A DNA stretch of 64,000 nt from Ulota crispa (lineage: Eukaryota > Streptophyta > Bryopsida > Orthotrichales > Orthotrichaceae): the NCBI GenBank assembly GCA_963920765.1, contig OY987248.1, positions 2,361,001 to 2,425,000 of the forward strand, read 5' to 3'. A model generated the notes under the pieces. That model was not told the DNA's origin. It saw only the letters and a list, made by a program, of their open reading frames with translations, and did not search any database. The position numbers and the translations under genes are program-made. This document shows, piece after piece, positions 1-64,000 of the stretch (its first letter is position 1; each line of letters opens with the position of its first letter).

Positions 1-48
1 GGTTTGGTTCTTAATTACTAAATCAAATGGGAATGCAAATTAAAATTA

Positions 49-360
49 GGGAAAATTTCATGAATATCCCTGAAGTTTGCAATAGTTTCATAGATACCTT
101 TGCTTTTTCAGAAATTTCACAGATACCCTTGGACCAAAAAGTTTAAGTGTTTTTTTGTTATGCATACCACTTCCCTTCTTCCTTTGTGCGCATGTATAAC
201 AAGAAAGAAGTAGTGTGCGCACGAAGGGAGAAGGGAAGTGGTATGCATAACAAAAACAACACTTGGAATTTTTGGTCCAAGGGTATCTGTGAAATTTTTG
301 AAAATGTAGGGGTATTTATGAAATTATTGCAAACTTCAGGGGTATCCATGAAATTTTCCC
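49..360. mobile_element. Mutator-like MITE, copy 1 (long inverted repeats)
   Basis: A 312-bp element whose two ends are inverted copies of each other for roughly 120 bp, starting GGGAAAATTTCATG and ending CATGAAATTTTCCC. The flanks TTAAAATTA (40-48) and TTAAAATGG (361-369) match at 7 of 9 positions, a worn 9-bp target duplication. It has no coding capacity. Four more copies lie near 5.4, 13.6, 55.3 and 61.6 kb. Confidence 0.85.
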
Positions 361-470
361 TTAAAATGGACCATCTAATATTCACCTCACACCCCTCATA
401 AGAACAAGTGAAAACAAGCCCCAAGGACAACCTAGTAATTGTTAAGGCAACTTGAATGCATTATTTATTG

Positions 471-792
471 TAAGGTAGGAGGCTTGAACTCCATTAGGGC
501 ACTAAAATCGCTCACCTCCCCAAATCAACTTTGTCGGTACATGTGCTTATTCATAGCCTTTCAAAAATGTTTAATGGACGTACATTTGAGGAGGGGGCGA
601 TTTTAGAGCCCTATGACCTTTCCACTTCAAAATTTCATGACTTATTCCACAATGCTTTAAAAAATACAAAACAACTTGCGTTAGATGCCAATTCCTCTTG
701 TCTTTCAAGGAAATTTGATTGAAAAATATTTCAAGAAGTTTCACCTCCCCATTTCAGCCCTTAGATGGTCGGTTTATAAGCCTCTTTCCTTA
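471..792. mobile_element. TA-flanked MITE of the TAAGGTAG family, copy B1
   Basis: The element begins TAAGGTAGGAGGCTTGA and ends AAGCCTCTTTCCTTA, with short inverted ends and a TA at each boundary. The interior is homologous to the copies at 54220-54532 (inverted) and 62020-62350. It abuts the next element so that both share one TA at 791-792. It is non-coding; the 63-codon open frame inside is incidental. Confidence 0.75.
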
Positions 793-1276
793 AGGTAGCA
801 GCACTGCTTACCATGATTGTCCCCATGGGCATCCCTGGCAAAGTCTGCGCCTAATAAATACAAAATTGAATAGTTATGGGTGATGGAGTGATGGTTATAA
901 GTGATGAAGTGATGGTTATAAGTGATGAAGTGATGGTTATAAGTGATGAAGTGATGGTTATAAGTGATGAAGTGATGGTTATAAGTGATGAAGTGATGGT
1001 TATGGGTGACTAACATGATAATTTTGAGTGCCCCATCTCACTATATAAAAACCAACAAGCCTTGTTTTTAGCATCTCTTACACATGGCTTTACATTTCGA
1101 GTGATTTTGGACTTTGAAAAATCTTTGAGAACAAATGCTTGCAATTGAAACTTTGAAAATGATGCCAATATTTTTCGTTCCTTATTGCTAATATAGCAAT
1201 ATTATTTTCAAGCTTGTTTGATTGGGGTATATGCCCTAGAACCCTTAAATTCACGGTTATGGGTGTTGCTACCTTA
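791..1276. mobile_element. TA-flanked MITE of the TAAGGTAG family, copy B2, with internal minisatellite
   Basis: The ends are TAAGGTAGCAGCAC and GGTGTTGCTACCTTA, inverted to each other. The interior matches, in reverse orientation, the element at 4619-5039, including the stretch around a 21-bp tandem repeat and a segment about memory-like words such as ATGCCAATATTTTT. Non-coding. Confidence 0.75.
886..1003. repeat. 21-bp minisatellite inside MITE B2
   Basis: The unit GTGATGGTTATAAGTGATGAA is repeated about 5.5 times with almost no divergence. A decayed, shorter version on the other strand is visible in the related element near 4880-4965, so the repeat arose within this MITE lineage and expanded here. 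Confidence 0.9.
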
Positions 1277-1386
1277 TGGCTAGAATGGGAAGAGACCTTG
1301 TATGGACAGGAGCCACGTCACCTCCAGTGAATATGAGGAGGTTTGCCTAAAGTCCATTTTCTCCAGAACAAGCCATGGCTTCATAT

Positions 1387-1720
1387 TAGGGGCTTCAAAC
1401 ACCAACATTTTGAGGTGACTCACGTTACAATTCACCTCCGTGAATTCACTCGTGAACCTCGCCATGACTCACCTCTAGACTTCACTCCTAACGTGATCCA
1501 CATGAGGTGTGAACTTCAAAAACTCATCTTCGTGACTTCTTGCAGCTCATTTACGTGCGTCCTCAAACCCCGAAACTTCTCTTGTAAAAATTTCCGCAAA
1601 CTCACGGGTATCTCAGACTTTGCGGTGCGGTGTGTGCAAGGGAACGAAAACAATTCACCGGTGCCGGAGATCCTGTGAGGTGAGAAGTTCGGGGGCCAGA
1701 TTTCATGTTTGAAACCCCTA
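1387..1720. mobile_element. MITE with TAGGGGCTTCAAAC ends, copy 1
   Basis: A 334-bp element with inverted ends TAGGGGCTTCAAAC and GTTTGAAACCCCTA. A second copy is at 37309-37636 in opposite orientation; the two share long stretches such as words around CCGCAAACTCACGGGT. The 111-codon open frame across it is interrupted in the other copy and is not a gene. Confidence 0.75.
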
Positions 1721-1728
1721 TTCTCACC

Positions 1729-1921
1729 AGATTCTCACCAGATTCTCACCAGATTCTCACCAGATTCTCACCAGATTCTCACCAGATTCTCACCAGATTC
1801 TCACCAGATTCTCACCAGATTCTCACCAGATTCTCACCAGATTCTCACCAGATTCTCACCAGATTCTCACCAGATTCTCACCAGATTCTCACCAGATTCT
1901 CACCAGATTCTCACCAGATTC
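1729..1921. repeat. 11-bp satellite (ATTCTCACCAG)n
   Basis: About 17.5 essentially perfect tandem copies of ATTCTCACCAG. The array starts at the right end of the preceding MITE, whose last bases run into the first repeat unit. Because 11 is not a multiple of 3, the open frames across it are artefacts. It lies about 650 bp upstream of the carrier gene start. Confidence 0.97.
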
Positions 1922-2039
1922 TGGCCTCCACGCAGCCGCCTTCCCCTCGGCCCTTCCTCCCAGGATTCCTCTGCTTGCCACACGAAAACGTCGAGCTTTG
2001 CGAGCTTTTCTTTTTTATAGTGCGTTGATTTTCGTCATC

Positions 2040-2575
2040 GCTTTGTCCGTCTACACTCGTCCTAGTGTCTACGCTCCCACAATCAATCAAGCTCTTCACA
2101 GTCCTTCATTCAATCGCACGCTCTCAGAGCTTCATGCTGCCGTGACTAACTGGCTTTGAGCAGCAACAGAGCGAGGTCAATTATCCCCTTCCCTCTTGCC
2201 TCTTCCGCTTCCTTGATACTCAGCTGTCTATTCATTTTAGTTCCTCTGAGCTGAGAGCGAACTGATTAAGCCCAAAATCAGTCATTAGCACAATCGTGTT
2301 ATTGCATAAACCCTAATTCTGGAGGAATTCGAATTTGCCCTCTACAAAATTCTATCTTTCCCAGCTGATTAGCGTGACATGGTGTTGAATCTTACTGTGC
2401 ACGTGTGAGGATTGAGACGAATGCGTGGTTTTTGATGCGATGTGTCTCTGTGGGTTTTTTTGTTCCTATTCGGAGGTTTTGCGAGATTTGTGAATTTTAA
2501 GGCGGGGGTTAGAGGAGACGATGTCGGGGAGTGGAATTCGGGAGGTGACGTTGGTGGCACGCTGACGGTGGAGGG
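2040..2575 (+). promoter_or_regulatory. Probable promoter and 5' leader of the NDT-like gene
   Basis: About 540 bp of mixed-composition, non-repetitive DNA between the satellite and the start codon, becoming G-rich next to the ATG. It contains TAAACCCTAATTC near 2307, a half telo-box. No confident TATA box was identified. Assignment rests on position alone. Confidence 0.4.
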
Positions 2576-3568
2576 ATGGCCGAGAAGGGCAACGGGGGCA
2601 GCGTTGCTCTTGCATTGGTAGTAAACCCTCAGGATGACCGGCGGAGCAAGTTCATCACGGCGGCCGCGGGGGCGGGGGCGGGGATGCTGGCGGCGACGTT
2701 CGTGTGTCCGTTGGACGTGGTGAAGACGCGGCTGCAAGTGAATCGCATGGGGTATCAGCACATCAATGGCACCATGGTGTTGGGGCATTTGGGGAAGATA
2801 TTCAGGGAGGAAGGGGTCAAGGGTTTGTATTGTGGGTTCTCTTCCACTATGGTGGCTTTGCTCGTGAATTGGGCGGTTTATTTCACCGTGTACGAGCAGC
2901 TGAAAGGGATGTTGCAAGCACAGGAGGCTCGGAAAACAGGGCAGTACTTGAAAACTCCAAGGCTGTCCGTGGGGGCTAACATGCTGGCATCTGCAGGGGC
3001 AGGTGCAACCACAATCCTGGTGACGAATCCTTTGTGGGTGGTGAAAACCCGGATCCAGACACAAAGCTTGAGACCGGATCTGGTTCCGTATCAAGGCATG
3101 GTGTCTGCTCTTCGTCGAATGTTTCGTGAAGAGGGTGCTCGAGGGCTTTACAGCGGAGTGGTGCCTGCTCTTGCAGGGATTAGTCACGTTGCTATTCAAT
3201 TCCCTTTGTTTGAGTTTTTGAAGAGCCAGCTGGCTGTGAGAGAAGGCACCACTGTAGAAAAGCTCCCCGTGGGTCAGGTGGCCATCGCCACCTCTGCTGC
3301 TAAGGTCATCGCCTCCACCCTCACTTACCCCCATGAAGTTGTCAGGTCGCGCCTCCAAGAGCAAGGCCTTGCCAAGCTGGAGCAGCTCCGGTATAATGGA
3401 GTCTTTGATTGTATCAGGAAAATCTCGGCTCATGAAGGTCTGGGAGGATTTTACCGTGGATATGCCACCAACTTGATGCGCACCACTCCTGCGGCCGTGA
3501 TCACGTTTACCAGCTTTGAATTGATTCTTAGGCAACTGAAAATTATCTTCCCTCCCAAGGGGAATTGA
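2576..3568 (+). CDS. NDT: Mitochondrial carrier family protein, NAD+ transporter (NDT) type
   Basis: An intronless 330-residue protein of the mitochondrial carrier superfamily. Three tandem carrier repeats are visible, each with its signature P-x-D/E-x-x-K/R: PLDVVK at residues 45-50, PLWVVK at 152-157 and PHEVVR at 252-257. The tryptophan in the second repeat, the motifs [10 protein letters not shown] and [13 protein letters not shown], and overall similarity to Arabidopsis NDT1/NDT2 place it with plant NAD+ carriers, which exchange NAD+ for ADP or AMP across the inner mitochondrial, plastid or peroxisomal membrane. Six transmembrane helices are expected. There is no obvious N-terminal targeting peptide beyond a polar stretch of about 24 residues. 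The related folate carrier is the main alternative. The start is the first ATG of a frame in good alignment with the family. Which organelle it serves cannot be read from the sequence. Confidence 0.93.
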
Positions 3569-4009
3569 AAATTAGGTTATTGCTTTGTGCACCTGCGCTT
3601 CAGGTACCAGGTGTTGTTTCCCTCATTTGTTGTACACTCCATTCCAGAGTATATGTTTCACGAAATGACAAGGATTTCAAAGCATCACAACTTTGTCGGT
3701 ATCAGCGATCCCCACTTTTAGCACAAGTGTCTAAAAACACTGCTAAAAAGCTACAATTTTCAAATTTAACACTGGAAAGTTTACATTTTTTTTTAACTGC
3801 ATGAAAATTTTGGTACCAATCCTGCGAATCTAGCCAGTTTAAAGAACGCTGACTCGATATGTTACCCATTCATTGTTATCCTATTTCAGTTTTATTTTCA
3901 TGTCAGTGGTCCCTGTTTCACGATTAAGTAACTAACTCCGAGGGAGAGAGAGCAGATGAGATTGTATTCGGAAAGCTTTTTAGAGCATTGAGAAGAGCGG
4001 ATCAGTTCA

Positions 4010-4165
4010 AAAAAGGTTTGTTAATCATGAGGTAGGCTTTTTAGGATTTAAGGTGATGTGTCTGCTTTACACTGAAGCACTTCGTTAAAAGGTTTATTAG
4101 TCAAGGGGTAGGCTTTTTAGGGTTTAAGGTAATCTGGCTGCTTTACAACTGGAGCACTTCGTCTG
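4010..4165. repeat. Imperfect tandem duplication of about 75 bp downstream of the NDT-like gene
   Basis: Two adjacent segments share GGTAGGCTTTTTAGG, then a TTTAAGGT word and a CTGCTTTACA word, then GCACTTCGT, in the same order and spacing. It lies in the probable 3' flank of the carrier gene. The surrounding 3569-4618 interval shows no further gene. Confidence 0.7.
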
Positions 4166-4618
4166 TAGAAGAGGGCAACTGCTGTCCTCTTAGTGGCAGC
4201 TTTTGTTTTAAAGTTGTCGAGAAGCTTGGGTTTAAATTTACAATCTCAATTATCTTCTAGATGTGAAACTGACTTGACTTGAAGGCTCGGATATTTTTTC
4301 ATGTTCCTCTTCTGTGATTTTGATTTGGAAGCTCTTGTATTTTGGATTTTGTTTTGCGGAGTTTCTTTGTTTGTTTCAAGGCATGCTTTGTTTCAGGTGT
4401 CGTGGTGATAGGTCTGTGACATCGATAATAAAGATAATTCGATCTAGAAGTCTCACTGAAAGGTGTGTAGGTGAATGAGAGTAGGGCAGTGTCTGCTGAG
4501 GTTGCTTGTGGAGTCTTCGATGCCATCTTCTACTGGTTATTTTGCAAACCTTGCTGCATCGTCATGGACTTTGCGATCTCTTTGATAATGTTTGATGATG
4601 CTCCCTTGGTCTTCAAAC

Positions 4619-5039
4619 TAAGGTAGCCGCACCCACAAGCGTGGAAATAAGGGTTTTAGAGTACGTAAAACAGTCGATTAACTTGAAAAAAATACTGTAG
4701 GTTACCAAGAGGAAACTAAAAATATTGGCATCAATTTCAAGGTTCCAACTGCTAGCATTTATTCAGAAAGATTTTTCAAAGTTCAAAATCACTGAAAATG
4801 TTAAGTTGTGTGTAAGAGATGCTAAAAACAATGTTTATTGGTTCTTAAATAGTGAGATGGGGTACTCAAAACCATCATGTTACTCACTCACAACCATCAT
4901 TTTGTCACACATAACCATCACTTTATCACCCACAACCATCACTTCATCACCCATAACCAATATTTTTGGTATTTGTTAATCCTTGCACTATGAGGGCACA
5001 CTAATGGAGACACTTGTGAACATGTGTGCTCCTACCTTG
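4619..5039. mobile_element. TA-flanked MITE of the TAAGGTAG family, copy B3
   Basis: The left end is TAAGGTAGCCGCACCCAC and the right end GTGTGCTCCTACCTT, inverted to each other. The interior is homologous to MITE B2 in reverse, with relics of its 21-bp minisatellite at about 4880-4965 (repeated CATCAC..ATAACC words). Non-coding. Confidence 0.7.
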
Positions 5040-5407
5040 TGTATTTCTCATGCATCAAAATTTTCCGTAGTTGTTGTGTGAGTGAAATAATACTTGAACA
5101 ATGCGAGTCTTAAACCCTAAATGCGCAAGGGTGCTTTTCTTGTTTTTGGAAGGTAGTTTTAAAGTTTTTGAATTGTCATTGTCATAATTAAACATCAAAA
5201 TAAAACTATAAACATAGGATCTTGAACTTCAAGGCTTTTGGATGATAAGGTAGACACACCCATACCCAACCGTTTAAGGGTTTGGGATAAGCTTACCTTA
5301 GGGTCTCAGAAAATTTAAGAAAAAAAATCAATAAGGTTAGCTTTTCAACAAGTTATCACGGAATGTAATTTTTGTGGAAAAAATTATTGTAAATTATTTT
5401 ATATTAA

Positions 5408-5716
5408 GGAAAAATTTCATGGATACACCTGAAGTTTGTCATATTTTCATGGATACCCCTACTTTTTCAAAAATTTCACAAATACCCTTGGACCAAAATT
5501 TTCAGGCGTTTGTTTTATTGTGCATGTCACTTTCTTCTCTCTTTGTGTGCACATTATTTCTTTCTTGTTGTGCATGTGCACAAAGGAAGAAGAGAAGTGA
5601 CATGCACAACAAAACAAACACTTGAAATTTTGATCAAGGGTATTTATGAAATTTCTGAAAAAGCAAGGGTATCTATGAAAATATAGCAAATTTCAAAGGC
5701 ATCATGAAATTTTCCC
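5408..5716. mobile_element. Mutator-like MITE, copy 2, with exact 9-bp target duplication
   Basis: A 309-bp foldback element with long inverted ends (GGAAAAATTTCATGG and CATGAAATTTTCCC). The 9-bp sequence TTATATTAA occurs immediately before it (5399-5407) and immediately after it (5717-5725). Long terminal inverted repeats with a 9-bp duplication are the hallmark of Mutator-like elements. Confidence 0.93.
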
Positions 5717-7863
5717 TTATATTAAAGGAAAAAGTTGCAATGACTTTAGATTAACCTTGAAACTGCTTGGGTGTGTTCCTGTAATGGCACTTGAGGGTCC
5801 CAATTCCAACCATTCTCAAAGTAGCTTAGCGCTTAACATGTGGCAAAATTTACTTGTAGGAGAGGCATTCATTGGTCCACTTTGGGTTCAACAATGGGTG
5901 GAGAAGCCCTCAAAAGTAGGGTGCGGAATTGGAGAGGGGTTGGAGAACAGTTTGTCTACCTTACTACCAAAAAAACCTTCAAAAAGGTCATCTCAATTAC
6001 AAGATATTTGTGGTTGAATGTGAGTGAGTATCAGTGTTTTTTTTAATTGACACATTTTTTGCCAAGTGAACATTTTTTGCCAAGTGAACACAAAGTCATA
6101 CTTCACTATCTCTGTGAGTTAAAAAAAAAAACCCTAGTGAGTATGGAACTTTTTAGTTTTTTTGGTTGCCTAAAACTTATAGTGCAAAAGTGGCAATTTG
6201 TATACAAAAATGGGAAACAATCACTTATGATGATTTAGTATTTGTTGTTGTTACTTCAAAACTGATGACCCCCTTCCAAATCTATGGCCATGACCCATAA
6301 ATGAACCTATAATGCAATTGTCAAAGAGTTATCACCTAATATAAAGATTTTTTTTTTAACCCCAACCAAAAATCATTTTGAATGAAAGAGAAATCAATAG
6401 TGAAGGATTTTAATTTGTATAACAAAGACATTCCAAGTGAAATTAGCCCAAAAACACATTTGGATTTTATTACATGACAAATTTTCAATGAAAGCACCCT
6501 CATTGCCAAGGGGAGTGTCCAAGAGAAATCTTCACTTTATTCTCAACTTGTTACCCACTTTTCCAATGTGAAAGCTTATCATAGGCTCTTAAGTGACACT
6601 ATTCATTACACTTTTTGGTGCGCAAGAGATATGCTTGCAATTTTGCTTCCACCATAAACAATTGGAATGAGGAATGGAGGACATCAAAATTGAACGCTGA
6701 GGCTAACTTTTGCCCGCAATTTCTCCCAAAAAAAAATCCTCAAAACAATCAAATTTTCGCCTTCGCAGGGTTTCAAAGTTTCTTGAACACCAAGATTTGG
6801 CGCGTAACAGTATTAGATACGCCTACGAGGAAATTGAAACCGGTGACGCCGTTAGGATATCCGTTTGATATCCACCACCACTCATTATGTCCCTAATGTT
6901 GGTGAGACCCAGATGACACCACAGAAGGATAACTTCAAGAGACATTTTGGTAACAGACACGTTCAGCTATTCAGTTAGTTGCTCAAAGAGATGCATACAA
7001 CTGGAAACTCCGTTTAAGAAACCCCTACTGTTGATCATGTGCCCTCTCTGCATGTTTTTCACCACAATTTCTGGGTTATAAACTAAGATACCATCTGCAC
7101 GTTTAAATTCTTATTTCAACATGTCAGGTATAGATCACCTTATGTTTAAGAGGTTTTGAAAAGCCAGACTTGTTCAAGCTACCGTCAACTGAAACCCTAA
7201 ACCACGAATTAAGGAATTCGATCAATTCTTAATTTCCAACTTCCAAACCAATCGTTCAAAGGCAACACTGTCACAAACAAGAGAAGTTCAAAAGAACTAA
7301 GATGGACATTAATGAACAAGACTTCAATAAGACATCACGACACTCATAGAAACACCACCGTACGAGAAATTCGAAGTAATGGCGACAAGAAGAAACTTTG
7401 ATCATCTTCAGTAATTGAATTCCTCGAAATGCATCTCGCATGAGCACAACATGATCAAAACTTCACCTCCAGGAGAAGCACACGTACTCATCACTTGAGC
7501 TATTAATATGACGGAAAGGAAGAAACAATAATAATTCTTCCAAACCCTAATAACACACAGAAAGCAATCCGTCAACTCACTGATAATACTATAACGAAGG
7601 AGAATGATTGACTCGAGTGCGCAAACGCTGTCCATACTAAAATGTAAACCTTGATTTTTCATAATTAAGGGAATTGAGTTCATTGTTGCATTGACAGGGC
7701 AAACCCTAAGCAATATAAATTCCTCAACGAGGAACCTCAATACGGCGCCTGCGCATCTATGCAATTAAGAAAGAGCAAAAAAAGGTTGCAGCACGGATTG
7801 GCAGACCTGGTGCCCTGTTTCCGTGCTTCTATCAGAAGCGGTTTAGGTCTTCAAGGACCGAGA
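5717..7863. other. No gene recognised; intergenic DNA
   Basis: AT-rich DNA with short open frames that lack codon structure, homology or splice signals. The last several hundred bases before 7864 probably contain the 3' UTR of the PHF5A gene, which reads from the other strand. A short direct repeat of TTTTTTGCCAAGTGAACA occurs twice near 6055-6090. Confidence 0.6.
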
Positions 7864-8196
7864 CTATCTTTTCTTGAATCCGTATTTCTTCCGTTCGTAG
7901 AAGAGATCCGTTTTGGCGCTTCCAAGGTTGACGATCTTCGGACATCCATCTCGGTCTTTCTCCTGCTGAGTGCACTCCTTGCAGTAATAGGCGTCGGAGA
8001 TGCCGAGACCTCCACAAATAACGCACCGGCCTTGGTAGGAGCCATAGTTACACTCGTCGCAAACTCGTACCAGTGTGCACGGTCTCACGTAGGAATCGCA
8101 AATCACACATTTCCCGTCGCACTTCTCGCATAACCTGCCGATGGCGATCCCTGGTTGCTTCCTACACATGATCAGATCCGGATGATGCTTCGCCAT
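7864..8196 (-). CDS. PHF5A: PHD finger-like splicing factor PHF5A / SF3B14b (Rds3)
   Basis: An intronless 110-residue protein nearly identical to the eukaryote-wide PHF5A family. It is a subunit of the SF3b complex of the U2 snRNP, where it contacts SF3B1 and helps seat the branch-point adenosine. The sequence starts [11 protein letters not shown] and ends KKYGFKKR, the usual family boundaries. Cysteines occur as CxxC pairs (CEKC, CVIC, CDEC, CVIC, CKEC) that bind zinc in a knotted fold. The length equals that of plant and animal orthologues. The frame is open for 28 more codons upstream (ATG at 8280), but the conserved family start is at 8196 and I chose that. A telo-box lies about 200 bp upstream, as in many plant housekeeping genes. 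Confidence 0.97.
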
Positions 8197-8399
8197 TGTG
8201 TGCTGCCTAACTCTTCCTTGGTCGTCTCTCTCGAAGAAATGGAGATCGAGAGCTTGAAATAAAGCGCAACTTGTAGACACAACTTAGGCTGGAAATACCA
8301 GAGATTGTTGAGCGGTCTCCGAAGTGTTGTAATGCAGCGCAACGTCTTCGCCACGGCACTGGAAGCGACTCCGACACTTTCGACACCAGTTTCTGCAAC

Positions 8400-8416
8400 A
8401 AACCCTAAACCCTAAA
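8400..8416 (-). promoter_or_regulatory. Double telo-box upstream of PHF5A
   Basis: AAACCCTAAACCCTAAA, two overlapping plant telomere-type units, lies about 205 bp upstream of the PHF5A start. Telo-boxes of this form are known from promoters and leaders of plant translation and RNA-processing genes, where they bind Myb-type telomere-repeat factors. A regulatory role here is inferred from sequence and position. Confidence 0.6.
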
Positions 8417-8524
8417 ATCCTGTCACGAAGCTGAACGATCACCTCACTGTCGGGAGGATGAAAAAGATGCCAGTCCTAACGGATATCATCCACCCACGGA
8501 TGAGCTCCGTTCGAACGGTTCACA

Positions 8525-8933
8525 TAAGGTGGAAGCACCCATAACCGATAACTTAAGCGATTCTGCAGAAAACTATAAAGAGTGTGAGGCAAAAAATATT
8601 TTTTCTATAAGAAATATTGGGATTACAATTTTTTCATAATTTTATCTGTAAAACTGAAATTATTGTGAATTTTGGGAGTTAAAAAGTGTTTTTCACCCAT
8701 TGTCAATGTTTAGATGTATGCAATTTTGATACTAGCCAAATTAATTTCAACTCATTACTTTCTACCTCACTTTGGGATATATGGCATGACTTGATTAGCC
8801 CCAACCTTGAAAAAGTCAGAAAAACGGATTCCAAAGCACCTATCCTTGTGCATGGTGGAAATAGCACCCCTTACTAGTTGGGAATGGGGCGTTATTAGCT
8901 ATGGGTGCGGTGCTTCCACCTTACTTCTTGGAG
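8525..8933. mobile_element. TA-flanked MITE of the TAAGGTAG family, copy B4, next to the PHF5A promoter
   Basis: Inverted ends TAAGGTGGAAGCACCCATAA and GGGTGCGGTGCTTCCACCTTA bound a 409-bp segment. The end sequences resemble those of the copies at 28201, 29036 and 32094. The interior is AT-rich and non-coding. It begins about 110 bp beyond the telo-box of PHF5A. Confidence 0.7.
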
Positions 8934-10450
8934 AGTTTTAGAAACTCTCCAAAATTTGATTGTGCAAAAAATTGGTATCTTCAAAACAAAAAACACATGC
9001 TAATTTTTCTTGTCAAATAACAACATTCATTGAAAATGTTTATGTATTTTGAAACTCATTCATAAGAGAACTTGAATTTTCATTGAAGACTTTAAAAATG
9101 TATAGTATATAGGCTTATGTGTTTAAATGGATTCAAATCTATCAAATCAAAGATAAAATTGGTCAATTACAAATTTTGTGCAATGTTTTATTTTATTTTA
9201 TTTTCAATTTTTACTTTCTACTATGCTCTTTGCATTAAATTTTCTTATAAGATTTTGGAACATACCAAACTTGAAAGAAATCTAATAAGTCTAGAGCATA
9301 AGTTGAAATACCTACATCATTTCTAAATAGTCATTCAATCTATTCATGCTTACAAAATCAAGAAATTTTGTTTAAAAGGTTGTGCCCCAATAGTGTTTAT
9401 TTATTATTTCAAGATTGATTTTCATCTAGCATCTTCACTTTTAGCTTTTTTTGATACAAAACCTCCTCTTCTTTTAGTCGATAGAGAAAAAGGAAACAAC
9501 ATCAATTGAATGAATTCAACTACAATAGTTTCCATATTCAAATACCTTACCAAATTTTGGGCCAAACAATATTAGGAGCTAAATTTGCTATTTATTATCT
9601 AAAAGTAATCAATTCAAAAATGGGTGGAGTATCCATTATTTTAGCAAAACCTTGTCCCATTCTTAAAGAAATTACTATCTTGTACACAAGCACATCCCTT
9701 CACATTGCATCATTTGCATAGCCAATTACCATGATCCATATCAATGCAAAGGTAACGAAAAAAACATATAAAAATAGAAACCTCCAACAAGACAACCCCA
9801 AAGACTTGAGTTTGGAAATTGAAACAATGTTGAACTCATGAATTTCAAATTTCCATTTAAATACAAGGGCCTATCAATAATAAACATGGAATCAAGATGT
9901 TATTTGTATTATTTGATTCAATATCAAATTTGAATTTTTTTAATACTCTATTGCTTCAAATGATTTCAACACAACAATTGTGAACTACTACGTGATACAT
10001 TCCAATGCCAATTTCAACTTGAATTTTTGTGCTGATATGGAATGAATTTTGAATAAAAATTAAATTTTGCAATTGTAAAGGTGAACATCCTTTCAATATT
10101 GAAACCAAGAACTTTGGACTTACTTGAGACTTATACTATAAACTTTCAAAGAAAATTGAATACCCCTATAGAATGTTGTTGTTGTACTGTATAATTATGC
10201 TCTCATGTGTTGTACACATATGGGATATTTGGATAGCACATGAATCTCATTAAGTTGTAAATTTTAAGTCAAAGCCGCAAACATACTACCACTCAAACTA
10301 AGATTTTTTGGGAATTTTTTGACATTTGTTATAAAGTCATTTTCTCAAGCACTAAATGATCCTTGTATGAATATAGCCAACTCCTTTGGTAGGCAACATC
10401 TTTTAGGGGTTAACGCATAATTTGGAAAGTTAAAATCATAAAATTAATGT
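8934..10450. other. No gene recognised; AT-rich intergenic DNA
   Basis: About 1.5 kb of AT-rich DNA without long frames, splice signals or clear inverted repeats. The following 10450-11100 stretch is much more GC-rich and unique, but also without a supported gene. Confidence 0.6.
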
Positions 10451-11128
10451 TAGTTGATACCATATTGCATTGACACAAGAGCTGAACTGCCTGAAACACT
10501 CTCGCTCCCACCACCAAACAATAAGCACTATATCACGCACGATAACCAGATACCGTGGTCATCGAATACATACCCAGGACATGACCGCCCGATCCGGGTA
10601 CAACACAGGTATCAATACCACCAGCACACGTGGGACCCACCCACCATGCCCGGGCGGCGACTTTCCGGTTCAATAAAGCCCATGATTGGCCGTCGACCTC
10701 AAGTCAAACCGGCAACAAGTTTCAAAAAAAAACAGCAGCCCCCACGGCCACCTCTCTCGACAAACCCGGCCACGCACAAATCTAACCTACTCTGCATAAT
10801 ATAAAAAAATCCAAACTTGCATAACATTTCAAATCGCCAGTCGCCTTTTCAAATGGACACCCCCACCCCCTCCCAATGCCATGCCACCACACCAATTTAA
10901 ACCCCGCCACCAACCAACCAAATAGAATGGAAAGCAGCACACGCCACCACAACACCCGAAGGGCTCTAATAGAGCGCGCGTGGTAGACGGAATTCAAGGT
11001 ACTGTACCTAAAACAAAGTTTGCATCGGATGATCCAATCCAAAGCCTCACTGGGCCATTTGTCGAGGGAGTTGGAGTAGTAGTAGTAGAACTCACGCGAA
11101 TCGCTCAAGGGGGCGATGTGGCAGAATT

Positions 11129-11216
11129 GGTACAGAATGGATACAGAATCGGTACAGAATGGATACAGACTTGGTACAGAATCGTTACAGAATCGGTACA
11201 GAATCGGTACAGAATC
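11129..11216. repeat. 11-bp tandem repeat (GGTACAGAATC)n upstream of a TATA-like box
   Basis: About eight imperfect copies of an 11-bp unit, with variants GGTACAGAATC, GGATACAGAAT and CGTTACAGAAT. The array stops about 15 bp before a TATATAAG motif. The open frames crossing it on both strands are products of the repeat. Confidence 0.9.
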
Positions 11217-11230
11217 GAGGACAGAGCAAC

Positions 11231-11238
11231 TATATAAG
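11231..11238 (+). promoter_or_regulatory. TATA-like box, candidate promoter of the RLT-type gene
   Basis: TATATAAG in a GC-rich context, directly downstream of the 11-bp tandem array and about 670 bp upstream of a splice donor (CAG|GTACGT, 11898-11906). This would fit a transcription start near 11260, a non-coding first exon ending at 11900 and a 5'-UTR intron to 12833. Position-based inference. Confidence 0.4.
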
Positions 11239-11900
11239 TGCAGCTGCTGCAACATTGCACACGCCTGCCCTCGATTCGGGATTAATGGAACGGACCACCG
11301 CGCCACGGCATCCAGTCAGCCGTTGAATGCTACTGCCAGGGGAAAGGAAAAGGGGAAAAAGAAAAAAAATAACAACCCCCCGGGATCATGGGCGTGCTTG
11401 CTTGCCCCCCTTTTGGATGTTTAATCATCTGCTGGGCCTTGGGGGGGGGGAGCCAGAGAGTCATAATCTGATCGTATGAAAAAGACCGTAGACGATTGGG
11501 CTTGAGGGCTCTCTCGGCTCTGGAACCGGCGTGCGTGATCATATAGCTGGACTACTGGCACTGGACTCTGGGGTAGTACTTGTTTACATGAGTGGAGGGA
11601 TTAATAGTCGTAGGATTATACATTACCACTGTGGAACATCGGACCACGGCAACAAACAATAACGCGGTGGTGCTGGTCGCGGTTTCTCAGCGAACTATAT
11701 TACACTCTTCCTTCCCCCGTGGGATGCTGAAAGGCTTCTCGTTTGTTTTATTTCGCTCTCTATTGTCGCCCTCGTTTTGCTTGCGCGCATCATCATGCTC
11801 CGCTCGATTATGACGTCGACGTCGCAGTCGCACCGGCGCGCTTTTATTGGCGCGGTGATGGATTGAAGACGATTCTATTTGTTGCGATATGCTAGGTCAG

Positions 11901-12833
11901 GTACGTGGAGTCGCTCGCCGCTCTCTCTCTCTCTCGCTCGCTCTTGCTCGCTGTAACCCTGAATTGAGGATCGAGGGTTTGGTTGCTTGTGTGGAAGAGG
12001 TGATTGTTGCTGTTTTTTTTTGGTGTTGTGAGTTTGTGTGATGACGGCCTCGGGAATGGCGAGGTGACGAGGTGATGAGGAGTGACGAAGTGCCGGCGAT
12101 GGTGGTGGTGTGAGGTCAAGAGTTTTTTTTGTGTTGGAGTGGTTCGCGAGAGACTGGAACGACAGGGAGGGGTGGAATTTAGGGTTTGAAAATGCGAGTG
12201 AGGGGGGTTGGGAGGGGGTTGGGATTGCAAGGGCTTTAAAGTTTTTTTGTGTGTCTAAATAATGGAGAATATAAAAGTTTCCCTGTTTTTGGTCTTGTGT
12301 GTGTTTTTGAGAGGGTTAGTTGTGATGGTGTTGCTGAGGTTGTGGTTTTTTTTTTGTGTTGGAAAGTTTTTGCTCTGGAACGACTGGGAGTGCCAAATTT
12401 AGGGTTGGACTGCCTTTGTAGTAGTCGAGGGAGGGGGGGGGGTGGAATGAGTGCAAGGGCTTTTTTAGTTTTAATCCTTTCAAATTCTATTTATTCATGC
12501 GAGTTGCTTAGTATGTATGTTTCTTCGATGTTCTGCATTCTAATGGGGTTAACAGCGTGCATCCTTTGAGAAATTGAGGTATAACGTTGTTTGTATTTTC
12601 ATGTGCTTGTGTTGAATATGTTTTGTCACAAATGACAGAGATATGCTGAGTAATCGAGATTTCCCCGTTTTGTTGCAGCGTTCCCGAAGCATCCACTTTT
12701 TAGTTGGTTAATTCCCAAGTCTTGGTGGCTTTTGTTAAACAGGCACACTTATTAGTTCTATTCTTAGACTTTTTGAACTGCTTTAGATTTTCAGCCAATG
12801 TCAGCCACCCTTTCGTTTTTTTTACTTCCTCAG
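11901..12833 (+). other. Candidate 5'-UTR intron of the RLT-type gene
   Basis: A strong donor (GGTCAG|GTACGTGG) at 11901 and a pyrimidine-rich acceptor (TTTACTTCCTCAG) ending at 12833 bracket 933 bp. The interval begins with a CT-rich tract (about 11919-11950) and has no convincing coding frame. The exon after it carries the start codon of the RLT-type gene at 12979. Confidence 0.45.
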
Positions 12834-12978
12834 AAATCGAGAAGGGGATTTAGGGTTGGTCTGCGCCTTCGTCGTGATCATTTTCCTATGCTGTCTCGTG
12901 CAAACCCTTCGCTCCGTGGCCCTTGACTCGCAAACTCTTGCGGTCGCTCCAGGTGCTGCTTTACAACACAGTGGAGCT

Positions 12979-15900
12979 ATGGAGTCGGCTGACAGGAGGC
13001 GTCTCTCTCCTGAGGACAACAATTTCAAAAGGAGAATGAAGACACCAATGCAGCTAGAAACGTTGGAGAGGGTGTTCGCAGGTCTGTTACTCGCCGCTTT
13101 TTTGTTCGCATTTTTTGTTAAAGATATTTGTTTTGAAATCCATGTGGTTGTTGTTGTTGTTGTTTCAAAGAGGCTCATGCGTAGTAGCGATGTTGTAACA
13201 CAGATGACCGGTATCCATCGGAGTCTGTGCGAGCAGACCTGTCCACTCTGCTGAACCTCACCGATAAGCAGCTGCAGATGTGGTTCTGCCACCGACGCTT
13301 GAAAGACAGGAAAGAGAAAGATGAAGATAGTCCCAGTGCTGGTGTTGCTAATGCTAACGTGAACTCGAATAACGTGTCTCGCAAAAAGGCCCGAACCGAA
13401 AAACAAAGCCAGTCGCAGTACGTTGTGCTTGCCTCAGAGCCTGCTGCTGATGTAGCCATGGTGTCTGGTGGTGGCCAGTATGCGGAGGAGTACCTGTATG
13501 AGAACGCTGAAAGGTTCACTCCAGAGGTGAGGAAGCTTTACAACTCCTTTGATGGTTTTGAAGCTAGACTTATGATTCTTGCAAATATATGCAAAAAAAA
13601 ACAAGGGAAAATTTAATGGATACCCTTGAAGTTTGCAATATTTACATAGATACCCCTACTTTTTCAGAAATTACACAAGTACCCTTGGACCATGATTTTC
13701 AGGCGTTTGTTGTTTTGGATGTCACTTCCCTTCTTCCTTTGTGTGCACGTTGCTTCTTTTCTGTTTCATTACATTCCCTTCTTCAACATTGGTCATGAAG
13801 GAAGTACAAGCACAACAAAAAAAACGCGTGAAAATTTTGGTCCAAGGGTCTTTGTGCAATTTCTGAAAAAGCAAGAGTATCTATGTAAATATTGCAAACT
13901 TCATGGGTATCCATGAAATTTGCCCAAAAAACAATTATCTGCCTTTTAATCCACTTTTTCTGTGAGTTTGGGATGGTTTGAAGCTGTTGGGAACGTTTTT
14001 AGATTATGTTCTTTCGGTGGTTATGAAATTAGATGATTCCTATGCACGTGTTTGCTAATACATGCATACATTTTTCTTACTCCGCTTTTTCTGTGGTGAT
14101 TTGAAGTTGTTGGGAAAGTAGTTTGAGTATATCTTGACTTAATTCGTTTTTTGTGGCAGGAACCAAAGCCACGCTCGAGGAGACCTGGTCCAAGAGAGAG
14201 TACTGCATTTCCTGGGAAACGAAGGAATCAGGCCCTTGCTTCTAAAGTGGCCAAGGCAGAAGCAGCTGCAATAGCTGCAGTGGAAGCGCAGTTGGGAGAG
14301 CCTCTCAGAGAGGATGGGCCCCCTCTGGGGGTTGAGTTTGATCCCCTTCCTCCTGGTGCCTTTAGTACAAACGGTTCGACGTTGCAACTTTTATCTTATG
14401 AATTTTTATTTCTTACATGTTGTAGGGTTAGTTAGTTAGATTGGGTTTTGGATTTTTAATTTTCTTTTGCGTTTGCAACAATTAATCTCCTTTGAACATA
14501 TGCCGTGAAAGGTTCTGATTTAAGTTTCGTGATGTGCTCTGTGTCGTTGATTAGAGGTTAAGTACATGTTTGCCTTATGACTGTGGATGGCCTTTTTTTG
14601 TAGTTGCAGCGGAAGAAATGCCAGCAGAGCCCAAACCTGCCGTGGAACCAGAGCCCTTTCCAACTGAGAGGATGTATGAGATTACCGAGTTGCAAAACAA
14701 CAGGGTGCCTGGGCAGGTACTGCTTTCAAATTCTGTACGCAGTTTAGGGGTTTGTTTGTTTGAGAGAGGGAGAGAGAGAGGGTTGAATTTTTTGGTTTTT
14801 TTTGACGTCATCTGTTTTGTGGTTGCGGTAGCCCAAATGGTTTGACTGACGCCAGTACTGCCTGCAGTCTGCACCCCTGGCCATGCATCCTATACACAAT
14901 TCGGCAGGATCAAAGCGGAAATCGATGGGACCCCCATCTACTCCGCACCCTCATTCTATTCAGTATGAACCTCGTCCTTCGGTTAGGGAGTACCAATTTT
15001 TATCCGAACAGCCAGAACCTCAACGCATGGAAGAAACTCATTTTTTTGAACGACCAACTCCACTGGACCTCTTTCCAAATCCTGATAGAACTTTGGAGTT
15101 GCTGCAACAGTCCAGGGTTTGTCACCTTCGCCCTTAGTCTTGCTCCTACCCCGGGGAAATTTGCTTGTTTGGCTGAGGATTTTGGACTTGTATCATCTGC
15201 TTGAATCGATTAGTCGTGTTTAGTGGCAGCAGCCCCCTGAGTCGTATATTTCTGTAGATTGCACAGGCGGAGGAGGCCAGGATGCAGAAAGAGATGGAGC
15301 TGCATGAGAAAAGATTGCGGAAGGATTATGAAAAGCAGGAGGTGACGAGGAGAAAGGTGATAGGATACCCTTGGAGAAGTCCTTGAAAGTTTGCAAATGT
15401 CATTAGTGTTCCTACTGTGTAGTTTTGATGTAAGAGTGATCACTGGGTTTGGTTCGGTATTTGTTGTCGTTGGATTGGGAGTCCTCGTTTTTTATGAAGC
15501 CTCTTACTTTCTTCTCACATCGGATGTGTTTTTGTACAGCGAGAAGAACAAATACGAAAAGAGCAAGACAGACTTGAGCTTCAAAGGAAGAGAGAAGACG
15601 AGAGAATTCGTCGGGACAGGATGAAAGAGCAGGAGCGGATCGAACGGGAGCAAAAGAAGGAGGCTGAACGCCTAGAGAAGGAAAGCAAAAGGGTATGTTG
15701 GCCGCAGTGTGACTTTTTACTAACTTTCAAATTCATTGACGTCTGCAGTGGCGTTTGTTTGGAGTTGCAGCAATTTTTGAGAATGTGAAGCTTGTGTTCT
15801 GATATTGTTTTTCCTTGTTCCAGATGGAAAAGCAGCGCCGACGGGAAGAAACACGGAAAGAGAAACAGGCTGCTAAAATGAAAGCTGCTAACGAGAGGGC

Positions 15901-18900
15901 GCTTGCGAAAAGGCTTGCCAAAGAGATGACAGATCTCATGGATGATGAAGAACTGGAGCGTATGGAAGCAGCTGCAGCTGCATCTTCTCTGAATCTTGCT
16001 TTCTTTGCGCCCTTCAGCAAGAATGGGATGGATACCTCGCAAGGTGAAAGGATACATTTTCATTCTATTGCTGTTTTGACGACTTGATCGTCACGTTTCA
16101 AAAAAAGGAAATCTGACATTTAAAAAACATCCTCACATCAGTGTTCGTGAACCAGCAAAAGCATTAATGATATGTACTTATTTTTGCGTTTTTCCATGTT
16201 TGCAGTTGAGCTCAAGGCCTTTCCACCTCCTACTGTGCGGATGAAGCCTGTTGTGGCTATCCAGCCTTGGTCAAACTCTGATCTGAATGTCGGAAACCTA
16301 CTTTTGGTAACATTGCAATTCCCTCTTCATTAACGTGATGGCGATGGTTAATGCTTATGGTATTTTACAACTGATGATCATGTGGTTTACATTTGGCTAC
16401 AAACACGTGCATAAGTTTTTTTGAGTATAATATTTGAGAAACACGTAATTAACGTGATTGCTCCTTTGGGTGCAGGCCTGGAGATTTTTGACAACATTTG
16501 CAGATGTCGTTGGACTCTGGCCATTCACATTGGACGAGCTTGTACAAGCCTTTCATGATTATGTATGTTATATTTTTAGATCTGCGTCATTCTCCTCTGG
16601 AATGAGAGTGTTTTGTTCAAGGTGTTTGCGAAATAAAATTGTTACTTTTTGAAGAATTCATCGTTTAGAGAGGCGTTACTAATGTCGTACTTCTGTTTCA
16701 GGATTCCAGACTTCTTGGGGAGATACATGTGGCGCTTTTGAGAACTTTAGTACGAGATATTGAGGAAGCAGCACAAGCCGTTTCGGGTGGCATGGTTGGT
16801 CAGCGAGATGCAATTGCTATGGCAGCGGGTGGCCATCCTCAACTTGTCGAGGCCGTAAGTTCATACCTCCTTGTTGTATTTCTAGGCTTTTTTCTCACAT
16901 GCAGCCAATCTAATTCTAGTATTAAAGAATCTGCATTTGTCATGAGGAGCTTTGTTAGCATTGCTTCAAGAATGTTAGGATACTTATTGGGCTTGCTATT
17001 TTCTGTGTTGGTTTTTCGTTTTTCCTTTTCCAGGCTTTTGCGTGGGGTTTCGACATTAGGGAATGGGGAAAGCATGTGAATCCTCTTACGTGGCCAGAAA
17101 TTCTGCGCCAGTTCGCTCTGGCAGCCGGTTTTGGACCCAAGTGGAAGACACGGAAGATAACTACACCTGACCGACCGAAAGAAACAACAACCGAGGTGAA
17201 TGATTTGTAAATCTTTATATTCCTATGTACTACAAATTTTCTTCTCTCAGGCTTGGTGCTTTGTAGACCTTAAATCCTCTTTCCCTGCTCAAGGCTTAAT
17301 TTGGTAATTTACGAAAATAAAGTCTCCTGTGGGTTGATCTCATTAGCCTTTGGTTTTTACAATTATATTTGGTTCCCCTACACTCTGAATTGGTCGAAAT
17401 CCTCTTCCACACCCTACAGAACGCTGGCTGCACACGTCTGCACATCTGATCCTATGTTAACGTGTGAGTTTTTTGTTAAAGCTTGTTCATCCGATTTAAT
17501 ATGCGTTTTTGCACGGTTTTTTGCAGGGAGAAGATGGGGAAGACATAGTGGCCAATCTTCGATCTGGTGCAGCAGCAGCACATGCGGTTGCCTCCATGCA
17601 AGGCAGAGGGATGGGTCATCTACGCCGTTCTCAATACAGGTTGACCCCAGGGACCGTGAAGTATGCTGCTTTTCATGTGCTATCTCTAGCAGGAGAGAAG
17701 GGCCTAAATATTGTTGAGGTGGCAGATCGGATTCAGGTACCTATCCTTTTGCTTGTCAAAGAGTGCCACGTGTTGATCATGGTGCTCACCAATACACAAA
17801 TCATGGCCATTGAATTTTTGCTTTTAGGAAGTATTTTTTTAATTGCAGGGTCTCGTTTTTTATGGTTTTTTGGTGTGATTGGTGTCACAGACATCTGGAT
17901 TGCGTGACCTATCTTCGAGTAGGACTCCAGAGGCATCGATTGCTGCTGCTCTCTCACGAGACACGGTTCTGTTTGAGCGAACTGCACCGTCGACGTACTG
18001 TGTTCGGGCTCAGTTCCGCAAAGACTCCGAAGATGCGGATGAGATCCTCAGTGCTGCGAGGGAGAGGATTCGGAATTTCCGAAGTGACTTGGCGGATGAA
18101 GAAGAAGCTGATAAGGATGGCGATGAAGCTGATCGAGAAGAGTACGAGTCTGAAGGGCAGGATACTGACGATGTAGAGGTATTATAACCAGATGCTTTTG
18201 AGTCAATTGCCTTTTTAAAAGTATACCTGGGAATTAAATGCACCTTACTCATTTTATCTATGTTATCTGTACCTTTTATCTAATTTTTGAGGATGATGGT
18301 TTTGTCTATGTCACTAGGAAATGGAGGAAGATTTGGAGGAAGGGGTTTCAGATCCAACTGAGAAGAAGGTTGTTTCGAAGACGGAAGATGTGAAGGCTGA
18401 TTCTGATTCAAAAGAGAGTGTTATGGTGTCGCAACAGAAGAACTCACCCGGTCCTGGAACTAGGAAGGGAGGGTCGAAGTCTAACGTGGTCGGTGTTTCT
18501 GCAAAGAAAGAGGAAGAGGACGATGAAGACGATGAAGAAGAAGAAGAAGACGAAGAAGACGAAGACCACGCCTTGGTGAAGGGGGACAATCTGCAGGAGG
18601 ATCAAAAGGCTGAAATCCAACTTGACGAGGAAACCGAAATTGACGAGAGCCAGGTATGAAGAGAAAAGCCTGCCCAAGCTCTAGTCCTTTGTGGTCGTAG
18701 CCCTAAAGTGTCTAAATGACCAAAAGTGACCGCTTCTATATCTTTAGGAGCTCAAGCGAACAGTTTAGAAAGCAGCGAAATTTTGTCCATAAATAGAAAA
18801 ACCCACGCTCCACACCTTGAACGGTAGCATATCGTTTGGAAGTTACTATGATTGCCTAGGAGCTTGCAAAATGGAAGTTTCATTAATAGTTCTGGCACCA

Positions 18901-21900
18901 AGAACTTAATACCTCCTGATTTCTTTCACAGTCAGTGCTTTACCACGCATAGACCACCTCATCTGTTTGACTTTTAGTGACTTTCTTGTAACACAAATCA
19001 TGATTTTTTTTGGAGCGTCATCAACATTGTTGTGATTCGTTTCCTGGCTGTATTTTTTCTGCAGGTGGGGGAGCCATGGGTACAAGGGCTTGTGGAAGGG
19101 GAATACGCAGATCTTAGTGTTGAAGAACGACTTAACGCTTTGGTGGCTTTGGTTACGGTTGTCAATGAAGGCAACGCTATCCGTATTGCCCTGGAGGTAT
19201 GTGAACACTGACTTCCAGTTTCTCCTGTCTTTCATGAAGTTACATTTCCTGTGTCAAAGGTGGCGTTTCTTCCTCCTCTGCTTCCTCTTTTAATCCTTGC
19301 AATTCATCGCCTATGTGCGGCAAGCTCAACGGTGTTTTTTTCTTTGCTTTTTTTACAGGAGCGGCTCGAAGCAGCAACTGCGCTGAAGAGACAAATGTGG
19401 GCAGAAATGCAGTTAGAGAAGCGGCGTCACAAAGAGGAGCTGTTGTCCAGAACTCATGCTCCTCTCGTCAAAACTGACGGCGAAAGCCCTGATCCAGAGA
19501 ACATGGCGTCAGAAGCGCTAACTCTGTATGATCAGGGGCCACTGGACATGAATGTACCAAACAGTGATGGTGCTGGACTGGGAGAGGCTTTTATAGGAAA
19601 TGGGAAAAGCTTCGCTGGACTCTCTAATGGTCTAGTGGCGCATGAAGCTGGCTCCTCTCTAGGAGGTTCAGGCAACCATCTGGCGGAGAAGTCGCGTGCA
19701 CAGGCTAAGGCTGACATTGGGCTTCGGGCGGAAGAGCTCTACGTCTTCCGGTCACAGCCCTTGGGCTCGGACCGGAGACACAATCGTTACTGGCAATTTG
19801 TGACCGGCAACGGAGGCCAGGATCCAGGATGTGGACGCGTTTTCTTTGAGTCCAGCTCTGATGGCTTCTGGGGTGTTGTCGATACAGAAGAGGTGAGACT
19901 CCAAGCTCTCCAAGTTCCAAGCTCTTGGTGTTCGTTGCTGCTTACTCCCTCTGTCCATCTAAAAACGTCCAAAAAGCTTCCTTGCAAAGGATTAACTGTG
20001 TTTTTAGTCTTTGTGCTAATGACACATGCATTCCAGAATCAATATACCACCTACCAAATGTATGCAAAATCTCCAGCTTTGATGTTGCCGTTTGGGCACC
20101 CAAATTCCATGCAAAATGTATCATATTTGTGCATGCTGCCAGCTCCTCATTATTGATGATTTAAAGAGTAGCAACAATGGTACCTCATATGGGCAAGGCC
20201 AAACCCAAGTTTGCTAGGAGAGGAATGCTCTCTAATTGCTTAACTTGCCCCCACGAGATCATTGAACATGGCAAACGCTTTCTCAGCATTTGAAATCAGC
20301 AAAAGGGAGCTTTTTAGTGGTACAAGAAATGTATCTGATTTGGAGCTTTTTAGAGGGACAGAGGCGGTACTATTTAAATGGTGTCTTGCTCATTTTTGCT
20401 TAACTTGAACAGGCTTTCGATGCGCTATTGGCGTCACTGGATCCAAGAGGTGCGAGAGAGGCTGCACTGACTGCTATCCTCAATAGATTAGAAGGCACTT
20501 TACGGCAAGGTATGAAGTTGAAGTCGTCTGGCACGGTGCACTCGTCACCGTCGCTTGATAAACGCTCTGCTTTGAGAGGTACCAAAACCCCTGCCAAAAC
20601 CCTTGCTTTTTTTTATCGATGGTACTTTTTTCTTACGCTGCAGAGAATCTTTGTTGAGCACTAATCACAATTGAATTGGTTTTTGTGAACCCAAGGAATG
20701 GAAGAAAGTCCAGTGAGTAGCTTTTCAGGTTCGGACAGTGATACCCCAGAAGTGGTGGGCGCCATCGCTGTGGAGCTAGGAAGGTCGTCTCGGGAACAAA
20801 AGCAGGCCCTGGATCGGTACAAGGCAACGGAGAAGTGGATCTGGGCCGAGTGTTCCACGGGTGGGTCTGTGCCGAAAGCCACTCGGACTAGTTCTCGGAG
20901 AGAGGCTCGTGTCTTGGCTGTTTGTGATTTATGTCATGACTTGTATGCAAACAAGGACAAGCATTGCCTCTACTGCCATGCCACCTTCGACAAGTCTTCG
21001 TCTCCGCGGCCCTTCTCCGAACACAACAAGGATTGTGAAGAGAAGAAACGGCGAGGTGACCCGAATTGGAAGTTGCAGGGACCTGTTGTTTCTATGCCCT
21101 CTCGCCTTCAGTTCCTGAAGATTGAACTCGTAAAGATCGAGGTATATACATTTCCCTCTCCTTTCAATAAAAAAAGAAGATCTCAATACTTCTTTTATTC
21201 AAATGGCTTATAATGATGAAGTTTATGTTTTTGGAAATTTGATCCATTTCGGTTCCGTTTTCTGCTTGCAGAGTGCTGTACCTGCAAAGGCGCTTAAGAA
21301 GGACTGGAATGATCAGCAACGCAAGACATGGGCTGCCTCTCTGAAATCCGCATCGGAACCGAACCAAGTTCTTCAGGTACACTTAGTGCATGCCTTGCTT
21401 ATTTTTGGAAACATAGATATCCAGTACAGTCAACGTAGATTCATAATGCGTGGTGAACTTTTTGAACATCTCAAGAGGTTTATATCTTGAATTTGGAGAC
21501 GCTGGTTTATTTTTTTTCACTGATTCTTTTTTATGTTTGAATATCTGTAGCGGAGCTTTGGAATCTTGTTCTAAGCTTGTGTGTATTGGTGGAAGCAGGC
21601 TGTTACAACATTGGAGAGTATGATCGAACGTGACTGGTTGTCCTCGACGTACGAAACAACTGAAGAGATTGCGAGTGCAGCTGCTGGAGCGGGTCATTTT
21701 GGAGGCCAGGGTGCAGTACTGCCTTTCTGGGTACCTCCAACGACAGCTGCTGTAGCCCTGCGGATCCGCCTTTTGGATAACGCCGTAGCTTACAGTCAGG
21801 AAGCAAAAGAAGAGCGTGAAAAACAGGAGATCGAGGATGAGATCAACCAGAAAAATGTACTTTGACACCCCCTTCATCTCTTCAGTCTTGCAAAACTGTC

Positions 21901-23015
21901 AGCTTTTCCAGGATTTGAACACACAGGAGTTTTCTTTTATAGTTTGTCTCGGTTTGTCTGAGCTCGTGTGGTGTTTTTGAATGCAGTCAAAGATGTCGAC
22001 GTTCAGATTCACGCCGGAGGGCTTACCGGGTGACCAAGACGATGATCAACCAGCTGAGACGGTGGAGACAGTTCCCAGCGCAAGCGGCAAGGGTAGGAGT
22101 CGTGTGCGTTCCAGTGGAGGAGGGAAGACACGTGCAGGTAAAGGCAATGGCCAAGGTGTTGCTGCACAAGCTGGAGGACGTCGCAAGAGTACAACTGCGA
22201 CTGTCACGACCGGTGGCGGATCGTCCAAGTCACGAGTACGACCATCAGGCAGCGCTGCGAAAAAAGCCGGCGGCGGCGGTTTGAAACGCAAGCTACAGTT
22301 CCGAGAGGGAGCGGAGGAGGCTGACGCCAAGCAAGTGTGGGGCGGTGCCGCCAAGGGACGCAGCGCCCGCGCGGCTGGTCGCGGCGGAAAAGCCGCGCCG
22401 GCGCGTCGGCCGAGTCGAGCTCCGGCGGGGCCTCGTGCTCGCGCTCGTCGCCAGGCTGGAGCGCGACGACCTGGACAGAAGCAACGGAACACGAACGAGC
22501 TCATGGTTCCGTCCAAGAAGAGCAAAGCCACCGCCGTGGTGGTGAAAGCTGGCGTCGACGAGGACGACGAAGTCGAGGACGAGAGCAACGGAGGTGACTC
22601 CCAGGCCGGGTATGCTGACGAAGGCTTTGATGATGGTGATCAGTTCGACGCCGAGGAGAACCACGACGAGCCGAACGGGTCTGACCCCGGTGAGCGTGAC
22701 GACGAGGTGGACGAGGAACAGGCCGAGGAGGACGAGGAACAGGCCGGGGAGGACGAGGAACAGGCCGGGGAGGACGAGGAACCGGCTGAGGAGGACGAAG
22801 ACGGTGAAGAGGCTGACGAGGAGGAGCTTGAGGACGACGATGCCGATGCTGATGTGGAAGGTCAGGAAGATGATGGCTATGGCGTGCGTAGCGGTTATGC
22901 GAGGGACGATGCTGATGAGGTTGAGGAAGAGGAGGATGAAGCAGGTGGCGAGGAAACCGAGGACGAGGATGATCCAGAGAAGGAGAGACAACAGTCCTAC
23001 AGCGACGAAGATTAA
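12979..23015 (+). CDS. RLT: Homeobox-DDT domain protein, RINGLET (RLT) type; 22 coding exons, 1821 aa
   Basis: Orthologue of Arabidopsis RLT1/RLT2, which partner ISWI ATPases (CHR11/17) in plant chromatin remodelling and nucleosome spacing. Exons read: 12979-13081, 13204-13526, 14160-14364, 14610-14716, 14868-15116, 15258-15356, 15540-15692, 15824-16043, 16206-16306, 16476-16562, 16702-16854, 17034-17195, 17527-17736, 17891-18178, 18318-18653, 19065-19196, 19359-19892, 20413-20578, 20696-21141, 21272-21376, 21599-21856, 21987-23015. All junctions are GT-AG and in frame. Domains: homeodomain about 18-71 (helix 3 WFCHRR), charged coiled coil 330-490, DDT about 515-575, WHIM1 after it, HARE-HTH 655-770, acidic linker 790-930, WHIM2 933-980, WHIM3/WSD with AEELYVFRSQPLG, a Cys4-like zinc motif (CDLCH..CLYC) in exon 19, then a basic Gly/Arg/Lys-rich and finally acidic tail from 1480. 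Exon 3 could instead end at 14373 and exon 4 start at 14604; both keep frame. Confidence 0.93.
13605..13925. mobile_element. Mutator-like MITE, copy 3, in intron 2 of the RLT-type gene
   Basis: A 321-bp copy with long inverted ends and an exact 9-bp duplication AAAAAACAA at 13596-13604 and 13926-13934. It lies entirely within the intron between exons 2 and 3, about 80 bp after the donor. This copy preserves the uninterrupted interior that is broken by insertions in the copy at 61.6 kb. Confidence 0.95.
22720..22800 (+). repeat. 24-bp coding minisatellite in the acidic tail of the RLT-type protein
   Basis: Three to four near-identical 24-bp units encode the octamer EQAGEDEE. The unit length keeps the frame, so changes in copy number would only lengthen or shorten the acidic tail. 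Confidence 0.85.
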
Positions 23016-23850
23016 ACTTTCCAAGCTTCCTTTATCTCTCTCTCACCCGGAGTGGTGTGTTCTTCATGGTATTCTTTGACAAAACTGAAAACCTGCCGCC
23101 TGCTTTGGTATCCCAATGTGTGATAAGCATCTAGCTTTGTAGGAAGCAAGCAACCCCGTTTTTTGACCTCATATTTTCGGTGACACTGTCGACAGAAAGC
23201 TTTGCAGTTCTGTGTACAGATTATTGAGCACCTTGCTCTCCTGCAAGCTTTCTCTTTCGCTCTTTCTCTCTGCTGTATCTAATCTAAGTGCCTTTTGTTG
23301 ACCGCTTTCTATCAATGAGTCCCTCACAAACCTTCGGCTTTTTTTTATTATGCTACTTGAATAATGATTTGCCGAGGTGATTGAGAGTGATCACTTCTCT
23401 CTCTCTTATGTAGTGTAGGATAATAGTGGTTACTTTGCAAGGGAGGGGATTCCAGTTTTGCAGTCTTCGTCTGTGCGTCGTGTAAATATTGTAGGTGAAG
23501 GTGTCTCTGTTTTTTGTAGGGAAAATTTCCTCTGAAGTAGATCGGCTTAGTGGTTAGCTTTGTTGAATTCAAATGTAGTTTGTTTATGCATGATTAATGA
23601 ATTTTCTTACAAAATATTATAAAGTAGGCTCTTGTTGATGTTATGAGTTCGTCGCTGACTTCAGTTGCCACTCGTAGAGATTCACAATGCGTTGTTTTTG
23701 AGAACTTGTTAACTTTTTATGTTGAGATATCTTTGCATGTTGTACTTGTCACTAAGAAATCAAGGTTGGCAAGTGCTGAACAAAGATTGGTTGTGGTAGG
23801 AAAATGCATCAAAGCTCCCATTGGTAACAAGTTTTAGAGTTGGGAAGAAT
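23016..23850 (+). other. Probable 3' UTR and downstream flank of the RLT-type gene
   Basis: Pyrimidine-rich unique sequence without a supported frame follows the stop codon. No single polyadenylation signal could be chosen with confidence. Confidence 0.45.
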
Positions 23851-23854
23851 TGCT

Positions 23855-24009
23855 CACTAGTAGAAAACCGCGTTAGAATTTATGTTTTCATGTAATGTAG
23901 TTTCTGTTGAGTTCTTTGTTTCCAACACAAATTCTGCGTTGGAAACAAGGAACTCAACAAAAATTACACTACATGAAAACATAAATTCTAACGTGGTTTT
24001 CTACTAGTG
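23855..24009. mobile_element. Foldback MITE with CACTA ends and 3-bp target duplication
   Basis: A 155-bp element of two nearly perfect inverted arms of about 70 bp around a short loop (near ACAAATTCTGC). It begins CACTAGTAGAAAACC and ends GGTTTTCTACTAGTG. The trinucleotide GCT flanks it on both sides (23852-23854, 24010-24012). CACTA ends and a 3-bp duplication are characteristic of the CACTA (En/Spm) superfamily. A transcript across it would fold into one long hairpin. Confidence 0.93.
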
Positions 24010-24012
24010 GCT

Positions 24013-24919
24013 GTGGCTATCTTTGTAGGTAGCACTGTTCTTTCATGGGTGACATAAACCCCTAGACACCCAAGAGGAGTAAACCAAATCTATTTTTTTG
24101 ACCTTGTTATAAACAACAATTGTAAAGGCGTTCAACCGGTTCATGCAAGTGGAGGAATGGTAAGGCAAGCCTATCATTGTACCAAGTGTCTAGAGAGTTT
24201 TGATTGGGTGGAACACTATGGGGCAAGATGGTAGATAGCATCTTATAGGTTGCAAGCAAACAGTACTTGTTGCAAGCTTGCTTGCGTGTACTTTGTGGTG
24301 GCAAGAGATTGGCAAATGCGGGTTCAAGCATGTTCTAAACATTTTTTGTGGCAACTCTCACCAATTGTGCTAATCATTGATGTTTGCGTAGTGAGAGTTT
24401 GAATCCTCATTACTTAGCATTCAAAAAAATATAGCCTTCAATAATTTACAAGTATGTGCATTCACATCTAGTCTTGCTACTTACGGAATTTGAGGTGAAA
24501 CACGAGCCTTCAAAATTTTGTAAAATTCAACAAACACCACCTATTTGTCAAAAAATGAGATTTTGTCATCACATATTATTTGATCAAATGTTATATTCTC
24601 CCATCTCCCATTGTCCCCAAATTTTGCAAGCCACCTTTTAAGTAGGTGTCCCATTGTTTTTAAAGGTCACTTTTTGTGAATCATCCAAATGGCCAAGATA
24701 TGATGCATCAAAGATGTACATCTCCCTAAGCCCTAATCATGGTGAAAAAGGTTTTTTGCGGTACCCTCACTTAGTCAAATTTGATGAGTTAAATGTTTAC
24801 ATTTTTTGAATAACCCTCAAAACTTGTGTTTCATAAATAGTCAATTGATCAATCACCAAGTGGAATGTAAGATAAGAATCTTTGTACTTAAGACAAAACT
24901 AAGACAATATTCTTTATAT
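24013..24919. other. No gene recognised; intergenic DNA
   Basis: AT-rich sequence without supported genes; it is the start of a gene-free block reaching about 48 kb. Stretches of this block not listed separately below look the same. Confidence 0.6.
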
Positions 24920-25856
24920 TTAACCCCTAAAGGACCATTGTCCCTATGGGGGCCAAATGGGATTTTGGGCATGTACCTATGGCTAAATTACTTTGTGTGA
25001 TTTTTTGAAACTTTTATTGAAGATGGGGAATTCAAATATCTACATGGGCATCTAATTTTTCCTTTATTTTGACAATTATTAAAGAAGTTATGCATGAATT
25101 TCTAAAAACTTTTGGGATTGGGTAGCCAATTTTTTTTTTAAATAACATTTTTTCAAAATAAAAATCTGAAATTGGCTCCTTAGATTTATGTATATGTGGG
25201 GAGCTTTGAATCATTTGATTTCAATTTACGTGTGAAAAGTTTTAGTTTGCGGGTAGGTATGGAACTCCCATACCTCCATTCCTTTTGCCTTTGGTACTTT
25301 ACTTTTTTGTGCTCTTTGTGATTTTTTTTTTACTTCTTTTTTTTCCCAGTTGTAGTAGACTAAGACTCCTTGGTTTTGACCGTTTGGATCAACGTAATTC
25401 ATATTTCTCAATTTTACATAAATCCTCCAATTTTGCCTAGTGTATATGCAAATTTCATGGCCTTACGGCATTGCAAGATTTTACAAAGTATGATTCACAC
25501 CTCCAAAGCATTTGGAAATTCTCCCACACATACCTAACTTGGTCTTGTACATGAGAAAAATAAACCTCAAGTTTGTGTAAAGCAAATTTTTTTTTATCAA
25601 TGGTCAAAGGCTTATGAAAATTTTGGGCAGTAAGGAAAAAAAAAAAAAAATTCCACTTTGGATGTCAATAACTTTCTTCACTATGTCCAAAATGTCCTAA
25701 TTATTTTCCCACAAGTACCTCTAGTAGTCTAGTGCAAGATCTTACGGTTGGACTTTCAAAAAAATAAATTTTTTGTACCTCTCTACTTATTCCCCCAAAA
25801 GTGGCAGATTTCAGTGATTTTCATAAAAAAAAAGGGCTTGGTCCTTTAGGGGTTAA
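24920..25856. mobile_element. TTAA-flanked element with piggyBac-like ends (937 bp)
   Basis: Begins TTAACCCCTAAAGGACCA and ends TGGTCCTTTAGGGGTTAA as perfect inverted ends. The interior is AT-rich and non-coding. Its left 300 bp are homologous to the truncated copy at 42866. Confidence 0.85.
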
Positions 25857-26064
25857 GATCAACCGTTTTCATAGTGCTCTCTCAATGGAATGGATTCCTT
25901 CTTAAATATTCCCTTTTGATTTGAATTTATGTTGTTCCCAATAATTTTGGGTTTAGTTAGTATGAATGCTTGAATCAACATGTCTTTTCTCAATAGAAAA
26001 GACATGATCAATGTTCGATCCATTAGGGATCTTTAGTATCTACACATTGATCCATTGGTGGTCT

Positions 26065-26474
26065 TTAACCCTTTAACGACCGGTCGACCAGTTCTAGGTC
26101 GATTATGACTCTTTTCCATTTGTAAATAAAGCATGTCAAGGAATTTGATGACGTGGCAAAGGGGACAGGTCTGGGGAATTGGAAAGTGAAAAGTTTAGGA
26201 CAATAATCAAGGTAATCTGAGGTGGCATGTGGCCAAAGGGTTGAAAAAACTAAAAGAGTACCGGCTAAAAATACATCTATGAATGCAAAAAGATGGCCAT
26301 AAGAACTAAAGAGTGAGTATAATTCATGATGCATAACACTAAACCTTGCAAGGTACTTCCATCTGTACGATCAACTTTGTGGTAGACATCTGTATTCAAT
26401 AGTTTGAAAATTTCCCCCAAATGGCCATACAAAGGATTGCACCCCAGAATTGACCATGGTCGTTAAAGGGTTAA
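26065..26474. mobile_element. TTAA-flanked element with piggyBac-like ends (410 bp)
   Basis: Begins TTAACCCTTTAACGACC and ends GGTCGTTAAAGGGTTAA, a perfect 17-bp inverted pair. The interior holds no supported gene; an 89-codon open frame on the minus strand shows no recognisable features. Confidence 0.85.
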
Positions 26475-27890
26475 TAGTTGCTACAAATTGTTCACACAAA
26501 TTCAAATACATATATAAGATTTTAGACCTGGTGCTAACAGAAAAGAATAAAGATTTTTTCTTATGTTGGGTTAGCTTAAAACACTACAAAAAATCATGAA
26601 CTTTCTTGGAGCTCAAATCAGGATGCACAAATCTTTTGATCCATGTTGAGGCCTCAAGCGAAAACGCACATACTTCAAACTCAGTCAAGATTTTCATGGA
26701 AAGTCTGCAAACAACATTTTAATGATTTTTAATTCCGTTTCAGAAATTTTGTTTCAAAGATTGTCTTTAATAACAAATTATTGCCCCTCTTCATGATTTC
26801 TTCGTTTTCATTTATGTAGTAAGTGCCATAAAAAAATTATCATAAAATCATCTTATGAATATGTGCAAATTGTGCTTTTGTTTTTTTTTTGTTGTTGTTT
26901 TTTTATTTGTAAAATTAGTACTTTGGAGGACACCAACACAGCTCCTTATGGTACATTGATGTCTTGTCGATTGTGAATTTTGGTGGCATTAGCTTAATTT
27001 CCAACCTTTTGAACTGAAACATTTTCATAAATAATAAAATTATAAAACAAAAGTTGGGGGCAATGCAGTTTGGAACTCTCCTACAAGGAGGATTAAGTTT
27101 AGGACTCAAATTATTGGAAGAATGCAATGGAACATAAACAGTGTATTATGAATATTTGGAATCTCATTGACTATTGAATTAATTTCTATTTTGTACAAGG
27201 TAGGAGGCTCTAAAAGCGACCATGTTTTAAATGTATTTTTTATCTAGGAATGTCTTTCAACAATAACAAATTTGGTCAAAAACAATTGTAGCCTTTCCTA
27301 AATCACATATGAGCCTTTAGAGTGATGCCTTGAGCTCCTCTTACCCTACACCCAAATCAAAATTTACTCAGCAACTTGTTGGTTTATATTGGAGGGAAGA
27401 ACTCAAATATTTTGTAATATTTTTTTGAATAATCATGGTCATTTACAGTACGTGCCTAGGAAAATTGCATTATAAGGGCATCTGTAATGGTCACCTAGAA
27501 AACTCCCGGCAAAGATCCCGGTACTTTAGTCTGGTCTTTTGATAAACAAGGAATTTGATCATAAATTTTTAATGATTTGAAGGGAATTGAAAATAATATT
27601 GTGAAAACGTAATAATGTTTGGGTTTGGACATTGCATGATTTAGATATATCCCATCAAATGTTAACTAACTTCCAAAAAACTTAAAGGCACCTTCAAATC
27701 AAACCTAAATAAGGAAATTTTTGTAAAGGGGTTGGCACATTCTAAAATGTCACATGAAGACAAATATCAATTTATTCCTCCAATACATTCCTTCTTTCTT
27801 ACTTTCACAATAAAATAAAAGTTGGAGTGGCCTCGTCAAGTTGTCTAAAAAGCATAAAATTAGAATTTTAGCAATTAAAGTCTAAGGAGC

Positions 27891-28192
27891 ACTACACTGA
27901 ATATTGCATTTAGGTTGCCTTGACAATTAGGTTGCCTTACCACGGTAAGTTACCTCATGACTCATCACTGTCACTTTGAGGTGCATGCAACTCTCTGAAT
28001 ATTTGAATTTCACATGGTTTACAACGTGGAAGTTATTAGTTTGTCTTGTTGCAGCTTCATTGTTATTGACAAGCCCTTGAAAACTAATTATTGCAATAAT
28101 TTTTGAAATTATTGTAGCAACTGTAAGTATTTATATAGTGTGGTATGTCGAGAAATTAGTGTGGGGCAACCTAAACGCAATATTCAATGTCG
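27891..28192. mobile_element. MITE of the AGGTTGCC family, copy A1
   Basis: Inverted ends: ACACTGAATATTGCATTTAG on the left and CGCAATATTCAATGT on the right, with GGTTGCC and GGCAACC just inside them. About 300 bp, non-coding. This is the most abundant family in the window, with about ten copies, and shares an interior with words such as TTATATAGTGT. Confidence 0.8.
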
Positions 28193-28200
28193 AGATTGAC

Positions 28201-28512
28201 TAAGGTAGGAGCACCCATAAGCGTCAGTGTCCCCATAACTGTCACCTCTGAAATCTTGGAAAATCTGTGGAAGTGAATAGATGTAATGACAAGGATGCAC
28301 AATATGTGAACATAAAATCTTAAAAGTGATCATGGGTGCAATGTCAATTTGCTCTTTAAAAATTCACAACTTATTCTCACAGTATCCAAATAATACATTC
28401 AAATGTGCAAACTCTTTTTTTTTTATTCCTAATAGGATCTTATAATTTGCTAGGTGTTTATTAATAGCCATCATGTTTAAAACCCTTGACGTTTATGGGT
28501 GCTCCTACTTTA
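28201..28512. mobile_element. TA-flanked MITE of the TAAGGTAG family, copy B5
   Basis: Left end TAAGGTAGGAGCACCCATAA, right end ATGGGTGCTCCTACTTTA. Interior is homologous, inverted, to the elements at 29036 and 32094. It begins 9 bp after the preceding MITE. Non-coding. Confidence 0.8.
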
Positions 28513-28912
28513 CAGGCTGGGGACCCACTCGATTCTCCTTTATTTGAGGTGGAGGCAGCAGAGTGCCAGATTCCACTACTTAAATATAGTCTAGCAATAA
28601 ATCGAAATGTTTTACAAATGAGCTCCTGCTTCTGATAAACACATTGGATGAAACTGTCGAATGTGGACGAAAAATAGTATAATATTTGGATGAACTACAC
28701 TGAATATTGCATTTAGGTTGTCTTGATAACTAGGTTGCCTTATCTTCAAAAGTTATCTCATGGTTCATCCTTTGATCACTTGGAGGCACACTCAACTCCC
28801 TAGTTTCTAGGATTTTATATGGTTTATGACATGGATATTGTTAATTACTTTTTTTGCAACATCATTGCGTTGCTAGGACTATAATAAATTGTTTATTGCA
28901 ATAATCATTGGG

Positions 28913-29616
28913 AATTGCTAACGTGACACCCTAAATTGCTAATGGGACACCCCATGTGATCATGATCTGTGATTTTTAATGCTAATTTTTTTATTTGGAT
29001 CAAAAGATTTGTTTCACCTTTATCATTCTAAGGCCATGAGGTACGAGCACCCATAAGCGTCAATCTAAGGGTTTTGAACATGCTACGTATTAGAAATCAG
29101 CTAGCAAATTATAGGATCCTATTAGGAACAGAAAAATAATGAGTTTGCAATCTTGAATGTATTATTTGGATACCTTGAGAATAAGTTGTGAATTTTTAAA
29201 GAGCAAACTGCCATTGTACCCATAACCACTTATAAGATTTCATGTTCACATGTTGTACATCCTTGTCATTACATCTATTTACTTCCAATGATTTTCCAAG
29301 ATTTTAGAGCTAACGGTTATGGGGACAACGTTGCTTATGGGTGCTCCTACCTTACTAAAAAAATGTGTGCTTGAACTTGAAACAAAAAATATAGGACTTT
29401 TGAGTTACTTAAAGCAAAATACATCAAAAAATAGTCTTGGTGTAATAATATTTCAACAAAAGTTTGTATTTGTCAAATTTTCTTTCAAAGAGGTGGTAAT
29501 GCTATGATTGAATGAATGATTGACCACTTGAATAAATCAAAATCAGCATTAAAAATAACATTTCATGCTCACAGGGGGTGTCCCTTTAGCAATTTAGGAT
29601 GTTGTGTTAGCAATCC
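28913..29616. mobile_element. MITE with ATTGCTAAC ends, nested in A2 and itself interrupted
   Basis: Inverted ends of about 40 bp: left ATTGCTAACGTGACACCCTA, right the reverse complement form ending TGTTGTGTTAGCAAT. A second internal AAATTGCTAA motif repeats the end inside each arm. It interrupts A2 and is itself interrupted by the TAAGGTAG-family element at 29036-29354. Confidence 0.75.
29036..29354. mobile_element. TA-flanked MITE of the TAAGGTAG family, copy B6, innermost of three nested elements
   Basis: Ends GAGGTACGAGCACCCATAAG and TTATGGGTGCTCCTACCTTA. The interior matches 28201-28512 in opposite orientation and 32094-32411 in the same orientation. Non-coding. Confidence 0.8.
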
Positions 29617-29717
29617 CCTAATTAGTGATGAAGGTTATTGTAGCAGTAGTAAATATTCATATAGTGTAGAATGTCAATAAATTAGTGTGGAGCAACCTAA
29701 ACACAATATTTAATGTA

Positions 29718-30861
29718 CTGGTTTCCATTCAAAATATACAAGTACATGACTTCACCATAATATTTAGGGGGAGTTTGCGCTATGTCCCATGTTGTGTTCA
29801 AGGAGATTTTGAGCTTCTTTGATAAATATCCTACATTTTTCTTTTTTAACTAGTTCTTTTAGTGCATGCATTGGATATTGCCTATATACTTATATTATAA
29901 TTAGACACTTTCTAAAAATTCAACTAACTCTTATCAAATTCATTCAGATATCAACCTATTTTTTGACATCTTATTTGGCTAATTTTCTATTGTTTTTTGG
30001 ATCCCCCACCTCCCATAAAAAGGCTTATTGGATTTTGCTTATATGACAACACTTTTTGAGAATTTTGGACCAACTTTCAGCCAGAGTTTCACCAAATTTT
30101 TGTTCAAAACACTCTTGACTTTCTTAAGCATTTTGTTTTGCCCTTAGTGACCCAACAAAACTATGGCATTGAGGTCAAACTTTCACATAAAAAAGTAGGG
30201 CATATTTTGAACAACCACTTAGGGCAGCTTTACACTCTAGCTATCAAGGTTGAAAACTTGGGATCAATTTAACCAAAATTTCAACCCAAATGGCCTCAAG
30301 AACATACCCAAGTGCCCATTATGATATTTGTATATTGAGAGCTAATTCTCTCATGTGTAAAGGCCTTAGGCCAAAAAGTTGAGGCCACTAGAACAAAGTT
30401 TGAAAATTTAAAGAGAAAAGGGATTTTCTTTTTAAACCCGAGGAGAGCCATTGATATTTTTACTCCATCTTATGGTACCAAGCATCTCAAAAGATTTTTT
30501 TTTGTTCAAATAATCATATTTCAATAAAACCTAACAATGGTCTTAGAATCAAGAATTGGTTTCACATTTTTAGAGATCCCTTTTTGAAATTGGGGCCATG
30601 TCAAATCTTGTTTTTTAAAAATTAAAGCTTGTTTTTAAAAATCAGCCTAGATTCCTATTATAAAGACCTTGAGATTGTTTTCAATTATTAACCAATGAGA
30701 TGCCAGCATTGGGAGTGTCACATGCTAGAAACTAGTCTCAATTAGTGAAGTAGGAGATGCATAAATCAACCATTTTCTAAATATATTCCCTATTTAGGAA
30801 AGAGTGACATGTTCATTCACATATCTATTACTATCATTGATGAGTTAGTAGATTTAAAATC
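29718..30861. other. No gene or classified repeat recognised
   Basis: AT-rich sequence with many short open frames and no inverted ends that I could pair. No coding feature is supported. Confidence 0.55.
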
Positions 30862-31822
30862 TTAACCCCAAAAGGACCAAGTGGCTGTTCAACAGCCACT
30901 TGAGAACTCGGGTAGGGTCATATGGAGTTAATTTTTATTGGATGTTCTCAAAATTGTTACACAAGGTGCAAATATGTATCTCCCAAGTGGAAATCTAATT
31001 TTTCCCCAATTGGATGCTCGGTTCAAAAGTTACGTTGCCCAAAAGAAATTGGGCAGTTCGGGCAATTTGAGCATCTTGGGAGAATCTTATGCTAAAACTC
31101 TCATTAATTTTTGAAGTTTGGCAAGTATATAACTAAAAAACATGGTGTACAATTGTCAAAAAAAAAAAAACAAATTGAGGACTCACATCACATTCTAAAG
31201 GGAGTCAAACTTTGTTAACTAAGTTTGGGTAGCTTCCAGAAAAAAAAATCCTCTAACTTCAAGCCCCATTATCTTTCAATTTATAAATCTAAAGCTCTTG
31301 AAATATTTGTTCACATATTCCAAATGTTTGTCTCCAACTTTTCACCTTTCAGATTTCAAATAAAAGACTTCCACATTGCACAAGAAATCATGAAAGAATG
31401 ACTAATGTATTGCCAATTCACTAAGCCTCCTTGCATTGGAGGGTGATTTAGAATAAGCTAGACTCTATATTTGCATCTGAAAATTTTTGTGAGTGAACCT
31501 AACATCATATACTTGTGAATGGTCAAAAAGCTCAAATTTGTATAGAGCAAAAATTTTACTCTAGGAAGGGTCAAAGTCTACCGACCTTGTTTTGCAGGAA
31601 TGAAAAAAAGCTATTTTTTTCACTTCAAATGTTATAATCTTACAATCCGCAAGGTCAAATGGGCTGAATTTTTTTGCACTTATTAACTTATCTATTTGAC
31701 ACACTTTTGTACGGTTGGAATTGAGAAAAAAGGTTTTTATTTTAAATTTTGGACAATGCACGAAAAGTTGACAGTTTCTGAAATTTTTTCTTAAAAAACA
31801 CCCCTGGTCCTTTTGGGGTTAA
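30862..31822. mobile_element. TTAA-flanked element with piggyBac-like ends (961 bp)
   Basis: Begins TTAACCCCAAAAGGACCA and ends TGGTCCTTTTGGGGTTAA, perfect inverted ends. A short local palindrome (AGTGGCTG..CAGCCACT) lies just inside the left end. Non-coding. Confidence 0.85.
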
Positions 31823-32093
31823 ATGGTCCGTTTATGGACGTCCTACCTTAGATGGAAGCGGTCCATATTGTTGCCATTCCAGCAGTTTATTGAAATATGA
31901 AGAAATAAAAGGGGACGGGTACCTGCTACGATAAAGCAGGCAATAGTACTGTAACTGTAAATGCAACAAGGGAATCATGCAATTCATGTTGTTTGACCAT
32001 AATGATTGGCACAAGATGTTGGGCTACCAACCCCTGAGCGCGTGCAGTTGAATCAAGGAAATGAGGCTTAGAGGACCATGCTTGAAAATATTG

Positions 32094-32411
32094 TAAGGTA
32101 TGTACACTCATAAGCGTCAAATTAAGGGTTTTGAATATGATGAGTATCAATAAATAGCTAGCAAATTATAAGATTGTATTAGGAATAGAAAAATAATCAA
32201 TTTGCACTTTTGAATGTATTATTTGAATATTGTGAGAACAAGTTGTGAATTTTTAAAGAGCAAACTATCAATGCACCTATAACCACTATTATGATTTCAT
32301 GTTCACATGTTGTATATCATTGTCATTACTTCTATTCACTTCCATAGATTTTCCAATATTTCAGAGGTGACGGTTATGGGGACAGTGGTGCTTGTGGGTG
32401 TACATACCTTA
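32094..32411. mobile_element. TA-flanked MITE of the TAAGGTAG family, copy B7
   Basis: Ends TAAGGTATGTACACTCATAA and TGGGTGTACATACCTTA. The interior is closely related to copy B6. Non-coding. Confidence 0.8.
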
Positions 32412-33822
32412 TGCCCCAAATTAGGAACTTAGATCACATAGGATTCAGTGCTGAAATAGCAAAAAGGGTGTTTGATGCACCCTACTAGAAATTGCAAAAC
32501 TTTTGACTGCACCATTTCAAAGATTATAATAGTCAAAGTATAGTTGACTATGTGGGCAACCGGTCAATTTTGGGGAAGTATGTGGCTATGGATGCAAAAG
32601 TTCATGCCTTAGAAGAGGCTCCTTTTGATGAAATTTAGGCCAAGGGTGCAATTTACAAGTATCTTGCTTAGTGCCAAATTTGGTGATGTTTTGATATCCG
32701 CAAGGTTCATTTTTAGAGGCCCGAAGTTGTAAGGCTCACATGGCATGGTGGACAATAGACAGGATACGGGTATGGCTTTGACCTCCACAAGGGCATGGAT
32801 CCCGATGGTACAGCTGCAAAACCCTTCTCCAATCTAAGGCATGCATGTCAAAACACCCCTAACGATATGGAACCGGCCATATCCGGTGGTCTCTATCCTC
32901 GCACCTAAACCCTAAACCACATGAAATGAAGTTTTAGCATACTATTGTCATATTTGACTTGCACAATTCATGCTTGTACCAAGTGGTAAAACCCTCATTG
33001 CCCACTTTGCGGCATGAGAGTAGTACCATACCTTTGATCAATTTTTTAATTTCTAAAATGGAGTTTTGCAAGGGCTACTTGGGGATGTAATTTTTATTGA
33101 AATTGGATTTATGATTTAAAAGTTATTGTGTTTAACGGATTTTTGTTGTTCAAGGGGCAAGTTGGGCATGTCATTCTTTGTTGAACTTCTCTCAAGGTCA
33201 ACCAATGAAGGCATGACCCCTTATTGGAATATACATAAAACTATGGTGCATTAGATAAATATCTTATTATATTTTATAAATACATCAACCTTGATTATCA
33301 ATAGCTATTAGAGATAATATTTTGTTTTTGTTTTTGATTTTTTTGTAATTGTCAAAAAAGGTAAAGTCTTTCAATCTACCATTATAATTTTTGTTTAAAA
33401 AAAACCTTCAAATATTTGGTTTGCAAAAAAACTTAGTGTATTGTGAATATTAAGCGCATGTTTGCAATGCAAACCTATGTGGGGAATGTTCCAAGTCTTT
33501 GTTGACCATGAAAAATTGTGGAAATATGCTTAACATGCTTTAGAGCGTGTTGGACAATCTCTTTGGCATTCAAAATGTAAAAAATCTTCACCACATGTGG
33601 TGAAAAGGGCCTAAATTTTTGTGCAAAGATCAAAAAAAGTTTATGCTAACTTCAGATGATCATATCTCCCCAATTTGTACAATACAACTTTGTGAAACTT
33701 TCACAATGACGCCTTGCATTAATGTAATGCAAGGTCCTGCAAAGAGATTTGTAAAATTATATATAGAGTCTTGGACCCAAAGTGGCAGCCCTTTTTTTGG
33801 AATTCTCTCACGCAATCAATAA
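32412..33822. other. No gene recognised; intergenic DNA
   Basis: About 1.4 kb of unique DNA with slightly higher GC near 32700-32930 but no long frame or splice-site pattern. It could hold decayed transposon sequence that I cannot classify. Confidence 0.5.
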
Positions 33823-34475
33823 TTAACCCCTAAATGCCTAAGGCCTTTTTTTAGCTTCTAGGAATTTGTTCTAAACAAAACAAAAAGTCAACATTTTGAT
33901 AAGTTGTATCAATTCTTTTTAAATTGTAACCGTTCAAATTCAAACTAGATGTATTAGACATCACATAGGAAAAGAAAACATAACAATATTGCTTTTGGAT
34001 TGAAAGATTATAATGTTTTATCAAAAGGGTGTTAAAATTGCAAAAATGACTTCAAGTCTTTCAATCATCATTTCACATGTTAAATCTAAAATGTCGGTCA
34101 CCAAAAAAATATGAGATTAAAAAACATAACATACATAACTCCAATCCATTTACAGCTTTTTAAAATCTCTTTTACAAATTTTTTAAATGAATTTCTAGTG
34201 TAAATTTTTCTCCAAGATCTAGTGTATTTGAGGCTCATTTTCATGAGATCTCAACACTAAAAAAGTCAAGATTGCAATGGACACCCTTGCAAGAAAATCT
34301 TGATTAGAGAATACACAATCAATAATTTTCAAAATTAGGTTATTGATGCTAAAACTAGACTCCAACAAAATAATCTAAAGTACTAAATACTAAAAATAGC
34401 ATCTTAGTTAGGGTTTATCAAATTTCAAAATATTGTCGGCACCAAAATGTGGTGCCTTGGGCATTTAAGGGTTAA
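33823..34475. mobile_element. TTAA-flanked element with piggyBac-like ends (653 bp)
   Basis: Begins TTAACCCCTAAATGCCTAAG and ends CTTGGGCATTTAAGGGTTAA, inverted with few mismatches. The interior is collinear with the element at 57353-58310 and serves as its empty site, lacking the 324-bp insertion found there. Confidence 0.88.
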
Positions 34476-34969
34476 TCAAATCTAAAACTAATTATATATT
34501 TGAAAAGCTTAGAAAAAGGGGCAAATTGCATTAAAGTTTGACATAAGTCTAATAGGGGGAAGTGTTAGAAAGAAAAGCATGTGAAAAAAAGCATCAAGTT
34601 ATGGTTTAAATGCTTTTTAAATCACTACAAGTTTATCAACCATTTATCACCAATATACTCTCAATCTATTCTCAATGTACAACATGCTTGCGGTTTATGA
34701 GACAATTTCAAATTCTAAAAGGTGGTTGAAAACCACAAAGATGTTGATTATGTTGATAAAAGTTGATAATTATGGCATACTAATTTGTGCAAAATTGCAT
34801 TTGACATGGATAGAAAGCATGGATTAAGAATATTCTACTCTTCAAATTCTAATACATTTTAACCCCCTTAGCACACTTTTCAAATATGTAATCACTTTTA
34901 GATTTGATGAAAAATTGAGTGTGCGGGAGGAAATTCAATGAGGACTGCTCCTTTATGTCCAGGACTCTA

Positions 34970-35960
34970 TATACAAGTCTTGTAAACCCATTTACCAAGG
35001 TAAATGAATAGTGGTGAGATTTTAAGTGGGGACTCAACGTATAAATCTTTTCATGTCAATCTACATCTCTTCTAGTTTTAAATTTCAAATTTAAATTTAA
35101 AAAATATTCAAAGGGGTTCATTTCAATTGTCTTTTTGTCTCCCTCTCCACCCCTTTGTATTCCATTTTGAAATACAAATTAAGAGCTATCTAATAAGGTT
35201 CATTGAGAATGTCCTTTCATCTTTCAAAGGTAAACCAATTATTCAACTATTGAATGGATAGGTTGCAACATGAGTATTTTTATAAATGTTAGAAGAGTCT
35301 TGTAAACCTATTAACCAAGGTAAATGAAGGCCCGAGCATATCTTATGTCCCATCCACAGTGTTATTAGTTTGCTTGTGTACCCTAGAATACACATTTTTT
35401 TATAAATCTGAGTGTTTGAGGCTTCTAAATTCAAGTAGTTTAAATTTTAAAATATATATATATTTAGCAAATTTGAATGGTCTTTGAATCGAATCTAGTA
35501 AAATAAATGTATATGCCATTAATAGATTATGTCAGAAAAACAATATAAAAATATTTGAAATCAAATTTAAAGAAATAACCAATGGCAATCATTCAATTTT
35601 TTGAATTTAAATCAATTTTCCTCTTCATCTCCCCTTTGTATTTGAATTTCAAATCCAAGTTATACAAATATTTAATGGTTCCACCGTGAGATGTCCTTTC
35701 ACATCCAACCTCCATGTCATAGCCCTTTCATTTTGCCCCTTGGCCCCTAGCCAATCACAAATTAAAAGATAGGCATTCTTATTATTGGTAACATCGGTGA
35801 ATAATGATAGAACCAACACGTCGCCAACGTGAGTTTTTTTATTAATTGTAAATAGATAAAATAAAAGGTTCATTGAGAATGTCCTTTCATCTTCCAAATA
35901 TCAGGTAACTGGTCATTTGACTCTTAAACGGACAAGTTGCAACATGAGTTTTTTTATAAA
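34970..35960. repeat. Degenerate direct repeats, period about 0.67 kb
   Basis: GGTTCATTGAGAATGTCC occurs near 35198 and near 35868, in each case followed by a GTTGCAACATGAGT word and ATAAATG. A second pair, AGTCTTGTAAACC plus ACCAAGGTAAATGAA, occurs near 34976 and 35296. The arrangement suggests a decayed tandem or a direct-repeat-bounded element; I could not find its ends. Confidence 0.6.
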
Positions 35961-36039
35961 TGCTAGATTTTTTGTAAATGTTAAATTGTTAATTGTATAT
36001 ATACAAGTCTTTCTTTCTCGTCGTATCGACAAGGTTATG

Positions 36040-36200
36040 TCCCCCATGCATCCCCATCCACCCCCAATCCACCTCCCAATCCACCCCCCATGCATCCCCA
36101 TCCACCCCCCCCCATGCATCTCCATCCACCCCCCATCCACCCCCCCTTATTCCTCAGCCCTCCAGCCCTCCATGCATCCCTGTGCCCCCATCCCCACAAT
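36040..36200. repeat. Cytosine-rich minisatellite
   Basis: Irregular tandem units built from CCCATGCATCCCCATCCAC and shorter CCACCC words, almost devoid of G on the plus strand. Open frames with His/Pro-rich translations are by-products of the repeat. Confidence 0.85.
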
Positions 36201-36316
36201 CCCATTCTGCCAAACCAAAATTTGGTTACAGAAATTAGTTACAGAAACCATATCAATTTTCATTCATCCGCTTTTCATTTGACTGACCACCACGGACACA
36301 ATTCAAAATTGCATTC

Positions 36317-36378
<62 letters not shown>
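36317..36378. repeat. (AT)n microsatellite
   Basis: About 30 uninterrupted AT dinucleotides. Such a tract can extrude as a cruciform and is a likely polymorphic site. Confidence 0.97.
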
Positions 36379-36380
<2 letters not shown>

Positions 36381-36484
36381 TTGGGATTAGATGTTTGAAA
36401 ATGGCATTGAGCTTTTTTAACAAATAATGGGCTTGGGCATTTGAGGGTTAAAGGTATGGCAACAAGAGCAAAGATGTGCAAAAA

Positions 36485-36640
36485 CAAACTAGCAAATGTC
36501 TAAGTTGTAAACCATGTGAAATTCTAGTATCTGGAGAGTTGCATGTACTTCCAAGTGGTCAAGTGATGATGCATGAGGTAACTTTCTGAGTTAAGGACAC
36601 CTAATTGTTAAGGCAACCTAAATACAATATTCAATGTAAT
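36485..36640. mobile_element. Partial MITE of the AGGTTGCC family, copy A3
   Basis: Only one half is present: CATGAGGTAACTTTC, GTTAAGGCAACCTAAAT and the end CAATATTCAATGT. A piggyBac-like right end (ATTTGAGGGTTAA, to 36451) lies just before it. Confidence 0.6.
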
Positions 36641-36648
36641 GTACACTA

Positions 36649-36964
36649 AATAGTGCATTTAGGTTGCTTTAAGAACTAGTTTGCCTTAACAATTAGGTTG
36701 CCTAACCTTCAAAAGTTACCTCATGACTCATTGCTTGACCACTTGGAAGCAAATGCAATGGTTTAGATACTAGGATTTCACATGGTTTAAGATTGAAATG
36801 TTGATAGCTTGTTTCTTAGTAACTTTGTTGTTGTTGCCAAGCCCTTTAAAGCATATTTATTGCATGAATTATTGAAAATAATTGTTGTAGTTATAGTAGG
36901 CATTTATATAGTGTAGAATGTTGAGAAGTTAGTGTGGGGCAACCTAGACGCACTATTTAGTTTA
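36649..36964. mobile_element. MITE of the AGGTTGCC family, copy A4
   Basis: Complete copy with inverted ends TACACTAAATAGTGCATTTA and GACGCACTATTTAGTTTA. It is immediately followed, head to tail, by copy A5. Confidence 0.8.
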
Positions 36965-37277
36965 CACCAAATAGTGCATTTAGGTTGCCTTAAGAATTAG
37001 GTTGCCTTACCTTGGCAAAGTTACCTCATGACTCACCCTTGGCCACATGAAGGGGCAACTCTCTTTATGTTATAGGAATTCCTTGTTTTGTCTAAAGTTC
37101 CAATTTCCTTGCTCCTTGCTTTTGGCGCTTGTTGTTGCACCCAACCTCGACTTGCTTCTTCCATTGTTCATCACATTAATTAATGACAGAAATTATTGTA
37201 GTCTTGGTAAATATTGAAATAGTTTGAAATGTCAAGAAATTAGTATGGGGCAACCTAAATGCACTATTTGGTGTAGG
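36963..37277. mobile_element. MITE of the AGGTTGCC family, copy A5, tandem with A4
   Basis: Complete copy with inverted ends TACACCAAATAGTGCATTTA and AATGCACTATTTGGTGTA. The boundary with A4 is shared to within a few bases, so one copy inserted at the very end of the other. Confidence 0.8.
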
Positions 37278-37308
37278 TTCCTTATAATCATCTCTCAAAT
37301 GCCAACAA

Positions 37309-37636
37309 TAGGGGGTTTCAAATATAAAATCCGGCCTTCAAACTTCTCACCTCATAGGAAATCCGCTTACTAGTGAATTGTTTTTGTTCCCTCGGACGCG
37401 CAAAGTTTGAGACACCCGTGAGTTTGCGGAAGTTTCTACAAAAAAAGTTTTGAGGTTTGAAAACGCAAATGAATGAGCCCCGCAAAACCACAAAAGTGAG
37501 TTTCTGAGATTCACTCCTCAAATGCATCACGTTAAGAGTGAAATCCAGAGGTGAGTCACCTCATGATTCACTAGTGAATTCACAAAGATGAACCACAACA
37601 TGAATCACCTAAAAAAGTTGATGTTTGAAGCCCCTA
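37309..37636. mobile_element. MITE with TAGGGGCTTCAAAC ends, copy 2
   Basis: Ends TAGGGGGTTTCAAAT and GTTTGAAGCCCCTA. Reverse-orientation relative of the element at 1387-1720. Non-coding. Confidence 0.75.
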
Positions 37637-37984
37637 ATACTAAACCAAAACTCAAGGGATAGTTTTATAATTGAAATTATGCGTAGGTTAGATGCTACAT
37701 GGGTGTTGATAAGGGAATACACGTCATCATAAGATGCCTAGATACCAGAATCCTCAGCTGTTCTTAGAATTAGGAATCCCTCCCCACCTGAGTCACCTGA
37801 CCGGCTGACCCCTCGCCTGCCCCCATTCCCAACATGTTTTTCAGTTGCCCTCGTTTGCCTCACAACTTCAACGAATCTTATCAGTAATTCTCTTCCAGAC
37901 TAAGTTTAATGAAAGATTTCCCGCTTGAAGACTGAAGAAACGTGGGAAAAGGCAAATGGGGGATAATCCTCTTTTCAAACCATC

Positions 37985-38292
37985 TACACTCAATAGTGCA
38001 AATAGTGCATTTAGGTTGTCTTACCCTAAAAACTTACGAAAGTACTTGTTGTTTGACCACTTGAAGGTGCATGTGACTCTATATATTAAAATTTCACATG
38101 GTTTATGGCTTGTATGATGCTAATATGTTTTTTCAATGTATTGTTGTTGTTGTCAAGTCCTTATTGTTGTTAAAATATGTTTATTGTAGTAACTATTGAT
38201 GCAAACTACTATGTTATCAACAAGTATTTATATAGTGTATAATATTTAGAAATTAGCATGAGACAACCCATAATTACACTATTTAGTGTATA
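37985..38292. mobile_element. MITE of the AGGTTGCC family, copy A6
   Basis: Left end ACACTCAATAGTGCAAATAG, right end ATTACACTATTTAGTGTA. A further short fragment of a family end (AGTGCATTTAGGTTGCC) follows to about 38318, suggesting a second, truncated insertion. Confidence 0.75.
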
Positions 38293-38319
38293 CTAGATAG
38301 TGCATTTAGGTTGCCTGCA

Positions 38320-40124
38320 TCCCCAATCCAATTGTGACTCATGCCCGGGAAACCTTGTAAAGACTATTAAACAAGGCTTCACTCAAAAAAGGGGCTCCAA
38401 TGGAGTTGTTCCTTGCAAATGTATTTTGCAGACCTCTCGACATAAGAGCCCCTCCCCTACATTTTTGCACACTATGGAGAGTCCTGAATAACACTTCAAA
38501 GTGTGTAATTCTCTGACCATGACACAAGTTTTTGATTTTTTTGACATGAACCTCCTCACATAAAGTACCTAATCCAGTGATCTTCCACTCAAAAATGCAT
38601 AAAAAAATAAATAGTTATGTTTAGTGTGTGTCAAAAGCCTATTTGCATTGGGGGCTGGCAAGATGGGAATTGCCCATGCCTTGTAATTGGGCCGCACTCA
38701 GACACTATCTAACAACATGTGGACCTTTGACATGGCTAGATTGAGGATGCCCTAAACCCCAAAAGGTATTTTAGAAGAAGGAAAGTCCAAAACTGCCACT
38801 AATGGATGATTTATTCAAAACCCAAAATAATAACTTTGTTTCTGACTTTTAACCATACAAATGCATAATATACAAGCACAATAATGTGCAAAAAAAAAAT
38901 CAACCCATCTAACCACGTGTATTACAAGATTACAATAGGATTAAAAGATTACAACATCATAGTTCCACAAAAAGTCCTTTTTGGCCCTCCCAAAATGAAT
39001 AGCAGATTTTGATCCCCATGAGTTGTTTTTTTTTTGCTCTACTTAAATTCAAGGATTTTGGGCATTCATAAGTACGTGATGTTAGTTCAATCATGCAAAA
39101 TTTTAGATGCATTGAGATGTCTAACTCACTATAAATGAGCCTATAATACAAGGCGGTCAAAAAAATCAACTATACACTAACCAATTTTAAAGATATCTTG
39201 CATACCATAGTCAAAATTTTCCTTCTTTCAAATCCAAATGGTCAAATGATGTAACCCCATATATTCTATAGGCATAATTTTTTTTGAAGAAAACTACTAA
39301 AGCATGCAAAGTTATGCTAATTCAAGCTTTGCTACTATAGGTAATCTTCAAATCTCCTTCATGAATAAAAGAAGATGGAAAGGAAGATAGACTTCCTATA
39401 TGCCATGATGTTTAATAAAGAAAAAACTATTTTACAAGCCCCATGCTTCAACAATAAGCTACTAAACTTCTTTGATTTAGCAAACTAAACAAATTGCTAG
39501 TTGCTAAAAAACTTCATTACAAATGGCTAATATCGGCTTCTAAAAATGCTACACAGAAAACCCATTTACACTTTCTTTCCTTTGTGGCTGAATTATTATC
39601 ACAACATTTTTCAAAACATCACCTATGGCCGTACATATATTTCCCATTGCAGTTTTGGTCAAATGTGTAAGGTTGTATCTTACTATCATTGCAAAGCAAA
39701 CAATTTTTATTCAAATTAGAGATTGAGGGGTTATAATACCCATTACGACTTCTTGGTTTGTTGCAATTTTGCCCTTTTTAATCATGTAAAAGAAATTTGC
39801 ATAATCGCAGATGAAACTAGAGATGAGTCATCAGCCTTGGCCGCTCTTCACCATTCTTACATTCATGAACATACATGACAAACATGTTCACCATTGTCAT
39901 GGCTAGTAGAGAAAAACATACTCCGCCAAGTCCCTTGCCAAGTCTCCCACCAAACCCCCCGCCAAAACCCCATGCCAAGACCTTTACCCACACCCCCACC
40001 AAGATTATCATTGAAACTAATTTTGGGCATATTTTTTTCTTCACTTCTTTCCATTTGCACCAAGTTGCCCAAGCAATTTGCATCATTTCAAACATCATAA
40101 ATTTCTATTTGAGCATCCAATTGA

Positions 40125-40156
<32 letters not shown>

Positions 40157-40269
40157 CCACACAAAGACATTCATTGTACGCACCTTGTCTTCAAATTTTA
40201 GAAACATCCACCTAGAATTGACTTTGTAGGAACTTGCCCAAATTTTTGATTGTCTTGTTGAACATACAA
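38320..40269. other. No gene recognised; contains a 29-base T run
   Basis: Unique AT-rich sequence with a C-rich patch near 39920-40000 and a poly-T tract at about 40127-40156. A poly-T run of this length could mark the 3' end of a retroposed sequence on the minus strand, but no duplication or coding remnant was seen. Confidence 0.5.
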
Positions 40270-40553
40270 TCATCCTTTAAGAGGTAACAATTAAGTTGTC
40301 TTACCTTGAATAGTTACCTCATGACTCATCTTGGCCACTTGGAGGCTCATACAACTCTCTAAATACTCAAATTTCACATAGTTTATGGTTTGGACACCAT
40401 TAATTTGTTTTTCCGCACCTCCTTCTTGTTACCAAGTCCTTCTTGTTGTTGGTTTTTTTTACTGCAATAATTACAGATGAAAATTATTTTAACATCATTT
40501 TGTATTAATATGGTGTAAAATATCGTGAGGCAACCCAAACGCAATAATCAGTA
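40270..40553. mobile_element. MITE of the AGGTTGCC family, copy A7, left end eroded
   Basis: Family interior (CCTCATGACTCATC, TGGCCACTTGGAGGC) and right end GGCAACCCAAACGCAATAAT are present. The outer left end is missing or diverged. Confidence 0.65.
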
Positions 40554-40778
40554 TAGGTTTTCTTGCAAGAATTGTTTACTTTATGGGAAAGGACTCCTCC
40601 AGGATCCCTGGCGGGCTCCACTTAAGGTGTGGCTACAAAAGCATCTGCCAACTGGCCTATGCTATCCTTCAAGGGAAGTTAAGTACTTAAAGGTGGCTTA
40701 AAGGTGGGCCATACTGTTTGTTCATGAAAGCTTTGAATATATTCAGCCGTCATGGAGCATCTTCAAAGGAACTCTCTA

Positions 40779-41309
40779 CACTAAATACTGCAGTTAAGTA
40801 GCATAATTAGGTTGCAATGCATTGACAATTAGGTTGCCTTATTCAGGTGTGTTTCCTTGTGATTCATCACTTGGTCACTTCGAGGCATTCTCTAGATATT
40901 TGAATTTCAAGATTCACAACGTGAATGCTGCTAGTTTGTTGTTGTGAGGCCCTTCAACCCTTGAGCGTCCCAGCAATAGGATCCTATCGTTGGGGCCCAT
41001 AACTTTATCTTATCTTTTCTCTTAATTTGTATGGTGAAAAAAGTCATGTCTGGTCCACATCAACAGAGAAGGTGATCCTTTTTCAAATCCTACAGTCACT
41101 TATCTAAATGTAATTTTCCAAGCTGTGGTGGCCATTAAACCCCCATTTTTTCCTAAATCCTAAAATAACTCTGGACACTCAGGGGTTAAAAGTTGTGTGT
41201 TGCAATAAATTTTTATGAAGAATTGCTATATCAATAGTACATATTTTACATAGTGTAAAATGTCAAGAACTTAGTGTGGGGCAACCTAAACGTAATATTC
41301 AGTGCAGAC
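40779..41309. mobile_element. MITE of the AGGTTGCC family, copy A8, split by a TTAA element
   Basis: The halves 40779-40953 and 41190-41309 join into a normal family member. The insertion falls where unbroken copies have a TTTAAA or TTGAAA word, for example after AAGCCC in copy A4. Confidence 0.78.
40954..41189. mobile_element. TTAA-flanked element nested in MITE A8 (236 bp)
   Basis: Begins TCAACCCTTGAGCGTCC and ends GGACACTCAGGGGTTAA. It is about 230 bp and clearly homologous, in the same orientation, to 58307-58544. Comparison with intact A-family copies shows a single TTAA-like site in the empty state and one at each end in the filled state. Confidence 0.85.
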
Positions 41310-42865
41310 TCTAAACCCTCAAGTTCAACATGCCACACGACTTGGGTGTCGGTGTTTACTGTAGTTCTGAAACACATGGTAATTCGTGTGAGTGTACTTT
41401 CATCATTTTATAATTAATGTCCACTCTTTTTTCCCATTTTGTAAACAATTTGACTAGTTAAAAATATAATACACACAACTCATGTGGGGTAACTGTACTG
41501 TTATCAAGGTTGTCTGTGAAAGTGATAGTGATAGAGGTCTGTTGTGATAGTGCAACTACTGTAGCTGATGAGCAATACAGTGTTTTATTCACACATGCTC
41601 AATGGCACCTGCACTAACTTATCATAATAAAACTGGGCTCCGTTTTCTGCACATCCGTCGAAGTACGGCCAGGGTGGAAAATATTAATTTTTTGCAAACA
41701 AGGTTAAAAGTAATAATTTGCTTCCTATGTTAACCATCTGTACATAACATTGTTCACTTGGTTTTATTCCTCCTCCCAGTTATGGAGGGATATTCCCCCT
41801 ACATACATAGGGAAGAATTTAGTTATAAATCCTCAAAGTTAATTGGTCCGCGGTCAGAGTTAGCGGATGGCATTTGCTGGAGACCCTCATATTTGGGGAG
41901 CAAAAGGGACCCCTAATGAAGGTTAATAGTGTTATGTATCCTCCTGCACAGTTCTAGGCTAAGTTGGGGTATCTAAAACCCAAAAGCAAAATCATAATTC
42001 TCTAATTCAATATACTAATGATAAACGTCTAAACTCTTATACTTTTGTGGTGGATAAAAAATCCAAGCTTTTCCACTTTGACCCACATCAACGTAAGTAC
42101 AGTAAGCCAAGCAGTAAAATTGGTGTCAAGGTGGGAAATCTTAGTATTTCTTGAGTAATAATTTGACCCTTGTGTCGGGTTGGTTAATTTTATCCTCCTA
42201 TGTGGTTCTAGACAAAATCAAATTTTTTAATTTTAAATATGAAATTCCTAAATTTAATATCTTCACGGAAAATATCTAAACTCTTTTATTTTTGGCTGGT
42301 GAAAAAGTTGAGATTATCCACCTTTGAGCCCACAAAATGGTATGCCATCTAACTCGAGTCCTAAGAGTGTCAGCTTATTGAATGTGAGTGATGGATGACA
42401 TTAAACACTTAGAGTAGGTCCTACATGACAGGGATGAATTACATGCAGGTACAAATAGAAAGAAGATTTTGTATGTACTTCGATTATGTGACTAGTTTGA
42501 TCAATGAATGTTTCGTGGTTTTTAATCCGTAAACGTCGGCGCGGACGAAAAACGTTCGTTGCCTCTGAAAAAACTCTGTATCCCAGAAAAAGATTGATTT
42601 TGATCTGATCTTTTTTCAAAAGTGATAATAAAAGCGTAGTGCATCATGGAAGGTAAAAAATTATCTCTTGAGATACATTCATTTTATTTTGTAACTTAAA
42701 TTGTGATACATGGTGTTAGATCTCAAGCTGCCCTTCTTGCAATTTTCATGAAGGCACCATGCACTGTCGATTTTTCCAACTTTTTGAAATAATGCTACTG
42801 GTGCCCATGTGCAAAATACTGTAGAATGCTACAGGTAGGGCAAGCCACGGTGATCCATCCGTCCT

Positions 42866-43200
42866 TTAACCCCTAAATCCCTGAGTGTCCCCTTAGGGGA
42901 CAAATGAGATTTCGGGCAGGTACCTATGACTAAACTACTTTGTGTGATTTTTTGAAACTTTTATGGAAGATGGGGAATTCGAAGATCCGTGTGCACATCT
43001 AGTTTTTTTTTCATTCTGACAATTTTTGAAGAAGTAAAAAATGAATTTCTGAATTTTTTTGGAGATGGGGCAATCCAGGCAGCCCAAAACTTTTTTTAAA
43101 TTTGCATTTTTTCGAAATAAAAATCTGAAATTGGTTCTTTGAGTTTACATATACATGGGAAGCTTTGAATCACTTGTTTCCAATAAATGAAATGAAAGTT
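42866..43200. mobile_element. Left part of a TTAA-flanked element
   Basis: Begins TTAACCCCTAAATCCC and is homologous over about 330 bp to the left part of the 24920-25856 element (shared words include TGTGTGATTTTTTGAAAC). No matching right end was found, so it is truncated or rearranged. Confidence 0.65.
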
Positions 43201-44003
43201 ATGAGGACTTTTAGTTAACTTGTAGATACGGCTCTTAAGAAGGCTTTGGAATCAAAACATGTAAAGATAGAAGAAACTATATATATAAAATCCAAAAAAT
43301 GGGAAAATTTTGTGTTTGGAAACTTCTTAAGTCATAGTTTATCAAGCCTCAAAGGCTATAAATAAAAATGCTATCCAACCCCTTGCACTCTTAGAACCAC
43401 TTCACATAATGGTCAAAGGTTAAGAGTCATCAATTTCCACTAATCAAATTACAAGAAACCAATATTTTGGCCATTTGAAATCAAATGAATACTTTGGCCC
43501 TTTGATCCTTTACACCAAACACCAAAGTCCAAATTTTATTGCCTCCAAATTGCATGAGTAAAAGCAATGGCATCTTGAAATAAATTTTGGCCGTGCAAAA
43601 ATGAAAACCCAAACTATGGTCAAGAAGAAACTGATTTCATTTCATAAAATAATCAAAATGTTATAATATCTTGGCCAATATATTGGGAGGTTTAATAAAT
43701 GTCATGGAGGTGGACTTTAGGCTTGGTCTTTGGATGCTTCACACTATGGTTGTACAAGTCAAGAGGCCATGGACATTCAACGCCAAGGGTTTTGTTTTTA
43801 AACTTGGCCTTTAAAAGCTTCACATTAAGTTTGGTAAAAGGTTTTGTAAATGACATTTTATTCAATATTTTTGGCCCATTTCTCTTGCCAATGAGCAAAG
43901 TTTGACCTCTCAAATTCACTTCCTCTCAACTTGGTTGGCCATCATGTGAAGCAACCTTCAGGATTGACACCGAGCTCCTTTGGTGTTAGACTTTAGAAAC
44001 TAC
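43200..44003. other. No gene recognised; intergenic DNA
   Basis: AT-rich DNA with short frames on both strands across the same bases (about 43690-43920); neither shows a recognisable domain or splice signals. Confidence 0.5.
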
Positions 44004-44324
44004 ACTAAATAGTGCATTTAGGTTGCCTTGCACTATTTTTTTTTGGCATTCTACACTATATACATAATTATTGTTACTACAATAATTTTCGTCAATAATT
44101 ATTGCAACAAACAAGTTTTAATAACAATAAGGACTTTGCAACAATAAGGACAATGCAGAAGAAAAAAACTTACAACGTCAAGACTGTAAATCATGTGAAA
44201 TTCTACTATTTAAGGATTTACATGTGCCTCCAAGTGACAAAGTGATGAGTCATGAGGTAACTTTCCAGAATAAGACAACCTAAATGTTAAGGCAACCTAA
44301 AAGCACTATTCATGTGTAGATTTC
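44004..44324. mobile_element. MITE of the AGGTTGCC family, copy A9
   Basis: Ends TACACTAAATAGTGCATTTA and AAGCACTATTCATGTGTA, inverted. The interior reads in the opposite orientation to copy A1 (CATGAGGTAAC to the right). Confidence 0.8.
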
Positions 44325-46311
44325 TCTTGAGAAACCAAGTGTGATGTGAAAGCAAACCTCTGCATTGGTACAAGAGGCTTTGCCTTTACAGTGCGTGTTT
44401 GTTTTCTAAAATATATATATTGTGATTCTGCTCAAACTTTCACTATTCACTGCACATGCAGCTTTTGGAAGTGAAAGTTTCTTCTCTTTTGATCCAAACC
44501 CAACAAAAGGCAAACAAAAAGAAGCAAGAAGCATGCCTTAGTTTAGTGACAACTCAAAACTTAGGGGTGAATCATGCTATGCTCCATGTCTCAATTTCTA
44601 CAGGTCCAGGTTGAATGCCAATTCCAACTTTGTTGCATGAAGGGAAAAAACAGAAATCTTCACAAAACACTCAGATATTCATGTAAAATAAATCATCCAT
44701 ACTTGGCTCTTGAGTTAGAATTTTGTTTTTCCTAGATCCAACTCTTGAAGCTAAGCGCCACATTCTCCATGCTAACGTTTCTGAGAGATGCAACCATGTA
44801 GGAGTTTTCTAAATTAACTTGGACTTGAGACTTTTTTGTCTTTTGACACGAGTCTTTTGATTGTCTTTCAATGAACTCTATTTAAACTGTCCAATTACAA
44901 ATCCATGGATTATTATGTTAATGGAAAGATTTTTTTTATAAGCTTCCAATAATAGTGATCATAAGTTCTAACTACACACTAAGCAAAATATAATATTACA
45001 TTTTGCAAGTCGTTTAGAGTGCTAAATTGATCCATCACTCTAAATAACTCATCTATTAAATTGCTATCTTTTGACTAGTGTAAAATAAGAACTTGTGATT
45101 ACTATCATTGAAAGCATGTAAAATACCTTTTGAATCAATAAAATAATACATGGACTTAGAGCTTGGACAATCAAAATAAAGCTCACTGAAAGCAAGCTAG
45201 AAGACAAGAGACAATAAATCAAACTTTAGAAGGAGAACATAATATTAGCATGTCAATTTTTCAAAATTTGGTGTGCCACTACCATAGATTTTCTTTCTTA
45301 AGCATGGCTTGCAATATTGTTTGTCATTTAGCTTGTTTTCAATGAGTTTTATTTCAATTGTCCAATTTCTAGTTCCCTATGTTATTTTGTTTATCTGGAG
45401 AGTTTTTGTACATGCTTCCAATAATTATAATCTTAGTTCTAATTTTAGACCGAGCAAAATGTTTCAATATATTTGGTGAGTCGTTTAGAGTGCTGCTGGA
45501 TTTATGATGCTCTTCTCGTGAACCACCCCCTAGGTTAGATCAGCAAAAATTGGGGTCATTTTCCTTTTAGGAGCATAAAACCAACACAAGAAAATACACT
45601 ATTTGTATGACAACTAGACTTGGACTTAGCAACCAATAATCTCGCATGCGTTTGTCCCAGTATATGAGCCCTTTGTCATGCCAACAAAAAAGTACTTCCT
45701 TATCCTAAGTCCTTGCTTTGAGCCCTGTTGATTTTCACATTATTAATAAATACATTGATTGTGAGTAACCAAACTATTTGATTCACCTTCCGCCTGATAA
45801 GCCTAGTAATACTGACTAGGAAAACATGTCACATGCTGTTATAAATTGAACCTAGACGAAAAAACTATTGGACTAGTGGAGCAAGGGGGGGGGGGGGGGG
45901 GGGGGGCAAGTTAGGCTTGGACAGTGATAGGGCATAAATTGAATAAAACATATGGTTCCAGCCTGGAGTTTGAAAATGACATATATTGCCAGCTGTATCG
46001 TATGGTGGGAAAGGGACTGTTGTGCACTTTGTACAGTCAATGAAGAATACTCAATTTAGCAAAGAGCTGCTATTCTCAGAAAGCCTTCTATTTATTTTTG
46101 GACATAAATGGAAAGTTGTCCCAAACTCTACCATTACAGTACAGCACCTTGAAAAGCAAGCAAAGGGAATTATTTTGGGCAAATTATTATAAGAAACTTA
46201 CCTCCATTTTGACTGGTTACCGTTATACTACAATTAAACTGGGAGAATCTGTTGGATGGAAGAAACCAAATCCGTCTCTTAGAAACACTAAGGGTATGTT
46301 CACACTTGATA
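44325..46311. other. No gene recognised; contains an 18-base G run
   Basis: About 2 kb of AT-rich DNA. Direct-repeat-like words (TCGTTTAGAGTGCT, and descriptions of GCAAAATGT/GCAAAATAT) recur near 45010 and 45480, hinting at a duplicated segment of about 470 bp. A G run at about 45888-45906 could form a quadruplex. Confidence 0.5.
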
Positions 46312-46544
46312 TTAACCTTTAAATGACCATAGGGCATAGTATATACGCTGATGTGTAATTGTCATTTGCTATCAATAAGAAATTTTAATTTGGGATCTTA
46401 AGTAGCTCACTAAGATTGCATTGATCTATTCTCCAACTTCTTTGTTGATTTCAAATGTAATAGAGGTGTGAATTTATTTCAAAAACAAGAAAATACCCCG
46501 TATTGTACTGGTTACAAAGGGCCTTTTGGTCGTTTATGGGTTAA
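46312..46544. mobile_element. TTAA-flanked element with piggyBac-like ends (233 bp)
   Basis: Begins TTAACCTTTAAATGACCA and ends TGGTCGTTTATGGGTTAA, inverted with few mismatches. Non-coding. Confidence 0.75.
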
Positions 46545-47161
46545 GAGGGATAGTAGCCAAAATAAATTAGATGCATTTGAACACACTTTAAGATTGCATT
46601 AAGATTACTAATACCCCTCCTAACACCAAATGTGAACATCCTACCGATGCCACAATTTGGATGAACCACGCACTGTATTAGATTCCGCCTCAAAGAATCA
46701 CTGGGTGCACTGGATGAAATATGTAATATCCTGGATAAATTTATAAATGAACTTGTGATATATGTATATATATTTTTCTTACCTACGTGCATTTCCGAAG
46801 GTGCGGATCTCAAGATCAATGAATTTTTTTTCACAAAGAAGCAAAATCCCTGCATAGAAGTACCACAAAGAGAAAACAGTACAGTAGTAAGTTAGTCAAT
46901 GGGTTATCGTCTGACTGTGCCCCCTCCCCCCGGTTCAGCATTTGGGGGAATTTTGAAACTCAACAATGGCAAGATCCCTCAATTTTTTACCATTACTTGT
47001 TTTGAAACATGGTTCAGTGTTGTAGAATTGGGAGAGAGTGGTGGGGGCGATTTGGAGGACGAGGTTGAATGGGTTTAAGTATGAATTAGACTCATACTTT
47101 TTTACCACTAAACTAAATGCCTTCTTAATCAATGAAGTTGTAGCCATTGTAAAGTCAACCC
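46545..47161. other. No gene recognised; intergenic DNA
   Basis: Two short minus-strand frames (104 and 70 codons) have no recognisable features and no splice context. Nothing further is supported. Confidence 0.5.
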
Positions 47162-47392
47162 TTAACCAGTGAAGGACCCTTGGGCTCTAGAGATACGGTA
47201 CTAAATATGGTTGCAATTAATATTCAAAAGTTTGAATTAGTTGAAAATTAAGTGTTACAATCATACATATTGAAGGGTTGTACGATGATGGGTGCATAAT
47301 TTTTTTGGAAAGCCCTCAGAACAGCTCAAATATAGTTGTATATACGACCATACATATGGCCAAAAATGGCCGATGGGCCGTTCAGGGGTTAA
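47162..47392. mobile_element. TTAA-flanked element (231 bp), sister of the 52993 copy
   Basis: Begins TTAACCAGTGAAGGACCC and ends GGGCCGTTCAGGGGTTAA. The interior is homologous to 52993-53213 throughout, sharing TTAAGTGTTACAAT and TTGAAGGGTTGTA words. Confidence 0.82.
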
Positions 47393-48328
47393 AACAAAAT
47401 TTTAGATCCGGGTGGGGGCAACTTCAAGATTCATAAAAGAATCCACAGTAAATATAGAAGTTGTGCATTCTCAAGTCTTACGATTGTAAAGAGGTGAGTT
47501 TTTAGATATGGGTACTATTTTGATTTGCCTTTCAATTGGGGTTAAAGCAAACTTTGCAGAATAGTGCTCTAACAATTGCAGCTTTATGAGGAATGGTGCG
47601 TGTTATTGTTTTTCCTGGATGTTTTTTCATCGTATATTGATGACCACCATAACAACTACAAAAAAAAAAAAGCTTTGCAAAACCACAATCTTGCGGAATG
47701 CTCTATTTGGTGCCTCCAAAAACCCATTCTCGTGGAGATGCTACGATGCATACATCGATCCCCTCTAAAGTGGCTGACGTGTTTTATTTTTGATATTTTG
47801 AAATAAAATAAAATAAAAACTCCCCCCATTAATTTTCCAAAGAAAAAATAAACAAATTTACGTTTAAACCTTCACATTTTCCAAAACCCCTAAATATACG
47901 AAACAACAACAGTAACCACTAACCAAAGGCAAAAATAATTCCATTTGGATCCCCACCCACAGCCTGACAGTCTGGAAGTTGCCGCCTGACTCACCAGTAG
48001 AGTCACAAGATGCCATTTCATCACTCCCGGCTGACGTGTACCATACCCCCATCGAGAAACCCTCTACGTATTCCCCTCCAAATACGTACATACAGCCACA
48101 GTGAGTGGGCGAAGTTACGAATCGTAAGAGACGGAGGCTTCGGCGATCATAATAAACTTACCACTCTCTCGGTCTCTTCCCCAGAATCCCACGAACACAA
48201 GCTTAGCTGGACACCGCTGGCCACTCCTCCTCGACACTCGTCTTTTACTCCATAGCATCTGCAATCGGGTATCCTCGGCATCTTTCGCAACCGCAAGGGC
48301 AATCGAGCTTGAACAAGAGCGCCAGAGA

Positions 48329-48376
48329 GATCCAGAGAGACCCAGAGATCCAGAGAGACCCAGAGATCCAGAGAGA
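48329..48376. repeat. Short GA-rich tandem repeat in a probable 5' leader
   Basis: About three units of AGAGACCCAGAGATCCAG. It lies about 780 bp upstream of the start codon at 49118, in the region I interpret as the first, non-coding exon. Confidence 0.75.
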
Positions 48377-48710
48377 GAGTTGGCGTGGAATTTGGTGTTG
48401 TATCGAAAGCAGGAAGTGGTGGATTGTTGTGGAAAGAGCAGGAGCAGGAGCGAGGATGTGGTGTGGCGAGAGGGTGGTGTTAGGAGGGAGTGAAGGATCA
48501 AGGCAAAAGATGCACAGGGTGATGAGCGAGGAGAATGGCGGGGTAGACGAGGGCGCCCGCGGCACGACGACGGGGCGATATTGTGTTTGTGTTGTTGTGG
48601 TGGTGCTCGAAGATGGACCACTCTGGGACACGATGTGTTTGTTTCTCTGACACTTAGGGCTTGGCCGCTGTCGCTGTGCTCGGAGTTGCGCCTCTCTCAC
48701 ATCACAAGCA

Positions 48711-49099
48711 GGTATTTATTTTAACCCTTGCGCCTGTCTTGAAGTCATCAATTGTGTTAATCTCGGGCGGAGCCATTTAGATTGCGGTTTCGTGAAAGAT
48801 CAGGGGTGGCTTATCTTGGAAGGGATTTCCGTCGATCTAGAGGATAAGTACCTTTGATGAGAATGTATGGTTACTCTCTGAGTCTTCCTGTGCTGTTGAG
48901 TCGTAGCGGAGGCGCCGAGGTGCTGAGATTATCTGAAGTGGAAAGTCTTATGGTCGAGATTGTTCTAAGAACCAGCATTTGAGGCTAAGTAGCTATGGCA
49001 GTGAATCGGATTCGGTGTCTTGATGCTTAAGCTAGAATGCTGTGGAATGTTGTTGGATCTTACGAGATCTGATGAAAGATTGGTGGATGTGAATCACAG
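48711..49099 (+). other. Candidate 5'-UTR intron of the gene at 49118
   Basis: A donor-like AAGCAG|GTATTT at 48711 and an acceptor-like GAATCACAG ending at 49099 enclose 389 bp with no coding frame. The start codon is 19 bases into the next exon. Inferred from splice-site resemblance only. Confidence 0.4.
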
Positions 49100-49117
49100 G
49101 CTACACAGATTGTATGT

Positions 49118-49852
49118 ATGCTCGAAAACATGACCTCGTTCACCAGCACCGCATCTACGCCCTCGAAGTCCAGCGCGAGGAACCTCTCGTCTCTGTTCAG
49201 TTGGAACAAATCCCGGCAGGTGACGCCACTGAACTGCTTCCTTGAAATGGACGCCGCGTCGCCAAGGAAATCCGAGTTCGGGATGGCAACCGAGCTCACG
49301 CAGATGGACGACGAGAACGCGCACCTCTGCTACACGAGCCTGCGGGATCTGCTGCCGGCGGCAAGCAGTCGGCCCGGCAGTCCCGTGAAGCCGAAGCGGC
49401 CTTTGCCGGAGGGCCGGGAGGAGAAGCCCGAGGAGGAGGTGACGTGGAGTGGAAGTGACCGCCCCGCCATTAAGAACCGACTGGTGGAGCAAGCCGCGAG
49501 AGCTTATCTCCTTCCCACTTCCCCTCAGAAAACTCCCCCGGACCAGTTCCTGGCACGGTATTGGGCCAAGCTCACCTCTAGTAATCCCAGCCGCACTGAC
49601 AGCCAGCTTTGGACTCCTCCTCCTCCTCCTGCAGTAGCAGCAACAGCCCCGCGTCCTGGCCATGGCTGCATCCACGGGTGCACGCACGGCTGCCTCAGCT
49701 GCTTACCCTCGCTTATCTGGGTGGACCTCTCTCGCGTCGTGCACGCTCTTTTCAGCCAGCTCCGTCCACAGGGGCTGCTACGTGACCGCGCTCACTCATC
49801 CACCGTTATCATGAGTCCTTCTTCTCTCATGACTCCATCTGTAGTCAAATGA
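49118..49852 (+). CDS. Plant-specific protein of unknown function (CYTSLRDLLP / IKNRLVEQAARAYL family)
   Basis: A single-exon frame of 244 residues with GC-rich, gene-like codon use in an AT-rich region. Ser-rich N-terminus (1-35), then two blocks that I recall from small unnamed plant proteins: CYTSLRDLLP at 71-80 and IKNRLVEQAARAYLLP at 118-133, followed by a short aromatic stretch (FLARYWAKL). Its molecular role is not known to me. From about residue 165 the sequence departs from the family: a proline run, a Cys/His cluster (about 181-196, with three HGC units) and a tail whose stop codon lies in the first unit of a 42-bp tandem repeat. No signal peptide or clear membrane segment is evident; nuclear or plasma-membrane location cannot be decided. 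The start is the first ATG in frame, with a second at codon 5. Confidence 0.72.
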   Translation: MLENMTSFTSTASTPSKSSARNLSSLFSWNKSRQVTPLNCFLEMDAASPRKSEFGMATELTQMDDENAHLCYTSLRDLLPAASSRPGSPVKPKRPLPEGREEKPEEEVTWSGSDRPAIKNRLVEQAARAYLLPTSPQKTPPDQFLARYWAKLTSSNPSRTDSQLWTPPPPPAVAATAPRPGHGCIHGCTHGCLSCLPSLIWVDLSRVVHALFSQLRPQGLLRDRAHSSTVIMSPSSLMTPSVVK

Positions 49853-49952
49853 AGGCAAAATCTTTCTCTCATGACTCCATCTGTAGTCAAATGAAGGCAA
49901 AATCTTTCTCTCATGACTCCATCTGTAGTCAAATGAAGGCAAATCTTTCTTT
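49827..49952. repeat. 42-bp tandem repeat (x3) covering the stop codon of the unknown gene
   Basis: Three units of 42 bp beginning TCATGACTCCATCTGTAGTC start at 49827, 49869 and 49911; the third has one A fewer. The TGA stop of the gene (49850-49852) lies in the first unit, so units two and three are 3' UTR. Confidence 0.95.
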
Positions 49953-51324
49953 CTCACTTGCGAGTTCTGCATTTCAGTGACGATGGAGATTACGTGACAG
50001 TTCTTCTGCCACAACCCCATCCGAGAATCTCAGGCTTTGTGAGCTTTTCAAGTTCACGACACAGCCATCATGAGCAGTTCTTCTTTCCTGCCTCCACGGG
50101 AGCATTGCAGGCTATGGAGAAAGCTCATTGTCTGGTTTGTGAGTTGCATTTGCAACCCAGTGATCATGCTCATGGTGTGGTTATCATGAGCAGTTCTTCT
50201 GTCATGACACCACCCGAGTATGGCAGGTTACAGTTTCCACCACGTCAGAGTTGTGAGTTTTATGAGCTTTCAATTTAGGAGTGTGTGTGTGTCGTCGAGG
50301 AGAGTCGAGTGTGTAGAAGTGGAGGTTTTTGACTGGTTTTTTTTTGTAAGGTTTGTACATGCAGCTGAAAGGAGTCCCAAGGGGAGAGTCATGTAGCTGT
50401 TTTTGATGTGACAAGATTAAGGTAGGTTTTGCAGTGTGGGTTTGGTACTGAAGGTGGGTGGTAGCCTGTTCAAGCATCTTTATCAAGTAATCTGAAATTC
50501 TGACTGATAGCAATTGTTTTTCAACATGGTGCGGAAAGTTTCTGCATTATTTACTTCTCTGCAATTATAGCGGTGGTAATCATCTTTACAGATGTTGCAA
50601 ATCTGGGGTCGTGAAACTTTGCTGATTCCGCCCTGAACTGCTGTATGTAAGTTATCAGGAGTTTGACTTAAACAATTTTTGTATTTATTGTTAAGGATTG
50701 TGTTCATTAGGAAGGTGGAGTGTGATTAGTGCACTACTGCACTGTAATCATGTCCATTACTTTGTACAATTGCCGCTTTAAGGCCATCTCGAGATTATTA
50801 TTTTTATTGCATGCCTGACATGCAAGGAGTATTATCGGTGCTATTCAATGACAGTATATGGCAATGGTTGAGGATCTCTTCACTAGACTGCAGGAAGTAT
50901 GATTGGGGTCTTGCCAAGTTGGTTATTGTACAAAGTCATAATGTATGTTTATGTCATTTTTGTATGTATATCCATTTGTGCCAGATAATTTACTTCAATA
51001 ATAAAGTGGGTGAATGTATCCATGCGTTTCAGTTTGCTTTAGAAATGTCATCTTGTGGACGACGTGAAACTTGTCGCAAAGTATCGTCTTCTCTGTGATT
51101 AATTTTTTACAAATTTCTGCCCTAAACGTAAACACTTCAAGTAAAATGCACAATCGTTGGACTATTATCAAATTCCTGACCATGTCTTGCTCTTGTTAAC
51201 AATCATCCGCTTGTGTTGAAGGCTTGAAGGCATTTTTATTTTCCTTTTTCCTAATCAACTGGCTTCAGATTGAAGGGTCAAAATCTTCCTTTCGTAAGAG
51301 CTTTATGAGAAAGTTTTCACTTCT
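49953..51324 (+). other. Probable 3' UTR and downstream flank of the unknown gene
   Basis: Unique sequence containing several ATCATGAGCAGTTCTTCT-like words (near 50068 and 50186), an older, spread version of the upstream repeat. An AATAAA-type signal occurs near 50999. No supported coding region. Confidence 0.4.
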
Positions 51325-51688
51325 TTCACCCCTAAATGCTGGGCTGGCCACGGTGGTTGCCCTCTAATGTAATGCCACAGTTGTGTGGCAAGTACCCACC
51401 CATTATGATGTTTTTTTCAAAAGTTGCAGAAGTTAACAAGACATGTTGCCCTCATGAAAATTGTAAGAAGAGTTGTATGAACCATAATACTATGTTTGTG
51501 AATCTTTCTCATAGTTTGAGTTACCCAAAAATATGAGTGCATAATGTGAGGTTTTGTTTTTGCCTTCCACAATGGACCATGTATCCATGATCAATCCTAA
51601 AAAAACATATAAAAAACAAATTTTTCCATCCTACAATTTTTTTTTGTTGTCTTTACAAAACCCATCCACCTTGGCGTTCAAGGGTTAA
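51325..51688. mobile_element. TTAA-type element, left TTAA mutated (364 bp)
   Basis: Left end TTCACCCCTAAATGCTGGG, right end CCACCTTGGCGTTCAAGGGTTAA in its last bases (GGCGTTCAAGGGTTAA). The ends pair imperfectly. Non-coding. Confidence 0.6.
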
Positions 51689-51937
51689 AGGAGAGGTACT
51701 ACAAATTCAAAAAACGCAAAGCACATTTCAGAAGAAAATTCAGTGATAACCTTCAAACCAAAGTTGCCAACAATCCCCCCATATGGTTAGATCCTCATAG
51801 ATGGATCTCTTCCATATGCTACAATTCTCGAGCATCAAAAGTGCGATGATATCACGCACTCGATACACGCAAGTCAGCTAGCTACACAATGAATTCAAAG
51901 TCATAACTACATATTCAATGTACAAGGATTCTAGGAA

Positions 51938-52432
51938 GGGGATTGAAGGGATTGATATGTCTACCACACCCTCTCAGCTATTCTACCACACCCCGGGGTA
52001 AATTTTAGATTTCTACCATCAAATAGTTGAATTTAAGAATTTGGAATTCAGATTTGGACTTAGAGACCTTCATTTTGTCTAAAATCATAGATAAAAAGGT
52101 TGTAATTGAACAACACCCAATGAAAAAGCTTAGCTCGGGGGAAAAATATTACTTTTACTTATATAAATATATAAATATATATACATATATAAACAAATAA
52201 ATATATAAAAATATATTTATATTTATATTTATATATTTATATATTTATATATATTCTTTTCATTGGGTATTATTCAATTAGAACCTTTTTATGATTGTAG
52301 ACAAAATCACCGTCTCTAAGTCCAAATCTGAATTCTAAATTCTCAAATTGAGCTTTTTGATGGTAGAAATCTAAAATTTACCTTGGGGTGTGGTAGAATA
52401 GCTGAAAGGGTGTGGTAGACATATCAATCTCC
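51938..52432. mobile_element. Foldback element with inverted arms of about 190 bp and 9-bp target duplication
   Basis: The outer arms (51938-52140 and 52255-52432) are inverted copies, sharing GATTGATATGTC, GTGTGGTAGAATAGCTGA and TTCATTGGGT words on opposite strands. TTCTAGGAA flanks it at 51929-51937 and 52433-52441. The centre is a TATATAAATATAT-type repeat (about 52155-52255). A Mutator-like origin is indicated by the long arms and the 9-bp duplication. Confidence 0.9.
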
Positions 52433-52992
52433 TTCTAGGAAATATTAAATGCAAATGTCACTCAGCAATAGTGGATGCTATGAATACAATTCCTATTAGA
52501 AGATAGAACTTTTGAGTATCAAAAGTGTAAAAAGAAAATTAGAAAATAACTTGGATATTCCTATTATAGCCACATGCAAGTTTGTCATTTTTAAGTGACT
52601 ATGGGAGAAGCTCAACAAAAGGGATCCTAAAAATCAGAAAGATTCTTAAAATCTAACCCCTCCCTTGAGTATTTCTGGTTGGTTATCCTAAAGCTTACTT
52701 TTGGAAACCTGTTTTTCAGTCTTCCAGCAAAAGTTCCAGTCCAGTCTGGACATGCCTTGATGTGAATTGACCAAATATTTGCTCAAGAGCGAGCAAAAAG
52801 TAACATCCGTGAAGAGTGTCAACGGTGTAACATGGTTTGGAAAAATATCGTGACGGCTCAAGCCACTTCAAGCAGTAGAGGAATATGCGTGTGCACCACC
52901 ACCAACCAGTATTAGGGATGTGCACATACGAGTACCAAGCTTCTTCATGCTTATGTTTAGTTTTGGTTCCGCTGCTTTGCACCAAAAACTAT

Positions 52993-53213
52993 TTAATCCC
53001 TGAAGGGCCCTTGGGCTCTGGACCTACGGTACCAAATACAGTCGCAACCAATATTCAGAAGTTTGAAATCGGTTAGAAATTAAGTGTTACAATTATACAT
53101 ATTGAAGGGTTGTATGATGGTGGGTGTATATTTTTTTGGAAAGCCCTCAAATACGTCTGTACATATAGTTGTACATACAGTAGCAAAGGGCTTTTGGGCC
53201 GTTTAGGGGATAA
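52993..53213. mobile_element. TTAA-type element (221 bp), sister of the 47162 copy
   Basis: Begins TTAATCCCTGAAGGGCCC and ends GGGCCGTTTAGGGGATAA; the right TTAA has become ATAA. Interior matches 47162-47392. It shares its right boundary with the next small element. Confidence 0.78.
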
Positions 53214-53288
53214 CCCCTAAATGCCTGAAGCACCAAATTTTAATAAATTTTACACTAGAATTTGGTACCTCATGCATTTAGGGGTTGA
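53210..53288. mobile_element. Very short TTAA-type element (79 bp), internally deleted
   Basis: Left end ATAACCCCTAAATGCCTGA, right end GCATTTAGGGGTTGA. These are the ends of the 33823 and 57353 family with nearly the whole interior missing. Confidence 0.65.
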
Positions 53289-53454
53289 GCAGCTGCAACA
53301 ACGGTAATTCAAGTGACATTCGGCTTTCTTGCAAAGGAGACGCTAGTGACAAGACTATCATGCTTGTACATAATTCAAATGCCAAAAAAATATTGAGATG
53401 CAGCATGAGAGATCAAATGAGCGATTGTTAAGAGTTTTAAAGAAGGGAATTGAT

Positions 53455-53850
53455 ATGTGCACACTCTAGGTTTGATATATGCATACCATGTGGGGGGGTA
53501 AACTTTAGCTATTTACCATCAATAAGCCGAATTTGAAAAACTTGAACTCGGATGTGAATTTAGAAACCTTGATTTAGTCTAAAACCACATAGGAGGCTAC
53601 AATTGAACAACTCTAATGGAAAAACTTAGCTAGGGGGCAAATTAAGACTTTTACCCTTGTCTGTAAAAAAAGCTAAAAATTTCATTGGGCGTTGTTCAAT
53701 TATAACCTCCTTCATTTTAAACTAAATCAAGATTTTTAAATCTGAATTTGAATTCAAATTGTCCAAATTCAGCTTGTTGATGGTAAATAACTAAAATTGA
53801 CCCCTACCCGGTGTGCGTATACCAAACCCAGGGTGTGCACATATCAACTC
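53455..53850. mobile_element. Foldback element related to 51938-52432, with 9-bp target duplication
   Basis: Inverted arms of about 190 bp begin GGGAATTGATATGTGCACAC and end GTGTGCACATATCAACTC. TTTAAAGAA (or TTTTAAAGAA) flanks it at 53446-53454 and 53852-53860. Arm sequence shares the TGATGGTA, TTCATTGGG and GTTGTTCAATT words with the 51.9-kb element, so both belong to one diverged family. Confidence 0.88.
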
Positions 53851-54039
53851 TTTTAAAGAAATGATAAACAACATGACAAATACATGTGAGATTGTGACGA
53901 AGGCCATGAATATCAATCAAACATTCTTAGCCTTGTCGCCCCCGGTTTTGCCCTCTGGGCTTTCTTGCAAATCTTTTTAGCCTTCACAACTTTCAATATA
54001 CCGCCTCCCTTTCTTGCGGCAGAAGAGAAGACAGAGACA

Positions 54040-54209
54040 ATGCCAGGCAGCGGCAGCAAAAGTGGAGATGAAGGGTTAAGTTACGCACAAGTAAGGGCCA
54101 TGATTCGTGAGGAAGGTCGAAAGAAGCGAGATGATCAAACCAGGAAGAAGGCGGGCAAAGCCAAGTTGGTAGACAAGGACACTTGCCTTTCAAAAGCCAT
54201 GTCAGTGGT
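54040..54209 (+). CDS. Possible short or first exon, highly charged, unidentified
   Basis: From ATG 54040 a frame runs 60 codons to TAA at 54220-54222. It encodes a Lys/Arg/Glu-rich sequence (for example YAQVRAMIREEGRKKRDDQ) unlike the surrounding AT-rich DNA. A consensus donor GTG|GTAAGT at 54208 suggests an exon end, and a MITE starts at 54220, 10 bp further. I found no partner exon. It could be a gene remnant, the 5' end of a transposon gene, or chance. Confidence 0.25.
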
Positions 54210-54219
54210 AAGTAGTAAG

Positions 54220-54532
54220 TAAGGTAGTGTGCTCGTAAACCGTTCATGTAGGGGCTGAAACTGAAGTTTGGGGAGGTGAAACTTTTTGAAATAATTTTCA
54301 GTAAATTTTTCTTGGCATTTATCCCAAGTGTTTTCATATTTTATGGAGTTTTGTGGAATTAGTTATGAAATTTTGAAGTGGAAAGGGCATAGGTGCTCTA
54401 AAACCACCCATCTCTCAAATTTTTGTCCCATGTACATTGTTGAAAGGCTATGAATAAGACATGTGCCAACACAGTACAATTGGGGAGGTGAGCGGTTTTA
54501 GAGCATGAGCGGAATATGAGCAGACTACCTCA
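54220..54532. mobile_element. TA-flanked MITE of the TAAGGTAG family, copy B8
   Basis: Begins TAAGGTAGTGTGCTCGTAAA and ends GAGCAGACTACCTCA. The interior is the reverse-orientation relative of the element at 471-792 (shared GGGGAGGTGA, TTTTAGAGC and AAATTTTGAAG words). Non-coding. Confidence 0.78.
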
Positions 54533-55314
54533 CTCTATAAGGACAAAGCCTCTTGTTATATAGTTGCTTGTTCTGTTTTGGTGGCTAAGGGCTGTTCACA
54601 CTTCACACTACCGAGCATTAGAGCATCTCCAGTTCTCCACCGATTTGGGCTATTTCAAAGTTTTCCATTTGTGTTGGGCGGCTCTCAAGCTCCTGGGTCT
54701 CCAGCCATGCTCTTCAAAAAGGTGGCCTAGCTTGCATTCCAACATGCCTCATAAATAATCATTTGATCACTTATCAAGGAAAGTAGAGGATAAAGCTCAC
54801 TAAACTTAAGATAAATAGTGTTTAATAGTGTCTTGAAGGGCCCTTGCTAGACACAAGCTAGAAATTGTAAGACACAATGTCAATAGAGGGTTTTGAGAGG
54901 GCCCACAGCACTTTTCATCCACTTTGAATGTGTTGGAGTCATTGGTGGAAATGCTCTTAGTAGAATGCTATAATGTGAGCAGGATCTGTGATCCGTGAGC
55001 CGTGAGCATGGATTTTTTATTAGAATAGATTTTGTGAGGATTTGCAAGACATAGTAATTTGATTATCATTTAAAAAGTTGTGATTTTTACAAGTTGGTTT
55101 GAGAGATTTGACAACACTTGGGTTTACAACAATGCAACAATCATATGAAATGGGTTTACAATTATGCAACAATCATATGAAAGAGGAAGAAGCTTCACTT
55201 TTGTATTTGCGAAATTGAAAAAGACAAAGAGCTATATTACATTACTAGAGGCTTTTGTCCTCACAACATGAAACATATAGTATAACATGAGCTCATTTCA
55301 TCAGTTGCACCAAA
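54533..55314. other. No gene recognised; intergenic DNA
   Basis: AT-rich DNA without supported frames. A 64-codon plus-strand frame near 54564 has no recognisable features. Confidence 0.5.
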
Positions 55315-55323
55315 TTTATTCAA

Positions 55324-55494
55324 GGGAAAATTTCATGGAAATCCTTGAAGTTTGCAATATTTTCATAGGTACTCTTGTTTTTTCAGAAGTACAACGCCTA
55401 ATTTTTTTGGTCCAAGGGTATTTGTGATGTTTTTGAAAAAGCAAGGTATCTATGAAAACATTGCAAACTTCAAGGGTATCCATGAAATTTTCCT
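55324..55494. mobile_element. Mutator-like MITE, copy 4, internally deleted, with exact 9-bp duplication
   Basis: A 171-bp version retaining both ends (GGGAAAATTTCATGG and CATGAAATTTTCC) but lacking the central half. TTTATTCAA is duplicated at 55315-55323 and 55495-55503. Confidence 0.93.
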
Positions 55495-55503
55495 TTTATT
55501 CAA

Positions 55504-56192
55504 ATGTCCTTGCTTTCACTTACACAACACTTTTGTTAACACAAAGCCTCCTTTCCCTCTACCACACTTACCAATTGACAAACTTGATAGGTCCTGCCAG
55601 TACATGGTGTTTTTAACTAATTTTGAAACATAATAAAGTCACAAATTATTACTCATACGCAGAGTGTTGAGAAATCTTCTGATGTTTTGCACACATTATA
55701 TGAAACTTATTGGGAGATCTATGTAAAAAACTAAGAGATCTATGTAAATTATTGGGGGATTTATGCAACTCAACATTAGGAAATTTCTCAATGTTTTGGT
55801 AACCAGATCCTTTGTTACATGAATAGTCCAAATTTAGTTAAATATGTTACCAATGGCATTTATTTTTTTAAGCTACATATAACAAAAGCTTTACAAATAT
55901 TTCTATCTTACAAAAAGCCTATAGGAAATTTTAAATGTACAACTCAACCTTACCTAGATCTTATAGCAAATAATAATAATAAAAAATTGCATGTTGTCAA
56001 AAATGCATTGCAACTATCAAAGCAACAAAAAAGGCTTATGTAGAAATCGGCAAATTTGGTTATTTTAACCAAAGTTTTGGGAACCACCTTATACTAAACC
56101 AAAAAAAAAAGGAGAAAGAGGAAGATAGAAAGGCTAACCTATAGTTGGACAATAACCTTTTTTTTTTATCAATCAGTAGAGTTCCAACATCC
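55504..56192. other. No gene recognised; intergenic DNA
   Basis: AT-rich DNA with three GGGAGATCTATG-like short repeats near 55710-55765; nothing coding is supported. Confidence 0.5.
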
Positions 56193-56568
56193 TTAACCCT
56201 TAAACATTAAGGCCGACGTGAAAGATCCATTGGTTATTGGAAAAACTCTCCATAGGATGGAGAAAAATCAAATTTCATTTAGTAATTTTTAAAATTAATC
56301 ATGAGCACATGGTCTATCATGGAAGGCAAAAAAAAACCTCACTAAATGTACACATTTTTTTAGGTAGCCCAAATAGTGAGAAAATTTAAAAACATGTTGT
56401 AAGGTCCCATGTTGTCCATTTTGCAATTGCAATTTTTACCAAGTCAGCATGCACTATTGACTTCTGCAACTTTTGAAAATAAGAGTACAATGAATGGGCA
56501 CTTGCCACACTACTATAGAGCACTATAAAGGGATAGTCACAATGACCAACTTAGTGTTTAGGGGTTAA
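56193..56568. mobile_element. TTAA-flanked element with piggyBac-like ends (376 bp)
   Basis: Begins TTAACCCTTAAACATTAAGG and ends ACTTAGTGTTTAGGGGTTAA, inverted with some mismatches. Non-coding. Confidence 0.72.
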
Positions 56569-57352
56569 TAGTCAAGAAAAATTTAGTCCTAAATTTTGAA
56601 TGAAAAAGTGTGCAAACAACATTTTCAAACTATCTTTGTCCTTTTGGCACAAGTAAAACTTATATAAACAGATTGTCATATAAAAAACTAGGTTGACAGC
56701 ATAAATGATAGCCTGTTGCTTTTGTACATTGTAAAAATTTGTGATTCACTGAAAGTTATGATAATGAGTTGCAAGAGCAAGATAAACATGTGATCCAACC
56801 CTCTAAATGCAACACTTAACCAAATTATTTTTTGGGATCGTGAGGAAACTTTCTCCCGCCAATAGAGATGCCTAAGCAAAAAAAAAAAAACTCCAAATCT
56901 ACATAAACTCATTGTAAATATTAGATTTTTAAAATGGTTTTGATTGAGCCTGATAAACGTGCTAAATGATAATTTGACATAGATTTTACATTTTGAATCC
57001 GAGCTAATTTAGGAGCAGCTTTGTGACAATGGAACCATCCAGCAAATAGTACTAAAAGAGACCTCAAAACCCATGTGACCCCAAATCTCTGGAGTAATAA
57101 GTTAATGCTTAAAAAACAACAAATAAGTTACACGCCCCAAATTTACAAGGACCTGCACTCCTGCTGCAGGCCAGATCCTAGAATTCCCTTGACCAGGGCC
57201 AGAGTGGCAGGGACAGTCCAGGTCAGCGTTCACAAATGCGGCTAAATTTAGGAAATACTATAGTCAGTTCTGTTTATTGCGAGGAATACAACTTGTGGTT
57301 AAATTGGAAAATTCCAAATACAAAAAGCAGTGCTTCGAGCCACTTGAGGTAA
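56569..57352. other. No gene recognised; intergenic DNA
   Basis: Unique AT-rich DNA with a GC-richer patch near 57150-57240 that shows no frame or homology that I recognise. Confidence 0.5.
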
Positions 57353-58310
57353 TTAACCCCTAAATGCCTGAGGACATTTTTGAGCTTCTACGAATTTGCT
57401 CTGAACGAAAAGCGAACTTTTTGTTAAGCTGTGTCAGTTTAAAAAAAAATCGTACAAATTCAAACTAAATATGTTAGAGATAATATAGGAAAAGAAAACA
57501 CAACAATATCACTTATGGATTAAAAGATTATAGTTTTTGATAATGAGGGTGTTAAAATTGCAAAAATGACTTGAAATCTTTCAATCTTCTTTTCATATGT
57601 TGAATCTAAAAAACTAGTCACCCATAAAATACAAGGTTAAAGGATATAATATACATAACTCTAATCACCTCACAACTTTTCAAAACCCCTTCTATAATTC
57701 TTTAAAATGAGTTTCTAGTGTAAATTTTTCTCCAAGACCTAGTGTATTTGAGGCTCATTTCCAAGAACTCTCAACACTACAAAAAGTCAAGATCCTTACA
57801 CAATATCTTGAGTAGAAAAATCATAATCAATCATTTTCAAATCAAATTTTAGATGCTAAAACCAGACTTCAAAAATAACAATTCAAATATATAAACTACT
57901 AAAAATAGCAACTTAACTGGGTTTATGGGGAGATTACAAATAGGGGCTCACAAATGAAAAATATTATAAATAGTGGCACAATTTAAAGATAATTACAAAT
58001 AGGGGCACAATTTCATATAATTTTTTGTAAATTCTTGTAAACTTTAGGTTTGGACATTGGTTGGTTTAGATACATCACATTGAATGTTAGCTAACCTCCA
58101 AAAAACTTAAAACTTTTCCAAATCAAGCTTGAAAAAATTAGTAAAAGGATTTTGAAATTGTGCCCCTATTTGTATTTATTTTGAAGTTGTGCCCCTATCT
58201 GCAATATTTTTCATTCTTTTGTGCCCCTATTTGTATTTTGTAATTTTCCATAGGTTTATTGAACATATTGTTGACACCCAAATTGGGTGCCTCAAGCATT
58301 TAGGGGTTAA
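57353..58310. mobile_element. TTAA-flanked element with piggyBac-like ends, carrying a nested insertion
   Basis: Begins TTAACCCCTAAATGCCTGAG and ends CTCAAGCATTTAGGGGTTAA. Outside the nested segment it is collinear with 33823-34475. A 324-bp element interrupts it at 57927-58250. Confidence 0.88.
57927..58250. mobile_element. Nested element with inverted AAATAGGGGC repeats and probable 9-bp duplication
   Basis: Ends GGGGAGATTACAAATAGGGG and GCCCCTATTTGTATTTTGTA plus AATTTTCCA. TGGGTTTAT (57918-57926) and TAGGTTTAT (58251-58259) flank it and match at 8 of 9 positions; the uninterrupted relative at 33.8 kb has only one such word. Three GGGGCACAA-type repeats lie inside each arm. Part of the interior matches 27620-27740. 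Confidence 0.8.
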
Positions 58311-58544
58311 CCCTTAAACACCCCAGCAACGGGATCTTGTCATTGGGGATCACAAATTGATCTCACTTTTTCTCTTGATTTGTACTGTGAAAACAGTTGT
58401 GATTGGTCCCCATCAGCAGAGAAGGTAGTCCTTCTTCAAATCCTACGGTCACTTTTTCTGATTGTAATTTTCCAAGTTGTGGTGGCCATTAAACCCCCAT
58501 TTTCTCCTAAACCCTAAAACAACTCCGGGCGCTCAGGGGTTTAA
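58307..58544. mobile_element. TTAA-flanked element (238 bp) sharing a TTAA with the previous element
   Basis: Begins TTAACCCTTAAACACCCC and ends GGGCGCTCAGGGGTTTAA. Homologous to the nested element at 40954-41189. Its left TTAA is also the right TTAA of the 57353 element. Confidence 0.85.
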
Positions 58545-59225
58545 AAAATAAAAATGGGATCACTTGTTTAGGTCTTTAGGTCCACGACTCTAGTCCCAGG
58601 TCTAGTCCTAGTCAGTGTTTTTTTTGGGCAAGTTAAGGCCCAATTGCCTCAAAAAAAAGGCTAGCTTCAAGCCTATAGGAAAAAAGGGGGAATTTTTTTC
58701 AAAAAATGCCAGATTGCAATAATGAAAATTGCATTGCAGCCTAGGCTTTCATAAAATCCTTCTCAAATTGAAAATTGATGCCATCATTTTAAAATTATTT
58801 GAGCATTTTAAAATTTTTTGAGGTGTTGCCTAATCCAATTCAATATAATACTTAGGTAATGGCAATGGTTATTTGGATGTTTTCAAAAAATGACCAGTGA
58901 ATGTTTTTTACCTACAGAAAAATCCCATGATGCTCCAAAAATCCATGCATTGGGACCACCTTCAGCTCCAACCAAAATAGGGATGGAGCTAGCAAGCTAC
59001 AAACCATTTTCAAAAAATGCCACCCAAGCATTGGTGAGAAAACCAAAAAAAAAAACCCTGGTCCTAGTAGCAGCCAATGGATGAACAGCGCCCTACATTC
59101 ATCCACCTTGTTCATCAGTTCACGCGGAGTCCACAGTGTGTCCCAGCCCAGGTCAGTCCAAGCCCGGGGGGAGGGACCCATCACCATCGTTGCAACGCAA
59201 AGGTCAACGCGGGAGGCCAAGCAAA

Positions 59226-59287
59226 GACAAGGAGAGAGACAGAGAGAGAGCGAGAGAAGGAAGAGAGAAAGAGAGAGAGAGGGAGAG
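59226..59287. repeat. Purine (GA) tract
   Basis: About 60 bases almost entirely of G and A with GAGAGA runs on the plus strand, in the GC-richer area upstream of the DUF3475 gene. GA/CT tracts are frequent in plant 5' leaders; here its role is unproven. Confidence 0.8.
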
Positions 59288-59751
59288 ATGCACCGTGACA
59301 CAATCCCAAAGAGGAGAAAATGCGCTTGTCCAGCCGGACGTCAATGCCCACGCGGTGTCGTAACAAATCAACGCCCCATCGCCCCCGCCCTCGGCGCTTG
59401 CTGCGTCTCCCTTGCCTTGCATTCCGGCTGCGACTGCAACCCCTCCCCACTCCTCTCTAGGGTACACTTCTCGTGCCGCTAGTCGGTAAAACAAGCGCGC
59501 AGTTTTGGTCCTATGGAACACCAGGATGAGCAAATGGAGTAGATCCGGATCGATGGCGGAGTATAGGTGAGAGAGAACAATTCTCGTATTCCTTTCCATT
59601 TCAGTTTTGGTGTTTTTTTCAGTCGGGAGTGTATTGTTGTTGCGGTGTCGGCTATGGTATGGAAGGATTGGTGGTTGTGTGTGCGCGAGCTGCTTGCTCA
59701 GGTTTTGCCCGACACCCCCACCGCCGATTCTAGCGGGGCTTGGACGACAGT

Positions 59752-59852
59752 TGATATTGTCGTCATCGTCGTTGTCGTCGTTGTCGTCGTTGTTGTCTTT
59801 GTCGTCGTTGTTGTCTTTGTCGTCGTTGTTGTCTTTGTCGTCGTTGTTGCAG
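59752..59852. repeat. Trinucleotide-based 18-bp tandem repeat (GTCGTCGTTGTTGTCTTT)n
   Basis: Three clean 18-bp units preceded by simpler GTCGTT repeats. Frames through it give poly-Val or Asp/Asn-rich translations that are not evidence of a gene. It lies in the presumed first intron of the DUF3475 gene. Confidence 0.9.
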
Positions 59853-60407
59853 AAGTCTGTGTGTTTGTGGAAGCAGCTCCGTGGAGGCATTTTGCTTTGA
59901 GAGGTGTGCTTGTTTATAGCTGAACAGGGGGACGGGAGGATTTCCCGCGCTGACTTTCAGCTTGGCTGTGAGTAGTTAGACTAGAAAGGGGGGGGTCATA
60001 AGCTTACTTGCATACTATTATAGTGTACCGAACTTTGAAACCGATTGCTGCAGCCGCCAAATGATCGAAAACACCAGTAATAGGCCAATTGGTGAAATGT
60101 CGGTACACCGAACACGGTTTCCACTATTTTTTTGGGCATTGAGACTTGAGAGATGAATCCGTCGGTTTGTGGTTACCGACTTGGTGAATTTGCAGAGTTA
60201 ACGGATTCACCAAAGTCGGTAGGAAAAAAATAGTGCTTATCAAACCGGCCATGGCGAGGGATTCTGGTGAAACAGTGTGAAAGGCTCCTGAAATGTACAC
60301 CCTTGGTACATTCTCTTCTCTATTGAACGTATACCGGGTGTCCCGTGAACATAGTACTCTCCCAAGAAAAAGAAGACCTAATTGAGTGTCGGGGTTTTCT
60401 GTGGCAG

Positions 60408-60493
60408 GCCAAGAACGAGTGGACTTTGCAAGCCAAGCAAGTCTCCATCTTGATGGCGCGAGTTTCAACGCAATCAGTTACATCAATTATAAG
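60408..60493 (+). other. Candidate non-coding leader exon of the DUF3475 gene
   Basis: Bounded by an acceptor-like TTTTCTGTGGCAG and a strong donor ATAAG|GTAAGG. Together with a donor-like ATAG|GTGAGA at 59567 and an acceptor-like GGCATTTTCAG ending at 61216 it outlines a spliced 5' leader of up to three exons before the start codon at 61245. Splice-site inference only. Confidence 0.35.
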
Positions 60494-61244
60494 GTAAGGG
60501 CCGGTTTCAGACCTGAAGTGCTTTGTCCAGTGTTTTTGTCCACCTTCATTTGGTGGAAAACTGCCATTTCATCATCGATTTTGTCCGTCTAATGGAAGTC
60601 TTCGCACAGGATTTTGTCTTTATTTCACACATGAAGTGAGAGGGAGTGTTTTGTCCAATGGACAAGATTTTCGAGTTACCTTGAGAAGTGACCCCAAATC
60701 TTATTCATTACAAGTGAACTCCTCTTCACTTTTGGCAGGAATGGGTGATGACATGGCGTTAACACGCCAATGGCCATTGATTTCATTGCAAAAACTCCAT
60801 TTTGGATAAAAACCCCTCCCACCGGCCGATCAGATGTTCCTAAATCTTGTCCACTTCCCACTTCCCAGTCTGAATTGGCCCTAACCACACCAAATACCCA
60901 CATTGGCTGTAGATACTATTATCAGAATCTTAAGCTCTCCCAAGCCCCAAACAGGGTTCTCACACACCAGAGAATGCAAAGAGTTGATTTCAAGTCAACA
61001 GAAGTTTTGGTGGTAAGGTCGAGATCAGAACTAATTGTGCAAGGATATGGAATGCAGGTGTCGCAAAATGGGTCCACGGGGATGATTTCTGTGAATCTAA
61101 AAAGATGTGGAGCTCGTGATCAAGTAGCCATGAGGAGCAATATACCGTTCACTGGTGATCCAACTACCTCTAGGTTGTGAGTAGCGTCTGGCTCGCCTGG
61201 GCCCTGGCATTTTCAGTTCGGCACGAGAGAGGGGAGGTCAAACC

Positions 61245-62916
61245 ATGGGGGCCAAATGCTCTAAAACACCTAACTCCGAGAATCATGACCGTCACAGCGC
61301 CTCCTCGCGTGTTGCCAAGACCAGCCGTGCACCGTCACCGTCATCGGCACCGGAGCCTTGGCAGGGGCAGGGGCACTCCCGCATGGGCTTTGCAGACGTT
61401 TCCAGTCTGGGAGCCACGCCACCTCGGCCTGTTGGAGGGGGCGGCTGGGGCTTGAAATTCGCCGAGATGCATTCCCAGGAGCTCTCACCCTCTGGTGCTC
61501 CCAAGTACCGGAACAAGGACGATAAGCGAAACTTGGCGAGAGCGCTCTCTACCAAAGCTACTTCTGTCAGATCCATGACCTCCATTGTTGCTAGAAAAGG
61601 CGCCCTCAAGGTCAGAAATCAAAATCACCCCTGAAAAATTTCATGGATACCCCTGAAGTTTGCAATATTTACATATAGTGCATGACACTTATAACCAACA
61701 ACTATTGGCCAAACAAGAAGTACTAAAGCACAATACATATACCCATTAGTTCAAAAGTAATCCCACCACCAAGTCGGATAAATCCTAAGCTTCATCTTGG
61801 TGGATTGAATTTTTTGATGACTTTTTTTTTTGACAAAGCCATAGGCTAACCACCTGAATTGGGAGCTGTTGGTTATAAGTGTCATGCACCATAGATACCT
61901 TGCTTTTTCAGAAATTACACAAGTACCCTTGGACCAAAAAAATTCAGGCATTTGTTTTGTTGTGCACGTCCCTTCCCTTCTTCCTCCTTTGTGCGCATGT
62001 TGCTTCTTTTTTGTTTCATTAAGGTAGGCGGCTCATATTCTGCTCAAGCTCTAAAATTGTCTACCTTCCTAAATGTATTCTATTTGTACATGTTGTTTTC
62101 CATAACCTTCAACAATGTACAAGTAGTGTACATTTGAGGAGGCGGACGGTTTTAGAGCCCTATGCCACTTCAACTTCAAAATTTCATAACTAATTTCACA
62201 AAGATTCAAAAAATATGAAACGACTTAGGTTAGATGCCAATTCCTCTTGTCTTTCAAGAGAAATTTACTGAAAAACGTTTCAAGAAGTTTCACCTCCCCT
62301 AAAATTCAGTTTCAGCCCTGAGATGGTCGGTTTATGAGCCTCCTACCTGACATCCTCTTCTTCAACATTGGTCATGAAGGAAGTACAAGCACAACAAACA
62401 AATGCCTAAAAATTATGGTCCAAGGGTATTTGTGATATTTCTGAAAAAGCAGGGGTATCTATGAAAATATTGCTAAACTTCAGGGGTATCCATGAAATTT
62501 TCGCATTTCTATATTGCTGATTTTTCAATCAACTGTTTCCAAGGCAGGGCTGGGTCTTTGACTGGTGTTTGCAAGAGTATGAGGTATGATGAGTTTGGGG
62601 TGCGGGGGCAGGTTTCGGAAGTGCTGAGGGGAGCAGGAACGGTGGGGCTTGGAGCGTTGGACACCTTCAGTTCTTCGGTGGCCAATCTGAACAGCCGAGG
62701 AGGGTTTGCAGCGGCGGTCATCGCCAAAGGCAACAAGATCGGCATTCTGGCCTTCGAGGTAGCCAATACCATTGTGAAGGGATGCAATTTGAAGCTGGCA
62801 CTGGGTGAAGAGGACATCAAAACGTTGAAGGAGGAAGTTTTGTTCTCCGAGGGTGTTCAGCGCTTGGTTTCCTGCAACCCGGACGAGCTCTTGTTGATTG
62901 CTGCAGCTGACAAGAG
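61245..62916 (+). CDS. PSI1-like protein, DUF3475/DUF668 family, 5' part (gene continues beyond the window)
   Basis: Two coding exons are visible: about 61245-61610 and from about 62544 or 62548 to 62916. The protein begins MGAKCSK, a typical N-myristoylation site with a likely palmitoylated Cys5, as in Arabidopsis PSI1-3, which act in phytosulfokine-linked growth and plasma-membrane signalling. A Ser/Pro-rich linker follows. The second exon holds the conserved DUF3475 block, including KIGILAFEVANTIVKG, and ends ADKR at a GT donor. The rest of DUF3475 and DUF668 must lie downstream. The phases do not close simply: the clear donor at 61611 is phase 0, but the second exon needs phase 1 or 2. 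A donor at 61505 (AA|GTACCG) joined to 62548 would close the frame, as would an unseen micro-exon. The intervening intron carries a Mutator-like MITE with two further insertions. Confidence 0.8.
61676..61891. mobile_element. MITE with TAGTGCATGACAC ends, nested, TA target duplication
   Basis: A 216-bp element with inverted ends TAGTGCATGACACTTATAAC and GTTATAAGTGTCATGCACCA. The uninterrupted relative in the RLT-type gene reads TTTACATAGATACC at this point; here TA is present on both sides of the insert. Confidence 0.88.
62020..62350. mobile_element. TA-flanked MITE of the TAAGGTAG family, copy B9, nested
   Basis: Begins TAAGGTAGGCGGCTCATA and ends TATGAGCCTCCTACCTGA. The empty site in the copy at 13.6 kb reads CATTACATTCCC, and the filled site CATTA..GACATCC, consistent with insertion at TA. 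Confidence 0.87.
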
Positions 62917-62922
62917 GTGGGT

Positions 62923-63220
62923 CAACTACACCAAATAGTGCATTTAGGTTGCCCCATACTAATTTCTTGATATTTCACACTATTTAAATATTTACCAAGA
63001 CTACAGTAACTTTAGTCAATAATTACTGTGATAAACAATGGAAGAAACAATCAGAGGTTAGGCTCTGCAACATGCTCCAAAACTAGGGAGAAGGGAAGCT
63101 AGAACTTTAGACAAAACCAAGAATTACTGTAGCATAAAGAGAGTTGCATGCCCCTCCATGTGGCCAAGGGTGAGTAAGGCAACCTAATTATTAAGGCAAT
63201 CTAATTGCATAAAATTGTGT
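62923..63220. mobile_element. MITE of the AGGTTGCC family, copy A10, next to a splice donor
   Basis: Left end ACTACACCAAATAGTGCATT, right end about TTGCATAAAATTGTGTAAAG. It begins only about 6 bp after the donor (GT at 62917-62918) of the second DUF3475 exon. Confidence 0.8.
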
Positions 63221-64000
63221 AAAGTTTTGAAACATTTTTCATGCTCGTGCACAAGCCAGGATTCATATCACCCTCGAACTCAGGGACAGTGCGTATATCC
63301 TCAACGGCTGGTTGCTTGCCCACGTTGCACCTCTCAAGGTGCTAATCTGGCTTTAAAACATTTTAATATACCAACTAAATGTTAGCATACTAATCCCGGA
63401 GTTTTCATTTAGCTAATTTTTGCCATATCATTAGTGTATGGAAATGTTTCCATGTCATTAGTACTGGGAATTTAGGGCAAACTCTCATGCTGGCCTTGGG
63501 ATTGGAACACCCAGAAACAAAGAACAACTTTACACTACAAACTTGTTTGTTTGTTGATTGTGAGTTCTGTGGTTCCGGGCTAGCATGGAAGTTTGTTATA
63601 TATGGGAACTATAAAAGCGCATTAGGATTCTTGAATACTATGTGGAATCCTTACTCAAACCACATACATTGAAGCTTATAGCTCCTTCGTATTAGCTCAG
63701 GGTAAGGAGGTTTGTTCATGTTCCAAGTCTTACTGAAACTTCAAAGTCTGAATCTCAAAAGCTGATTGGTCCAGAGGTTGAAAATTGGGACTCACAGCTT
63801 CACACCATGTCTGTATTAACAAGTCCTGGTTTACTTTAAAAATGCCTACGTGGTAGCACTTTTTGGTGTCACAAAAGTGGACTTTGCTCCAAGACTTGGA
63901 GTATGGAAAACCTAACTCATAAGCCAAGTACCAACAATTCTTTTGCATATAATATTCAAACATTTCAAAATATATCTTTTTGTTCCTTTTTAATGCAACA
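63221..64000. other. No gene recognised; probably intron of the DUF3475 gene
   Basis: No segment matching the next expected part of the DUF3475 domain was found, so this stretch is read as intron. A tRNA-like patch near 63255-63350 is discussed among the rejected items. Confidence 0.5.

Follow-up and report, generated by a model that had tools for sequence, protein, structure and literature searches.

The piggyBac transposon is in wide use for gene delivery; its family is well known in animals and has a thin record in plants. The 64,000-nucleotide stretch of Ulota crispa contig OY987248.1 analysed here (positions 2,361,001 to 2,425,000; assembly GCA_963920765.1), hereafter the window, contains a cluster of short elements flanked by TTAA. 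This locus raises the question of whether elements of piggyBac type have moved in a plant genome.

Census of the TTAA-flanked elements

About 15 short TTAA-flanked elements were found in the stretch 24920..58544 (Table 1): 12 elements and 2 partial ones listed in a preliminary description, every one of which was located where it had been placed, and 1 added here. Their lengths range from 79 to 961 bp, and they cover 6790 bases, about one-fifth of the 33.6-kb stretch. The extents of 40954-41189, 58307-58543, 53210-53288 and 52993-53213 are revised ones. The literal ends TTAACC(C/T)...(A/G)GGTTAA attributed to all 12 listed elements were present in 7 (24920, 26065, 30862, 33823, 46312, 56193 and 57353), and the other 5 had substitutions: the left end is TCAACCC in 40954 and TTAACCA in 47162, the right end is GGGTTTA in 58307, and both ends are altered in 52993 (TTAATCC, GGGATAA) and 53210 (ATAACCC, GGGTTGA). 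BLAST of the interiors separated about eight families, in line with the several unrelated interiors first described; unrelated interiors carry common ends. Five families (F1 to F5) have two or three copies each in the window. The two F1 copies are 77% identical over 320 bp by BLAST (K2P 0.37).

Table 1. Elements and ends in the window (positions from the first base of the window)
Feature	Position	Strand	Remarks
F1	24920..25856	+	937 bp; inverted ends 18/18, TTAACCCCTAAAGGACCA
F1, copy 2	42866..43423	+	left end TTAACCCCTAAATCCCTG; right end AGGTTAA degenerate, uncertain
Single copy in window	26065..26474	+	410 bp; ends TTAACCCTTTAACGACC
Single full copy in window	30862..31822	+	961 bp; inverted ends 18/18
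F2	33823..34475	+	653 bp; nested in another repeat
F2, copy 2	57353..58310	+	958 bp; 78% over 602 bp (BLAST, alignment)
F3	40954..41189	+	236 bp; nested in a copy of the GGTTGCC repeat
F3, copy 2	58307..58543	+	237 bp; 82% to F3 partner (BLAST)
Single copy in window	46312..46544	+	233 bp; paired inverted ends
F4	47162..47392	+	231 bp; alignment with copy 2
F4, copy 2	52993..53213	+	221 bp; 83% over 187 bp (BLAST)
79-bp foldback	53210..53288	.	two inverted copies of the F2 right terminus, ~90% per arm
F5	51325..51688	-	364 bp; BLAST, alignment
F5	56193..56568	+	376 bp; inverted ends 16/18
F5, probable copy 3	42522..42869	+	left end TTAATCCGTAAACG (PWM scan); 65% over 345 aligned bases
Solo right end	36445..36451	.	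TGGGCATTTGAGGGTTAA, ends at 36451; PWM 22.4, inside accepted-end range

Two pairs of abutting elements share a tetramer: 53210-53213 belongs to both 52993 and 53210, and 58307-58310 to both 57353 and 58307. The tetramer common to the first pair is ATAA, and 52993..53213 has TTAA on its left and ATAA on its right. An unrelated foldback breaks into 57353..58310 at ~57926-58246. The right terminus of the probable third F5 copy was lost or altered at the start of element 42866. A partner for the solo end at 36451 was looked for and not found; this end and those at 43423 and 42869, the weakest of the set, could reflect chance or decay.

Element 30862..31822 has a hairpin with 11-bp arms immediately inside its left end. 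Hairpins inside the ends were considered as a possible second signal, and 7 of 30 ends scored at p ~0.05 or lower (60 shuffles each), two of them being ends of the 79-bp foldback itself. With so few ends scoring, an inner hairpin is not claimed as a general feature of the elements.

Paired ends, boundaries and target site

Inverted matches arising by chance in A+T-rich intergenic DNA would explain the single hexamers, whose counts equal chance (TTAACC, 21 versus a shuffle mean of 21.0; GGTTAA, 24 versus 23.7), yet they leave the pairing unexplained: 8 inverted TTAACC...GGTTAA pairs matching at at least 14 of 18 positions were observed, whereas 300 dinucleotide shuffles averaged 0.043 such pairs and never gave more than 1. 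Nor would chance produce five families with repeated copies stopping at TTAA. On the paired-end counts chance was rejected for the paired elements, and we regard it as a negligible explanation. When the letters following TTAA were left free, 11 pairs were found versus 0-3 per shuffle (30 shuffles); 7 of them start with CC, and the other 4 have an A-rich start (6119, 28356) or the GGCAACC of another repeat (36608, twice).

The common end is about 18 bp long and reads TTAA-CCC(C/T)TAAAnGnCC. In a set of 28 ends, which was picked partly by the TTAACC pattern or by eye in the preliminary description and was not blind, C occupies the three positions next to TTAA in 26, 28 and 26 ends, respectively, and the tetramer columns match TTAA in 25-27 ends.

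With TA lying inside TTAA, a TA target followed by ACCC and a TTAA target followed by CCC look alike in a single copy. The elements might then be Tc1/mariner-like (TA) or PIF/Harbinger-like (TWA) MITEs with sites that happen to fall in TTAA; the Stowaway and Tourist MITEs of angiosperms have TA and TAA/TTA targets, according to a passage of PMC10004981. The outer T and A would in that case be free flank, yet both are fixed here, the first T and the fourth A each being present in 27 of the 28 ends. Each was also present in 9 of 10 less-selected ends (40954, 41189, 58543, 53213, 51325, 51688, 52993, 53210, 53288 and 42522), a set that was not blind and in which 53210 and 53213 share a tetramer; ends count as less selected if they have no literal TTAACC or if a partner copy, the PWM or the preliminary list led to them. 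Conserved outer bases do not fit Stowaway or Tourist elements, and we consider a TA or TWA target very unlikely.

Homology between family members ends at the TTAA. Nine ends were compared: the F1 left end and both ends of F2, F3, F4 and F5. In the 30 bases inside, which include the tetramer and the shared end, 203 of 270 positions were identical, versus 70 of 270 in the 30 bases outside. From base 21 onward, local alignment still scored higher inside than outside at all nine ends; the smallest gap, at one F5 end, was 24 versus 18. Family copies differ by K2P 0.22-0.61 (seven comparisons), indicating that the movement is old.

The preliminary description had proposed empty alleles as a check on the target. 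We compared unfilled sites in paralogs at 65-75% identity, which are not alleles. Nine other copies of the GGTTGCC repeat were compared at the site of element 40954, whose own left tetramer is TCAA. TTAA is present in three of them, 36677-36964, 38008-38290 and 44002-44319 (minus strand), two of which have ~8 extra bases next to it. A one-base variant occurs in 27890-28190 (TGAA or TTGA, depending on the alignment), and the remaining five have diverged (TCTT twice, TAAT, GTTA and GTTG). At the site of element 33823, the sole paralog (34842-34976, minus strand) has one TTCA. Readable unfilled sites are TTAA or 1-2 bases off, and this check, made on paralogs only, leans to TTAA. The TTAA target duplication of piggyBac was seen in the paralogs of these two sites, not in alleles, and in the tetramer columns. 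These findings support a 4-bp TTAA target.

Likeness to piggyBac and to other superfamilies

The 28 ends were compared over 13 bases with 12 published coral piggyBac-type ends, taken from part of PMC2872659. Summed best identity was 271, versus 203.5 for position-permuted ends, and none of 2000 permutations reached 271. The ends at 26065 and 26474 are identical to the AmiPB2 left end at 12 of 13 bases, and the end at 41189 matches CMITE III at 12 of 13. The same source, in the part consulted, gives the piggyBac terminal motif as CC[C/T]T, with inverted ends of 12-19 bp. Eight elements in the window have inverted ends matching at 14-18 of 18 positions and agree with this description, except that base 4 is mostly C (17 of 28 ends) rather than T (8 of 28). 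CCCC is also found in the published CMITE III and in the right end of CMITE IV (PMC2872659, in part).

The Acropora AmiPB and CMITE elements, as described in passages of PMC2872659, likewise have TTAA duplications, CCC ends, several MITE families, and tandem and nested copies. However, CMITEs are ~100 bp long, whereas the window elements span the range given above; Acropora MITEs keep a conserved interior, whereas the window families differ in theirs; and the window elements lie in a plant host, with no transposase identified in the ORFs scanned. The combination of TTAA targeting with piggyBac-like CCC(C/T) ends, as originally proposed, is supported by the paired ends, the homology boundaries, the coral-end match and the paralogous sites. 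Membership in the piggyBac superfamily, judged here from ends and target, is a weaker part of the preliminary interpretation, which as a whole is partly supported.

CCC ends might also have arisen by convergence in MITEs that target TTAA but belong to a different superfamily, be it Kolobok or one undescribed in plants. No transposase was found in the ORFs scanned, and Kolobok, the second TTAA superfamily named in the literature consulted, also makes TTAA duplications and is recorded from chlorophytes and rhodophytes (PMC9587614, in part). T2-MITE and Kolobok elements share with ours the TTAA target duplication and short non-autonomous copies; however, their termini are AGGRR or RR, whereas those in the window are CCC(C/T) (passages of PMC6004289 and PMC9587614). 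Kolobok has 5'-RR next to TTAA (PMC9587614, same passage), yet a purine came first in 0 of the 28 ends, a count that is weak alone in a set chosen partly by the C-start pattern. The likeness to piggyBac ends, moreover, spans all 13 bases. Such convergence appears unlikely.

Coding content, plant record and interpretation

No transposase or transposase remnant was found in a Pfam scan of 10 of the 61 ORFs of at least 40 aa (best E 0.13, all below cut-off), consistent with the earlier statement that the window lacks a piggyBac transposase. Provisional element bounds had defined the ORF set, so that 53890-54078, an ORF included in the scan, falls outside the elements as corrected. Searched at gathering thresholds, Rfam had no hit anywhere in the window. 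Genes flanking the cluster encode Homeodomain, WSD, DUF3475, PHF5 and Mito_carr domains above cut-off and HARE-HTH below it, a content that we take to point to a land plant and that fits the plant-lineage host first proposed.

The remark that piggyBac is scarcely reported from plants was overstated. PiggyBac is among seven MITE superfamilies of angiosperms in a passage of a 2023 review (PMC10004981); a 2015 survey records piggyBac from every taxonomic group that it covered and mentions land plants in that passage (PMC4438587, in part); and a Ceratopteris genome table lists 1230 piggyBac copies (PMC6890710, in part). Angiosperm PiggyBac MITEs are similarly non-autonomous, hosted by plants, and classed by target duplication and ends, a likeness by description, the review passage being without sequences (PMC10004981). 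A Niphotrichum paper was rejected as a piggyBac record; in the text available, the matches were to the word "piggybacking". piggyBac in plants is already published, and the window elements add to a known kind.

The window elements are most probably old, short, non-autonomous piggyBac-type cut-and-paste elements (MITEs) of a land-plant genome that moved in trans. This explanation is built on the inverted ends, the sharp TTAA boundaries, the single tetramers at paralogous sites and the common ends. A transposase, presumably of piggyBac type with a DDE_Tnp_1_7 domain, would be or have been encoded elsewhere in the genome and would recognise the common ~18-bp ends. Elements would be cut out and joined to new TTAA sites, leaving one TTAA at either side of every copy. 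By analogy with piggyBac, for which precise excision, TTAA-specific integration and a hairpin step are described (PMC7351741, in part), the chemistry may have been the same.

In the part of the open-access literature searched, the plant piggyBac record consists of table entries and lists. A single window here lets target, end sequence and homology boundaries all be checked, and the exact ends are now usable as a query for a plant piggyBac transposase. A matching transposase, if one exists, would help to separate early retention in plants from gain by transfer. More tentatively, this land-plant lineage may have its own long-lived piggyBac lineage, with at least eight MITE families sharing the TTAA-CCC(C/T)TAAAnGnCC end. 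If so, piggyBac would have been a mobile element of major and lasting importance in these plants, and not a stray annotation.

Pairing of ends and extent of the elements

When the 64-kb window was scanned for the hexamers TTAACC and GGTTAA, each was found at chance level (21 TTAACC against a shuffle mean of 21.0; 24 GGTTAA against 23.7). Inverted TTAACC/GGTTAA pairs spaced 50-1200 bp apart and agreeing at ≥14 of 18 scored inverted positions numbered 8, whereas 300 dinucleotide shuffles averaged 0.043 and never exceeded 1; lowering the threshold to 12/18 gave 11 pairs against 0.56 (100 shuffles). The non-random feature is the pairing of the hexamers, not their abundance. A looser search, in which TTAA alone was preset and at least 11 of 14 inverted bases beside it were required, revealed 11 pairs, 7 of them beginning CC; each of 30 shuffles gave 0 to 3. 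The four non-CC pairs comprised two A-rich pairs and two with a GGCAACC start within another repeat.

The 15 accepted or probable elements total 6790 bases and include five families with repeated copies in the window (F1-F5, see table). No second full copy of the elements starting at 26065, 30862 or 46312 was found in the window. Segment 39031-39156 (reverse strand) matched 31426-31553, in the interior of 30862-31822, at 74% over 129 bp, and is possibly a fragment of a relative. Element 53210-53288 is a 79-bp foldback, each arm matching the F2 right terminus at ~90%. An unrelated foldback of ~320 bp with repeated ATTACAAATAGGGGCACAA motifs is inserted at 57926-58246, within F2 copy 57353-58310. 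K2P between family copies ranged from 0.22 to 0.61 in seven pairwise comparisons, indicating that the copies are old.

Element families and other repeats, by window position
Feature	Positions	Remarks
F1	24920, 42866	two copies
F2	33823, 57353	two copies
F3	40954, 58307	two copies
F4	47162, 52993	two copies
F5	56193, 51325 (reverse), probably 42522	
Foldback family, arms like AGGGAAAATTTCATGGATACCCCTGAAGTTTGC	33-366, 5395-5725, 13589-13931, 55311-55503, 61619-62509	both sides of element cluster
~300-bp repeat	27890-28190, 36677-36964, 36963-37275, 38008-38290, 44002-44319 (-), 62926-63223 (-)	also partial copies

Homology boundaries and unfilled sites

Nine ends were compared between copies; the F1 right end was left out because the second F1 copy has no clear terminus. 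Agreement was 203/270 in the 30 bases inside the boundary, a count to which the tetramer and the common terminal repeat contribute, versus 70/270 in the 30 outside, which is close to chance level. Inside exceeded outside at each end (weakest at the F1 left end, 16 versus 10). When the first 20 bases were dropped and the following 60 were compared by gapped local alignment, the inside score was still higher at 9/9 ends (24 to 104 versus 12 to 22; smallest margin at one F5 end, 24 versus 18).

Element 40954-41189 is embedded in a copy of the ~300-bp repeat, which is abundant and has GGTTGCC/GGCAACC motifs near its ends; one copy begins CACTACAC. The element was deleted with one tetramer retained, and its flanks were aligned to nine other repeat copies, which, like the unfilled site used for 33823-34475, are paralogs and not alleles. 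The site was TTAA in three (36677-36964, 38008-38290 and 44002-44319 reverse), two of which had about eight additional bases adjoining TTAA. For 27890-28190 the reading varied with the aligner between TGAA and TTGA. The other five copies, which have diverged or are shorter at this point, gave TCTT, TCTT, TAAT, GTTA and GTTG. In the filled copy, the left tetramer is TCAA and the right one TTAA. Element 33823-34475, embedded in another repeat, has TTAA on both sides, and paralog 34842-34976 (reverse) has a single TTCA at this site. Adjoining elements have one tetramer in common at 53210-53213 (ATAA) and 58307-58310 (TTAA); a candidate third lies at 42866, next to an F5 copy whose terminus is gone.

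Terminal sequence and superfamily

The consensus of 28 ends was TTAACCC(C/T)TAAAnGnCC. Conservation of the outer T and A, each in 9 of 10 less-selected ends (not literally TTAACC, or found via a partner copy, PWM or the preliminary description), speaks against a TA or TWA target in place of TTAA. Two TTAA-duplicating superfamilies are named in the literature examined, piggyBac and Kolobok. Kolobok termini are given as 5′-RR (PMC9587614, PMC6004289), whereas none of the 28 ends, a set partly picked by its C-start pattern, starts with a purine. The ends were also compared over 13 bases with 12 coral piggyBac and MITE ends published in PMC2872659. Summed best identity was 271, versus 203.5 when positions 4-13 of the ends were permuted together, and 0 of 2000 permutations reached it. 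The best single match to any of these coral ends was 12/13, seen between the left end of the piggyBac AmiPB2 and ends 26065 and 26474, and between CMITE III and end 41189.

Host DNA and plant piggyBac

ORFs around the cluster gave Mito_carr, Homeodomain, WSD, DUF3475 and PHF5 above cut-off and HARE-HTH below it; 4/10 had no domain match. ORF 7864-8283 (-) has a full-length PHF5-like profile match (E 1e-49). This domain set fits a land plant. Repeats are shared between the two sides of the cluster, and therefore the contig looks like one genome. Positions 1720-1922 hold a perfect 11-bp tandem array of ATTCTCACCAG (18.5 copies, 100% matches). In the search for a transposase, a Pfam scan of 10 of the 61 ORFs listed for the elements gave no family above cut-off.

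PiggyBac is described as present in all groups studied (PMC4438587) and as one of seven angiosperm MITE superfamilies (PMC10004981); 1230 copies are reported for Ceratopteris (PMC6890710) and one entry, of 34 bases, for olive (PMC4007544). Since plant piggyBac is already listed in these later sources, it is well supported that the window elements are a further example of a recorded type. A transposase with such ends, if present in the genome, would add to the interest of the finding.
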